DNA of 64,000 nucleotides. Source: Gavia stellata (taxonomy: Eukaryota; Chordata; Aves; Gaviiformes; Gaviidae). The position numbers and the translations under genes were made by a program. Where the stretch lies: NCBI RefSeq assembly GCF_030936135.1, contig NC_082595.1:105193334-105257333 (forward strand). Direction: 5' to 3'. Under the pieces are notes generated by a model. It saw only the letters and a program-made list of their open reading frames with translations. It had not been told where the DNA came from and made no database searches. Position 1 is the first letter of the stretch. Each line of letters starts with the position of its first letter. Shown here piece by piece: positions 1-64,000 of the stretch.

Positions 1-498
1 AGTAGCAATGAAGAGGCTAAGTTGAGAGGAAAACTCAAGGCATTAAAATTAAAAGAGGGAATCCTTGGTAATAAGTAGGCTCATGTAAAAATTGCTGAAG
101 TATGAGAAGACATGTGACAATAGGGCTTCGTTTTTCAGTGGTTCTTTCTAATAAAAGTATAGTCTGAGATATGTACTAAGGAATGGCAATATAGGTATGC
201 TGTTACAGTGCACGTGCAAGGAAATTGTGTCTGCTCTGAGTGGAATATTAATGTAAGTATAGCTCTTTTCCTTCAGATTTGCTGGGTTTTTTCCCATTTT
301 ATGGAAGTACTTTTATACATTTTATATTAACCTGTGCATTTAATGCATGCTAATGTTTAATACTTAAAAACATGACATTATGGTAGTTAGAAAAACTGCA
401 CATAAAATAAATTGCATTATATTGATTATTAGCAGGAAAATTCAATGTGTTTTGCTGTCATTGTGTTGAGATTGTTGACGTGTTAATCTTCTTTGCAG
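1..498 (+). other. MFSD2B intron (5' part outside the window)
   Basis: AT-rich intronic sequence leading to the acceptor before base 499. No coding exon or repeat is recognised. Confidence 0.7.
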
Positions 499-622
499 GA
501 TGCTGGCGTGTACACCCTTCACAGTGGTGTCCTATTTTTTTATGTGGTACCTGCCTCCTTTTGTATCAGGGAGAGTTGCATGGTACCTGACTTTCTACTG
601 CCTTTTCCAAGCACTGACCACA
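499..622 (+). CDS. MFSD2B: MFSD2B exon (first in window)
   Basis: Acceptor 'cttctttgcag' precedes it and donor 'gtaagtag' follows. The first base completes a codon from an exon left of the window, then 41 codons end in phase 0. It encodes a membrane segment and loop ([14 protein letters not shown]) followed by [14 protein letters not shown]. Confidence 0.9.
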
Positions 623-3600
623 GTAAGTAGATTACAGGTCATGATATTCTCAGCAGTAACTTGCTTGTTTTCTGTCTATATTAATGCATTCAGATTTAGT
701 AAATTGAGATTTACCAAAACTTTACATTTGATTTCAACTTCTAGTGAGTTTAAGGGATAGGCAGATGTCCTTTTATCAAAATCTGTGCTGGTTGATGGTT
801 TCTGCCAATGCTTTCTCTGGCAAATGACCTGCTAATTCAGACAGATTACCTCCGATCATTTTCATTGGCAGTGCCCTAGATACTCAACTCATTCTTGTAT
901 AGATCCATAAAGACATTTGGATTCCTAACTCCAGTTAGACATCTAGCTTCTCATAACTTCTATGTTCAGGAGCAGATCAGGAGACCAAGTAGGTTTGTGG
1001 CTCTAGTTCTGGGTGTTTTGACTTAAGCTAGAAGGCAATGAAAAGTCGGGGTACTGGAGCTGAAATAGTACTGATAGTAGTCATCATGATATTTATGCCT
1101 GGATAGAAGAGTTTGAGCACATGAATTTTTTAATACTTGCAGTATTTATGCAGAAGACATAATTTCAGTGGATCCCAAAGAACTTCTCTGACACGTTCCA
1201 TACTGTGCATGTAGGGGTTGCATCACCCCATTTTGCCTTGTAGCCAATATCAAGGGGAAAAAAGGGGAAAATCTTCCATGCAGACCAGTATCACACAGCA
1301 GATTATGACTGGAAGTAAGACAGCTGCATTGCAATTTGGCAGGGTGTATCCTGGCTGATTGAATTTCACTGGATCACATTTTGAAAAAGTGGTTCCCAGG
1401 CATTTAAAATGTTTGTATTTCTTGTTTGACTTTGGCTTTTCTCCTGTTTACAGATCTGTTGGACCTGGGAATTCTGTATTCCTGTGTTAAGCTGGAATGT
1501 TTCCCTAGGTCCTTTGTGTTTCCCTTGGAGAAAAAGAGTCCAGAAAACATTCGTAATAGCTTAAAATAGTTTTCTTCCCCCTCGCTTTTGAAGGAAAGCC
1601 ACAGATTTTCCGTGGCAGAGCTTTGAAAACATATACACTTGGCATGTTTGATGGACGTGAATAGAAATGCATTCTGTACGAAGAGTAGGATGCAGATTGC
1701 GAGACTTAGTTTGCCTGGCCACAGATCTCTGTGGTGGTGGAAACACCACAGAGAACTTGATTGTTCAAGCAGGTTCATGTCCTACTTCCACTTCACAATA
1801 GTCTGAAATTTTGGCCTGTATGTTGTTCCAAGATTTTAGAAATTATTTTTATTTTAGTTCAACACTAGGAGGACAGGATCCCACTCACATCATTACCATC
1901 CAAAAGGTGAAGCCTTTACTGTTCAATAGTTATTTTCAATGAAGTACTACTGGAAATAAGGCCTCTCCTGCAGTAAAAGTGGGGCTCATTTACCCAGTAG
2001 TGCAATAAATATTACCAGTGCATTGTTTCCACCAAGATTTTACAACAAGGTATCAACCACATGCTAGATACAGTGCTGTAAAAACAAACAAGCAACACTC
2101 CTCATCTACCTTTTTGTCAGTGCCTGGACATAGCAGTTGGGTGTTTCTGCCTGTTCTTAACTGAAATTAAGGAGTGTGTGCTGAAGACAAAGTAGTTTTC
2201 ACTGTTATCTCCTGGAATTACATAGTGAGACACGTATTTGAAATATTTTGGGGATTTATACAGTGTTCTGGCTTGAATAAAGTGGAAAATTGTATTGTCT
2301 TCATTATGGCTTTGCTTCCTGTTAGTTAACTCAAGCTAGGAACATGATAGTCTCCTAGTGCAAGGAAAACTAGATGCTTTATAGCCTCGCTATGAAGGAC
2401 ATGTTCCCAAGGAAGCTGAAAGAGCACAGCGTTAAGGTAAAGTCTCTTGGTAATTTATTATTTATTAGTCTTATTATGAAAGATACTTTTTCCTGTTATA
2501 TGCTTTACAAATCAGAAAGAAAAGCAAGTCTTTGTGCTAAAAAATACAATGTTCTAAATAAGTGAATTCCAAGGTCACATTAAACCATTTTCCCGGATAT
2601 CAAAGGAATACAGCATTTACCCTGACATTTCCTAAGTGTTGTTCTTTCCTTTCATAGTTATTCCAAGTACCATATTCTGCCCTCACCATGTTTCTCAGCA
2701 CAGACCAGAAGGAGAGAGATTCTGCAACAGCATACCGTGAGTATGATCTGGGCTTTCTCATGTGGATTAGGGCTGAGTTTTATTTAAAATCATTCTCTGT
2801 CTATAGGAAGTTCCTAACAGTTTGTATCCCTAAACTGGACTTTTATATGAGATTTTTAATATCTGATGAAATATATTTTGTCTTGTAAATGCTTCCATTT
2901 TTCTAGCTAAATAGGCGATATTAATGTTTTATTGTCTCAAATTGTCTGATTAACTATAAACTCTTTTCAGTTTATTGCTAGCCAGACGAAACAATAAAAA
3001 TCACTCTTACCCAAGCCAGGGTAGGGAATAATGATTTCATTTAAAGGTGATTTGTAGGGGGAAAAAACAAAGTGCTGATCTTCGTTAACATTCAATTAAA
3101 GAAAGCCTGAAGGTAATTTTAAGTATTTTCTTTTCTTTTTCTTTTTTTTTTTTTTTTTAAATTTGGATTTCCTTAGGTTTATGTGGTTTGTGTTATAAAT
3201 TCAAATCTCCAAGCTGTTTTCTCTGAAAAAAATTCTAGAACTCATAGAACCAAGACAGTTAACCCCACCAAAAAAGGAAAGTAATTTTGTGTGCGTGTTC
3301 ACACCAACTGAAATGTCTCTTTTTATTTCATCTGTGTTTGTTTAATTCTAACATATACTAGGCAGTTTAAGGACAGACTTGCTGTAAAATAACTAGCACT
3401 CTGGCTGTATTAGTTAAAAGAATGAGGGCTTCCAGACCATATCTCTGGCTCTTCAACAATCAAAACCAGACAAAGTTTTTGCTTTGAAGCAAATCGATCA
3501 GACCAAAGAAGTGCAATGAAAATCTCTTCAAGATTTCCTGTATAGATCATAAATTCAATGTAAGAACAGTTTCTTCCCTTCCTACTCTCTTCAGCTCTGT

Positions 3601-6600
3601 TCTCACCCTTTCTTTATTATGTAACTGCTATCTCTCATGGCCACCAGCATTAAGCAAGGTAAAGAGAAAAGAGTGCTCAAGTGTCACATGAAAGACTTTT
3701 CTGTGTCCTAACTTGTCCTTCAGTGTTATTTTAGAATAACTTGTAATTTTTTTGTTGTGTCTGTTTTCTCTTCCGGGCAAGAATCCTTTTCTTTTCCATT
3801 AGTCCTTCTAACCCTCAACATACTTTCTTGAGTATGTTGAAAACTAAACCACAGAGTTATAGCAAAATGTCCAGCAGTGTTAAAAATATCATGTCAGGAA
3901 TTCTAGATACAATATCCCCTGAGCAACCCCATCCCTTTCCAGCCACATGGAGCAGTTGTAATTTGCATTATCATCAAGTATCTCAAGAGAAAGTCTGGGC
4001 TAGCAGTCATAGGACAGGACTAAACAGTGGGAGATTCCAGTTGTGTTATATTCTTTGGCACTGACTGTATTCTGAGTCATCTGGCCTAAATTCTAACTAA
4101 ATCCATGTACCTAGTGTTTTCTATTGTCTGGTTTTATGTCTTCAGAGGCTGTGATCCAAATAAATGTGCTTTTCTCTCTGCTAGTCCCATGCAAGGCTTC
4201 ACAGGCATGTGAAATTTGTGCTCATAAAAGCTGTTGAACTCCATGGCTAAGAGGTGTTATACATTTATCAGGAAACGGTTTAACTTTTGAGTGTGCAGCA
4301 GTTCTTCTAAGCCGAGTTAGGGTGGTGGAATGAGCCATAGTTTTGACTTTTCAAATGTTGGTATTTTTGTATATTTTGAAATTATATTTGTTTGATTATG
4401 ATTATGTGAGAATCTCTCTCTTTTTTATTTTTTTAAACAACAAGGCCTTACTTAAACAGTTTTTCTCTTGTCTCTCGTTGGGTTACATTGAGAATTATTC
4501 TTGTTGATAGACTTTCTTGGATGCAGTCAGTTGTTCAGGCATTTCTTCAACAGTTTAAAGAAAAACAGCTGTGTAATATGAAATGTACTTTTAAAAAGAG
4601 ATTGGAATCAGAGGATCCATTACCCTCTACTGGAGACAAGCAGAACTGCTTATTATAAATTTTGTCCTGCTCCTTACTATGAGTGCAAGATAGAAATACT
4701 GGATTCCAAAGTTGCTTTAACATAAATCCTACTTACGTTCTGGGCAAAATATAACCTACTTCAAGGTACAATCTGCTTTCTGGAAGATCGGCTTTCTTGG
4801 CTGAGGTGGAAAGTAATACATTATAAATTCTGAGTGCACAAGAACTTTGAAAAATGCCTGTTTCTCAGCTCTTGCTACTTCTTAGAAAATAAGGTTTTAT
4901 AATGGTTGTATTTCTGTTGCCTATAATAATGCTTCTGAGTTTTATTCTATGCAAATGCTTTGTAAAATGCAGATATAGAGCCCTAGATAAAGGTTATAAA
5001 TGTGTAGGTGGTGTTTTGAATGAAAGGTGTGACTGAGGTGCATTGCCTTTGCACTGAGCAGTCAACAGTTTGGAAGCTCTGCAAGGCCCATTTGAGACTA
5101 GTTTGTGTCCAAACACTTCAGATCAGGTTGAGGTTAGGATTTCCACCATCTGCCAGCATTTTTGTGTGTATGGACTGAACTGGAACATTGCTGGTAAGAC
5201 TGGATGTGACGTTTGGGGAGGAAGCTTTTGGTTTTTTTACCTCCCATTCATTTAAATTAATGTTACATGAAGCCTCAAATTTTCCATTCAGAAGCATTTT
5301 CCATTTGGAAACATACTAGCAATGGTTTAAATGATCCAAGTGTCCTAGCGAGCCTCTCTTTCTTTTTCCTTACTTGATCTTCCATACTACATACAGCCCT
5401 TGTTACTGCACTGTCTGAACATCTTGCGGTCTGTGTGCATTGCCCTCCCGTTAGGTGGAGAAGTACTTCTATTCCTTTACAAGGATACACAAAAAGGCAC
5501 GTGTCCAAGGTCACCGAGGAAGGCTGTTATAGAGCAGGGAACTTGAATAAGCCTGAACCTAGGAGCTTTTGAAACACCTGTCACTTCCCAGGGAGAGTAT
5601 GATAACCACCAGGACACAACCCGCTCTGGAAGTGGCCCTTAAAATCCCCTATGGTGCTGCTCAGAAAGGAACTTGGGACTCCTGGGGTCACTGAGAGAGA
5701 GTAAGTAGAAAAAAGCCTGATGTTTAGGTCAATGAGAAGAACATTCCCTCATAAACAGGGAGTCTTGGTCCCTGTCCCTGTTCCTAATCTGTTCATGTAT
5801 TCAATCCGATGAATCTTTATGCAAAATGCATAAATAGTCCTTGGAGCTAGGGCAGGAACTCAGTTTATCTCCCTGCCATGGGGGTGCTGGGTATGGCCAT
5901 ACTGCGTGGAAACAGGAGTGGTACGCTTGAAATCCCTCAGGGTGAGAAGTGTCTAGATCTCAGATTACTCACCACCCGCCTTCAATGGAGCTGTAGCAAC
6001 TAGCCACCTTGTTGACTGATTTTGAGTACATGGAGCATGAGCTGGATGCCCATGGTTAGATCTTTGCTTTCCCAAATGGAAACTTTGGTTGGTTTTTTTA
6101 GGTGATCCCTTGTTCTGATGTTACTTGGAGTGTTAGTGATCTGAATCATGCTCTGAGGCTGAGGTACCTAGTTCTGCCTGACTGTGGCCTTAGGCAGTTA
6201 AGAACAGCATCTGCTGTTTCCAGGAGCTTTGCCACTGTACTATTTCCAACGTAAGTCCGAGGTAAGCATCATTTTGTTTTACAGTAGGAGAACCTAGAGG
6301 TCTGATCAGGTAAGTGGTTTGAAAAATGTTTCACAAGTTACTGTCAAGCTTGAGATGAAAAGTCTGATGTTATGGTTCCTAGTCTTGCTTTGGAAAAATG
6401 GCATTCAACATTTGAAGTGTAGTTCTGCTCTGGTCCTCGAGATTAAAGGTTTCTATGTTGTTGCCCTGTGGCTCTTAATCTCAGCCACATCCATCATGCA
6501 GCCTGTATAAAAGAGGCTCTTTCATGGAGGCTTCTAAAATCTGATCAGAAAATAGATGACAAAACTCTCTTTCCTTGAGACTGTTCTATTTCTGATCCTC

Positions 6601-9600
6601 CAGTTCTGCTGTTCTTGGTATTGCTTTTTCTGCTTGTTCCCTGTAAAAGAAAATGGCTTGATGAGGTTGCTCTTCAGTGAGATAAATGAGCAGGCTTGCA
6701 GACAGTGGAGGAATCAAGTTCTCATCCTCAGTGCACATTTGTGCTTCCTTCTTTAGGAATGACCATGGAGGTGCTTGGGACCTTGATTGGAGCTGCTCTT
6801 CAGGGTCAGATTGTGGCCAGTGCTCACGTCTCTCATCACTGCACTATGAATCCCCCAGTAAACACAACCGACTCCTGGCATGACACTCCCAGCTTTCCAG
6901 ACCCCTCAGATCCCCTGTCTCATCAAGTAAGTGTCTATAGCAGCACACTAAAATCTCTTAGGGAGAGGGGTGTGGTTTTCTTCTGTAATACCGTATCATA
7001 TCATCCAGCTGGATGAGCATAAACATGACTTCCTTGAAATCAGTAATACTGGAGCTGAGACAACTGCCTTGTTGCAAACAAGGCTTCCCATCTGTTGTCT
7101 TTGCAACCACTTCTCAGCGTGACAGCAGAATTACACTGAGGAGCTTTTCTGAAGATGCTAAACTGTAAAGTAGCTACGAGGTATATGGCCATCCTTTTTT
7201 TTTACTAGGGGCTGATTCACAGTTTAAAATAGAAGCTTAGTAAGAAAAGCTTACCTTACCTCACCAGGAATACTGCATCCAGTTCTGGGGTCCTCAGCAC
7301 AAGAAAGACACAGACCTGTTCGAGCGGGTCCAGAGGAGGGCCACAAAAATGGTCAGAGGGTTGGAACACCTCTCCTTTGAAGAACAGTTGAGAGAGTTGG
7401 ATTTGTTCAGCCTGCAGAAGAGAAGGCTCCAGGGAGACCTTATTGTGGCCTTTCAATGTATAAAGGGAGCTTGTAAGAAAGATGGAAAAAGACTTTTTAC
7501 TAAGGCCTGTAGGACAAGAAAAGGGACAATAGTTAGAAGGGTAGAAAGAGGATAGATTTAGATTAGATATAAGGAAGAAATTTTTTATGATAAGGATGGT
7601 GAGACACTGGAACCAGTTGCCTAGAAAAGTTGTGGATGCCCCATCCCTGGAAGTGTTCAAGGTCAGGTTAGATGGGACATTGAGCAACCTGATCGAGTGA
7701 AAGATGTCCCTGCCCGTGGCAGAGGGGTTGGAACTAGATGAAATTTAAAGGTCCCATCCAACCCAAATAATTCTATGATTCTATGAAAAAATGGTGGCTA
7801 TACCAGGATCTTTCGGTTCAGCAACACTGCTTTTCAAACTAGTTATCACTAGGTGATCTCCTGTAAAAATTAACAGCCGTTATGTGAATGAAACTGTAAG
7901 TCCTACTTGGAATCTGTATTCTTGTGAAGGTACAAAGCACTGTTGAAAGTAGATGGTTGGTAACAGGCAATTAGTGGGAGCAGGGCTCAGTGGTTAACAT
8001 GTGGAATAAACCTAGAGATCCATGCTTGTTTATTTCATTTTCCACAGCAGATTTCTCCTGTAATCCTGCACAAGTAATTTAATCTCTTCATGCTTCAGTT
8101 TGCTATTTTTTGAGAAACAGAGAAGGTTTTATATCTGGGAAGAAATCCCAAAACCTGATCCAGACATCAGTGAACACAATTTGATAGTCTTCCATTGTTT
8201 CCAGTGGTCCTGAAACAGGCCCTGAATCAAACAATTACCTGTGTAACATTTTTTTCTGTGTCATTTGTGAAATCAGCAGTTTGTTGTTTCCATTTTACCA
8301 ATTACTAGATTCAGTATTTTTATATTTTCATCTGTTTCTCTGTCAGTGCATGTACTAACTGATATATAAAATTCCTCATGAAGAAGATTCCTTGACCTGA
8401 GTCTAATCTCAGGTGTTTGGTGCAAATCAGGACGTACGTATTCGTGCTCTGCTTATTGTAGTTGAATAGCTCATATTACCACTCCAGCAGAAGTAAAATC
8501 ACAAGCCAAAGGCATGCTTTTATGCATGCTTTGAATTTGCATACCCTGGCACTAGCACCGGTAGTCCAGGAAGGGGACCAAGCCTTGCTTGCCCCCACTC
8601 CCAGACACTATTCTCTGCCTCTGTGCTACCTGATCCTTTTGGCACAGGCCATTGTAAGACTTCTCAGAGAGCTACCTGGGAAACTGCATGGGGAGAGCTG
8701 GGCCGCTTCTCTAAGTGGCCATGCCATTTTATAGCTGATTAAAGCATTTTTGAAGCTGCTTGTTAGGTAACTTCTAGTGTATATTTTAACAAGACACAGA
8801 ACATCATCCTGTCTTCCTTTTTAGCTTCTAGGACAATGGCTTGATGTAGAAAACTACTGTGCTATTGCAGCTCTGTGAATTGTCAAGAGGAGTAGCTTGA
8901 ACAGTTGTGGAGCAAGCTGAATTTCATTGTACAGCAGATTCCCTGTCTGAATCTGCTTTATGCCATAATCACCAGCTTCTACTTTCAAATCTCTTAAATG
9001 ACTTTCAAGGAAAAAAAATACATGATCTGGATTTATTTATTTTCTGACTAACCACATGTGCTTTCCTGTCCTTTTTGAGGTAGGAGGGAGATGGAGAAAG
9101 AAGCTTCACAATGAGTTGAATGTCAAGTAGTTTTTTATTCAGAAGAAATAGTAAAGATATATAGCCTAAAGAAGCCAGAGCTTGTAGATAGAAGTAATGT
9201 CTTCCATTAAACTAGCTACTAACGCTGGGAAACAATGGAAAAGCTTTTAGACACACAAACATTTTTCAGATCTGAAGAAGTCGCAGTGTAACTGGAAACT
9301 TGTCTTTTATTTCGCCAACTATATGGGTTGATTTAATTAGAGATATTACATTCCTCTTTTCACTTTCTTATTTACAAGCAGCCATGTGTTCATTTTTTGT
9401 GAGGATTTCCTGTTTATTTGAGTTGGTCTTTTTTTTTTTCCTTCTTCCACTGTTTTGTGTGTCACCTTCTCAGGTTTTGTAGATGAGTAGTATCCCATGA
9501 TTGGGAACAGTCTGGATTATGATATCCAACTTTTTTCCATGGGTAAGGTTCTGTTCACTCCTTGTTCTTTCCTGCCCTTTTTCCCAAAGAGCCCTCAGGC

Positions 9601-12600
9601 CTGGGCAGAGGCCATAGTCTGAATGAACTGCTCTGGCAACCCACCTCACTCCCTGTTTTGTAAAGACCAAAGTTTTTTGCCATTCACATAACCTGGCATC
9701 AATTTGGTTGGATTATGGGAGCATGTATGGCCAGCGAGCCACGTGGGGGAGCTGCTTGCATCGTATGACAGGGCATTTGCCTTTTGTTCACACCACGAAC
9801 AACAGATTATGTATCTAACTGCACGATCAACAGGAGATGTTGGATCTTGAATTTTGGTTGTATGACTGATGGACATTGAGTTATAAATTGGGGCAGGATT
9901 AGGGTCTATGAACCTGAAGTACCTCCATCAGTCTAAAAAAAAATATTTAGAAGAGGCCGAATATTGACTGTTTCTCTTAGTGCCATTCAGGAGTATGGCC
10001 TTTTTGTCACAAGGACTAATTTTTTAGCTGCTCAAGAGCACACCTAATTTAAAAGAAGACCTGGTGAATGACTATTTTGCTCATTATTGAGGAAAGGAAG
10101 TGGAAGAAATAGTTATTTCTAAGCTCTTCTGAAGTTGTTACTGTAAGCTTAGGATTGGATATTTCCTACTGGAAACCAAGCATGGATATTGATACAGTTC
10201 ATCGATGGGCTAACAAGTTTTGTTTAGGGTCAGAGAATCTTATTTGGCCTACCACGAATATTCTTGATAGTTTAAGCTCAAATTACACTTGACTATGACC
10301 TGTGAAAGAAAGCATTTAATTCAGTTGCTTCAAGCAAATTAACAAATAAATAGACGTGAGATATAAAATACATAATGGAATCCTGTTACTATAATTTTTT
10401 TCAGTCCCTTCTCTCCTGGCTAGGCTGCTTTTGAGGCTGAAATTACCTCCTCTAAGTGAATTCAGGTATCTACAATACTGCAGCCTGTTGTCTGTGCAAG
10501 CCATAACCAATAGTATAAAAGTACTCTGTGACTTAATTTATATCTCTGATACAAAAAACCCCAAACCTTTGTGCCAAATAAAGAATAGTCCCGCATTCCT
10601 TTATTTCACCATGTCCCCTTCTAAAATGTAAATATCTTAACAAAAGCTGTTGTCTTGAAGATTATCTATACTTGCATAGGTCATCTGACTACCTTTGCAT
10701 TTATACTGACTTTATATTTGGGAGTACATTCTTGTAATTGCATGCCTATTTACCAACTGCTTCCTAGATTTATATTAATTCCATTTGCAACATATTACTG
10801 ATAATTTGGAATTAAGTTTTCCTATCAAATAATCATTGTGTCATAAAGCTTTATAACCAGCACTTATTTTATATTTGAGAACACAGTATAAAATAAATTA
10901 TTACCGAATACTAAAGGAAAATAATTTTTAAAGCTTTATTCAAGAGTCAGTGTAATCAGAGTTAGAAACAATAAATGTGATCTAATGATGCGGGAGGTAT
11001 CCTTGGAGGCTTTGTTCCCCTGGCTAATAGGAAGAAAAGATTTCTAAATTTGCTTAAGTATTTCACTAAGTAACCAGGAAAACAAGCATGCAAGCTACCA
11101 TATTGTCAAAACTTTCATGTGAAAGTGTGATTTCTAAAATTCATTAAAGGAAGTTTTTATGATGATTATGTATAAATGCAGTAACAGTAGTAATTATGTT
11201 TAGATCAGTACTGACACCTTTCCTACCCCGCCTGAAGATACAGATAGCAGTCTGTGTAGCTAGATCAACTGGATTTACTAAAAACCAGAATCACTCTATG
11301 GATGCTGCATGTTTTTTATAGATGACTGTGTATGTCTATAGCTAGTCTCAACATAAGCTAATTTTTAAAACATTCAGGTTGCCAACACAGTAGCCCTTTT
11401 GTTCACAGCTTCTTTTTTTTGCAAGATATATACTTGTGTGCCCTGGATTTATCCAAAAGTAGGTGTTGTTTATAAATGAACTGCAGAAGTGAACATTTTT
11501 CAGAGGTAGAAGACAGACAGTTGACTGTATGTAGATGGGCATTTTTTCATTTGCAGATGACTCACCAGAAAGAGACTGAAATTTTCATTATGACTTGTCA
11601 TTCTCCTGTCGCAATTTCAAAGATGTCTTTTTTCTTTCCAAAGGCAAAAGTTTATATGATTGCAGCAGGGGTCATAGGAGGTGTGTATCTTCTTGGAATT
11701 GTCATTCTTTTTCTCGGAGTAAAGGAAAAAGATGGTAAGATATATTTAAGTATGCCTAGATTTAATAAGAATAATTTCACATTCACCTCTGAAAAAGATT
11801 GTTATTTTATGTATTCTGCTCCTCTTAGATCCTTATGCCTTGAATTCAGACAGAGCAATTCCTTTTTGTAAGGGACTTGGACTCACCATGAAGCACGGTC
11901 CATATGTGAAGCTTACTGCTTCATTTCTTCTCATCTCGACAGCAGTTCAGGTAACTTCAGACTCTCTAAGTCTGTGCGTTGGCCTCATTCCAGTCCCAGC
12001 ATGGGAGAGTCTGCGGCAGCTAAAATGCAAATAACCTGTGGCTGGTGACTGGAGGTGGTGATCTAGGGGGTGGCGCCTTCCCCTACAAATCAGTAGGGAA
12101 CCAGAGTCCTTTTTTGGTGCCTGGGGTCCTGTGTGGCTGGAGACGGTTCTTTCAAACGAGAAGCAAAACCAAAGTCCTGGCCATTTAAAGAAGGCTGCTT
12201 TTTTTTTTTCCCCCCTCCCATAAAAGGTGAGGAACTAGTCCTAGTGACCCAGATTGGGTCATTATATGTTATCCATCTACAGTCTCCTGTGGTTTCAGTT
12301 GCTTAGAGAATGCTTTTTCTCTTCTCTCTGTTCTTCTCTATAGTGTGTGCCGCTTCAAACCACTGCCCCTTTCCTTTGCGTAGGTGACTGTTCTCAGATA
12401 GTGGCTGAACTGGTTCTTATGGATTCTTTTGTGATGGAAGGCATTAGGTCAGAGCAAGATGATGTTCAGAGGCAGGAGGTCTTACCTGTCTCAGAGCTAG
12501 ATAGAGCTAATTTTTAAATGAGGACCTGCAGTTGAATGTGGCTCTCACAAAAAGATGCAATACGTCCTCCCATAGAGAGAAGCTGTAGAAAAACTTAAAG

Positions 12601-15600
12601 CCACTCAGTAAGAAACCCTTACTCCCCATAAGTCCAGCAGTCTTTTTAAGACTTGATTTTTGAGCTATGTTCAACTCAGTAAATACGTTATTCTAATATG
12701 AACCTGTACATATCAATTGAAGTTGGCTTTATTTTGAAAAGCAAATAATATTCACATTTTTGTCAACAGACTCTTAGTCGCATCAGCCATTGATGAAGTG
12801 AATATCAGGACAGAGGGCAAGAATGGGGCATGTAAGAGAGCAGTGCTGTGTTCACCAGCAGCCCTGGTGAATTAGTAAATTCCTTGGAAGGGCTGCTTAA
12901 AAGCCTGCAAAGACTTCCAAAGAAGTACTGAAGTTTCCTGTTGGCCTGGATTTGGGCACAGTTAGTAGACTGTCCTTTACAGCATGTCAGTCCTTGCTGG
13001 AAGGCCCAAGGGTGAGAAACAATAGCAGAAGTATTTCTGCTTACATCTGGGATCTGCAGGTACTGTGAGCAACAGCAGAGACAGGGAGAAGATGAAAGAT
13101 GAAAGGTCCCTTATGGTCCAGATCCTTCCAGCATCCATTCAGTAAGTAAGGATACAGTGCACATCTGGTTGCTGGCAGCCAACTACTTGCTGACAACACC
13201 CAGAGAGGAAAAGATCTTCTGTCAGTCCATATCTCTTTGTTTTTCTGTTTGTACAGACTGAAGGGAAGGTGTGAGGGGAGGCAGAAGCTGGAAGTTGTAT
13301 TGCTCCAGTTCAGCCAACATCAGCAACCCTTGCTATTATTATTCAAGGGAGGGACACTGACTTCGTGGAATTTAGTGAGTGGATTACTGATGAGCAAAGG
13401 AATAGGCAGGTAAAGATGCATTGGCCATAATGCCAGAGTGTGATATTCTACATCTAAATTGAAGGCCACAAGCTAGGGAAGGCTTTGGTGGCAATGGAGA
13501 AAGGATATAATTTTTATCCTAATTTGTATGCAGATGATTGGCCGCTTATAATCTACAAGCACACAAAAGAGCAAGAGTTGATCATACTGCTGTGGCATGA
13601 GTATTAAATCCTCCCCTGTAATTTTACTTCTGCAGAACTGCTGGAGCTGGGCCTGAACCATATTCTGGTGTTCAGAACCCCCCTGAGTTCTGCAAAAGCA
13701 TGGTGGCAGTGGCTTCATCTGTCATTATAACACAGTGCACCTAGATCCTCCCATCCAGTGAGTACTCAGACTTACAAAGATAGCTGACCCAAAACTACAC
13801 TTCATAGCCAAGGTTGTATAAGAAACCAGCAGTTAGCTGCTTTACTACAGAAGGTTGGCATGAGCGTAATTCTAGCGGAAGAGTAACTTGTTTCGGAGTC
13901 AGAGCTTCTGGTGAAAGATTAATGGCATGGCTATGGAAAAGGAAGGGCAATTTCTTGCAGTAGTCTGTAGCCGTAGCCGTGACAACAACAAAAGGCAATT
14001 GCAACATAAGGAATAAAGCCTTTAGACAGAATCGTCTCGTAAAGCAGTTCCTGGTTTGGTCATTTTTATGCTGTATTAGGTGCATGGTTTACCTCTTGCT
14101 TGCCCCAATATTATTGGCATATTACTCCAGTGACAGCAGGATAGTTATTGCTTCTTTAAATTGTTGCAAACAAGGGAAGAATGGGACTCCCAAATCCTAC
14201 ATTTAACAAATCAGTCACCAACTATGTTTGGCTAGTATGGAATGAGACGTCATTTTTGTCATTTTAAATTTTCCTTTCTTTTTCGGTGGTCACCAAATGT
14301 CTTCAATCCAACAGCTGGAGCAGAGCAACTTCGTCCTATTCTGCACTCATGCTGCTGATCTTCGCAATCACTTCCAGTATCTGGTGGTGACCATCTTGGT
14401 GAGTCGCACTTCTCTCCCATCTTTTTATTTGATAGCTGGTTCTCACTGTTTTTTGGCACAAAATAACAGAAGACAAGAGTTTTGTGTCTAGGCAGAGCTG
14501 TTAAGAAACTACGCTGTCTTTTGCATTGCCCGTTGGAAATAAAGCTGGTGTTCCCTACTGTACTTCTAAAAAATTAATGCTTTGGAGTTTTTAATTCATT
14601 GTTTGTTGCTTTTACCTGTAAGTCACTTCCTGCTCTAATAAAAGGCAAAAGCTGCTGCCAGAAAGGAGGTCTGGAATTTTAGCTCCTTTTTCCCTTTCCC
14701 CAGTCTGATATGCCAAAAATTAAACAACTTTAATTTGTGTATTCATACACATGAGCCTTCTGGGCTAGGCAGCTTGCAAGGATAAATATTTAAAATATCC
14801 AGACATGTGAAGATTCCTCTCTAGAGCGATTGGCATTGTGATAAAAAGATCCTTTTACAGAACCTTTTTTCTTGGCATGCAGAGGTAGAATTCTGCTTGC
14901 TTAGATGATACTTATAACTCAGTTACACACTGCTCCTGTACTGCATGATTTACTTTATGATTACAAGTAGTATTAGTTGAAAAATGCCATTTTCATCCTT
15001 CTGACCAACATCCTTTAAACACAAGTAGAACATTTAATATTGCATAATTACTGGGATGTGCATGTACTACACTTTTGAAATATTTTGTAGAGAATTTGTC
15101 TACCATATAGAATACTTCAGCAGTCATTTTCAGGGAAGCTGTTGCATGATTTCTGACCCATTTGGCACAGAGATTTTGTGGAACCATCTTAGCGGAACTT
15201 CATTTCCACTTCTTGGTCCCAACCTCCCACCCTTTCTACTCCTTTTTGATTCTTCATTTCCCACAGTATAAGACAGATCTTTTCCAATGATTAAAACCAA
15301 AATGTTGGAGAGCGAGGGATGACTGTTGGGTATTTTAAGGCTCTGCAAGTAATGGACATCAAGAAGAGAGACAAGAAGCCATATAGTTCAAGTCAGTAGA
15401 GTGGAATATAACTGTAACAATGAGATTACATTTGAATTTAGGTCAATTGTAAGACTGTCATTAGTAGCAATACTTCAGTGCATTGGTACTATGTTGCCTG
15501 TACTTGTTGCTGCTACCAGGTGAGTATTACAGTATATGAAACAGTAGTGTTGACTGAAAGTGACTATTTATCTTACAGGTTGTTCCTAAGAATAAACATG

Positions 15601-18600
15601 TAGTATGGGATATGTACTCTAAGTATATCTTAGTAAGTGTATCTTGTGCTTCAGCTTTCTTCCTGTACGATGGAGTAGAGCTTAATTCACTTTTTTTTTT
15701 TGTCAGGTTCAGATAATGAGGCAAAAGGCATTAGCACAAAGTATGACGGTTTGCAATATGTTTGAACTTTAATGACTGTGTCATGTATAGCTTTAACTGC
15801 TGTGGCTTACATTAGGAAAAGGAAATTTTAAGATACTGCCTTCTGTGGAAAAACCTCTCATGGCTAGCTTTTGTTTTTAGTATATAATAGTGAATAAAAA
15901 AAAAAATCACTGAAGGGATGAGGAGAAACAGGAATCTGCAAGTTCATCTTCCTTTCAGACTATAATGTACTAGACAAAAAGACATCTGAGCTCTACAGCT
16001 GAAGAAGACAGTGGCAGTAAGCACGGTACAGATAAGGTTTTTTTGTCAATTGTAGGTGTCAGCAGCTGTGAGCATTCCTTTCTGGCAGAAGTTTCTGCAG
16101 CGATTTGGCAAGAAGTGTGCAGCATGTGGGATTTCGGTAAGCAAATCCTTTGAGAAAAAAATCTGCTTGTGCTCACTTCATTTGACAACTGGAGCCACTT
16201 CAGGAGCTCTTTCAAGTGCTTATAACCTCAAGCTACACGAAACTTGCTCAGTTTCAGAGTTTGTTTTAAATCATTATACCAAATTTCAGACAGATTCCAA
16301 GTTTCCAAGAGAAACTTAAGAAATGGATTGATGCTGAAGGGAGGTCCCAGCTTCTTCAAGAATCTGCACAGCCTCCGCATTTCACTGCTTTCAGAACTGA
16401 ACCCCAATGAGGTTTTATAAATTCAGATCTGTGTTGCCTCAGGTTGACAAGTCTTCTGTTGTACAAGGCTTGTTTTGTCTTTGTATACAGTGCTGAGTTG
16501 ACCCATCTGTAATTCAGTCACAGAGGAGGAAACAGAAGTCTGTTACACATCCTCCTCTAGAAACATAAAAGGCAGGGGTGCCCACATCCCTCTGAACAGA
16601 GATGGACAGTTATTAGCAAAGTAAATAAATAGGTGACCTACCTGAGAAAAGAAGCCTAGTTTAACTTTGACACAGCTCTGCAAAGCCAGCTCAGCAAGCC
16701 TGCCCTCATCTCTGATGGATTATTTTAAGTCCTTCACTTAGTGCAGACAGCAACAATTTTCTGTCATCATCCTCAGCAAGTCATTGTATAGGCCTGTTCC
16801 TCCCCATTTTTCCCCTGTTTACCTTCAATTAGTTATGAAAGAGGAAAGAAAGAAATTGTCTGCCTTGTGCACAGCAAAGCATGAGGACTTGGAAAATCAA
16901 GCCTGAGGCTACATGTCAAAATCTGAACAAAGCTGAAAAGTTTAGGTCTGGTGACAATTCTCGAATATAATTGAATAGTTATAATTTTTGAAATCAAAAT
17001 CTGTGTGTTGGAATGACTTCCAAAGAATCAGAAGTAACTTTAAAACCCAAGTTCCAAATATGCTGAATCGTTAATGTGTTTTGAAGCAGGCATCTGGAAT
17101 CCAAGTCCCATCCTCATTTCTTTTTAGCACTTAAGCAAAGACAATTGCCAAAAGCAGTATTGGACCATTGACTGGACCAGGGAATGCAGATTTCCTCCTT
17201 GGGAAATCTCCTCCTCTGTCTATTTGGCAATGAAAAATGCTTTCTTCAACCAACTTGGCTCTATAAATTTAGTTTAACATGACTGGAAAGCCTGTCAGCA
17301 CCTCTGTAAACATGTTCTAACTTAATTTTACAGTTGAGTTGCTTGACTGTATTATGGTCTAAGTGGGGGCTGGATTGAAAAAAAGCCACCTCTGTTTCAC
17401 CTTGTAGACATTTCTCAAGGGACTCAGTGTGTGCTCAGTGACGGATTTTGTGTCTGGCAGTGCATCACAGGGGCTTCCTATACTACCACCTTGTGTGATC
17501 TGTCCAACTAATCTGTCCTCTCTCACTGTGAAATAAAATCACATGATTTAAGGCTCCTATGTTTGTCACTGGGAATGTTCTTTTGGAAGGGAAGGAGACA
17601 GGAGGAAAAAAAGGTTTTTTTTCTCCAAAACCTTACTCAGCTTTCAGGGTGAAGATGTAATTTGAAATTCAGTTTCCTGAAAAAAATTTCACACTACTCC
17701 AGACTAATCTTTCCTGTTAAAGTGGTTCTGTGTTGAAGAGACCCCTGAAAGAGTATAGAAGGCAGCTTCCTTCCGCTGATGTTGCTCCCTTTTTACTCAT
17801 TCCCCCACAAGAGATGACCAACAGTCTAAGTGCTGAGTAAGTATCTAAACTTCTAGAAGCTTAGAGCCCAGACTCCCTGGAAGTACAGGGTCATTCCCAA
17901 GCAGGATCCTTGATCTAGCCCACAGGCTAGAAATTACTCTCTTCTGTTTATTTGCTTCTGCTCCCACATGCTATGTTCATTTAGATTGTCTGCTCTGCCC
18001 TCACAGGGCAAACATTGAACTCACAATCAATAAGTCTCTCAGCTGGTGACTGGAGGTGAAGTTGTCATGAGAAATTTTAAGAAGCATGGCAACTTGTTGG
18101 TTCATGGTTTTGTCAAGGTGTCTAAAAATGGAAGATCTGTCTCTCACAACTCTAGCTTCCATCCTAGCCAATAATAGCTTTTGGCTGTGGGTTTTGGAGG
18201 ATTTAGTAAAAAATGAAAAGAAAAATCCAAAAATGCCCCCAATCTTTTCACCTCCTCACACATATGCAATTGTTTGTTTGCTATCTATCAGCACTGTGCA
18301 GCATGGAGGTATGCCCTTGGGTGAATCCTGGCTATGCAGCCCCTTTTCCACTCCCATCCCCATTTCCACTCACATCCTAGCTGCACCTTTTCCTGATTTG
18401 CTCTTCATAATGTGCTGCTGCACAGGCCAGCACGACCTTTAGCATCCCAGTAGGGTCGCCTTCCATAGTACTGTCAGGGAATGGATGGAAGACACGTGAT
18501 AACTGTAGGATATCGTTTATGACTTGGAGGGCAGCAGCCCTGTGACTAGGGAGCAGGGTGCCAATAATGGAGTTTTTGCTTTACAAGTAGAAAAGAAGGA

Positions 18601-21600
18601 GATGCATTAGCTGTTTACTGCAGCAGGAACACTGCCCCCATGATTGCACTACCATTGCATCAGTGAGACTTCAGGGCATTGTAGCCTCAGTCCTGCGGGT
18701 CGTGCTTCTCTTTCAGTAGAAAATTACAGTTACAATGATTATTATTATCGATCTAGAATTTTAAGTGCTTTGGTTTCTGAGTGGGTGCCCCATGTGGAGC
18801 ATAAGGCAGCCATAAAATTGCTTATAGGCAACATAAAATCTGGTATTGCTGGAGTGCTCTCTTGTGGTGAAATAATGATTTTGCCACAACATGGAGCTAA
18901 TGTAAGGATTATCTGTCTGTGCTGGGAACTTGCAGTCAGGAAAGGTTATTTTCTGCCTCCTTAGGTTAGGAGCAAATGCTTCAGATAGGAAATGCATTTA
19001 AAACATAAACATAATGGATTAGACTCCAGGAGTCCCAGAATCACTTATCATACAGAACTGTAAATAGCAGTGCTTAGGGGAATCACTCTCTGTGAAAGCT
19101 CTTCTCATACCCTCAGCTCCCAAGCTGCAAGTATAGAGGATTGAAACACTTAATGTTAAACTAATCCCCCATCATTAAAAAGCCCTGTACATAAGCCCCT
19201 GGTTCTGTATTCTACATGTGCTGTGGCCATGGTTCACAGGCGTGGGAGATGGAGCATGTGATGGGTACGGGACAGCTGGGCTGTATGCATTCAATCAGCA
19301 TTTAAAATAGTGGATTTTCAATCCTGTAAGCCTATTGCCTCAAGTTGAAGTTGAGGAAATCTGGTGGTTTTAAGTACTGCCAGAAAGCAAATCCTGAGCA
19401 TCCCAAATGACTTTGGTTTTGAGGGTAGCCTTAGTGACTTGTGCAATGTCATGAGTGTATCTGGCTGTGTGGACTGGCAGTAAACCACACTGCCTTCCCG
19501 GTTTTAGTTACTGCCAAATACCTAGATTGCTTTAAAGCAGTCACTGGAAATGAAGGTGTAAGCAAACTCTTCTTCATTCAAGACTCAAGATGATCTGTGA
19601 AATGGGATATTTACAGTTTAAAATTACCATTGAACCCCTATTCTTCCCCTTGAAATGCAGTGTGATGATGTTTCAAGGCTTTGTCTCTAATAGCAAATTA
19701 AATAGTTCCACTCATCTAGAACAGAAACTGGTGTTCTGTCATCTCTGTTACTAAATTGGCAGAAAAATCTTAGCCCAAGCTGGTTAGCAATCTCCCAAGA
19801 AGTATCTGGGCATAGTTTGGGAACTAGCCCACTTAAGGGCTCTTCAAAAAAAGTATTTATATTTATACGTATTTCTTTTGGACACTATGAATGCTTAGTA
19901 GTATGAATGTGGCCAGGGTCTGCCAGTTGGCCTCATGACTGATAAATAGGCTCTTGGGACTGTTTAATTTACTACTGCCGTTATAGCCCTAATACTGCTA
20001 ACAGAGAAGGCACTAACATTGCTTGTCCTACTTTTCTCTGATTTCACTGGATAGGTAAATACAGATTGGCTCAGGGCTCTTTGGAAATGCCATTTCTCCA
20101 AAATACTTAAGCATTAGGCATTGCTATGTGTGAACAGTTCTGTAACACAGTCTTGCATTTTGAAGGGAACAATGTATATACCATTGAGCAGTGCATACTG
20201 TAAGTTATACGTACTGTTTTCCTTCTTCCTCAGTGGATGATTCCTTTTGCAGTCATGCTAGTGACCATTCCAAACCTCATCCTGGCTTACTTTGTGGCCT
20301 TCGTCTCTGGTCTGAGCATTGCAGCATCTCTTCTGTTGCCATGGTAGGAGAATTTTACATTTGAGGTGGGGAAGGGGTAAACGTCTACATTACATATATG
20401 TACTACTGCATGGAATTTGCCTCCAAAAGAGGCAGAATTTGGCAAGAGTCACTTCTTCCAAGAATCTTTTTCTGCTTTGGTTGCCCTGTTGTTAACAGAT
20501 TATGCCTACTGTAACTACTCTTTTTACATAAGAGTATGTAGATGAATCAATAGTCTAAGTAGCTATAGAACTTGTGATAACAGTAAATCAGTTGCTTAGG
20601 TTTGGTTTCTAACAGAGCTATAGGAATGATGAAGTTGGATAAATCAGTTAATGCTGAGCAATTAAGAACATAGCAGAGGAAACATAAGACAAGCTATGTC
20701 TCTCTGCTTGAGCAGTCCTCTGTTATAGATCAAATGCCACAAGGATATGGTTAAAATAAACTGATAATTCAAGGTCCTTTGCGCTTAAGAACTGAAAATA
20801 TGTGGGGAAAAAACTACTCAAGGATGAGCAGGATGGGAGATTTCTTCTCCAGAGGGAATAATTATTATTCAGGTCAAATTGACCAGAAAGCAAGACTGTT
20901 ACTGAGAGAGCTGTTTTGCATTGCTCGTTTGTACAATGCCCTGAAAACTCCAAGAGAACAAGGAAACGTGGTTTGAAGTAAGCTATCAGACTATATAAGC
21001 TTTTCTGCACAGAGAGTGAGAAGCCCTTTTTTCCAACAGAAAATCATGAAATATATTGGAAATAACATGTCAATTCACAATTGACATTTGAGCAGCTTCC
21101 ATTCTGATTCCCCATTACCAAATTCAGTCTCTTTGAAGTAGAGAGAGAATAGGCCTTATTGATTTCTGAAAATTTTTTTAGCTTGTCAAAAGAGTTATTT
21201 TGGACTAAAACTAGTCAAAGATTCAGAGTCCCCTGAAATCTTAAGAAACGTGGGTTTTGTTGTTCTTTTTTTAATATCAAAACTTTTGACTGGAATGACA
21301 GTCAGTCTAAAGAATTCTGGCACCTCCCAGCAAGGGTTTGATAGTCTTTCAGCTGGTTTTCTGCTTTGTAATATGTGGCCATGCGTTTCTTACATGGATT
21401 TTTGCCTTCCTGTCCAGCAGTAGGACTTTTTGAACTCAATTCTTTCATGTGCGTAACTACATCAGTCAGATCTTAAAAAGGGAGGAGGGGTGTACTCTTT
21501 TAGTAAGTTTGGACTTTGAGAAGAGATTTTGGCTCCAGTTTTATCTTTATCTTGCTCATCTCTAGGTCAATGCTGCCTGATGTTGTTGATAACTTTCGCC

Positions 21601-24600
21601 TGCAGAATCCTCATGGAAAAGGACATGAAACCATTTTCTATTCTTCTTACGTTTTCTTTACCAAGATGTCAGCAGGAATTGGCTTAGGAATTTCTGCAGC
21701 AGGCCTGGAGTAAGTAACACTATGTTTCGATTTAGTGGATCTACTCTGAAAGCGTTCTGAGGTTGCTCTGCCTTTACCCTGTGGAGTTAATTGCCTTTTT
21801 GCCCTGAGCCTGAAAGTGCCAGCAGCTCCAGACAGCTGACCACTAAAGATGGGATTGTTATCACATAAGCCAGACCACTGAGCATTAAGTTGCCTGCCCT
21901 AACATGTTTCAGTTCAGAAAGATCTGACTTCCCTTTAGATTTTCCTTTTTTGAAATTGCTCATGTAAATTCTAGTGGCGTATATGAATAAAGAACTAAAC
22001 ATGAAAGCTCAGCAGATGAAGGTCTCCCACAAGTGATACAGCTGCTTTGTGCATTCCATGTTGCGTCTGGGTTGGACTCTGTACACGAGCTTGTAAGTCT
22101 TTACATGGATTGGAATGATTTCAGGAATGCCTAGTGGCCTGTTCAGCATAAAAGGATCACCGATTCCCATGGTTTTAGGGAACTGGACACTGATCAGGGT
22201 CAGGAACAGAGTCTTTCTCACAGCTCTGCCCATCACCTAGACCGTCTCAGTTTGGAATCACGGAATCACAGAATCACTAAGGTTGGAAAAGACCTGTAAA
22301 ATCATCAAGTCCAACCATCAACTAACACCACCATGCCCATTAAACCATGTCCCACAGTGCCTCGTCCACACGTTCCTTGAACACCTCCAGTGATGGTGAC
22401 TCCACCACTTCCCTGGGCAGCTTATTCCAGTGTCTCACCACTCTCTCAGTAAAGAAATTTTTCCTAATATCCAGCCTAAACCTCCCGTGGCACAACTTGA
22501 GGCCATTTCCTCTTGTCCTGTCGCTTGTCACTTGGGAGAAGAGACCAACACCCACCTCACCACAACCCCCTTTCAGGGAGTTGTAGAGAGCGATGAGGTC
22601 TCCCCTCAGCCTCCTCTTCTCCAGACTGAACAACCCCAGTTCCCTCAGCCGCTCCGCATCAGACTTGTGCTCCAGACCCCTCACCAGCTTCATTGCCCTT
22701 CTCTGGACACGCTCCAGCACCTCAATATCGTTCTTGTAGTGAGGGGCCCAAAACTGAACACAGGATTTGAGGTGCGGCCTCACCAGCGCCGAGTACAGGG
22801 GCACGATCCCCTCCCTGCTCCCGCTGGCCACACTCTTTCTGATCCAGGCCAGGATGCCGTTGGCCTTCTTGGCCACCTGGGCACACCGCTGGCTCATCTT
22901 CAGCCGGCTGTCGACCAACACCCCCAGGTCCTTTTCTGCGGGGGAGCTTTCCAGCCACTCGTCCCCAAGCCTGTAGCGTTGCATGGGGTTGTTGTGACCC
23001 AAGTGCAGGACCTGGCACTTGGCCTTGTTGAACCTCATACAATTGTCCTCGACCCATCAATCCAGCCTGTCCAGATCCCTCTGCAGAGCCTTCCTACCCT
23101 CAAGCAGATCAACACTCCCGCTCAACTTGGTGTCATCTGCAGACATGCTGAGGGTGCACTTAATCCCCTCATCCAGGTCATTGATAAAGATATTAAACAA
23201 GACCGATCCCAAAACTGAGCCCTGGGGGACTCTGCTTGTGACCAGCCACCAACTCCATTCACCATGACTCTCTGGGCTCAGCCATCAAGATGCTTTGTGT
23301 TCTCCTTCCACTTTTGCCTTGTCTGTTTTGACTAGACAGTCAGGCTGAGAAAGTGGTCAGCCATCTCCTGACCTGCTTTTGTGCATGACCTAGCAGAAAG
23401 GACCTTTGCCTGTAGCTGCTACAGCACACAAGCATGCAATAAACACTTAGAAAGGAACTTGTCTGAAATACTCTCTAGCCCTTGGCTCCAAGTTAGGTTT
23501 TGGTAACCAGAATATTTTGCTTCAGGGCCTTCAGCTGAAATTGCTAAATGACAAGCAGTGCTTGACTGAACATTTTGGGCTTAGGAATTTTAGATGCTTA
23601 CTGCGAACACCCTCAAACAAATTGCTGTTCACAAATTAGCCCGTTTTCAGTTGCATTCCAGTTAGCTCCCAGCAATTTGCCAAAGCAGATGTTTGTGGGA
23701 GAACACAGAAGACAGAGTGATGCCAAATGAGCTGTAGCTTTCATAGGTGCATGTTCAGAGAAAAATAAACTCATTCCGTAAACTGGGAATGGGAATTTGA
23801 GTATATCAGCAGTTGTGGGACTGTATGGAAGCCCTGAGTCAATGAACGGTAAGTGTGTACCTAACTCTAAGCACTTGAGTAAATTTGTCTATCTTGAAAA
23901 GAGTGCTTAAGTGTGTGTTTAAATTTAAGTTAATTATTGCTGTTGAAATTGGTCAGATTACTTGCATACTTTTAAAGCAGAGCCTAAATACATTGCTGGA
24001 TATTAATAGGAGACACATAATAGATCAATTTCCTTACATGGGATTCCATGCTCTTCTTCGTAGTTAAATGTTATATAATAATAATGAGAAAATACAGAGG
24101 TAATGCAGTTATCTGAAATCGAGCACAAAAATAAGCTTTAAAAAACAAGATTTGAAACATGTAGTGGGGGGAAGGAAAAAAGAGAGGTGTAGGAATAATG
24201 GGACAAAAGTCTTGAAGAGTGTTGGGGGTAAGAAGGGAGCTTTCAGAGGAACAACTGCCTTTTAGCTTTGGACATACACCACTATTACTTCAATTTGTTT
24301 AGGTTTACTGGATACAAGCCAGGGATATGCAGACAATCCGACGATGTGATCCTCACACTTAAAATCCTCATTGGAGCAGTCCCTGCTATCCTCATCCTTG
24401 TAGGTTTATTTATTCTTCTTTTCTACCCAATCACTGAAGAAAGTCGGAAAGAAACAAAGCTTGCGCTTAAAGTGTTAAGGTAGGTTTGAACTGGCAGCAA
24501 ACAGTGGTAACATCACCGCAGCAGCTCTTAATAATACTGGGCAAAAAATTATTAACTACCAACATACACCTCTATATTCCTTACAACAAAACAAAACAAC

Positions 24601-25583
24601 AATCTATTAATTGAATTATTAACTGAATGGTACCATTACATGCTCCAGTATCTTATTTTTGTAGTGTAGTACTACCTGCTTAGAGGACCATTTATCAGAT
24701 GTATCGGCTGCTATATTTTACTTTTTCTCCGGGGTGGCACACAAAACACTATTGTGGTACAGTGTTTCAAGCCAGAAATGAAGAATATTCTACGTAGATT
24801 AGATTTCTGGAGAAAATGTGAATAGTTACAATTTACTTGTATATAGAAGAAAATGGGATTCTTGACTGCATTCTTGGTGTATATGGCGTATAAGAAACAT
24901 CCAAACCATTTAGAGGCGTAGGCAGGAAAGATCGTGGGAGAAAAAGAAAGGACAGCTTTGACCTGTTCTTTCCCTTTCTACCCTATCACTCTCCCTTCCT
25001 CCCCTTTCCTCCCTCTCCAAAGAAAATCTTGGCTAGCTCAAAATCATCCACCTCTGTCAAATGAAGCTTTGATATACTGAGGACTTACATAAGAACAGTC
25101 TATCCTAGCAGACTGGTGGATTAAATATCAAAATACGTTGTTACTTTGTCTTGGTTTTATTATCCCAAGTTACTGGAATTGGAAACTCATTTCCATGCTA
25201 AGGGATCAATACCAGGGCCTAAGCATGGGTATGTGGGACCAATTCATTGCCCTAAGATATCTAAGATACATGCATGGGGTTGGCAGATATGCCACAGGCC
25301 TCTTGTGCACCAGCTGCTTTCTTGAGTGGCAGCTGCAGACTGGAGGGGACAGGCTAAACAATCTAAAATGGACTGGTCCCTCTGTTTAGGTACTTTAGTC
25401 ACTGTCCATAACAACCACACCTTGCTGGTCATTCTCAGTTGTTTGAGATTGCCAAACTGTAGCTTGATTAGTTAGCAATAAAATCCAGAAGTCTGTTCAC
25501 ATATCATTTGTTCTGCTTTTAACAGAAGGAGCCATCAAAGCACAGAGAACCTGGATGACCACAAAGAGGACACCTCGGTCTGA
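499..25583 (+). CDS. MFSD2B: MFSD2B, 3' eleven coding exons (N-terminus outside the window)
   Basis: Multi-pass transporter of the major facilitator superfamily, MFSD2 group. Mammalian MFSD2B exports sphingosine-1-phosphate from red cells and platelets; the paralogue MFSD2A carries lysophosphatidylcholine. Eleven exons join in frame (499-622, 2658-2736, 6757-6926, 11644-11734, 11829-11950, 14315-14398, 16056-16136, 20234-20343, 21566-21709, 24303-24479, 25526-25583), all with AG/GT borders and matching phases. They give about 412 aa ending in TGA. Family landmarks seen: [81 protein letters not shown] and six or more hydrophobic segments. MFSD2B is preferred to MFSD2A because WDCP follows in convergent orientation, as in human. 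The first in-window exon starts inside a codon, so upstream exons exist to the left. No stop or frameshift is seen. The product assignment is firm; the S1P substrate is inferred from the family. Confidence 0.93.
623..2657 (+). other. MFSD2B intron
   Basis: Intronic sequence bounded by donor gtaagt and acceptor tcatag. I see no exon, RNA gene or clear transposon in it. Confidence 0.75.
2658..2736 (+). CDS. MFSD2B: MFSD2B exon
   Basis: Acceptor 'cctttcatag', donor 'gtgagt'. It encodes [20 protein letters not shown] and DSATAY plus one base. The VPYSALT and ERDSATAYR stretch is the most conserved cytoplasmic loop of the MFSD2 family, so this exon is certain. Confidence 0.93.
2737..6756 (+). other. 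MFSD2B intron
   Basis: Four kilobases of AT-rich intron with a T-rich tract near 3140-3165. The short open frames inside have no family likeness. No repeat was recognised by eye. Confidence 0.7.
6757..6926 (+). CDS. MFSD2B: MFSD2B exon with the glycosylated extracellular loop
   Basis: Acceptor 'cttccttctttag', donor 'gtaagt'. It continues the split Arg codon and encodes [19 protein letters not shown], then a hydrophilic loop rich in His, Pro and Ser. The loop carries one N-glycosylation sequon (NTT, at about 6857-6865). It ends in phase 0 after the codon for Gln. Confidence 0.92.
7256..7786 (+). mobile_element. CR1 LINE 3' fragment
   Basis: 5'-truncated CR1 retrotransposon in sense orientation inside an MFSD2B intron. 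It starts in the reverse-transcriptase C-terminal region (tactgcatccagttctgggg) and includes the 'cagaggagggccacaaaaatg' type block. It ends in the diagnostic CR1 tail, two copies of the 8-mer ATTCTATG, at 7770-7786. The reading frame is open only in pieces (7349-7555) and broken after that, so it is a dead copy. Truncation at the 5' end and the lack of poly(A) are normal for CR1. Confidence 0.92.
7787..11643 (+). other. MFSD2B intron
   Basis: AT-rich intronic DNA after the CR1 fragment. I see no exon, structured RNA or further recognisable transposon in it. Confidence 0.65.
11644..11734 (+). CDS. MFSD2B: MFSD2B exon
   Basis: Acceptor 'ctttccaaag', donor 'gtaaga'. It encodes a membrane helix ([20 protein letters not shown] and ILFLGV) ending KEKD, with the last base shared with the next exon. 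The helix followed by GVKE is typical of the family. Confidence 0.92.
11829..11950 (+). CDS. MFSD2B: MFSD2B exon
   Basis: Acceptor 'gctcctcttag', donor 'gtaact'. It encodes a cytoplasmic loop then a helix start ([20 protein letters not shown]). It lies only 94 bp after the previous exon. Phase 0 at the end. Confidence 0.92.
11951..14314 (+). other. MFSD2B intron
   Basis: Intronic sequence with no recognised gene. The only simple-sequence feature is a T/C tract near 12201-12219. Confidence 0.65.
14315..14398 (+). CDS. MFSD2B: MFSD2B exon
   Basis: Acceptor 'cttcaatccaacag', donor 'gtgagt'. Twenty-eight codons, including [20 protein letters not shown], a signature of the MFSD2 proteins. Symmetric phase 0-0 exon. 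Confidence 0.93.
14399..16055 (+). other. MFSD2B intron
   Basis: Intronic sequence without a recognised gene or repeat. Confidence 0.65.
16056..16136 (+). CDS. MFSD2B: MFSD2B exon
   Basis: Acceptor 'gtcaattgtag', donor 'gtaagc'. Twenty-seven codons ([20 protein letters not shown] and CAACGIS), the helix and basic loop in the second half of the transporter. Symmetric phase 0-0 exon. Confidence 0.92.
16137..20233 (+). other. MFSD2B intron
   Basis: Four-kilobase intron. The open frame at 18086-18442 has no family likeness and no splice context. Nothing else is recognised. Confidence 0.65.
20234..20343 (+). CDS. MFSD2B: MFSD2B exon
   Basis: Acceptor 'ccttcttcctcag', donor 'gtagga'. It encodes two hydrophobic segments ([20 protein letters not shown], then [14 protein letters not shown]) and two bases of the Trp codon completed by the next exon. 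Confidence 0.93.
20344..21565 (+). other. MFSD2B intron
   Basis: Intronic sequence with no recognised gene or repeat. Confidence 0.65.
21566..21709 (+). CDS. MFSD2B: MFSD2B exon
   Basis: Acceptor 'gctcatctctag', donor 'gtaagt'. It completes Trp and encodes [20 protein letters not shown] then [17 protein letters not shown] and [10 protein letters not shown]. The WS-LPDVVDxF and [10 protein letters not shown] blocks are diagnostic for the family. Confidence 0.94.
22254..23290 (-). mobile_element. CR1 LINE, antisense to MFSD2B
   Basis: 5'-truncated CR1 of about 1 kb on the - strand. Its 3' tail appears on the + strand as repeated GGAATCAC-type octamers at 22254-22286. Upstream, on the - strand, come the 3' UTR, the C-terminal reverse-transcriptase ORF, and the conserved block read on the + strand as 'gagccctgggggactctgct' near 23217. 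It is GC-richer than its surroundings and clearly younger than the other CR1 pieces here. Confidence 0.95.
22340..23038 (-). CDS. CR1 ORF2 C-terminal piece (reverse-transcriptase region)
   Basis: An uninterrupted reading frame of 232 codons inside the CR1 copy. It encodes the thumb and C-terminal part of the CR1 reverse transcriptase: [62 protein letters not shown] and [20 protein letters not shown] are all standard CR1 blocks. The catalytic core and endonuclease are missing, so it cannot be autonomous. The frame is intact because the insertion is fairly recent, not because it is a host gene. Confidence 0.85.
23291..24302 (+). other. MFSD2B intron remainder
   Basis: Intronic sequence between the CR1 and the next MFSD2B exon. 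No gene is recognised. Confidence 0.65.
24303..24479 (+). CDS. MFSD2B: MFSD2B exon (last membrane helix)
   Basis: Acceptor 'caatttgtttag', donor 'gtaggt'. It encodes [16 protein letters not shown], then the final helix ([20 protein letters not shown]) and a charged start of the cytoplasmic tail. It ends with two bases (AG) of an Arg codon. Confidence 0.93.
24480..25525 (+). other. MFSD2B last intron
   Basis: Intronic sequence with a short A/C-rich low-complexity patch near 24588-24602. No gene is recognised. Confidence 0.65.
25526..25583 (+). CDS. MFSD2B: MFSD2B terminal coding exon
   Basis: Acceptor 'ttctgcttttaacag'. It completes Arg and encodes the hydrophilic tail [18 protein letters not shown] followed by TGA at 25581-25583. 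The tail has no hydrophobic segment, as expected for a cytoplasmic C-terminus. Confidence 0.88.
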
Positions 25584-27910
25584 AAGCTCTGAATACAATG
25601 ACTTTCCAAATACAGTCTCACATCCCACGCACAAACTCTGTGAGAGTCTTCAGGGTCATTTCTCTGCTCACATTTTATCAAAAAAGATAAAGGGTGATTC
25701 TGACACAGTCACTAATGAAATCAAGAGAGGACACCACTGTGCAAAAGATATCTCTAACTCCATGCACTGTGATAAAAAAGACATCACAAATGTTCAGGAA
25801 TATAAGCTATTGGAGGCTTGGGGTTTTTTTGTTTGCTTTTCAATGATTAACGGAAAGCTGTGGTCTCATTGCGACAGGAGTTTCTACGGACTTGTAGGTC
25901 AAGGGAAAAAACTGTAAATGTGGTGCACCACCCAAATTTTAACTCGTGATATATTTCACCCTTAGAGGCTGGGTGGATTTTGAACATAATCTCTACCTAT
26001 AAATTACATACTAGTGTGTTTGGAAAGCACTTGGGAATCCTGAAGTATACTATATAAAGCTAGGATTTGCTTTGTTTTGAAATTAAGCAGATCACTGATG
26101 CAGACATGTTTTGAGGTTTTCTCACGAAGAGTTTTTTCTGAAAGAGATCTTGATGTAATTTAACTTTATAGATTTTATATGAAACAGAACTTCACATTTC
26201 CCATTACTGGAGTTCCTTGCTTCTGACACATGTAAACTGATCTCTGTCAGAGAATAAGTACTTAACATTTTCAAAAACAACATCTCCACTCTGGATACCC
26301 AAAATCAGTAGTCCCTTCCAAAAATTAGACTATGCCATTCAAATTTCTGTAAATTTTGGCCTTTACGTAATCATCATACTCACCCATTTTGCATATGGTG
26401 TGGGCTCTCTGCCTCACAAAACACCATAGCATGGCTGTTAATCTCAGCTTGCACACAGTGTTCTCTAATAATGAGGCTACACCTTACTTTTAAATGGTGA
26501 TTTATTTTTTTTTCAGTCAGGGATGTCATCATGCTTTAGATATGTTAACTGAAACCTCATTTCTACTATAGATTCACACTGCTGAACACATTTTGCAGAT
26601 GAAAGACACACCTAACCTCAGGCACTTTCTGGAGCACTTAAGTTCAGACCTGGTCATTCTGGGCTTCTTCTGTAGTCAGTGGAGATAGAGAGACCTCCAG
26701 AGGCTGGCTCCAAGCTTAAGCTAAAATGACTGGACTCTGAAGACATCTCTAAATCTGGAGAGGAGAGTGATGAATCCAAGAGTTGAAGGCTTGTTTGCCT
26801 TGAAGAAATTAGCACTATGCAAGACAAGACACGAATTTACAGCCCACTGGCTTCACTGTGTGAGTATGTGGGAGGGTGCCTTTATTTTGTACTAGAAGTG
26901 CCTTTGGAGGACTGGTTTGCCGCCGTTTGGGAGCACTTGCAGTAGGTGTCTCTGGAGGCAGCGACCACAAGTAATTTGCTCAGGGCCATCTGGGAAGTGA
27001 CTCACAGTGCTGGAACTGGAAACTGGGAAAGCTTTTACTGAAAGACACTGTGAAGTAAAATCAGTGCATCCACTGAGTGTCTAAGTTTAATACTGAAACC
27101 TTTTCAGGCAAGTTTGAAGTCTAAGGCCTAATGAACTGTCCTAATTCATCAAAACACTTAATCATAACTGAGTTTTTAAGGATATATTTTGAGTGTGCAT
27201 GGACAAGAGTTAACTATGTTTAAGACTTCTGTTGAATTGACATCTAAGGCTGGGGTTGTTTTGGTTTCGGTTCTTGGACAAATCAAGATTTGTATGCCTG
27301 GGGCATATGTGTTGACAACAATAAAAACCATAAGCCTGTTTACAATTTTGAGTCTGATGGAATTTGAAATAGCAGATTTACTGCACTTTGAAGTAGTTAA
27401 GTTATGTAGTAATATCACATAGCTCCAAAACATCATAGAAAACAGTTTTGGGTGTTTGGTTTATTCTGTAATATTTGTGTTTTTCTGAATAGTCGTCTTT
27501 AAAAACAACTAGAAGTCCCAGTAAAGGCTGTTGATGTTTTTTAATGGGTTATGTTTTCAGCTACTATAAATCTGTAGCTACAAGGCAGTGGATCCATGTC
27601 AGTTTACATAAACTGAATACTTAGCCCAGTGATAAAAGGGTTGCAGAAACTGCTGGCTGTGGTTGAATAGAGTAATTTGAATGTGGCTGAAGATACTATT
27701 TCTAGATCAGTCATGCAGTTGCCTCTAAATTGCAGAACACCCAATCTGAATTCAGTCTCTTGCAAGGTAAACTTAGTTGATTGTAAACTGTTTTCCTCTT
27801 CTCCGGAGAGACAATGTGATATTCATCTAACAGAGAAGTACTCGGTCCTCACTTTGCATACGGTAGCAATAACGGGAACTGCCAAAATAAAATAGAAAGC
27901 TTCCATAGAT
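25584..27910 (+). other. MFSD2B: Probable MFSD2B 3' untranslated region
   Basis: AT-rich sequence without any gene-like reading frame after the MFSD2B stop. Two canonical AATAAA signals occur on the + strand at 27320-27325 and 27886-27891, either of which could end the transcript. The true 3' end cannot be decided from sequence alone. Confidence 0.5.
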
Positions 27911-30189
27911 GAAATGTAGCACAGTATTTTTATATTTTGAAAATCTCATTATTTTATTTGATTATCAGAGTTGTACTTTTGTTAAGAAAATGAATGTATA
28001 TTTTTGTAAGTAAAAAGAATGGAAGAATAAGTGCACCATAACATTTTTTTTGTAATTTCATTTTTTTAGGGCTCAGTGTTGGTGCTGTAAAATGAATGAT
28101 CTTTGTATGTCTCCTTGTCAGTTTTAAATGATGTGTATGCCTTATGTGTGTTCAGAACATGTGATTGAAAGAAGCAGATTCTTATATTGACAACCATTCA
28201 GATTAAACACTAATCTAATGTAAACCTCCTGCCTTGCACTGATTGGCAGTAACAAGGGCCAGGTTCAATCCCCAGGGGCTCTCATTCAAGTAATACCCAA
28301 ATACAGTCGTAAGAATATGGGAGACTGGATTAAACCAGCTGGGTGCCTAATGGACAGCACTTCCCCACCTGCACGCAAGCAGTTCCAACAGACAGATTTA
28401 CACAAGTAGAGGAAGAAAAGAAAAGGATAACGGAGTTGCGTGTCACTGGGTAGTGCCCCGTAAGGCAAACCATGCCCATTCCTTGCCCTTGCTGAAGTAC
28501 GGTGATGGCAGCCCAAATCTTCTACGCTGAGCTAATTGCTGGTATAGTCAGTAGCTGGGCTAGTCACTAGTCTTCTCTTCCTTGTAGTTTCTGCCTAAAA
28601 ATAACGTGGAAACCTTCCAAGGTTATATCACCTTCCTGAGTGTTACTGCTGGTGATCCGTCTCACTGCAGGTCACAGCTAACCATGTAGGCGAGCTGCTG
28701 TTCCCCATCAGGCACTGAAGGAGGGCATTGCTGTTAGCCACCGCCCCCAGCCATGTCTCCTGCTAACCACGTTCTCCCGCCTTGCTGTATCCTGTCTGCC
28801 CCTGAGCTTGCCGACCTGCCACGGCTTAGGTGGATTAGATCACTTGTGCTGAGTCCCCCACTTTAATAGGTGAATACCCCCTCGGACATCTGTCCCTGGG
28901 GAGTCCCTGAAGGCTGGGCTCTTCGGTGTCAGGTCACCGGGTTTTCAGGAAGGGCTCTGTAGATTTGAGTACTAATTCCTTAAGTCACTCCTGCACCTTA
29001 TAAGAATCGCTGCTAGCTTCAATCCCTGCTGCATCCTCTTGTCTCTATTCACCTTCTGCATTCCAAGTAAAATAGCTGAAGTGGACAATGTTTTAAAGCC
29101 AAACTCTGCTTTTCTGGGTTCATAGTTTGTTTCCAAATATCACTTGTTCATCTCCTTTTCTGCTTGCCTTTCTGGGCTGTAGATAGAAAACACAAAATTA
29201 AATCAATCTTCTTGAGAGGAGGAGTTTCCTTAAGGGAAACTCAGGTTCTTTAAGACCTGGTATTTGTTGTCCAGCTCTTCAAAGATGAGGAAGAGACGGC
29301 AAGTTCAAAGTGTCGTGCAGTAGGGTACAGCCAGGAGCATTCTAGTGTATAGTGGTCAGTCACATACCTCGTATGAATTGTACATCATAGTTACGTAAAA
29401 GCCAATCTCAAAGTGTTACAATAGAGTCTTCCCCTTCAGAAAACTTCTAGACGGATTGATGGAAAGGTCAGTTGGATTCATACAACCGGCAGGTGAGGGA
29501 GGGAGTTTTGTTTTCCTGCAGTTTTTGAGATCTCAAATTCCTCATGCTGCACTGAATGCTTTTTTTTACCTTCGCTCTCTGCAAGACCATGGTTCAGATA
29601 CCTAGCAAGAGTGCTGAGTATTATGGTTACAAAAATGTGTATACGTTATAGGCTTAAAGTATGAAATCAGATAGCTTTCACATCATTAAGCACCAAATCT
29701 GCTGCATAAAACAGATGCTAACTCACTGGGAATCTTCATTCAAAAGAACGCAGCAGCATGTGTCTTTCTCTCTGAGGCAGAGGAGGAGACTTTTTTGCTA
29801 TGTTGCACCTGAGACTTCACAGTCTCTGAAGACAAACAGGCATGACACAAAGCTGAACAACAGAGGGAGAATGGTCCTAGAGCCGTGGCACTCTGCAGAA
29901 AAGTTGGGTCCCCAGTATCGTTTCAGAGATGTTTACAGAGCAGCAGTCTATGCTGCCCTGGAACTGACCCTTTGGAACTGACGGTCACTTGCTCAGCTTC
30001 ACTGGTGGAGGTACACTTCGGAGACCCAGCACCCATCCCCTGCCAGTTCGTCTTTGCTGATACATGTGGGATCATCTACATTCAGCAAAGGATCAAAAGG
30101 ATTTCTGTTGCACCTCAGTAACCTCCATCATGGGCTTTCATCTCTGTTTTACCTAAAGGATGGTTTTACCTGCCTAGGGCCAACTCAGG

Positions 30190-30912
30190 CCACCAGTTTG
30201 TCATCATGATGATGGGACCAGGTTTACACTGGCTGAGAAGTTTCTGTCCAAACTGGCTGCAGCCCATGAGGAAGTATTTCCCTTGTGTTTCCAAAACAAC
30301 CTCACCCTTTGGTCACCTTCAAAGTCATCAAGAAGAATCTGCGCATTTGCCACATCCAGCAGCTTCAGCAATTCTGCCAGTGCCAGCCATGTCAGATTGA
30401 GAGTGGTGGTGCATAGACGTACCTGCTGACATCAGTGTGGGATAAATGCAAAACTGTGGCCACCTCCAGACTCCTGGCAAAGTCTCAGCTGTGCTGAGCT
30501 GGCCAGGCAGAGAGAATGGGCAACTACAGAATTCCCGAAGTGATTTGTAGGGGTGAAAGACGAGCCATAAGAGAAGAAAGTTCCCTAAAAACACCCTGCA
30601 ATCCTCTCCTAAGGGCTCTTGGATTGACATCAATGACCGGGTGAAAAGATGTTGGATGTGGAGACCCAAATGCCACATGCAGAGCAGACTCGGAGAATCA
30701 GTGAACACTTTCTGGTTACCAGACATTCACATGCTCAGCTTGTCTCTCCCTGAGTCCCTGCCTGAGCCTGTGTTCATACAAAAGCAGATCAATGGAGAAA
30801 ACAGCAACTTGACCCAAGAGATGGTCAGAAACTGCAGGAAACAGGGTGGAATTTCAGTGCTGGAGGATTCCCAGAAGCTGGACATTCAGCAGAAGCAATG
30901 CTATAGAAGCTA
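30190..30912 (+). pseudogene. Possible decayed coding sequence (unidentified)
   Basis: Several neighbouring open stretches on one strand read like protein but lie in different frames. One, near 30214-30282, contains RFTLAEKFLSKLAAAHEEVF. Another, near 30301-30400, contains VTFKVIKKNLRICHIQQLQQ. A third ends at 30913 and contains SNLTQEMVRNCRKQ. This pattern would fit an old retrocopy with frameshifts. I do not recognise the parent gene, and chance cannot be excluded. Confidence 0.2.
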
Positions 30913-31655
30913 AGAAAGATGTATCTTAATTATTCTGGCTGTGCAACCAAAATAATGAGGAGCTTGATAGAGAGCACAGTCAGAAAACATGCTGGGATGT
31001 CAGCCTTCTCCGTGTCATAGCACAGAAAGAAATGTGTTTTGGTCCTGGTGCTGTGAGTACTGATTGCAGGCTTGGTGTCTGCGGACAGCAACAAGGCAAT
31101 TAGGAAGTGCCTGATAGACCTGCTCCAAACGAGGAGAACCAGTAGGCGAGTGTAGGGAACACTCGCACGGGAACTCACGCAAGATACACAAAGGGAACCA
31201 GAGTTCAATCTTTCTTGTCCTTCACCTTTCTTTTCAGACCCCGCTGCATTCTCTCTGGCTGCCAGCAGACAGCATTGTGCTGTTGCCTGTGGGGTGGACC
31301 TGAGTAAAGGAAAATGAACGATAAACCCAGGACTGAGATATATTGCAGGGCAGGCTGAGTTAATCCAGAAATTAATGGAAACTGGACATAGTTTTGGAGT
31401 AGTCAGTGGTGGCACTTGGTGAACACTGGTGTGCCTGTGGCCCCTGCTCGGGTGGTTGCTCAGGGTCCCTGGAGAGCCAGATGTTCCTGGAGAAGTAATA
31501 AAGACTAATAGGAAAGAGGGACTTGGATCTCATGGGACAAACTGGGGACAGAGTAGGCAGCAAGGTTAATCCATCAGAGCCATTTTGTGTTGGGCATAGA
31601 CCACTACTGGAAGATGATTCTTCCCACCACCAGCTGGGGTTGGAATCCACAACAC

Positions 31656-31681
31656 AAAAAAAAAAAAAAAAAAAAAAAAAA
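31656..31681. repeat. A26 homopolymer tract
   Basis: An uninterrupted run of 26 A on the + strand after 'ccacaacac'. It may be the tail of a retrocopy reading on the + strand or a simple expansion. I could not find a flanking target-site duplication. Confidence 0.9.
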
Positions 31682-32157
31682 GGAGCTGCTAGGGGTAAAG
31701 GAAGCACAGCACCTGCCTGCGTTAGAAGAAATAGGATGGAGGAAAAAAAACCCTCACTTTCCAGCTTGCTCCTGTACCTCTCCACTTTTCCTCTCCACTT
31801 GTTTCATTTGGAAAACTTACAGCTGGTAGTTGAGGATTAATTATTTGATTTGCTCCTGAAGCAAAATCCCACTGGGGATAAAGCAACGGAACATGGTGGG
31901 ACTTTGGCAGCAGAAGCTATACTTGATTTTTAAGGTTTCTGGCTTCAAGAAGCTTTGATTCTTTTATGTCTTTGATGCCTGGTTGTGAGAAACCATTTAC
32001 TTGGTGTTGTGTTCATGCATTCTGCAGAATGGAAGAGCCAAGGATCTTTGGATGAGGTGATTTGTCATCTACTGGTCTACGTGATAGTTTCCACTGGGCT
32101 TTGTGGCTTTGGCTTTCTTCCCTTTCCTTCCTGCTTGCTAACAAAAGAAAGAGCAAC

Positions 32158-32185
32158 AAAAAATAAGAATAAAAATAAAAATAAG
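32158..32185. repeat. AT-rich simple repeat (AAAAATA-like)
   Basis: Imperfect tandem AAATAA/AAAATA units on the + strand, about four copies. Low-complexity sequence without other meaning. Confidence 0.7.
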
Positions 32186-35100
32186 AGGTGCTGACAGTAA
32201 GTAAATAAAACCATCCAAGATGAATTTCAGAACACCTGAGAAAAGGTGGTTTTTTTCCTGAAAACAACAGAAGTGATTTTTAAAACTGAAAGAAAACCTC
32301 CATGTAGCTCAGTCCATTTTAAATGCAACTGCTGTGCAGCTCCTCAGTGGCCATGGGAACAGGAGGACTGGAGTCTCATGCTACTGGGAGAAACTTCTCA
32401 TAGAGGTTCCCAGCAGAGCCACCAACAAAGCCGCACCAAGGACAGCTGACCAATGTAAAGAAGACATCATCCCTCGAGGCTTCAAATTTTTGCTTAAGAG
32501 CTCCCACGGCAGCTTTTCAATGCCATTAATTTCGTCTCCAACTTAACGCTGGCCAGCAGCCAGAGGACTAACATGAGCACAGACCTCAGGTAGAAGTATT
32601 AGAACTCTGAGTGAAGATGGTTATCGGCTCCTTAACTTCACCCAAGCGTCTGGCTGACCTCATGGGAGACCGCGGCTCTGAGACCCCTGCTGAACTGCGG
32701 ACCTTCACTGGGAAGCTGCTTTTGTCCAGTCGGCATCGGTGCTCAGTGCTACTACTGGATGTTTATGAATATTATACGTACGAAGAACACGATAATGCTG
32801 AAAGAAATTCCAGATACATTCCATGGACCATATGGATAATACCTGTAATTAGAAGATATATTAGAAGATAGAAGTAATAAGCTACTAACTACACATGACA
32901 ATTAGACACATTATATACAATGACTATATTAGTGTACAACCAGCATAGCAATGTGTACATCTGAAAATGTGCTTATGAGGGAACTCACATTATACCAGGA
33001 TAATTCATTTTTGTGACATTGAAACGGTAGTTTTATTGTACCTTTTTATTTCAATAAGTTGCAAGTTCTTTTAGTGGTTGCTTTTAGACCTAAAGATGAA
33101 ACAGATGAAAGGACATTCACATTCTTATGTGGTTTATGAATGTTAATTCATCTTTTAAAGTTTGGGAACATTGTAAACAGAATAGAAGTCTCTGATTTGA
33201 GATGAAAAAGATTGATTTAAGGTTTTATCTTTTTCAAAGGCACTGAGAGGTCAGGCTTTCTTTGTATGGATTTGAATAAAATCCACATTCAATCAAGAAC
33301 CATCAGAAGTTTCAGTAAAAGAAGATGAAATGAAAAGTCAATACACAAAAACAAGATTTTTAATAACATTTCATCAAAGATATCTGGAAAACCATTAGCT
33401 ACGCATTTCTGGACATAAACCCAAGTGTAACATTCCAGCAAGTGCTTTTTATCTCCCGTTGTAGACGTGTCCCCATCCCCAAGCTTACGTACATCGGACA
33501 CACCATTCCTCATCGTCATGGTATCAACTTGTAGCATCTGCAACTGTGGACACAGGGAAATTGGCCACAATGAAAACCAAGCTCCGAAAAAGACTTAAAA
33601 CCAGGTAAACTAGGAACTCTACTTCAGACGCAACTCCCAGAACTCATGCTTTCACACAGCGGGAGTGATCCTGAAGTTATCCTGAAGGTAAGTAACAATG
33701 CACGTGAGTAAGATAACGGCTCTGATCAGTTTTGCCCTAGTTTCTTCGCTCTTTTTTTCAGGTGAGAGGTGTTAATTAAAAGAAAGTTTAAAACCTCTAA
33801 GATTTTGTGTATGTGTGGGGGTCTTTTTTATGTAATCTATTCTAACCCTTTTGATGAACTTTCTGGAAGAAGTAAGCTGGTTATCCCACTAAATTTATTC
33901 ATAAATAATACTTGGTACACTTATAGCATTATGCCTTACGTATAACCTATGCAAAAGGTTATTATTAACCCATAGTACAGTTCAACTGAAATAGAAAAAT
34001 TACTTAATTTAGCAACGGTATCTTAGCAAGAGAGCAACAGCCTTAGTTGCAGATTCTGCTAGTTCCTGCCCCCAGCCCCCTGCATTAGACCATGGTGACT
34101 TCCAACAGCTCACACATCCCTCTCCGAAGTTTTCAACATTGAAAAGTAAAGTCTCATTACCATTAGTATTATGCTTGATACATCTTCAGTGATTTGGGCC
34201 TTTGTTGAATGTTTGTCTTCAATGCAGACCAGCCCATAGGTTTAGAAGTGACTTCTTGATCAGAAATAAGCAGTTCCCTTAGTATAAGGATTTAATTCTT
34301 CTGAGATTCCTAGGGTTGTATTTCAAATGCAGTATTTGTCCACATGCACATAACACACCATGAAGAACTAGTGTAATCCCTTGACCAAACTATTAACTAT
34401 TAGTGGATGACTCGCACCCGCTGTGCCTGCTCTAGTTGCCTGACGCGGCCGTGCCCTGTGTGCGTGTCGTTCCTGGCGCTCAGCTGGGGAGCTGGAAGAG
34501 TCCTACAAATCCATCTGGTGCAACCTGAGGCTGAGCATGCTTCTGGTGGGAGACGCTGTCCTTCGTCAATCTAGAAATAACACAAATAATAGATAATAAT
34601 TCCAAAATAAGCAGCTAATTTTTATACACCGTTTGGCTGCATAACAAAATTACAGAAGCAGCATTTGAGGCACATGCAATTCAAGGCACCCTCTCGGGGT
34701 AAACGGGCCAGTGCAGGTGGCAGAGGTTTCCTGCAGAGCCAAGAGCACTCACCCCTCACCCTCTCCTCCCGTGAGTTAGTGGGACGTTGAAACCAGGAGC
34801 TGGCATGAAAAAGGACCATCAGGTGGCTGAGAAGAAAGCTGGACCATCCCCAGCATTCAGCCTGCTTTGAACGTGCACCCAGCACTGGGGCTCTGAATTC
34901 AACGACTTCTGGTAAGAGTAATGGTGATCGTGGACCACCTCCTGATTAAAGAGTGACAGTTACTGAGAACAGATGCTTGTTATGTACAGGATGAAGCCCA
35001 CAATCACCAAATTATCTTACCTGTTTGCTTCCTCCCCTGTTCATCAAAAGCTGTTAACTTCTACTTGCACCGCACAAAACTGAGTCCTCTTGGCAGCTTT

Positions 35101-35506
35101 CGCTAATGTACCTTCAATATTGTATTTTGTGGACAGATGATTTTTTGACAGTGGTTAAATTTCCAAATAGGCAATAAAAAAGGGATTATATTAGTTCTGA
35201 GACAGCAGCTCCAATCCTATAATCTCATCACTTGATTCCTTCTCACACAGCAGGTGCCACTGTGAAAGCCTGATAAACTGCTTAATGTTACCATGCTTTA
35301 ATTTTATGGGTAGCAAATCTTGGATTACTGTCTTTTTTTTTAAGTGCTGCAATCCATGCTACATAAACTCATGCTGTTTTCTATATTTCACCTTTGCATT
35401 TTCTCTCTCTCTCTCACTACAAAAGCCCATGTAACTTTTTCCTCTGTCAGCCTTTAAATTGGATGTTCTCAAGGTGATGGGTTATCAGACTTCCCTTCTG
35501 CCGGTT

Positions 35507-36089
35507 TGTCATGGTTTAAGCCCATCTGGCAACTAAGCACCACACAGCCGCTCACTCACTCCCCCCAGGGTGGGATGGGGGAGAGAATAGGAAAAGTAAA
35601 AGCGAGAAAGCTCGTGGGTTGAGATAAGAACAGTTTAATAAGTGAAATGAAACAAAATACAATAATAATGATACTAATAATAAAAATTGTAATGAAAAGG
35701 AAAATAACAACAACAACAAACAAGAAAGACAAGTGATGCAAATGAAAACAATTGCTCACCACCCTCTGACCGATGCCCAGCCCAAGCAGCGGTTCCTCGG
35801 CCAGCTTTTTCCCTAGTTTGTATACTGAGCATGACATCATATGGTATGGAATATCCCTTTGGTCAGTTGGGGTCAGCTGTCCCGGCTGTGTCCCCTCCCA
35901 ACTTCTTGCGCACCCCCAGCCTGCTCGCTGTGTGAGAAGCAGAAAAGGCCTTGACTCTGTGTAAGCACTGCTCAGCAATAGCTAAAACATCCCTGCTTTA
36001 TCAACACTGTTTTCAGCACAAATCCAAAACACAGCCCCATACTAGTTACTATGAAGAAAATTAACTCTATCCCAGCCAAAACCAGCACA
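35507..36089 (+). mobile_element. Solo avian endogenous-retrovirus LTR (ERVL/ERVK-like), + orientation
   Basis: About 583 bp beginning TGTCATGGTTTAAGCC and ending AACCAGCACA, the 5'-TG...CA-3' LTR frame. It contains blocks typical of a very common avian LTR family: 'caccacacagccgctcactc', an A/T-rich AAT and AAC repeat part (35660-35725) and 'ctgtcccggctgtgtcccct'. The flanks carry an imperfect 5-bp duplication (cggtt on the left, tggtt on the right), as expected of an old solo LTR. No gag, pol or env sequence lies next to it, so it is a solo LTR left by recombination. Confidence 0.85.
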
Positions 36090-36277
36090 TGGTTCAGCAC
36101 GTATTACCTATGAAAATTAAAGCAGATGTACTGAAGGCCATGTTGTTAATATTAACAGTATTGTTTCATAGGTAATGGGGAAAAAATTCAGTATGAAGAC
36201 AAGAGTTGTTTAGAAATACTAACTAGCAAATGCTTGGTTACTCATACGTAACTAAAGTCATTTTATGCCTATAAAGA

Positions 36278-36845
36278 TGTCTGGCTGGGATGGAGTTATT
36301 TTTCTTCACAGCAGCCCGTTAAGTGCTGTGCTCTGGATCTGTGACCATAAGCATTGATAACAGAGGGATGTTTCGGCTATTGCTGAGCAGTGCTTGCACA
36401 GCAGCAAGGCTCTCTCTGGTTCCTGCTCTGTCCACGCAGTGAGTAGGCTGGGGGTGCACAAGAAGCTGGGAGGGGACACAGCCGGGACAGCTGACCCCAA
36501 CTGACCGAAGGAACATTCTTTACCATATGATGTCGTGCTCAGCAGGTAAAACTGGGGGAAAGGAGAAGAAAGGGGGAATACAGTCAGAGCTATGGTGTGT
36601 CTTCCTAAGTAACCCTTTTACATGATAAAGCCCTCCTTTCCCAGAAGCCCATGGGAAGTACTAAATGAACTCCTTATTTTGCACTTGCACGCAAAACAGC
36701 ATCTGTTTTACCTATTAAACTGTCTTCACCTCAACCCATGAGTTGTTCTTGCTTTTGCCCTTCTGATTCTTCCCCTGTCCTGCACAGGGGAGCAAGCGAG
36801 GGGCTGGGTGGGGGCTCAGCTGCTAGCTGGGCTCAACCCACCACA
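36278..36845 (-). mobile_element. Second LTR of the same family, inverted
   Basis: Read on the - strand it starts TGTGGTGGGTTGAGCC and ends near CCCAGCCAGACA. It shares the same internal blocks as the LTR at 35507-36089: the 'acagccgggacagctgaccc' complement, the 'catatgatgtcgtgctcagc' complement and the C-rich start. It is more diverged, and its A/T-rich middle differs from that of the first copy. Flanks are aaaga on the left and gaaga on the right, an imperfect 5-bp target duplication. It is a separate insertion, about 190 bp from the first. Confidence 0.78.
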
Positions 36846-37152
36846 GAAGATGACACATGTGACAACCACTTCCCCAAATCCACCCAGACAGGCAAGCACA
36901 GAGGCATTATTGGCAGGCACAGAAGGGGAAAAGGGCCTTTTTCTACACACCATGGATATTCCACACGACCATGCTTTGTCCCAAATTCCATATACCTAAA
37001 CTAGTGCTTACACCCTTACTTTAGGCAGTGCAAAAACACATGTACTTCTGCAAGCAGAGCATCTGGACGTTTCTGAATAAGAACGGTACAATATTTCAGG
37101 ACTTGACAGAAATGAGGAAATGGAGAAAAAACATGGTGTTTTCAAGGTTTTC

Positions 37153-37158
37153 TTTATT
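37153..37158 (-). terminator. WDCP: WDCP poly(A) signal
   Basis: AATAAA on the - strand (TTTATT on +) 332 bp after the WDCP stop codon. It is the first canonical signal downstream, so the 3' UTR probably ends at about 37.13 kb. Confidence 0.6.
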
Positions 37159-37489
37159 AGGCAACTTTACTGTCATCTAAAAACACCAACATATTAAAGC
37201 CCAAGATGGCAACTTTAGCTCAGGAGCTTGTAAGAATGCCTATTTTCAATCACTGATACAAAGACCTGGTCTATACTGCAAGAGGCATATTTAAAAAACA
37301 CTGCTCAGTATAAAAAAAAGTTAATGGTTCCAAGGATCAAATAAATAATTTACAGTGATATGCAACAAAAAAGCTATGGAAATCTAACAGAGATTTGAGA
37401 CAGACTGTTGTTTAGAATTTGCAGTCCTATACAGTAAATTTAAAAAGTCTCCCATCATAAGACAGGCATTACAAAATCACTGTCAAAAA

Positions 37490-37761
37490 TTACATTTTAC
37501 TGCTGGGCTGTTCTGAAGGACTGCTGCCGTCTAATGTCTTGGAGGAGCAGTCCCTGAGGACTTCCAAAGAACTTGTGATATCCAGACTTTCAGAAGAAGC
37601 GGGTCTACACCCTTCTGTAGAACTGATGATGTCCAAAGTTTTGGAAGAACGGGCGCTGTAGCCTTTCGTACTGGCATCTCTTACGACTATCTCCTGCATG
37701 GATGTAAATGTTAATGGAACAAAGCCCTCGCTGTCCGCTGTGAGAACAATCCAAGATGAAC
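37490..37761 (-). CDS. WDCP: WDCP last coding exon
   Basis: Acceptor 'tatgtgtcttcacag'. It encodes [19 protein letters not shown] and QEIVVRD, then a Ser-rich tail of about 60 residues ending PSSKM-stop. The tail contains three imperfect repeats built on SSKTLD or SSESLD. Confidence 0.92.
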
Positions 37762-40700
37762 CTGTGAAGACACATAAACATCTGTTTATAAGTTTTCCTG
37801 TAATTAGGTATGTTTAAGGTACAAAACATATTTCTTCTAAAATAAAAGTTAAATGCTTCTGTACATTTACAGTTTTTCTAGAAAAAAAAGAAAGTATGGG
37901 GAGATACAGGTTGTATAATCTCAAAAATAAATGACAGTTAACAACGATGCAAAACAGCTTTCTGACCAATTTTGCCACTAGAAGACGAGACTATAATAAA
38001 TGCACGCTTCAAATAAGGAGGAGGAATGAAATTCTGAACAGAATTCATAAGCATCCAGACTTGGTTTTAATTAGGTATTCATAAGCTCCTTCACAGTGCT
38101 TAAGCTGTGCAGATACTGTAAAAAAGCAGGAATTTATTAAATTAAATGACAAATTAGTAGCATAAAAACAATTCAGAAACTGTTTCTATTATGTAATTTC
38201 AATATAATTAATTCAAATAAATACAAGGAAGAAATACTGTACTACACTGTACAAACCCCATGTCTCTGGTCCATTTGCTACTTGACTTTACATCATCATT
38301 AGCATTATTTTTACAATTTGAAATCGTTTACTGAATCCAAAACACTGGCTTCTACCAATTCATATAAACCAGAAAATTTTCGTACTTGTATCCCTTAAGT
38401 TGATGAAGAAATAAAATAGAGCTCATGTGGGGTGAGGGAATTCAGAGAACTATTTCCAGCTGTTTGTAAATTTACATTATGTAACTTCATGTCACAAGTA
38501 AGGTCGTGAGAAGATTATAGCTTCAAAGCACACAACCCTTTAATCTTTTGGCTTAATATCTCATTTGGACCAAACTTTAAAATCAATACAATTCAGGAAT
38601 TTGAAAATACCATTCCCACTTTGCCCATTCATCTAGTAATGTTTGTAAAGTTAACAAAGAAACCTACTGTAACACTGTTTGCTTTTAAAATCTATCTAGT
38701 AAGGCTAGCCATAAGCATGATGATCACTCATTCCTGGGCAACTAATTCTGTTAAGTTTACATTTCTACGATAAAAATGAGAAGTCGAAACTAACGCAGGT
38801 AATGGGGACGTTTTTTGCCAGAAAGAAGAAGTTGTTCAAGTCTTACAGCTCAAAATAAAATTCCAGTCTGAAAAATTAAGAGATCAGTATCTACAAAACT
38901 GCCTACTGTTATCATCGGGTATATCACACGTTTCTGGGTTGTGTCCTAACATTACTAAAATAGTCACTGTGTTTCAATGGAGGTAACTGATCCTGTAATA
39001 GGAAAACTACTAAACTAATGTAAGATAGCAGTAAGAACCTTTTCAAGATTCAATTGCTAGTGAATTACCCGACTACAGTTTTATCTATGTATTGGAATAC
39101 TAAACATATTCTAAGAACTATTTAAAGAAAAACAAAACTTGCATACTGGTAAGAACGGCAGCCTTAAGGCTGGGATAGTTGCTCAGTAATCTACAAGTAG
39201 GCAGACAGCAGACACAGCAGGCAAGTAGCTGTAATATAGTACCAAGAACATATGTAGCAGTGAGAGATCATATCCCAAAGGTGTGTTTTCTGCCTTTGCC
39301 AAAAGTAAGACACTTAGAATTGACACATACACAGGCACACAGGATGTGCACAGGATGAACGGATAACAGCAAAGAAGACCACAGTGTTAAGAAAGGTAGC
39401 TTTCTTCGCAGCAAAAACAGATGCACTGCTAAAATTTATGGAGCTACTTTTGTGTTTATAAAAAACTATAGGATTTCTTAAAGGAGACCAGATGCTGGAA
39501 CTACAGATTAAAATACAGAAAACTGTATTCCAAAACCACCAGTTTCTAAACCTCTAACCTCCTCATTACTCAGACTTCTCTATTTAGAATAGCCGAAAAC
39601 ATAAATAAAACACTGGATGACAGTAATTTTCCTGTGTAAGTAGCTACTTGACAAGGTGGTATCAATACGGAAAAGTTTGATAATTTTTTTCTTTAATGTA
39701 AAGATTCTCCTCAGTAAAAGCCCAGAGAAGAATCTTTATGTTATAAAACAAATGAGCAAACTTTTATTAGTAATCTTTCATTATTTATTCCTTGGGTTTT
39801 TTTCCACATGGGATTATGCATATTGCTACTGCTCACTAAGAATGTCGCATATGTTTGAAGTGTTTGTATTATTGGATAATTACAACATACCATGTTGCAT
39901 TTCTACAAGAGAGAGATTGAACATCTGCTGGACTATATTTAGGCGGAGTTTACCACCACAAAGAATAACAGCTCGTCTTTCATCTGAATCACTTCTGGAA
40001 AGCTGCTTCTGTAAATTCAAGAAAGATTCATTAGATACTGTGATGTATATTTAAGCAGAGATATCAAAATGGCATTCATCAAAACAGGATCACAGACATG
40101 CCTTCAACTACATCATTTACAGAAAGTCAAATGCTACATTCATTCATTCAGACCCATTTGCAAGATTTAAAGTCTCAGCTCTCACAGAGATGATCTGCGA
40201 GTGATAGCAGCAAGTAACTGTGCTAATTCAGCATGTGTCAGAACAGCAGGAGAGGAAATCATACACTGCTGCTGAAGAAGCCATGAGCTTCATCCACAGT
40301 GCAGACCTGACTCTCATCCTACCACCTGTGAGGGACATTTTCCTGGGGAGTCTGTAAAGCTGCAGGTTTTTCATCCTCCGCCCTTCCTGATCCACAACCT
40401 AAGAAGAGGTGAGAGCTGCTGCCCATGAATGTTTGGGACGAGGAACGGACTAACAAATCAGAAGGGCTTGTTTGTCTCACCTCTGACCATCACTGCCCCA
40501 AGCCTTAAAATCCAAAAAGCATCTTCGAAGAATATCCCCCACGGGGCAGAGCAAAACATTTTTAAAATCTGCAAAAGATCAGTTGTTACCAAAAATACAA
40601 ACTCTGTCTTTGCGTAGGATAAAATTCACACAACCATGTCACTTCCCAGGGAAGCCTTGATAACATCTCTGCGTCATGACAAAACCAGGATAAAGTAAAT

Positions 40701-43700
40701 TCTGACTCCTTTTCCATGCTGTGGACAGACCCATCCATCCGCAAGGAGGGCGTACGGTAGAGGGGAGGTTGGAGATGCACATGTGCTCTCGTGCCCCCTG
40801 CACTGATAAACTCTGCCCTCTCAAAGACGCTGGGATATTTGGGGTTTCCTCAACATTTTGTAAAATACCGCTAGTAACTCAGGCAGTAGAGAACAATCAG
40901 GGCTCAGCACACAAGGTGAAGATCCCTGTTCGCCTGTTAACGATTTCTGAATCGAATATACTCTGACTAAAGTTAAAATACAGCATTTTCTGCCAGACTT
41001 ACCAAACTCAGAAGTCAAGCGCTTTTCTAGCCACAAATCATCAGTGATCAAAATATGTAGGTAGAATTGTAGCATTACTTTAATTTGCGAAGCACCCCCA
41101 CAACGTATAGTTAACCAAGCTCTTGGAACACCAAGACAAGCTGATATGTAACTAACTCAGTTTCAAACTGTATGTAAAAAGAGAGCTGAATATAAAAACA
41201 TACCAAAAATCTGTGCTACCTCAAATTAAAGTAGGCTTCTAAACAGACACCTCAGATAAACCAGACACCAGACTTGCTGAGGGAAACTTTCACTTTTCAG
41301 AGTAATGCCCCATATATAATTAAGATTTAAGAGAGCTAGAAATATTAGAGTTATTACAATTACTAAATGTTTACAATGGAAAACAGTGAAGAGAGTGAGA
41401 GAATATGATCCAGGACCTAAGAATTCAATGCTACAAAAGTTGAGAATAATAATGCAGTAATAATGCTGAAAAATAAGAGCTTATTGAAAGGAAAATGGCA
41501 GTTTAAATTACTTTGAATACTGACTGAGATTTATTAATCTGAATTCTAGAAGATACCTAGTAGATTTGTGCCATGTTTTGATAATCAGGTAATTTACACT
41601 TTCTAGTGTGAGATTTGGAAGTCCCTTGTTTCAGCCAAGGGAAGCGTCTTTCACATGAAATTTGATTTTATATCCATTTTTACGCTATGTTAATGGAATT
41701 ATCTACTGCGTCCCTAAGGGTCTCTTTCCTTCTCAGATGGTGCTTTCAGTACTAATTAGCAACATTGCAGTTTCAGAGCCAAAGCATTTTTCTTTTGTTT
41801 CAGTCTCCATTATTTTAGTTGTCCTCACAGGAGGACAGGAGATTGATACCAATTCCCATACATAGAAATTTTCACTCGTCTAAATTTCTACACAGAAAGC
41901 TTCAGAAGTTGCCTAGGAAAAACATTACCTTCCTAGAACTTCATACAAGTCTTTAATTCTGCAACTGAACTGTCACGCGTGGGTTCTCTGGAGTCCCGCC
42001 AGCCTCTGTGCAGAAGGAGAAGGTACGCCTGCCAGGGTCAGAGCCAACGCGCTCAGCCCAGCGCAAGGCAGGGACAGGGAGCTGCACGTTCCCAAATACT
42101 ACATTGCTTTAAAAACACTGAAAGACTGCAGAGTAATGGGACTTGTAACATTAGTCCCACCTACAGGAACAGGATGGAAATCCAATCCTATTGACCATTA
42201 CGTGATAATGGCCTTTTTTTTCCAGAAATGCTCTCGTTTTACCACTGGTATAGATAGCTGTGCAAGAATGAAAGCACTACTACAGCATCCTCCTGAAATG
42301 ACAATAATTCTAGTCTTAAAATGCGTTACTTTAAGTTTAGTTTAAAAAATTATCTGAAATATTTCCCTTATTTTATGTCCCATCAGAGAAAAATACAAAT
42401 ATGTAGTTTTAAAAGAACTGTAAATAGGGACTGAGATGCAATTACAGGAAGGGTAGGGATGAAGGACAACAAAAACAAGCCAGGATTATGTAAAAGCCTA
42501 AGTAAGTCTAAATAAGACTACTATCGGATTCACCTGCATGCAGTGAGATCATTCATATGTATCGAATTTGCACATACTAAATGTTCGCAGGATGTTATCC
42601 TTCCTCTGCATAATCTGACAAGAGTTCGTGTTTTAAATCCGTACAAAGAACGAACATCCATAAACAGATTTTATCATTAAGGCTTCCAATATTAAAATTA
42701 CCTGGCAGGTGACGTTAATAAAAGAGGGTTCCTGAGAAGATGGGTACACTGCAAAATTTCTCTTCCCAGATTTTAGCAGCTCAGTTAATTCACAGAGATG
42801 ATGCTGTAATTCTGTGAAATTACCAGACAGTTTTTCTACGTTTTTTGAAAAGTAATTTGCCTCCTTTTCACTTAATAGGTTATTCTTGTAAGAATTTGGT
42901 ATTTTGGAAGCTGCATCCACCTGCCTTTTTGGAGATGTTGGCTTGTTAGAAAACGCCAGCGATGTGGCAGACAGTGCCACAGTCCGATTAACTGGTTCGG
43001 CATCGAGAGACTCAACAGCTGGAGGAAAATTCATGGAAATCTTTTTATCTTTGAGGTCACTCATGTTCAACAACAAGTTTTGTTCATAAACAGGACTCTT
43101 AATTTCTTCAATAAGTTTCCTTCTGCTGGTAGGAGACCGAAGGGCAGCACGATCTGGTATCAAGAGTCCACGGCTGAGAGGGTGAACATCTGTAGAGAGA
43201 TCATCAGGTATGTTTGAAAGGTTCAAACTGGAGCTCCCATTAACCGATGCAGATGTGGAAGGACCCATTTCAAATATTAGTTCCTTAATCATCAATCGGA
43301 TCATGTATTTGTCTGATCTTGAAGAGGGAAGAAATGCAGGGTCAGTGAATTTTTGTCTTCCAACCAGTATCAGTAACAATTTATTGGTCAAGAAGCACAA
43401 ACCCTTTGGTTTCTCATTTTTCTCTAGCTGAATTTGTTGAATATTGGGTAAATTGGAAGAAGTCAGTGAATAGACTAAAATAACGTTGCAAGTATTGGAG
43501 GCAACCGATACAGTTTGAGTTTTGGGGTCAAAAGCCATTATATCAGGAACCAGAATGCCTGGGATGCTAACTTTTTTGGTAGAGGTAACCCTTCTTTCAA
43601 AAGTCACCAAGATGAGATGTGAAGAATCTTGGCCACTTCCCGTTAGGTAGTCCTTGGGCCTCAGATGAAGAAGAGGACTGGAATCAGCACCCTGCTTGCT

Positions 43701-44564
43701 AGAAAGTATGTGAGTTAGATCCACAGGAGATGTAACAACAGGCAAGGGCTTCTCAGAGTCCAGTGACTTTTTCCCCCCATCCATGGAATACTCTTCCTCA
43801 CCACATAAGCTGGACTGCGAGGGGAAGGACTCTGTTTCAATGCTCGCTGGAACTTCAAATGCAACACCAGCATTTAAGCCACAGATCTTGTCTAGAGGAA
43901 GCTCAGTGGCAACAGCAACCTGGAAATTCAGAGTAGCTTCCACAGCGCAGATGTAGCCTCCCACATCAAAGACTGGGCAAAAAGAACAAGCATTCAGTGT
44001 TTTCTGAGCATCATCCCAAATATAAGAATGAAGGGCACTGCCTACTCCCACTACTAAGCGATTGCCTTCCTTCGTCCAACAAGCGCAATGGATGAGACCA
44101 CTGCCTTTAATATCTGCTTTAATTCTGGAGTTGTTGAGATGAACAGAGTGTAAGACAGAGGCATCCCGCGTAGTTAGCACAGCCAAGATCTCCTTCTTCG
44201 GATGCCACACGCAGCCTTGGGGGAGCACTGGAAACGGCTCGCTGATGTCGCATATCTGAGAAACTAAGAGCTTATTTCTTTCTGTTACATTAAAACAGAG
44301 CTGCCAAATGGTGATGTGCTTTTTGTGTTGAACAGCAAGCAGAGCTGGGGCATCAGGGGGACAGGGGCCCCAATAGAGTCCATGGACATGTTCAAACTGA
44401 CCAACAACACTTGAGTCACCAAATTTTGGTTCTCCATTATGAAGTTGTAAAGAAGTTAGTATCACCTGTTTCCCATCTGTCCAGGCAATACCATGCACAG
44501 GGTGAATTGCTTGGTGTAAGGCATTAAGGCCAGTTCTCAGCAGCTTTGCCTTTCCTAGCTCCAT
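37490..44564 (-). CDS. WDCP: WDCP, WD repeat and coiled-coil containing protein (complete coding sequence)
   Basis: Three coding exons on the - strand (44564-42702, 40008-39891, 37761-37490) join with consistent phases to 750 codons plus stop. The start [20 protein letters not shown] and the N-terminal WD-type beta-propeller region ([63 protein letters not shown]) identify WDCP (human C2orf44). A predicted coiled coil lies at about residues 568-600 ([20 protein letters not shown] onward), and the conserved QEIVVRD block is in the last exon. The human protein is about 720 aa and is reported to bind the kinase HCK and to occur as an ALK fusion partner; its normal role is poorly known. The gene is convergent with MFSD2B and probably transcribed from the CpG island at 47 kb. 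The C-terminal 60 residues form an unusual internal repeat. Confidence 0.93.
37762..39890 (-). other. WDCP intron
   Basis: AT-rich intron with no recognised gene or transposon. Confidence 0.7.
39891..40008 (-). CDS. WDCP: WDCP middle coding exon
   Basis: Acceptor 'cttgaatttacag', donor 'gtatgt'. 118 bp: [20 protein letters not shown] then [19 protein letters not shown] plus one base. The [13 protein letters not shown] block is conserved in WDCP and reappears in the second copy at 63.4 kb. Confidence 0.9.
40009..42701 (-). other. WDCP intron
   Basis: AT-rich intron. A GC-richer patch at 41970-42090 shows no coding or repeat identity that I can recognise. Confidence 0.65.
42702..44564 (-). 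CDS. WDCP: WDCP main coding exon
   Basis: 1863 bp, 621 codons in phase 0. The start is the MELGKAK methionine at 44564-44562, which matches the family start. The acceptor of this exon is at 44584-44585 (ttctaatttgtttag), leaving 19 bp of 5' UTR. The donor GTAATT follows CAG at 42702; the frame remains open for 22 intronic codons beyond it, which are not part of the protein. Confidence 0.93.
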
Positions 44565-44583
44565 GATTTTTAAAGTGAGACAT
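44524..44583 (-). promoter_or_regulatory. Upstream open reading frame overlapping the WDCP start
   Basis: The first three bases of the main WDCP exon are ATG, 19 bp before the WDCP start and out of frame with it. This frame reads [23 protein letters not shown] and runs past the WDCP ATG. If the acceptor is used as predicted, every spliced mRNA carries this overlapping uORF, which could lower WDCP translation. Confidence 0.45.
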
Positions 44584-44585
44584 CT

Positions 44586-47384
44586 AAACAAATTAGAATG
44601 AAAAGAAAAAAAAATTATTGTACAGGACAGAGGACAATATCTGTACGATTATTTAGCTTATGACCCTGCCAATGCTGGACTCTTCCTTCCAGTGAAGCCA
44701 ATATATGCATAATGTTCATCTATGCTTAATCCCCAACCCTAGAATTTTTTGTTCATGATGTTCCCACAGTGAAATGCAATTTTAAGAGAATGAAACTTTG
44801 CTGTTTACATAGGCTTAGTCTGCTGCATTTTCATCACAAGACCAGTCCTTTCATTCTAATCGACAGGTTGCTGCTTCTCAGAACACTTTCAAAGTACTTC
44901 AGTATTAAAAATTTTCAAAAAAATCGCCTCTCATTCTCAGCTTCATGGACCATTTGTGATTAGATAAAGTAATCCCTTGCAAGTATAACCAAGCATTAGT
45001 GTATTATCTACAAATCTGATCCTGTATTAAGTGGGTGAGAATGAGGCATTTGTATGGTTATTCCAGAAAGCTCTCTAAAAAAGCAAATGCAATTTTGAAG
45101 AAAGTTAGGATCAAAGCAGATTTTCTGAGGAAATGAATGAGAAAATAATTTAGAAGAACTTAGAACACAAGAGGGGGACAGACCCATCTACCTCAGGCAC
45201 CAGCCGTACTATGATTGCGTATGAATGACTCACAAATTTTCAACATCCTCTAATGCAGTGATTTTTATTTATTTTTTTTCTTTTCCTAAAAGTGATTCAG
45301 CACCTTTTTTGTCAAAGTTTGCAAACCACCTTGTAGATCACTACTATTTGTTGGGTAGAAGGAGAAGCCTTTTCAGTTCTCTCTACATAACAGCTTCAAG
45401 AAGGAGAATGGGAAACTGCTAGCCATCATTATTCTCTGTAATCTGTAACCAGGTGTCTGGGACATCCAGAAGCCATATGCAAGGCACCAAAATTTCAGAA
45501 GGGTTCAGGATTTTACAAGTTTCTAGTTTTTGAGCTGTGACAATCCCTACTCTGTGCACAGACGCCAATTCAAATGGATTGATGGTTTCCTCACTTAAGA
45601 TTCTCTGTAGGATTTGGCTCAGCTGCAAAGCCATGGCACAGAATGAGTTGCAGCGTCAGTAGGAAACATGAAAAACAAGAAGAAAGTGTTTGAGAAAGTC
45701 AAACTGGAAGGGTTTATCACAATGTGCAGGGCCTGGCACTACTCAGTATTTTAATTAACTATTTGTGGATGACCTCAAAACTGGACTGGAAGAGCAGATT
45801 TCGGAGACTAAAGTCAGATAGAAAAAGTTATGTTATAATGATCAAGACAACTTATTCTCAAACCAATAACAAGTGCAAAATAATATACTTAGCAAAGAAA
45901 AAAAAAAACAACATGGATATCTCTTCAGAAATAATTCCCTGGGTAGCAGATAGCAAAAAAGGATCTGGCTTACAGTGGGTCACAAATTGAGTATTTCAGT
46001 AAAGTCAGAATGTTGCCAAATAAGACTATCATTCTGGAATGTTTTGAAGAGGGATGCCGTACACTAGGGAGATAATTACCCCACTTCCTCAGAGCTAACA
46101 GTATCTCCACTGGAGTACTGCGCCTAGTTCTGAATTTAACAGTCCAAGGATGATGGAAATGCTTAACAACAGAGCTCAGGGACTGTAGAAACATGAGAAG
46201 TGAGTTCATTTAGTTTGGAGAAGATTGTGAGTAGAAACTTGCAAACACCCACCAGTCTGCTGACAAGAGAACACTGATCCATTGTTCTCCAGGTCTACTC
46301 TGGATAGTACAAGATAATAATCAGCTTAGTTTCAACAAAGGAGATTTAGGTCAGCTATTAAGGAAAAATTCTAACTATAAATGATAGCTAAGCATTGAAG
46401 CAGGTTACCTTGGGGAAGGGGAGAAGGCATCCCATGAATTTCATAATCTGTAAGAGCCAATTAAGTAAATGCCTGTCAGGGATAAGTTTAAGTACACTGG
46501 ATCCTGCCTCATGGTAAGAAAGCACTCAAGATACTTCCCAATAAACTTCTCCACCATCTACCTGGCTCTCCTCTAAACTCCAGTATAACCAAACTCAATC
46601 TTGTTAAGCAACCGCCACTTGCAGGAAAATCAAAATGTTCTTTGTTCCTTCTTTAGTACTCTGAATCACACGTACACTGCTGGGCAATACTTACTAATGG
46701 AAGGGAGATGATAACGTGCCCCGTAAGATATGCTAAGATACTATGCTTCCTGGGCCATCTGGAGAGTTCCCTGCGATACGAGAGACGGTTTACGCCCTCC
46801 CCAGCGGACCTGGAAAAGCCAAGGCAGCCAGACACCCACTGGCCGCTGCACCCCAGCCGCCTCGTGCCCAAACCCCACCACTCGGCCCACCACCGCTTCC
46901 AGCTGCCTAGGCCACGGCGCTCGGGGCGTCAAGGCGTGCCGCCGCCGCCGCGGCTCCGCCAACCGCCTCCTCACCGGCGGACAGCCCCGCTGCAGCCGCC
47001 CCGGGCCTCGCCTCACGCCCTCGCACCCTCCCCGGCCCAGCGAAGGCCGAGCTCCCCTGGGGCAGGTGTCACGCCACTGCCACAGCCCTGCGGGCAGGCC
47101 GGGATGCTCGGTGAAACACGGCGCCTGTCCCCAGCGCCTCTGGGCAGCCGGCGGGGCGCCGAGGAGACGCTGCGGGGGATCCTCCGGCAGCCGCCGCCGC
47201 GGCGGGGCAGCCGGCGGCCACGGCAGGGGGCGAGACAGAGCGCCCAAACCCGCCCGCCCGCGCCGCCACCCCCGGCACCAGCGACCCGCCGCTCCCTGCG
47301 CGGGCCCGCCCGCACCGATATTCCCCATCTCCCCCAGCCGCCCGCCCGCTCCTTCTCCTCCCAGCCACGGCCAGCAGCCTCACC
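44586..47384 (-). other. Probable first intron of WDCP
   Basis: The main coding exon has a good acceptor just upstream of the start codon, so a non-coding 5' exon is expected in the CpG island. A - strand donor (GCGG then GTGAGG, with GT at 47384-47383) is a plausible end of that exon. The interval contains an old CR1 copy. Confidence 0.45.
45690..46520 (+). mobile_element. Ancient, highly diverged CR1-type LINE fragment
   Basis: Degraded but collinear with a CR1 3' half on the + strand. It has an 'ggagtactgcgcctagttct' block (46111-46130), 'agtttggagaagattgtgag' (46213-46232), an 'aggaaaaattctaactata' block and 'gaagcaggttaccttggggaag' (46397-46418). It finishes with 'taaatgcctgtcagggataa' (46465-46484). 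No frame survives. Confidence 0.65.
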
Positions 47385-47649
47385 CGCCCGGCGGCTCAGC
47401 CGAGCTACGGTGACACGGTCCCCGCGGCCGCGCAGCGGAGCGCAGCGCTTGGCTGTGGCGAGCACACCCCGGCCACGGCCCGGCCCGGCCCGGCCCCGCC
47501 TCCCCGCTCGGCCCTGCCCAGCCCCGCACCGCCCGGCCGCAGGGGGCGGGCAGCAGCCCTCCGCCTCGACGCTCAGCAGCGGCGCTCTAGCCGGGGACGC
47601 CTGAGCTCTATGACCCAGCAGGTGGGGCCTACAAGGGGCGGGCGCTAGA

Positions 47650-47668
47650 ACTACAGTTCCCAGGAGGC
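47650..47668 (+). promoter_or_regulatory. ZNF143/THAP11-type promoter element
   Basis: ACTACAGTTCCCAGGAGGC closely resembles the known consensus ACTACAATTCCCAGCATGC (SBS element) bound by ZNF143 and THAP11, found in many housekeeping and bidirectional promoters. Three or four positions differ. Confidence 0.6.
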
Positions 47669-47689
47669 AACGGGGCGGGGCGGTGACTG

Positions 47690-47699
47690 GCACTTCCGT
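47690..47699 (+). promoter_or_regulatory. ETS (GABP-type) site
   Basis: The sequence GCACTTCCGT contains the ACTTCCG core bound by ETS factors. It lies 22 bp after the ZNF143-like element, a common arrangement in TATA-less CpG promoters. Confidence 0.5.
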
Positions 47700-47871
47700 G
47701 CGTGCGCGCGCCCCGCTCCGCCCCGCCCTCCCCCCCCGCCCCGATCCCGCGGGTGGCGCGAGCGGTCTCCTCAGGGCGCCCCAACGGCCGCCGCGGCTGA
47801 GGGGACTGCGGGCGAGGTGACAGGGACTTGTCCGCTCCGTCGCTCCCGGGGGGGGTCACGTACCGAGCGAC

Positions 47872-47919
47872 ATGTCCGACCCACTCCCCCCTGGCGTGGC
47901 CGCATCCGTGTGGCGCTCG
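47872..47919 (+). CDS. Candidate first coding exon of an unidentified + strand gene
   Basis: ATG in a fair context (G at -3) at the + edge of the CpG island opens MSDPLPPGVAASVWRS and is followed at once by a consensus donor (GGTGAGG, GT at 47920-47921), phase 0. It lies downstream of the ZNF143/ETS elements, as a + strand first exon would. I do not recognise the peptide. It is not the start known for FKBP1B, the gene that shares the WDCP promoter in human. Confidence 0.35.
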
Positions 47920-48292
47920 GTGAGGCCTGGGAAGGGACCAAAGGAGAGAGGCGGCCCCTCAGGCGGGAGGACGTTGAGTCCCCAGTGTGGAGTGTCCCGT
48001 CGCGTGAGGGGAGCCTGGTGATCCAGCCGTCAGCAGTGTGACAGGCCTGGCCTTGCTAGCAAGGGGCAGTTCCCCCGCCCTGGGGCCGGAGGCTGTAAGA
48101 TAGACACCTCCTACGGCCCGGCAGGTAGGATGCTGGTCTGAACGCGAAGACTGCAAGTTTCAGGAGTTACTTGCATCCTTCTCAGCAACATAAGGATGCA
48201 AAATTAAATACGTGCCTGGTTTTCTTTGTGTTTGTTTTTTTTTTTTTCCTTGGGAGGGCACATTTAAGTGAACAAAGCATATAAATATACAG

Positions 48293-48373
48293 AACTACTC
48301 CAATACAATTTCTTTGGTCCTGGTTTATCGTATCGGGCATAATTTCTTACAAGTCTCTGAGGCCTTTTTGAAG
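48293..48373 (+). CDS. Candidate second exon of the unidentified + strand gene
   Basis: Bounded by AG ('ataaatatacag') and GTAATT, open in phase 0-0 for 27 codons (starts NYSNTISLVLVYRIGHNF, ends SEAFLK), and so joinable to the ATG exon at 47872. The pyrimidine tract of the acceptor is weak. No family is recognised, and it may be a chance open frame. Confidence 0.2.
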
Positions 48374-48689
48374 GTAATTATATTGCAAGACTGTGTCACT
48401 TTGTCACTACTTAGTACTGCAGAACAGTCTGATCATCGTACAGTTTTTGAAACCCATTCTTTTCATAGGATGTTGAAACACTGGAAAAGGTGCCTTAAAG
48501 AGCTGCCAAAGATGTGAAAAAAATGCTTGAAATGGTTGCAAGGTCAAATACACAAGTAGCTCAAACTTACCGAAGGAAGAACACTAGGTGGTGACTTGGC
48601 TATATTGCATGAGTGCCTTTACAGAAAAAAAAAAAAAAAATCAGAACTAAAGAGTTCTTTAAGTTAGTAAAGGAAGGTTTAACAAGAGC

Positions 48690-48920
48690 CTTGGATGAAT
48701 TCAAATACGTAAGACACAGGCGTGAGTTTGATTGATCACTGGAACAAACTACTGACAGACCAGATCCTCTATGTGTATCTTCAAGTGAAAACTTGGTGAC
48801 TTTTAGGGACATGTAATCTAAATGCAGATTTTGCCTCAGTCAGAGACAAATTTCTGAGCTCAATAAATGGATTTTAGATTAAATTCAATGGCCTGTGATG
48901 CACTATGGGTGAGGATATCT
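48690..48920 (+). mobile_element. Ancient CR1 3'-end fragment
   Basis: 'gatcactggaacaaactact' (48735-48754) and 'aaattcaatggcctgtgatg' (48880-48899) are blocks of the old CR1 3' end, in sense orientation and heavily diverged. The limits are approximate. Confidence 0.5.
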
Positions 48921-51900
48921 ATGTATCTGTGGGTTACAAAGTAAAATTCCATGTTCTGTCTCTATCAAAAGAAGCTCAACATAATTCGACTCTTTTATAC
49001 CTGACAGGGCACCTGCAAGATGCCGAAAGATAGGTTGGTGTGTTTGAGAAGACTGCAAGGAGTAAGAACGCTTCTTTTATGTAACTATACTGGAAGAGGT
49101 TTGTGGAAGAGAAATTCCTGCCATTCTAATGGAAAGAAGATAGTTTCCAGGTTCCTTTGGAAGCTTGTTCAGCAAAGGAGAAAAGGCCATGGGATAAAGA
49201 CAGGGATGGCTAGAGGTGGCGAATATGATTTGTTTGAACCATAGTATTTTTGAAATGAGAGAGAGTCTTTCTGCCAGCTTCAAGCACTTGATGCGGTGAG
49301 TTTTAGTAAATAAATAAATAAAAACCAATTTGAGATAATTTTTAGATTTCCGAGGTTACATTTTTAGTTTAGAAAGATAAGCAGTGGAGCCAAATGGCAG
49401 CTTTTCTGTGTTGCTCCACAAATACACACTTTCAGGTGTATGAGAAGTTACCAGAAAATGAACAAACACGGTTTTGGTTTCTCCTCTGTATTTTCCTTTT
49501 TCTCTGTCATTAACAACAGACAGGGTGCAACTGTAGAGAGAACAACCCAAAACTAGCCCAGAATTGAAAAGGAAATCTGGAAAAATCTACTCTTACATTC
49601 ACAATGTATATCAATATACTCTCAGGGTTAGGGCCTTACTATATTATGCCTCTCAGAGAGGTGAGCAGAGATGAGCCCTGCGCCTGTGTGGGTTGGTAAG
49701 GGTTGTTTTCCAGTTTTCCAGTTCAACTCCCTTCTCTCTAGAGGACTGCATATGTTTGAACACTCAACACTGTATTACATCAGCTATTGACATAGAAGGT
49801 GCCTGGAGAGCTCGGTCCTGTGCATCGCAGAGGGTAGGATGGGGCCTGTGCTTTCAATCTTGTTTCCCCTATGGATAACAAATAAGAGTGACGGAAGAAT
49901 ACACTTCCTAAGGCATTAATGATATGCCCTGTGATTTTTTTAGATTGATGGTGATGTGGTTTGAAAGTGCTGTCAAGCCATCCATAAATAGGAAAACTTT
50001 TGGGGATGTGTTTCAGCCATGAGGCTGGCCGTGTAGCGTTTTTACACAGTGCCTGTGAACCTGAGCCACCAGGGGACTTTACTAGACAGTAACAGTTTGC
50101 TGAATATAATTTTATTCCTGTAATCTCACAAAGAATCTTGTTTAACAGTAATGATTTCACATTTTTCTCTTTTCATATAAACTTAAACCGACCATCCATA
50201 TTAATATACAGAAATAAACATTTAAAAATTGTTTTATCAGGTGCAGAGAACACAATTTAAGAATGCCTCAGAAGGTATTTTCACATTAAATGTTTATTTT
50301 TGTTTCCTGTGCCTATAATTATACAAGTAAGTATTTTTAAAGACTTTTTTTTCATCATGTAAATTCTCTTATATGTATAAATGCTAATTGAGTTCTACAA
50401 ATGAACTGAAAATATCAACAAAACTTGCAGTTATTTGCAAATCTGTAAAATACGGTCAATTGTATAATATTTTGATTGAAACTGAATTGTCTCACCCTAC
50501 CAGAGTGCCAGGATGCTGTGTAGGCGGTTATTATTACACCTAGGTGTTTATTTCCATGCCCAACAGTGTGTATCTTATTTGCATAACCACAGGCTTGTTA
50601 TTTTGTGATGTAGAGCAGCATGAAAATCGCTGTAGGCTACTTGGCCAGCAGCCACTAGCCATGGCTAGTCACACAGCCATGATGTGTATAGCCACAGTGG
50701 TTATTTCTCAGAGGCTGTAATGAAAATAAACATCTCTTGTTTTCTTTCTTTTTTCCCCAGACTTTTCAAGCTGCTTACTGCTGATATATGTGATGCGTCT
50801 GTTACATCAGGGATTTAAATGATGCAGAACCCCTTAGGACATGTATATAAGGTAGAAAGTGGGGCAATGAAATTGTGCAAGAAAAAGCATTTAAAAAGCT
50901 GAAATTATAGAAATCGTTTCCTATGGTCATGCTCATTTAAAGCACACATTTTGTCTTTTAAAAATACGTGCTTACATTGAGTCGGGCTTATCCTTAAACA
51001 CTGAACAGTCTCACAAATATATTGCACTGAGAACAGATTTGTGTTCTCATAACTTAATTTGTTGTATCATTTGGGCGTCTGCTTTTCAAATTAGTTTGAA
51101 ACACAACCTTAATAAGAATATAGGACAGTCTGAGAAAGAAGATTTAGAAGGAAAGAATGGCAAGGAAAGACGGTGAAATGGATGTGATGGGGAGACATGA
51201 TGTATTTATGCACTCTAGATTTTTTTTCTTTGCTCTTATTGAATATGTACACATTCAAAGAACATAATGTTATAAGGGAAAAGAATAAGTTGAAGATACT
51301 TCCTGTTAACTTCATAAGCATCATTTTTAAAAAAATACATTTAATCCAGGTTATGGACACAACTGAATGAGCAAGTTGATCTCATCATCGTATTTCTTAA
51401 TGGGAAAACTTAATGAGGCATTGTCAGGTAATTTAGACCCCTAAAATATGATGTGGTAGAGCCTAAGATCAGTAGCTAAAAGGTACAGATGTTGTATCTG
51501 CTTTTTGTTATTAGATTAAAAATGTTTCTTCTTAGTTTTGGGAGGTGATTAGTAATAAAGATAATATAAGATGAGCAATTCTGCAGAAAATTAGCTAGAC
51601 CCGAGTCAATATTATGCTGTTACAAGGTGGCAGACACCGCTGTGGGGTGTGTGAACAGGATCACTGCGTGCGTGACACATGAGTATCTTGTTTGTCCTAC
51701 TTGGCTGAGTAAAGCCAGAAGGGGTCACAGTGTTTCCGTAGTGTAGGCAAAACTGAATTTTGTGCTGTGTAGGTCATGGTCTTGCAGGGGGTTCCTTGTG
51801 GCTCCAGGCTTTGAGGAATGGAGAGGGTCAGTGAAAATTTGGGGGATTAGGACAGCGACAAAGTTAGTGGGAATTGCTGCCTTTCTCTGCAGCAGTAGCT

Positions 51901-52066
51901 ACCACGCCTCATCTCCTAAAGCAGCTACCACTCCACGTCTCCAGAAGCCTGCCTCAGCACGTTGGACTTCAGCAGGTCCAACGCTTTGCTGGTTGTTTTA
52001 GAGACAAAGGAGACACAGGCTGTTGTCTAAATTCGTTTTCAAACAGCTGATTGTTCTCTACACTAG
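48921..52066. other. Putative intronic DNA, no confident gene
   Basis: AT-rich sequence with scattered open frames. Splice-bounded candidates on the + strand include 49270-49287 (six codons, phase 0-0, strong sites) and a stretch ending at about 49832 that contains EDCICLNTQHCITSAIDIEG. None is supported well enough to call an exon. Confidence 0.5.
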
Positions 52067-52154
52067 GAAGAAGGCATAGGCAATGTAGAAGACTTGTACA
52101 GGAATGTTTTGTCACCCCCTGCAGTTGTTCACGCTGTGACGGCCTACCTTTTCT
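52067..52154 (+). CDS. Candidate exon of the unidentified + strand gene
   Basis: Acceptor 'ttgttctctacactag' and donor 'gtatgt' flank 29 open codons (EEGIGNVEDLYRNVLSPPAV then VHAVTAYLF) plus one base. The composition looks protein-like, but I do not recognise a family and could not join it in phase to firm neighbours. Confidence 0.2.
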
Positions 52155-52254
52155 GTATGTAAAAACCTACACCAGTGCTTTTTCTATGCCTGAAACAGGC
52201 CTTCAACTAAATTCTGCTAACTCTGCTGCAGTTTAAGAGATACTGAATGGTAGC

Positions 52255-52480
52255 ATAGGGCAGAGTAACAAGAGGTCCAGGGTGGATATCTATGAGAGAA
52301 ACTGAAGGAGCAGAAAAGAAGACTAAAGGGAGACATAATGGACATAACAGTTTTCAAGTATTTAACAGACAGCTGCAAAAGACAAAGGACATAAACTGAA
52401 TAGTCAAAATATCTGCTTTGGGGCAGGAAAATGGACCTTCCAGTCCACTAGCATAAAGCTTTATGTCAAACTAATGTACT
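52255..52480 (+). mobile_element. Ancient CR1-type fragment
   Basis: 'gaagactaaagggagacata' (52318-52337) with 'acagttttcaagtatttaac' (52347-52366) corresponds to the 'gagactaaggggagacataa...' stretch of old CR1 3' ends, + orientation. Limits are approximate. Confidence 0.5.
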
Positions 52481-54919
52481 TGCACTGCTGTGAAAGTGCT
52501 AAGAAGTAAAAATCAGTCTCCTGACTAGTCACACAGTTTGTTGTGTACCATAAATAACATGCAAAACCAAAATAACTTCATGTGTATTAAAAATGAGATA
52601 GCCTTTTGAGAGTCTTTCTGTTTTCAAATTCATTTGGGTAAAACAATGATGTTGTAAATAAGGATTTTTGATATGACAATGTTTCTTTGGAATAATCTTT
52701 CCAAGGACATTTTCAGGCATACCTCTTCAGAACAAATAATACCTTCTTTTAAATTACACATCCTTGTACCTGTGGTTAGTCCAGAACCAAGCTAATATAC
52801 AAATCACCAGATCACATCACATATTTAACAATATCATGTGAGAGAGATTGTTCAAATCTTAGTCTTTCTAGTAGGCACCTGGAGTTCCCTTTTACTTGTG
52901 CCACCGTATATAGACACCTTTTCTCCTTCTTCTCTGTAAATCTTTCTGTGGCAGTAAACAATTTGGTCCTAGATACTCCTATCTCCTACTGTTGCATTTT
53001 GTATTTTCCTTTCATGTAATTAATCTGCACAAGCACTACTTTCATCTTTGCTACTTCTTAGGTTTATCCTGCATTTCAGGTACACTGTTATCATGCAGTT
53101 TTCTTTTATGCTTTTAACAGGTACAAGTGTTTTGAGATAACTCTGTATCAGTGATGATCAGTGTAGCTACATTTTGTGTTGATAACAATATCCTTGATAT
53201 CTAAATAAAATGTTAATAAGGAAAGGTAGACATGGAAACGGAGATGACAGCTGTATACAAGTTGCATGAGCATAAGAATATTTACAAACTGAGCGTGAAA
53301 TCGTGACTTGTTTGAAGTTCAAGGGAAATTTTGACAGTAATTTGCAGTGGAGCCAGTATTTTGACTTATACTTTTTTTTACTTACTTGACTTATTTTTAG
53401 GTGAACTAAGTTCCTGAGGGAAGGATAACAAGGGAAACAATTAGCATCATACTTACAAATCAAATTGTGACTAGTTTGTTAATTGTTGGTTATGCTATCT
53501 GTGGCAGGTAAGATGTAAAGAAATGCAATCAGCCTTATTGTAAAATACACTGAAGTGTTAAACTTAAAAAGAAATTTATTGATAATTACAGAGACACAGA
53601 ATTCTCTGACAGATAAAAGGTATGAGATATGATAGCAATGGGCATGTTACTAATTCATTGGTGTGACTTAAGAATCATGATGCCTTCTCCACTGTGCTGG
53701 CACAACCGTGCAGCTGAGCTGTAGGTTGAATTGAGAAACTGGTCCACTTTAAAAGTGTTTTGGTAGGTCTTTTTAGCCATATAAATTCTTGGGTCCATAC
53801 ATTTCCATCCAGTGACTGCAGGATGAATGAACAGGGGTTCAATGGAGAATGAGAAGGCCTTTCACCAGTATTGCTTTGGAAAACTTCACCTCAGCATCCC
53901 ACAGCTAAATTTCAATAGGACACCAGAGCTCTTCTTACATGGCAAAAGTTTGGGTTTTGATTGCTGAAGTTAGTACATTATTGTGAATTTTGTACTAATT
54001 TTTAAAATAATGTTCGTGGACTGTTTCTTTGTTTACTGCCTTTTATATTTTTGAAATGTATTAAGTATGTTTGATTTGAAGGAAATGACTGTTGCCTCTA
54101 AACTGAACTAATGGTTTGCATTTGTCTGGAATTTTGGTTCATTTTTGTCTGTCGTATTACACTGTGGTGTTCAGATGTACTGCTCTGCTGGCTGCGTACT
54201 CCCTTGTCTGTTAAGATATCATGGTGCCTGCTGACAAGTGGGGTGGATCCTTGCCAAAGGACAGAGGTTGTCGAGTACTAATGGTTTTCACTGGCAAGTC
54301 TATGTAACACTGCAAATGTCATCTCCTGTGCAGGAAGTCTTTCTGTGCCAGTACTGAACTTTAGCACCACATGCCTCTAAACATTTGATCACACCTGGCT
54401 GTTCACACATATGTGTCAAATAATAGTGGAGGAAACGGGAGCATAAAGTTCAAGGACGGTATTGGCTCGCTGCGAGCAGAGGCTGAATTGCACTCAGCGC
54501 TTTGGAAACTCATATGAGAGGTACCCAAATGTCATTAGCTGGGAGATAATGGCAGTCCTCTACTTGTCTATTAGATAATAGCACCAGCAGGGAAGTACTG
54601 AATCTCAGCAAAGTGAGTTTGCATTTAACATAAAGATTGTGGAATTGCCTCAGTCCGTTAGAAAAATGAAGCCATAATATTGACTGATTAACATATACAT
54701 AAACATATAAAATGACTATTAACATATAAAACAGTAATGCATAAAGTTAATTTCTGTTGTGTGGGACAACAGAAAATAAAGTCATACTTTCAGGTGTGAA
54801 ATTGCATAACCTCTGGGATTTACCTCACCTGACTTCACATGCTTAAAAGTTAGGTCAGATGAGTTCAGGTCTAAAGGACTGAACTGTTTCATAATTGCAG
54901 TCTGTTGCTGTATGTTGTT
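52481..54919. other. Putative intronic DNA, nothing recognised
   Basis: AT-rich, with no exon, RNA gene or transposon that I can support. Confidence 0.5.
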
Positions 54920-55060
54920 TTTTTAAGAAAAAGTTAGATAAACATCTGTCAGGAGTTACTTAAGAATAATTGGCACTGCCTTGGGTTAGAGAGAAGGACT
55001 CTTCAGCTACATATTGGATGGGGAGAATGGTCCAATGCTTGTCGCTTTCTGTTAAGATAG
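54920..55060 (+). mobile_element. Ancient CR1 3'-end fragment
   Basis: 'gttagataaacatctgtcag' (54933-54952) followed by a degraded 'cactgccttgggttagagag' (54974-54993) matches the conserved end part of old CR1 elements. Short and diverged. Confidence 0.4.
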
Positions 55061-55339
55061 GAAAACCTGGAAATAAAAATGGCTAAAAATATGTTCATTG
55101 TCTAAGCTGACAAAACAGAAAAAAATGAGAATCAGGGGAAAGGAAGTTAGGCTTGGTGATACTATTTATACTATTTCAGTGGTTACAAATATATTAAAGG
55201 GAATTGATACTTCAGATTTTTCACATGAGTATAGATAATACTATTCTGGAGTACTAGAGGAGAAAAGAGAAGAACTAGTTGAGGGTTATGCAGAGCCTAA
55301 TTTATACACTGCCTGCAGTGATCTTTCACTTTTTAACAG

Positions 55340-56051
55340 TTATGAAGAATATCAAAGTAATATTTCATTGTGCAAAGTCGGCATCATAGATTGGCCAGCA
55401 GCATTTCAGCTGACGTTGATTTTGTTGCATTTAATTTTTATATTGTTTTATTATTGTTCTCACAAAATTGTTTTCAAAATCAAAAAAGAAAAAGCCTTTC
55501 TGGCATATAGAACTGCTGCTGTTAGCATTTTCTCAAGAAGTGGGTCAATACAAGAAACCATGAAGAGTGAAGCAGACTGCTGCATTCTTAGCAACAGAGT
55601 TACGGAAAATGTAAGGTAAGTTTTAACTTTACTTTGAAGCAGATTGTACTTTTAAGTAAGGATATACCAACTCCTAAAATTATACTAGAATACATATAAA
55701 TGTGCGGGATAAAGATGCAGAGTAATTAAAATGGAAATTTAGGCTTTCTGGTATGTTGTTTATTCCCCACAGGGGAAGTGTTTTGGGTGAGCTGGTACAC
55801 CATTTAGTCTTCTGAGCACCACTGGTATGGCATACTGAGTGTAGTCATTCTGCTTTGACTTCTAATTTAAACTCCTAGTCTTCCTAGCTTTCCTCTGTTT
55901 TAATTACAGAAGACAGACTCCCCTACAGGGTGACTCTGGACAGGGACCTCGCACCAGTAGTCTCATTATTCTTCCAGAGGAGCCTGTCCTTTCTGCTGGT
56001 GAAATAAGGAGCCTAAAAGAGGGGGTTAGTGGTTTCATGAAATTCAAGTGA
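55340..56051 (+). CDS. 3' end of an unrecognised membrane-protein gene (two exons)
   Basis: Two exons, 55340-55615 and 55910-56051, read through the junction in one frame to TGA at 56049-56051. Acceptors 'gatctttcactttttaacag' and 'cctctgttttaattacag' are strong, and donor AAG-GTAAGT is consensus. The joined C-terminal 138 residues have a short N-terminal part with one N-glycosylation sequon (NIS), a hydrophobic segment (FQLTLILLHLIFILFYYC), a basic stop-transfer (HKIVFKIKKEK), then a Ser/Thr- and Glu-rich tail ending SLKEGVSGFMKFK. This would suit a single-span or last-helix membrane protein. No family is recognised. Upstream exons are not established; the CpG island at 47.9 kb is the likely source. 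Chance open frames remain possible. Confidence 0.4.
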
Positions 56052-57133
56052 TCTGAACAACTCCCCTTTTTCTAAACCGATCAATTTTGGCCCTATAAAA
56101 TAGCACTTCTGGAGGATGGTGAATGCTTCTCGATCTATGCTTTTCTCCTTTTCACAGCCTACTGTCTACTCAGCTCATTTAGTACAAATTCTTTCTATCT
56201 TTCTACATGCCCTTATCACTGTTTGTGCAAAAATCTTCAGTACAGCTTGTGCTTAATAGAACAGTCATCTTGTATCTCTCTACTTCACTGATTCTCCATC
56301 TGTTCTCCATCCAAACCGAAGCTGAAAATTTATCCTCTGCTTTGCATAAATCTCTTCAGCACTTCTTCCAGTGCTTTTATTACTTTAAATTTTAACTCTA
56401 CAGCCTTGTGGTAGACACTATATAAGATAGTTCTGCACTGCACTGCACTCCTAAATCATTACCTGAAAACAAATATTTCTTCATTCAATTGTTTTCCATT
56501 ATTAAGTGCATGTATATGATTTAAGCACTTATTTTCAAATATGTGTACATAATAGTGTGTTCATAAAGGGGGGGGGGGGCAGTGCTATTCCTTAACATTA
56601 TACAATTTTAATTGATATATAGTATATTTTTCCTAAGCCTTCCTATAAAATTGTAAGCATCCAACAAGATGAACTGGGGTCCGCATTTGTTACCAGACTA
56701 ATTGTGCTGGGTGATGGTAGCAGCTTCAGGCAGATTAGTTCCTACTTAGTTTCAATAACCCTTGAATCGTACAGCAGGGGAAAACAATGTCACCGAAGTA
56801 TAACAAATCCAAAAGTTCATTAAGCATCACAGAACTAAGTTTTTGACTTTTACAGCCAGTTATTCCCTGAAACTAATTGTTTTGTCATCTAAAAGTTTAT
56901 TTGCCTCTTTTTATCTCCACCAAACCAAACTTTGATAGCTGTTCGAAGAAGCTCCTTTCACTTCTGATCTTCTCAACGTTCAGATTGTTTTGTAGAAGAG
57001 TAATACATGAAAAATTAAAATGGTAGCGTGACAGACTGACAATGAAATGTCTAGTTAAAATTATAAGTTCTGAGGCATCTTTGATGCCTAGATACTCGCT
57101 GATCTCTGCTAGTTAAGATTTTCACCTTCTCAG
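56052..57133. other. No gene recognised; contains a G12 tract
   Basis: AT-rich DNA with a run of 12 G at 56568-56579, unusual in this setting. An ATTAAA near 57014 could serve as a poly(A) signal for the transcript ending at 56051. Confidence 0.5.
56568..56579. repeat. G12 homopolymer tract
   Basis: Twelve consecutive G on the + strand inside AT-rich sequence. Such a run is prone to length variation and to sequencing error. Confidence 0.9.
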
Positions 57134-58119
57134 AATTCCCCTTTTGGCTGTTGCAACAGCACTAAGGCATGAAGATGACAAAAGGTGGAACGTGAGTATT
57201 CTCTAGCAACAAGGAAGTCCATATGAATAACTTATATAATGAACTCAAAGAAACGATACGGTACAAACAAAAGTGTCTTGGTGTGTTATCAACCTTATAG
57301 GTTCAATCCCATTTTTCCTCAAGTTCATAAATTTAGAGTGCAGGACTGTTCCATGTAACGTATTTTTTGTGTTTCATTAGCCTCATTTCAAGTGGACGAA
57401 ACTATAGGACTACCACTTATAGAAGATAATATTTGTGAGAAAAAATGTCTTTTAGTTCTTCCTTTAGTTGAGCCTAAGTAGTCCTCTAAAATATATCCTC
57501 CCATCATTCTAGGTAGTTATAATTAAGTTTTATTTTACTTGTCCATAGCATAAGTATTGTAAATACCAGATACTGTTGTGAGACACAAGGATGTTGTTCA
57601 AGTGTATTTGCAAGATTAGAAATATCTGCTGCTTCAAAATATGCTATGTCATTTAGAAATCTGATAGTGTCTTCTGTGTTACTTATTTGATTTCAATGAT
57701 TTGGGCTGATTTCAGTGAAGGAAAGCACAGCTTAAGCCAAATTTTTAAAGCAGTTGTAATACAAATAGCTTTTTGAACACAATTTTAATGCAGGCAATCC
57801 AATTAACCAAATAACTAAAGTAATAGATGTGTTTAATAGTTAAAAGGTCAGATTTATTTTGTTTTGTTTTTTTTTACAAACAGGAATGCTCCTCGAGGCT
57901 GCTTAAAAAGATCTTTGCAAACAAGGTAGTACAAATATACGCAGCTACATTGCATACCTGTGGTTGTAGGCGATTTGGAATGATGATTCCTTTGTCTCTG
58001 GGAGGATACTTGCATGAGAAGGACATTATTTAATTCAATGAATTGAAACTGTTTCCTTATTTCAGGAATTGAAACTGTTCCTCATGAGATTTGTGGCTGC
58101 ATCACTGGAATGGTACTAA
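57134..58119 (+). CDS. Candidate exon chain, alternative 3' end of the unidentified gene
   Basis: Three splice-bounded open pieces in compatible phases: 57134-57191 (IPLLAVATALRHEDDKRWN, donor gtgagt), 57884-57925 (ECSSRLLKKIFANK, acceptor with a long T tract, donor gtagta) and 58066-58119 (ELKLFLMRFVAASLEWY then TAA). The first begins one base into a codon, so it could follow the exon ending at 55615 in place of the one at 55910. The pieces are short and unrecognised, and the evidence is only splice sites plus phase. Confidence 0.27.
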
Positions 58120-59497
58120 TGCCAAACTTCCAAACCCATTAAGTGCCTTAAGACCATAGATCTACCTTCTCGATCCAGCTTTGGTATGGGGTGAAGTATT
58201 GTAACTGAATTTTAGCGTATCTGTGCCCTATAAACAGGCTTGCCGTGGCTCCCAGGCAGGGAAAAAAGACTTTCCAGGAGTATTAACAAGACCCAAAACA
58301 CACAGTATGAAAAATAAGTCTTAATAGTAGCTTAAATAAGTCTCATCCCTTTTATGTTTACACGAATGTACAGGGTGAAGCAGGCATGCCTTTCCATGGT
58401 TCCTGCTGGGGCCTGTCCAGCAGTACAAAATGCTAGGCCTCACAGATGTGGCTACTCATTACACTTTACCCATCTCTTTGCATTTAAAGGAAGAAAAGTT
58501 AGAGAGTTCTTCCCTTATGCCTGTTTCTGTCACGATAATCATGGTAGTTTAATTTTCATGAATCTCTGCCTGCTTCTCATATGTATCTGTATTGCCTCTT
58601 GTCTTTGAGGGTGAGGTTCATCTGACTAAATGTAAATGTTTGTACTTAAACTAGTCACCCTAGCTTGCTTTTGCAGTCAGTGGAAAGGAATAGGCACTTA
58701 TTTACTTGCTTAGAAGGATGGTTCACCTCAATCAGTTTTAGAAATCTATGTTAGGGCATGAGTAATCTGCTGTAGAAGTGCTTTTCTTTTTTTGACTGAT
58801 AATACAGGAGTCTAGATGACAACTTCAGTGTAGACACCTGCATTTAGCCAAATGAAATTTACGTTCAATGTCTTTGATCCTTAATTTACCTTGCAAGGCT
58901 TTTTCTTTTTCTTCCATGTGCATGTGTAAGTCTACATGCCATGTAAGACACTGACAGGAGACAGTGATGCAGCCTTTTAAGTAATTGAACATTTTCATAT
59001 AAAATCTCTGAAAACGTTGCAGGTTTCCATGGGATCCAACTGGAAAAGCAAAGAGAGCCTGAAGCAGGTTTTTTTTTTTCCAGTTTTCCTTAATGAATAT
59101 AAATGCTCTTTAGTTGTATTTTCTTCAGCTTTTTTGTGGACTGTACACATGTATTAGCTAGATTTGTTGTTACTGCATGATTTTTAGCATAATATTTTTT
59201 CTCCAAGAACATCCTGACCACAATTAAAGTAGAGGTTAGTCTCTCTGCTCCAGTCCACTGGCAGCCATTAATAACAACAGGTGTGGTAAACTTCACTCTA
59301 GGTCTCATCCTTCAGAAGAAATCATGAGGGTCCAGCCAACCCTAGGATTTAGCTATAGAGTAACCATGCCACAGATTTTTCAGTTAAAATACATTGAAAG
59401 TAGTGAAGACAGCTTTCTAGTCACTCAGTTTCTGACACTGCAGAGTGTCTCTGTATTGTGTTAAAAAAGAAGGTCATTAGCATTCTTTGTTCAGAAA
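58120..59497. other. Tail-to-tail spacer before the WDCP-like gene
   Basis: AT-rich sequence that should contain the 3' UTR of the WDCP-like gene (- strand) and perhaps that of the + strand candidate. No canonical AATAAA is obvious within 500 bp of the WDCP-like stop on the - strand. Confidence 0.5.
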
Positions 59498-59664
59498 TTA
59501 TGTCACTCTGCTTGGTGGTCGCATTGGAATGCTTTTTTTGTAGGAGTGACCTCCACAGACTTCTGAACTGTCAGTTCCATCCCTTATGATTATCTCTTGT
59601 GTTGCTTTGAATATTAATGGCACAAAGCCGTCCTTGTCTGCAGTGAGTACAATCCAAGAAGAGC
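59498..59664 (-). CDS. WDCP-like last exon
   Basis: Acceptor 'cttaatttttgtag'. It encodes [31 protein letters not shown] and a tail ending [12 protein letters not shown] (TAA at 59500-59498). Confidence 0.86.
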
Positions 59665-62600
59665 CTACAAAAATTAAGCAAAAAAAGAAAATGAGTGTAC
59701 TGCTCTGGTTATGTAAAATGTACAAGCACGTTTTTAAAAGTCAGCCAGCACAGGAGCAGAGCAGGCTTTCTTTTTGTGCACTAAAGCCTTATTACGCTAA
59801 TGACATTAAGGTCTGACAATCCATGCTAAACACACCTTTGTGTAAATGCGAAGGGGGGCTGAATGAAACGTCTTGAAAGGTTTGAGGCATTTTGTCCCCT
59901 ATTTAAATTAAGGTGAAAAACAAGGTGCATCTTTGCTAGTGCTGATAAACTGTAAGTATCTCCATTTTCTGAAAACTCAGCCAGCCTTTCCATACTGACT
60001 TTTGTTCTAGTGACATCTACTTCTGCTTATCCTTTTTGCTCATCTGCTCTACCCAAATGATGAAGAGATCATAAAAACTGAAAAAGTTGGCAAAGAAAAT
60101 GATTGTGCTGTTATTTGTTCTAGAAGGAAGTAGGGGTTTCCATCTCCTTTGCTGTCAAGCCAAGATTGTTCAGTATGTTTTCAAATTCAAATAGCAAATG
60201 GAAGGAATTTACACTTTGAGGATGATTTACAAAAGATACCATGATTTACAAAAGATGGTTTACAACAGCTGATAGAATAAAATTTCCTGTCCTTTAGTTA
60301 TTTATCGAATCTTCTCATAAAGAGAATGAACAAAATGTGAACGACATTTTTAATCCTTTTTTTCTGGAAAAAAAAAAAGAGGCAAGATTAAAAAATGAAG
60401 ACATCAAAATCATTCAGGTTCACTTTCTATATTGCATAGAAGCAGAAAACCCCACCCTTTGTTTTTTACTTTCCTTTGCAAGTCAGCTTGAAAATGAAGC
60501 TGTATGTACTATATATATTTTTCTACTGATTCATCTGTTTCCTTTTGGAGTGGATATTGCCGTTCTTATAGAAAATAGCAAATTCTCTATTTGTCTTTTT
60601 TTCAGTCTGACATTTTATGAAAAAGAAAAAAATCTGTGGCAACTGAAAAGCATTGTGGGAGCCCTTGTATCACACATTTTTCTTAGAGCATATGATACTG
60701 TCATTACTGAGCAGGGGCATTAGCTGGGATCTGAGGTAAAGAAAGCCCTCTTATGTTCTGTTATTGAAATTTTTAATTTTGGGAGGTAAAAATGTGTTTT
60801 GAAAAGGAGTGTGAAAAAAGGAAGTGTAGAATAAAATCCAGGAGAACCATGTTTAATTGTTGTCAGTCACAACAAAGCATGTTCCAGGACAGGTCAAATC
60901 TCCCCTCCTTATACTATTACCAAAGCAGTATTCCAGGCTGCTACTCTTATTGCATGTTGTCATGTCACCTGTTACATCATAAGAAGATTGTCATTCCAAA
61001 CCATGAATCTTTAATCTTCTACTATTAATACTTTCTTTCTAATTCTTGACAGACTTCAGATTCTGTAAGCAGTGGGCCTGAAAGGGGAAATTCTGCTGTC
61101 TGAATTGATAGTTACATTGTTGGTCAAATTGATAAAGCATACTCTTTTGTCCCACTCTTGGGACTTTTTATTTTCATCCATTGAAATGTTTGAAATTCTC
61201 TGTGTCATTGGTAACACTTGCTTTGAAGCATATCCCACAAAATATTTCAATGGTGGAAATACCTTGTGCAGAATGTAGTACCCTTTTGCTATGCAAAATT
61301 ATTATGATGATGACCCGCCAAAAAGAGAGACTTCTGTGTGCTAATACCAGGGCACTATATGACAGGCTATATTTAGTACAGGTAATGGTATTATAGTCCT
61401 GAGCTTAAAGTGCACATGATGAGGCCAAGTTCATTGCTCATAGAACTCTGATGATCTTAATAGCCTTGCTGTGGGTATGAATTTGGCTTACAGCTTTGAA
61501 CTTCTTTTTCCCAATATATTCCAGTTTAAGTGTTTATTCATAGTAAAAAATGCCAGGCTGTCATTGCGATACAAGCATGCTCTTCATTACGTTCCCTTTG
61601 ATTATACAGAATTAAAGGATGGGAGTGATATTTTTAAACATCACATTTAATATTCATGCCTTGTGGGCAAAGGAAAGATTTAGCAATATAAACCTGTACT
61701 GGTCAGAACTGAATAAAAAGCTACATAACTACTTCTTAATTTTGCAGGATTTTGGTGAGTTTTAGAAAGATTCTTGTTTCCGTTTTTCTTTTTGCTGTCA
61801 AGAAACAGACTCAGTTTCAGAAAAGCCGAGCACCACATTGAACAGAAAGAGGGACATGTTAGGATGATTCTGAGACATTGTCTTTTTGATATCTCTGAAG
61901 TCTAATACAGGAAATTGAGGAGTGGTATTCTGCTAATTAAATATTAAATATTCAACTGTTCTATAGAGCTGAAAATAGGTTTTCTCAGACCCATTAGTTA
62001 TTATTTTCACACTGAATTCTAAACCTCTTTTTTTCATTATGGGCATTTCTTCCCTAAATCAAGAACTGGAAGTACAGGTTAAAAATGGCATCCTCCGTGC
62101 CATGCAAGGGCAGAAGCCTGCTGGAAAATAGCTCAGGCATCTGCAGCAAGTGGTGTTTTTTTCATATATGCCTCCACTGCACTGTACAGTCAAGAGAGAT
62201 TGTTGACAAAGATATGAAACCTGCATATCCTTATTTTCTGGTACAACTCTCAGAAACTGCTGTAAGCCAGGGGAAAACTGAAATGGCCCAATGTGTCTTG
62301 GATAAAGGCAGTTCCCCTGGTCTGTGTTGTATTTGTAGCCTTTTTTTTCATTCTTGTGGTCTCATCAACAACAAGGAGATAAGCAGAATATTAATGGCAG
62401 AATGGTGCATATTTTACATCTCTTTTTCCCACTGTCCTTGGTGCTAGCACCAGTAACATCCCAGGCCTGGTTTTCATCAATAAGTCTATTATACAGCTGT
62501 CTGGTATGTAACGGTCATTATTTAGAAAACTATAGCTTATATTATTGCTTTCCTTTTCTTTTTTATTTCACACAGAGTATACAGATTAAGCCAATGTATC

Positions 62601-63501
62601 TCAGCCGGTCAGGGGCTAAAACAAGGGGGAAGACAGAGAGTAATTTATGGATTTCTCAGTGTGGAAACCATGCAAGGAGATCATAATTACAGACAACTAT
62701 TGTGTAGCATAAGATCATAATATACTTAGACTGTGATGAGAAAAGCCATCAGAAGCATTATAGAGAAATGGCTAAAAAATAACTGTACGTTGCTGAGAAG
62801 CTGGCATACATGAACAGGCAGGGATGAGATAATTCAGAGACCAGACTGGGGCTAGGATTTCCCTAGCTGCTTCTGTCCGTACAAGTTAATCAGTGGTGGG
62901 TGGTAGAAATGTGAGACTGGCAAATTAGAACATTGAGCTTCATTGTTTATCTTACATTAAAATAATCCCAAATGCTATGTGATACATACATATCATATTC
63001 TGAGAATGAATTTTTCTCCAATGTACTCTCTATTGTCAGGTCTGGGACATGCTTGTAAAGGTGGGCAAAGCAAAATGCCAAAAGGTCTCAAGGAAGCATT
63101 TCTGTTTGCAGGTAACACAGCATACTGATTATTTTCTCAGCCTTCCTCTGTAGAGGCATCTAACATATTACTCTGGTAATAGGTAGTCCTGCAGTTACTT
63201 AGCATTCAAGTGATTTCAAGAGACACTCTGCCATGTTTCAGACAAAGGAAGACACATACTTATCAAAAAAAGTTAGCTATCTCAGTTTACTACAGTATGG
63301 GGTAATTATTATACCACAAATGCCTCTTTTACGCTAAAAATCTCAGGCGAAACCAGATACCAGAAATAAAAAGAACATACCATGTTTCATTTCAATAACA
63401 GGCAGATCAAACAGCTGCTGGACTAAATTCAAATGGATCTTGCCATCACAGAGGAGAACATCTTTTGTTTCTTCAGTAACTGCTCCATTTGAAAAACTTT
63501 T
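59498..63501 (-). CDS. Second WDCP-like gene, last two coding exons (5' part outside the window)
   Basis: Exons 63501-63381 (121 bp) and 59664-59498 (167 bp) on the - strand reproduce the structure of the last two WDCP exons at 40.0 and 37.7 kb, with the same phases (0, then 1). Residues align: [20 protein letters not shown] against [20 protein letters not shown], and [20 protein letters not shown] against [20 protein letters not shown]. By hand I count 15 of 27 identities in the first block and 21 of 31 in the second. Acceptors and donors are intact and no stop interrupts the frame, so it appears to be a working paralogue and not a retrocopy. Its tail after QEIIIRD is shorter (about 25 residues) and lacks the repeats of the first copy. 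The main exon should lie right of base 64000. Confidence 0.85.
59665..63380 (-). other. Intron of the WDCP-like gene
   Basis: 3.7 kb of AT-rich intron. Open frames at 60337-60723 and 62085-62447 (+ strand) have no family likeness or clear splice context. Confidence 0.65.
63381..63501 (-). CDS. WDCP-like penultimate exon
   Basis: Acceptor 'gcatgcatttgaag' (weak pyrimidine tract), donor 'gtatgt'. 40 codons plus one base: [20 protein letters not shown] then [20 protein letters not shown]. The donor hexamer and the CATG at the exon end are identical to those of the WDCP exon at 39891. Confidence 0.83.
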
Positions 63502-64000
63502 CTTCAAATGCATGCATGTAAAAGAAAAAATCGTGTTAAAGGTTTAGACATTGTGCCTGAGTTCTTTCAACCATTCCTCTGCTCTTACTCCTTTCAGTTC
63601 TTTAGACATTCTGCTCTTTCTTTGTCTGTGCTACAATTTATAGATGACACCATCATGCAGTGCAATTCTAAGCACAATCTCATAGTCCCATGTGAAGAGG
63701 AATATGCCTCTTTTTTTTGCTTTGTGTGCTTATGCAGCTCAAAACTCCATCAGCCCTGTATATATAATGTATTAGGTCATGCATATATGTGTCCGTTGGG
63801 CCTTTCTACCTGAAGAGTCAATTCAGTGGAAGGGAATATATCATGCCTGGAATAAAGTTGTGCAAGATGCTACCAGAGCAAATGAGTACGCTGCTCAGTT
63901 TCAGTTGAACACGTGGGTGGTTTTGATAGTCATTGGTTAGCTATTCCACCCCAGTAAAATAACCTCAGTTCTGGCACAGAGAGAATTGCAGAGACTGGAC
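63502..64000 (-). other. Upstream intron of the WDCP-like gene, cut by the window edge
   Basis: No exon is recognised. By analogy with WDCP, the large first coding exon is expected further right, beyond the window. Confidence 0.55.

What the first reader, a model, noticed from the sequence alone, without database searches (positions are those of the whole stretch)
37490..63501. Tandem duplication of WDCP: two diverged, apparently intact copies on the same strand
The last two exons of WDCP (40008-39891 and 37761-37490) have clear homologues at 63501-63381 and 59664-59498, with the same order, strand and intron phases and intact splice sites. Hand counts give about 56% and 68% identity over the comparable blocks, so the duplication is old and the second copy has stayed in frame. 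WDCP is a single gene in human. A retained second copy with a different C-terminal tail would be a lineage-specific paralogue of a poorly understood gene.
Basis: partly seen in the sequence, partly recalled or inferred. Interest (0 to 1): 0.78.

Follow-up and report, generated by a model that had tools for sequence, protein, structure and literature searches.

The report
Old tandem WDCP gene pair
This animal, most likely a bird, carries two old, full-length, apparently intact copies of the little-studied gene WDCP side by side, where human has one; it is a real lineage-specific gene pair, but ordinary gene duplication.

Summary
The missing main exon of copy 2 lies 8.3-10.2 kb beyond the window (74194-72275, continued coordinates): 640 open codons, 64% identical to copy 1's main exon, in phase with window exons 63501-63381 and 59664-59498. 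The products are 750 and 735 aa, identical at 445 of 710 aligned residues; pairwise dN 0.25, dS 1.43, ratio 0.17, so purifying selection. A Pfam WDCP scan of the genome gave 6 exon matches, 3 per copy, and no third gene. Gene order is MFSD2B-like(+), WDCP-1(-), WDCP-2(-), FKBP1B(+), SF3B6(-), as in mammals with WDCP doubled. Copy 2, not copy 1, faces FKBP1B, scores higher against the family and kept segments copy 1 lost, so copy 1 looks the more altered in structure. Expression, other species and function could not be tested.

The parts
42702..44564 (-). WDCP-1 main coding exon (ATG at 44564, donor after 42702), 621 codons: WD-repeat part, linker, coiled coil (domain names from the family name)
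   Evidence: open frame; Pfam WDCP 988 bits
39891..40008 (-). WDCP-1 second coding exon (118 nt)
   Evidence: in phase, AG/GT borders; Pfam match covering this exon (the match runs on into intron and there crosses 4 stops)
37490..37761 (-). WDCP-1 last coding exon with stop; conserved C-terminal module followed by a long Ser-rich tail with three ~17-residue repeats
   Evidence: repeats read by eye, not scored by TRF
46651..48150 (.). CpG island 5' of WDCP-1 (GC 0.73, CpG o/e 0.83), probable promoter
   Evidence: promoter role inferred
63381..63501 (-). WDCP-2 second coding exon (121 nt). Its main coding exon lies outside the window, at 74194-72275 in continued coordinates (genome G000:C2:105265608-105267527, - strand, 640 codons, intact); the CpG island with FKBP1B exon 1 lies at 87551-89350
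   Evidence: in phase, AG/GT borders; tblastn E 7e-8; Pfam match; main exon; island
59498..59664 (-). WDCP-2 last coding exon with stop; short tail
   Evidence: tblastn E 9e-9
11476..11871 (+). frame holding an MFSD2-like exon (MFSD2B by position), left neighbour of the pair
   Evidence: weak: phmmer to MFSD2A 7mjs, E 1.8e-4 over 29 residues; no Pfam match at E <= 0.1

Best explanation
An ancestral WDCP gene between MFSD2B and FKBP1B was duplicated in tandem, most likely in the sauropsid line after its split from mammals and long before modern birds. Both copies have been kept as full protein-coding genes under purifying selection. Each makes a WD-repeat protein with a linker, a coiled coil and a conserved C-terminal module. 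The likeliest way they work is as WDCP does: a propeller-plus-coiled-coil scaffold or client tied to the RUVBL1/2-R2TP chaperone network. The pair probably persists by division of labour, through different linkers, tails and promoters. Shown here: gene structure, intactness, pairwise constraint, order, copy number. Inferred: timing, promoter use, function.
For: Genome search: a second main exon, 65% identical over query residues 26-654 of 671, its one flagged stop upstream of the ATG. Full models of 750 and 735 aa, 445 of 710 aligned residues identical. NG86 dN 0.249, dS 1.434, ratio 0.174; of 12 windows of 60 columns, 2 have saturated dS and the other 10 range from 0.06 to 0.43. Simulated neutral drift at 0.25, 0.45 or 0.72 substitutions per site left 0 of 1000 copies stop-free from either gene; at 0.1, 1 and 0 of 1000. 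Of the non-coding DNA nothing aligns between the loci beyond about 15 bases at exon edges. 6 Pfam WDCP exon matches in the genome, all here, from 6 candidates scored; 0 of 14 control genomes, whose names were not shown. RUVBL1/2 and RPAP3 association of WDCP/C2ORF44: passages of PMC5974087 and PMC13153604.
Against: No transcript data. The copy-2 exon-2 acceptor looks weak. A pairwise dN/dS does not separate the two lineages. The structure prediction failed (mean pLDDT 27). No other sauropsid genome was available; scans of viral and prokaryote contigs, each with two short peptide patterns, found no relative. The stretches between the named genes were not searched for other genes: 66 and 93 open frames of 50 codons or more at 48150-59490 and 74260-87550 were listed, not identified.
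Confidence: 0.9

Rival explanations
1. The pair is older than the amniote split; mammals kept one copy and lost the other, so the human gene is the orthologue of only one of the two.
For: dS is near saturation, and 4-fold sites give 181-453 My for assumed neutral rates of 2.5-1.0e-9; a twofold faster mammal lineage moves the protein-based date to about 303 My.
Confidence: 0.12
2. Copy 2 is intact but no longer expressed, or is on its way to becoming a pseudogene.
For: No transcript evidence; weak-looking exon-2 acceptor; the nearest CpG island upstream of its main exon begins 13 kb away and already holds FKBP1B exon 1.
Against: No stop or frameshift in 735 codons; low pairwise dN/dS; the same number of copy-specific changes in both (61 and 60); higher family score than copy 1.
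Confidence: 0.06
3. Misassembly or retained haplotypes of one locus.
For: None found; the window and the 90 kb read to its right hold no N.
Against: 62.7% protein identity and no alignable non-coding DNA.
Confidence: 0.01

Closest known systems
Human WDCP (C2orf44), Pfam PF15390
   Different: Two genes instead of one; copy 1 has a long Ser-rich tail and small deletions; copy 2 has a short tail and lacks a PxxPx[RK] motif that copy 1 and the recalled human protein have in the linker, at places that do not align exactly
Old retained tandem duplicates in general
   Same: Same strand, near each other, both coding, constrained, equal rates
   Different: Nothing mechanistically new; this particular pair did not appear in the paper listings seen

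Membership tests
WDCP family (PF15390) | match to the family model over the curated cut-off along its length | tested here: met
   full proteins 1108 and 1167 bits over positions 1-694, cut-off 25.3; each of the 6 exons over the cut-off on its own
WDCP family (PF15390) | one large coding exon followed by two small ones, in the same phases in both copies | tested here: met
   that human WDCP has the same exon layout is recalled, not tested
WDCP family (PF15390) | place between MFSD2B and FKBP1B-SF3B6 | tested here: met
   FKBP1B and SF3B6 clear, MFSD2B weak; mammal order from PMC12075139
WDCP family (PF15390) | beta-propeller plus coiled-coil fold | tested here: inconclusive
   AlphaFold2 on two sequences gave mean pLDDT 27; Pfam propeller matches below their cut-offs
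WDCP family (PF15390) | binding to RUVBL1/2, RPAP3, HCK | not testable with these tools
   RUVBL/RPAP3 from passages of PMC5974087 and PMC13153604; HCK recalled only
Tandem duplicate pair | both copies intact and under purifying selection | tested here: met
   (pairwise ratio; not split by lineage)
Tandem duplicate pair | both copies expressed | not testable with these tools
   no RNA data

The most novel reading that the evidence does not exclude
A duplication as old as archosaurs or all sauropsids left birds and reptiles with two WDCP genes that share out the jobs of the single mammalian protein: copy 1 kept the SH3-ligand (kinase-facing) side and gained a phosphorylatable Ser-rich tail, and copy 2 kept the ancestral scaffold role and the FKBP1B-linked promoter. 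Comparing the two would separate the functions of a poorly understood ALK-fusion partner.
Probability: 0.2. Interest if true: 0.45.

Novelty: new member of a known kind. Interest (0 to 1): 0.33.

Why it matters
In the passages seen, human WDCP appears as an ALK fusion partner and a RUVBL1/2-associated protein. A second copy kept under constraint for perhaps 200 My gives a natural comparison of which parts are indispensable (N-terminal part, C-terminal module) and which can be divided. It also warns that bird 'WDCP' annotations may mix two genes.

Tried and rejected
Structure prediction of the copy-2 main exon with copy 1 as its alignment gave a useless model (mean pLDDT 27, pTM 0.18), so no fold search was run. 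PDB sequence search with the copy-2 main exon: 3 ferritin chains at E about 0.4, taken as chance. Searches for other WDCP sequences in viral and prokaryote contigs, two short peptide patterns each: 48 and 53 pattern matches, none a relative. Rfam: no match in the window at the gathering threshold. The peptide of a possible alternative last exon of copy 1 (38116-38048) has no match in copy-2 intron 2 among those printed, E up to 29, list cut short. Gene conversion was considered because windows 1-60 and 301-360 have lower dS (0.70 and 0.58); the windows are too short to tell. Misassembly rejected by divergence. Papers: the listings for WDCP and C2orf44 (30 of 45 and 30 of 41 shown; titles and abstract starts) and narrower searches (0, 2, 2, 1 and 1 papers) show no description of a bird or reptile duplicate; passages were seen of PMC5974087, PMC13153604, PMC12075139, PMC8078820 and PMC4695188 only. 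PMC8078820 lists the WDCP family among repeat families modelled without a known structure. Annotation databases of birds could not be searched, so automatic annotation may already hold both genes. The paper that characterised WDCP (Yokoyama and Miller) is not held (its citation was seen), and HCK binding is recalled only.

Full report
Check of the observation. Copy 1: 40008-39891 and 37761-37490; copy 2: 63501-63381 and 59664-59498, all on the - strand, with AG and GT borders, the same phases and a terminal stop. The copy-1 main exon (44564-42702) gives 988 bits with Pfam WDCP, and the last exons of both copies match the same model. Within 124 kb, tblastn with WDCP-1 finds the two copy-2 exons at E 7e-8 and 9e-9, so chance is excluded.

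Reading past the window. The genome is held: the window is G000:C2:105193334-105257333, in 1.32 Gb and 1185 contigs. A search with the copy-1 main exon finds itself and one more place, 65% identical over query residues 26-654. The one stop codon flagged there precedes the ATG. The exon runs from 74194 to 72275 in continued window coordinates, is open for 640 codons and ends in a GT donor. Joined to the two window exons it gives 735 residues in one frame; copy 1 gives 750. A Pfam WDCP scan of the genome gives 6 matches from 6 scored candidates: three exons for each copy and nothing elsewhere; the match over copy-1 exon 2 runs on into intron and crosses 4 stops there. The same scan rang in 0 of 14 control genomes, whose names were not shown.

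Divergence and constraint. The proteins are identical at 445 of 710 aligned positions. NG86 gives dN 0.249, dS 1.434 and a ratio of 0.174; by exon the ratio is 0.15, 0.31 and 0.43. The first four windows of 60 columns, the N-terminal part, are 68-92% identical, with ratios of 0.06-0.08 in the three where dS is not saturated; of the eight later windows one is saturated and seven have ratios of 0.10-0.43. This is a pairwise value and does not split the two lineages. In simulated drift without selection at 0.25, 0.45 or 0.72 substitutions per site, 0 of 1000 copies stayed free of stops in each of six settings; at 0.1, 1 of 1000 (from copy 1) and 0 of 1000 (from copy 2) did. In a nucleotide alignment of the main exons the gaps are 3, 3, 13, 2, 27, 6 and 3 bases, 57 in all; those of 13 and 2 sum to 15. 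Between the loci (37000-50000 against 58000-91000) blastn aligns five segments, all in the main exon, exon 2 or exon 3, overrunning exon edges by at most about 15 bases.

Place. The order is an MFSD2-like exon (+, 11476-11871; weak match to MFSD2A structures; no Pfam match), WDCP-1 (-), WDCP-2 (-), FKBP1B (+, tblastn matches starting at 88441, 92421, 137342 and 140088) and SF3B6 (-, 150086-146820; a further weak match to its first residues at 150442). A cattle gene list gives the same neighbours with WDCP once (PMC12075139, passage). Other genes between these were not searched for; open frames of 50 codons or more at 48150-59490 (66) and 74260-87550 (93) were listed only. Three CpG islands were found in 124 kb: 46651-48150, 5' of WDCP-1; 87551-89350, the next upstream of WDCP-2, which holds FKBP1B exon 1; and 100551-100850. 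So WDCP-2 is the copy that faces FKBP1B. That WDCP-2 starts in that island is inferred.

Timing and polarity (lead only). It scores 1176 bits over the whole Pfam model, against 1108 for copy 1 and 1167 for copy 2, so it is a genuine-looking family member, but its letters were not checked against a record. Both copies are 52.6% identical to it and 62.8% to each other; 135 sites unite the copies, 60 unite copy 1 with human and 61 unite copy 2 with human. Copy-specific changes are therefore equal (binomial P 1.0). Branch lengths are 0.270, 0.265 and 0.577. With an amniote split of 319 My (recalled) and mammal/bird rate ratios of 0.75-2, the duplication dates to 177-303 My; 4-fold sites (194 codons) with assumed neutral rates of 2.5-1.0e-9 give 181-453 My. 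Both are older than crown birds (about 100 My, recalled). A three-sequence set cannot be rooted without a clock, and faster change after duplication would make the protein date too old.

Which copy is the conservative one. Copy 1 alone lacks 7 segments (22 residues, 5 of them in the poorly aligned tail) that copy 2 and human share; copy 2 alone lacks 1 (25 residues, in that tail); 2 segments each are found in copy 1 alone (15 residues) and copy 2 alone (3), and human alone lacks 8 (36). Copy 2 has the higher family score. Copy 1, in turn, has a PxxPx[RK] motif in the linker as human does, though not at exactly aligned places, which copy 2 lacks. Phylogenetically both are co-orthologues of human WDCP if the timing is right.

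How it works. From passages seen: C2ORF44 is counted among RUVBL1/2 partners recovered with the RPAP3 C-terminal domain (PMC5974087; PMC13153604), and is an ALK fusion partner (PMC4695188). I recall but could not read that it binds HCK. The most likely function of both copies is the same kind of scaffold or chaperone-linked role, with specialisation in the linker, tail and expression. This step is inferred. The structure prediction did not help.

Verdict. It is a new member of a known kind, probably widespread in birds and perhaps already in automatic annotations. I saw no description in the paper listings, which cover only openly licensed PubMed Central texts and of which I saw titles, abstract starts and a few passages.

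Noticed in passing
window 38116-38048 (-): In copy-1 intron 2 an AG-bounded 23-codon frame ([23 protein letters not shown], then stop) is in phase with exon 2 and would be an alternative last exon; no match in copy-2 intron 2 among those printed.
   Followed up: partly
window 37648-37493 (-): The copy-1 tail holds three diverged ~17-residue Ser-rich repeats ([10 protein letters not shown].., [10 protein letters not shown].., [10 protein letters not shown]..), seen by eye; the tandem repeat finder does not score them at DNA level.
   Followed up: partly
window 23056-22340 (-): 238-codon frame that looks like the end of a CR1 LINE reverse transcriptase (name recalled, not searched).
   Followed up: no
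continued coordinates 92471 to 137342 (outside the window): FKBP1B has a gap of about 45 kb between the matches to its second and third coding exons.
   Followed up: no
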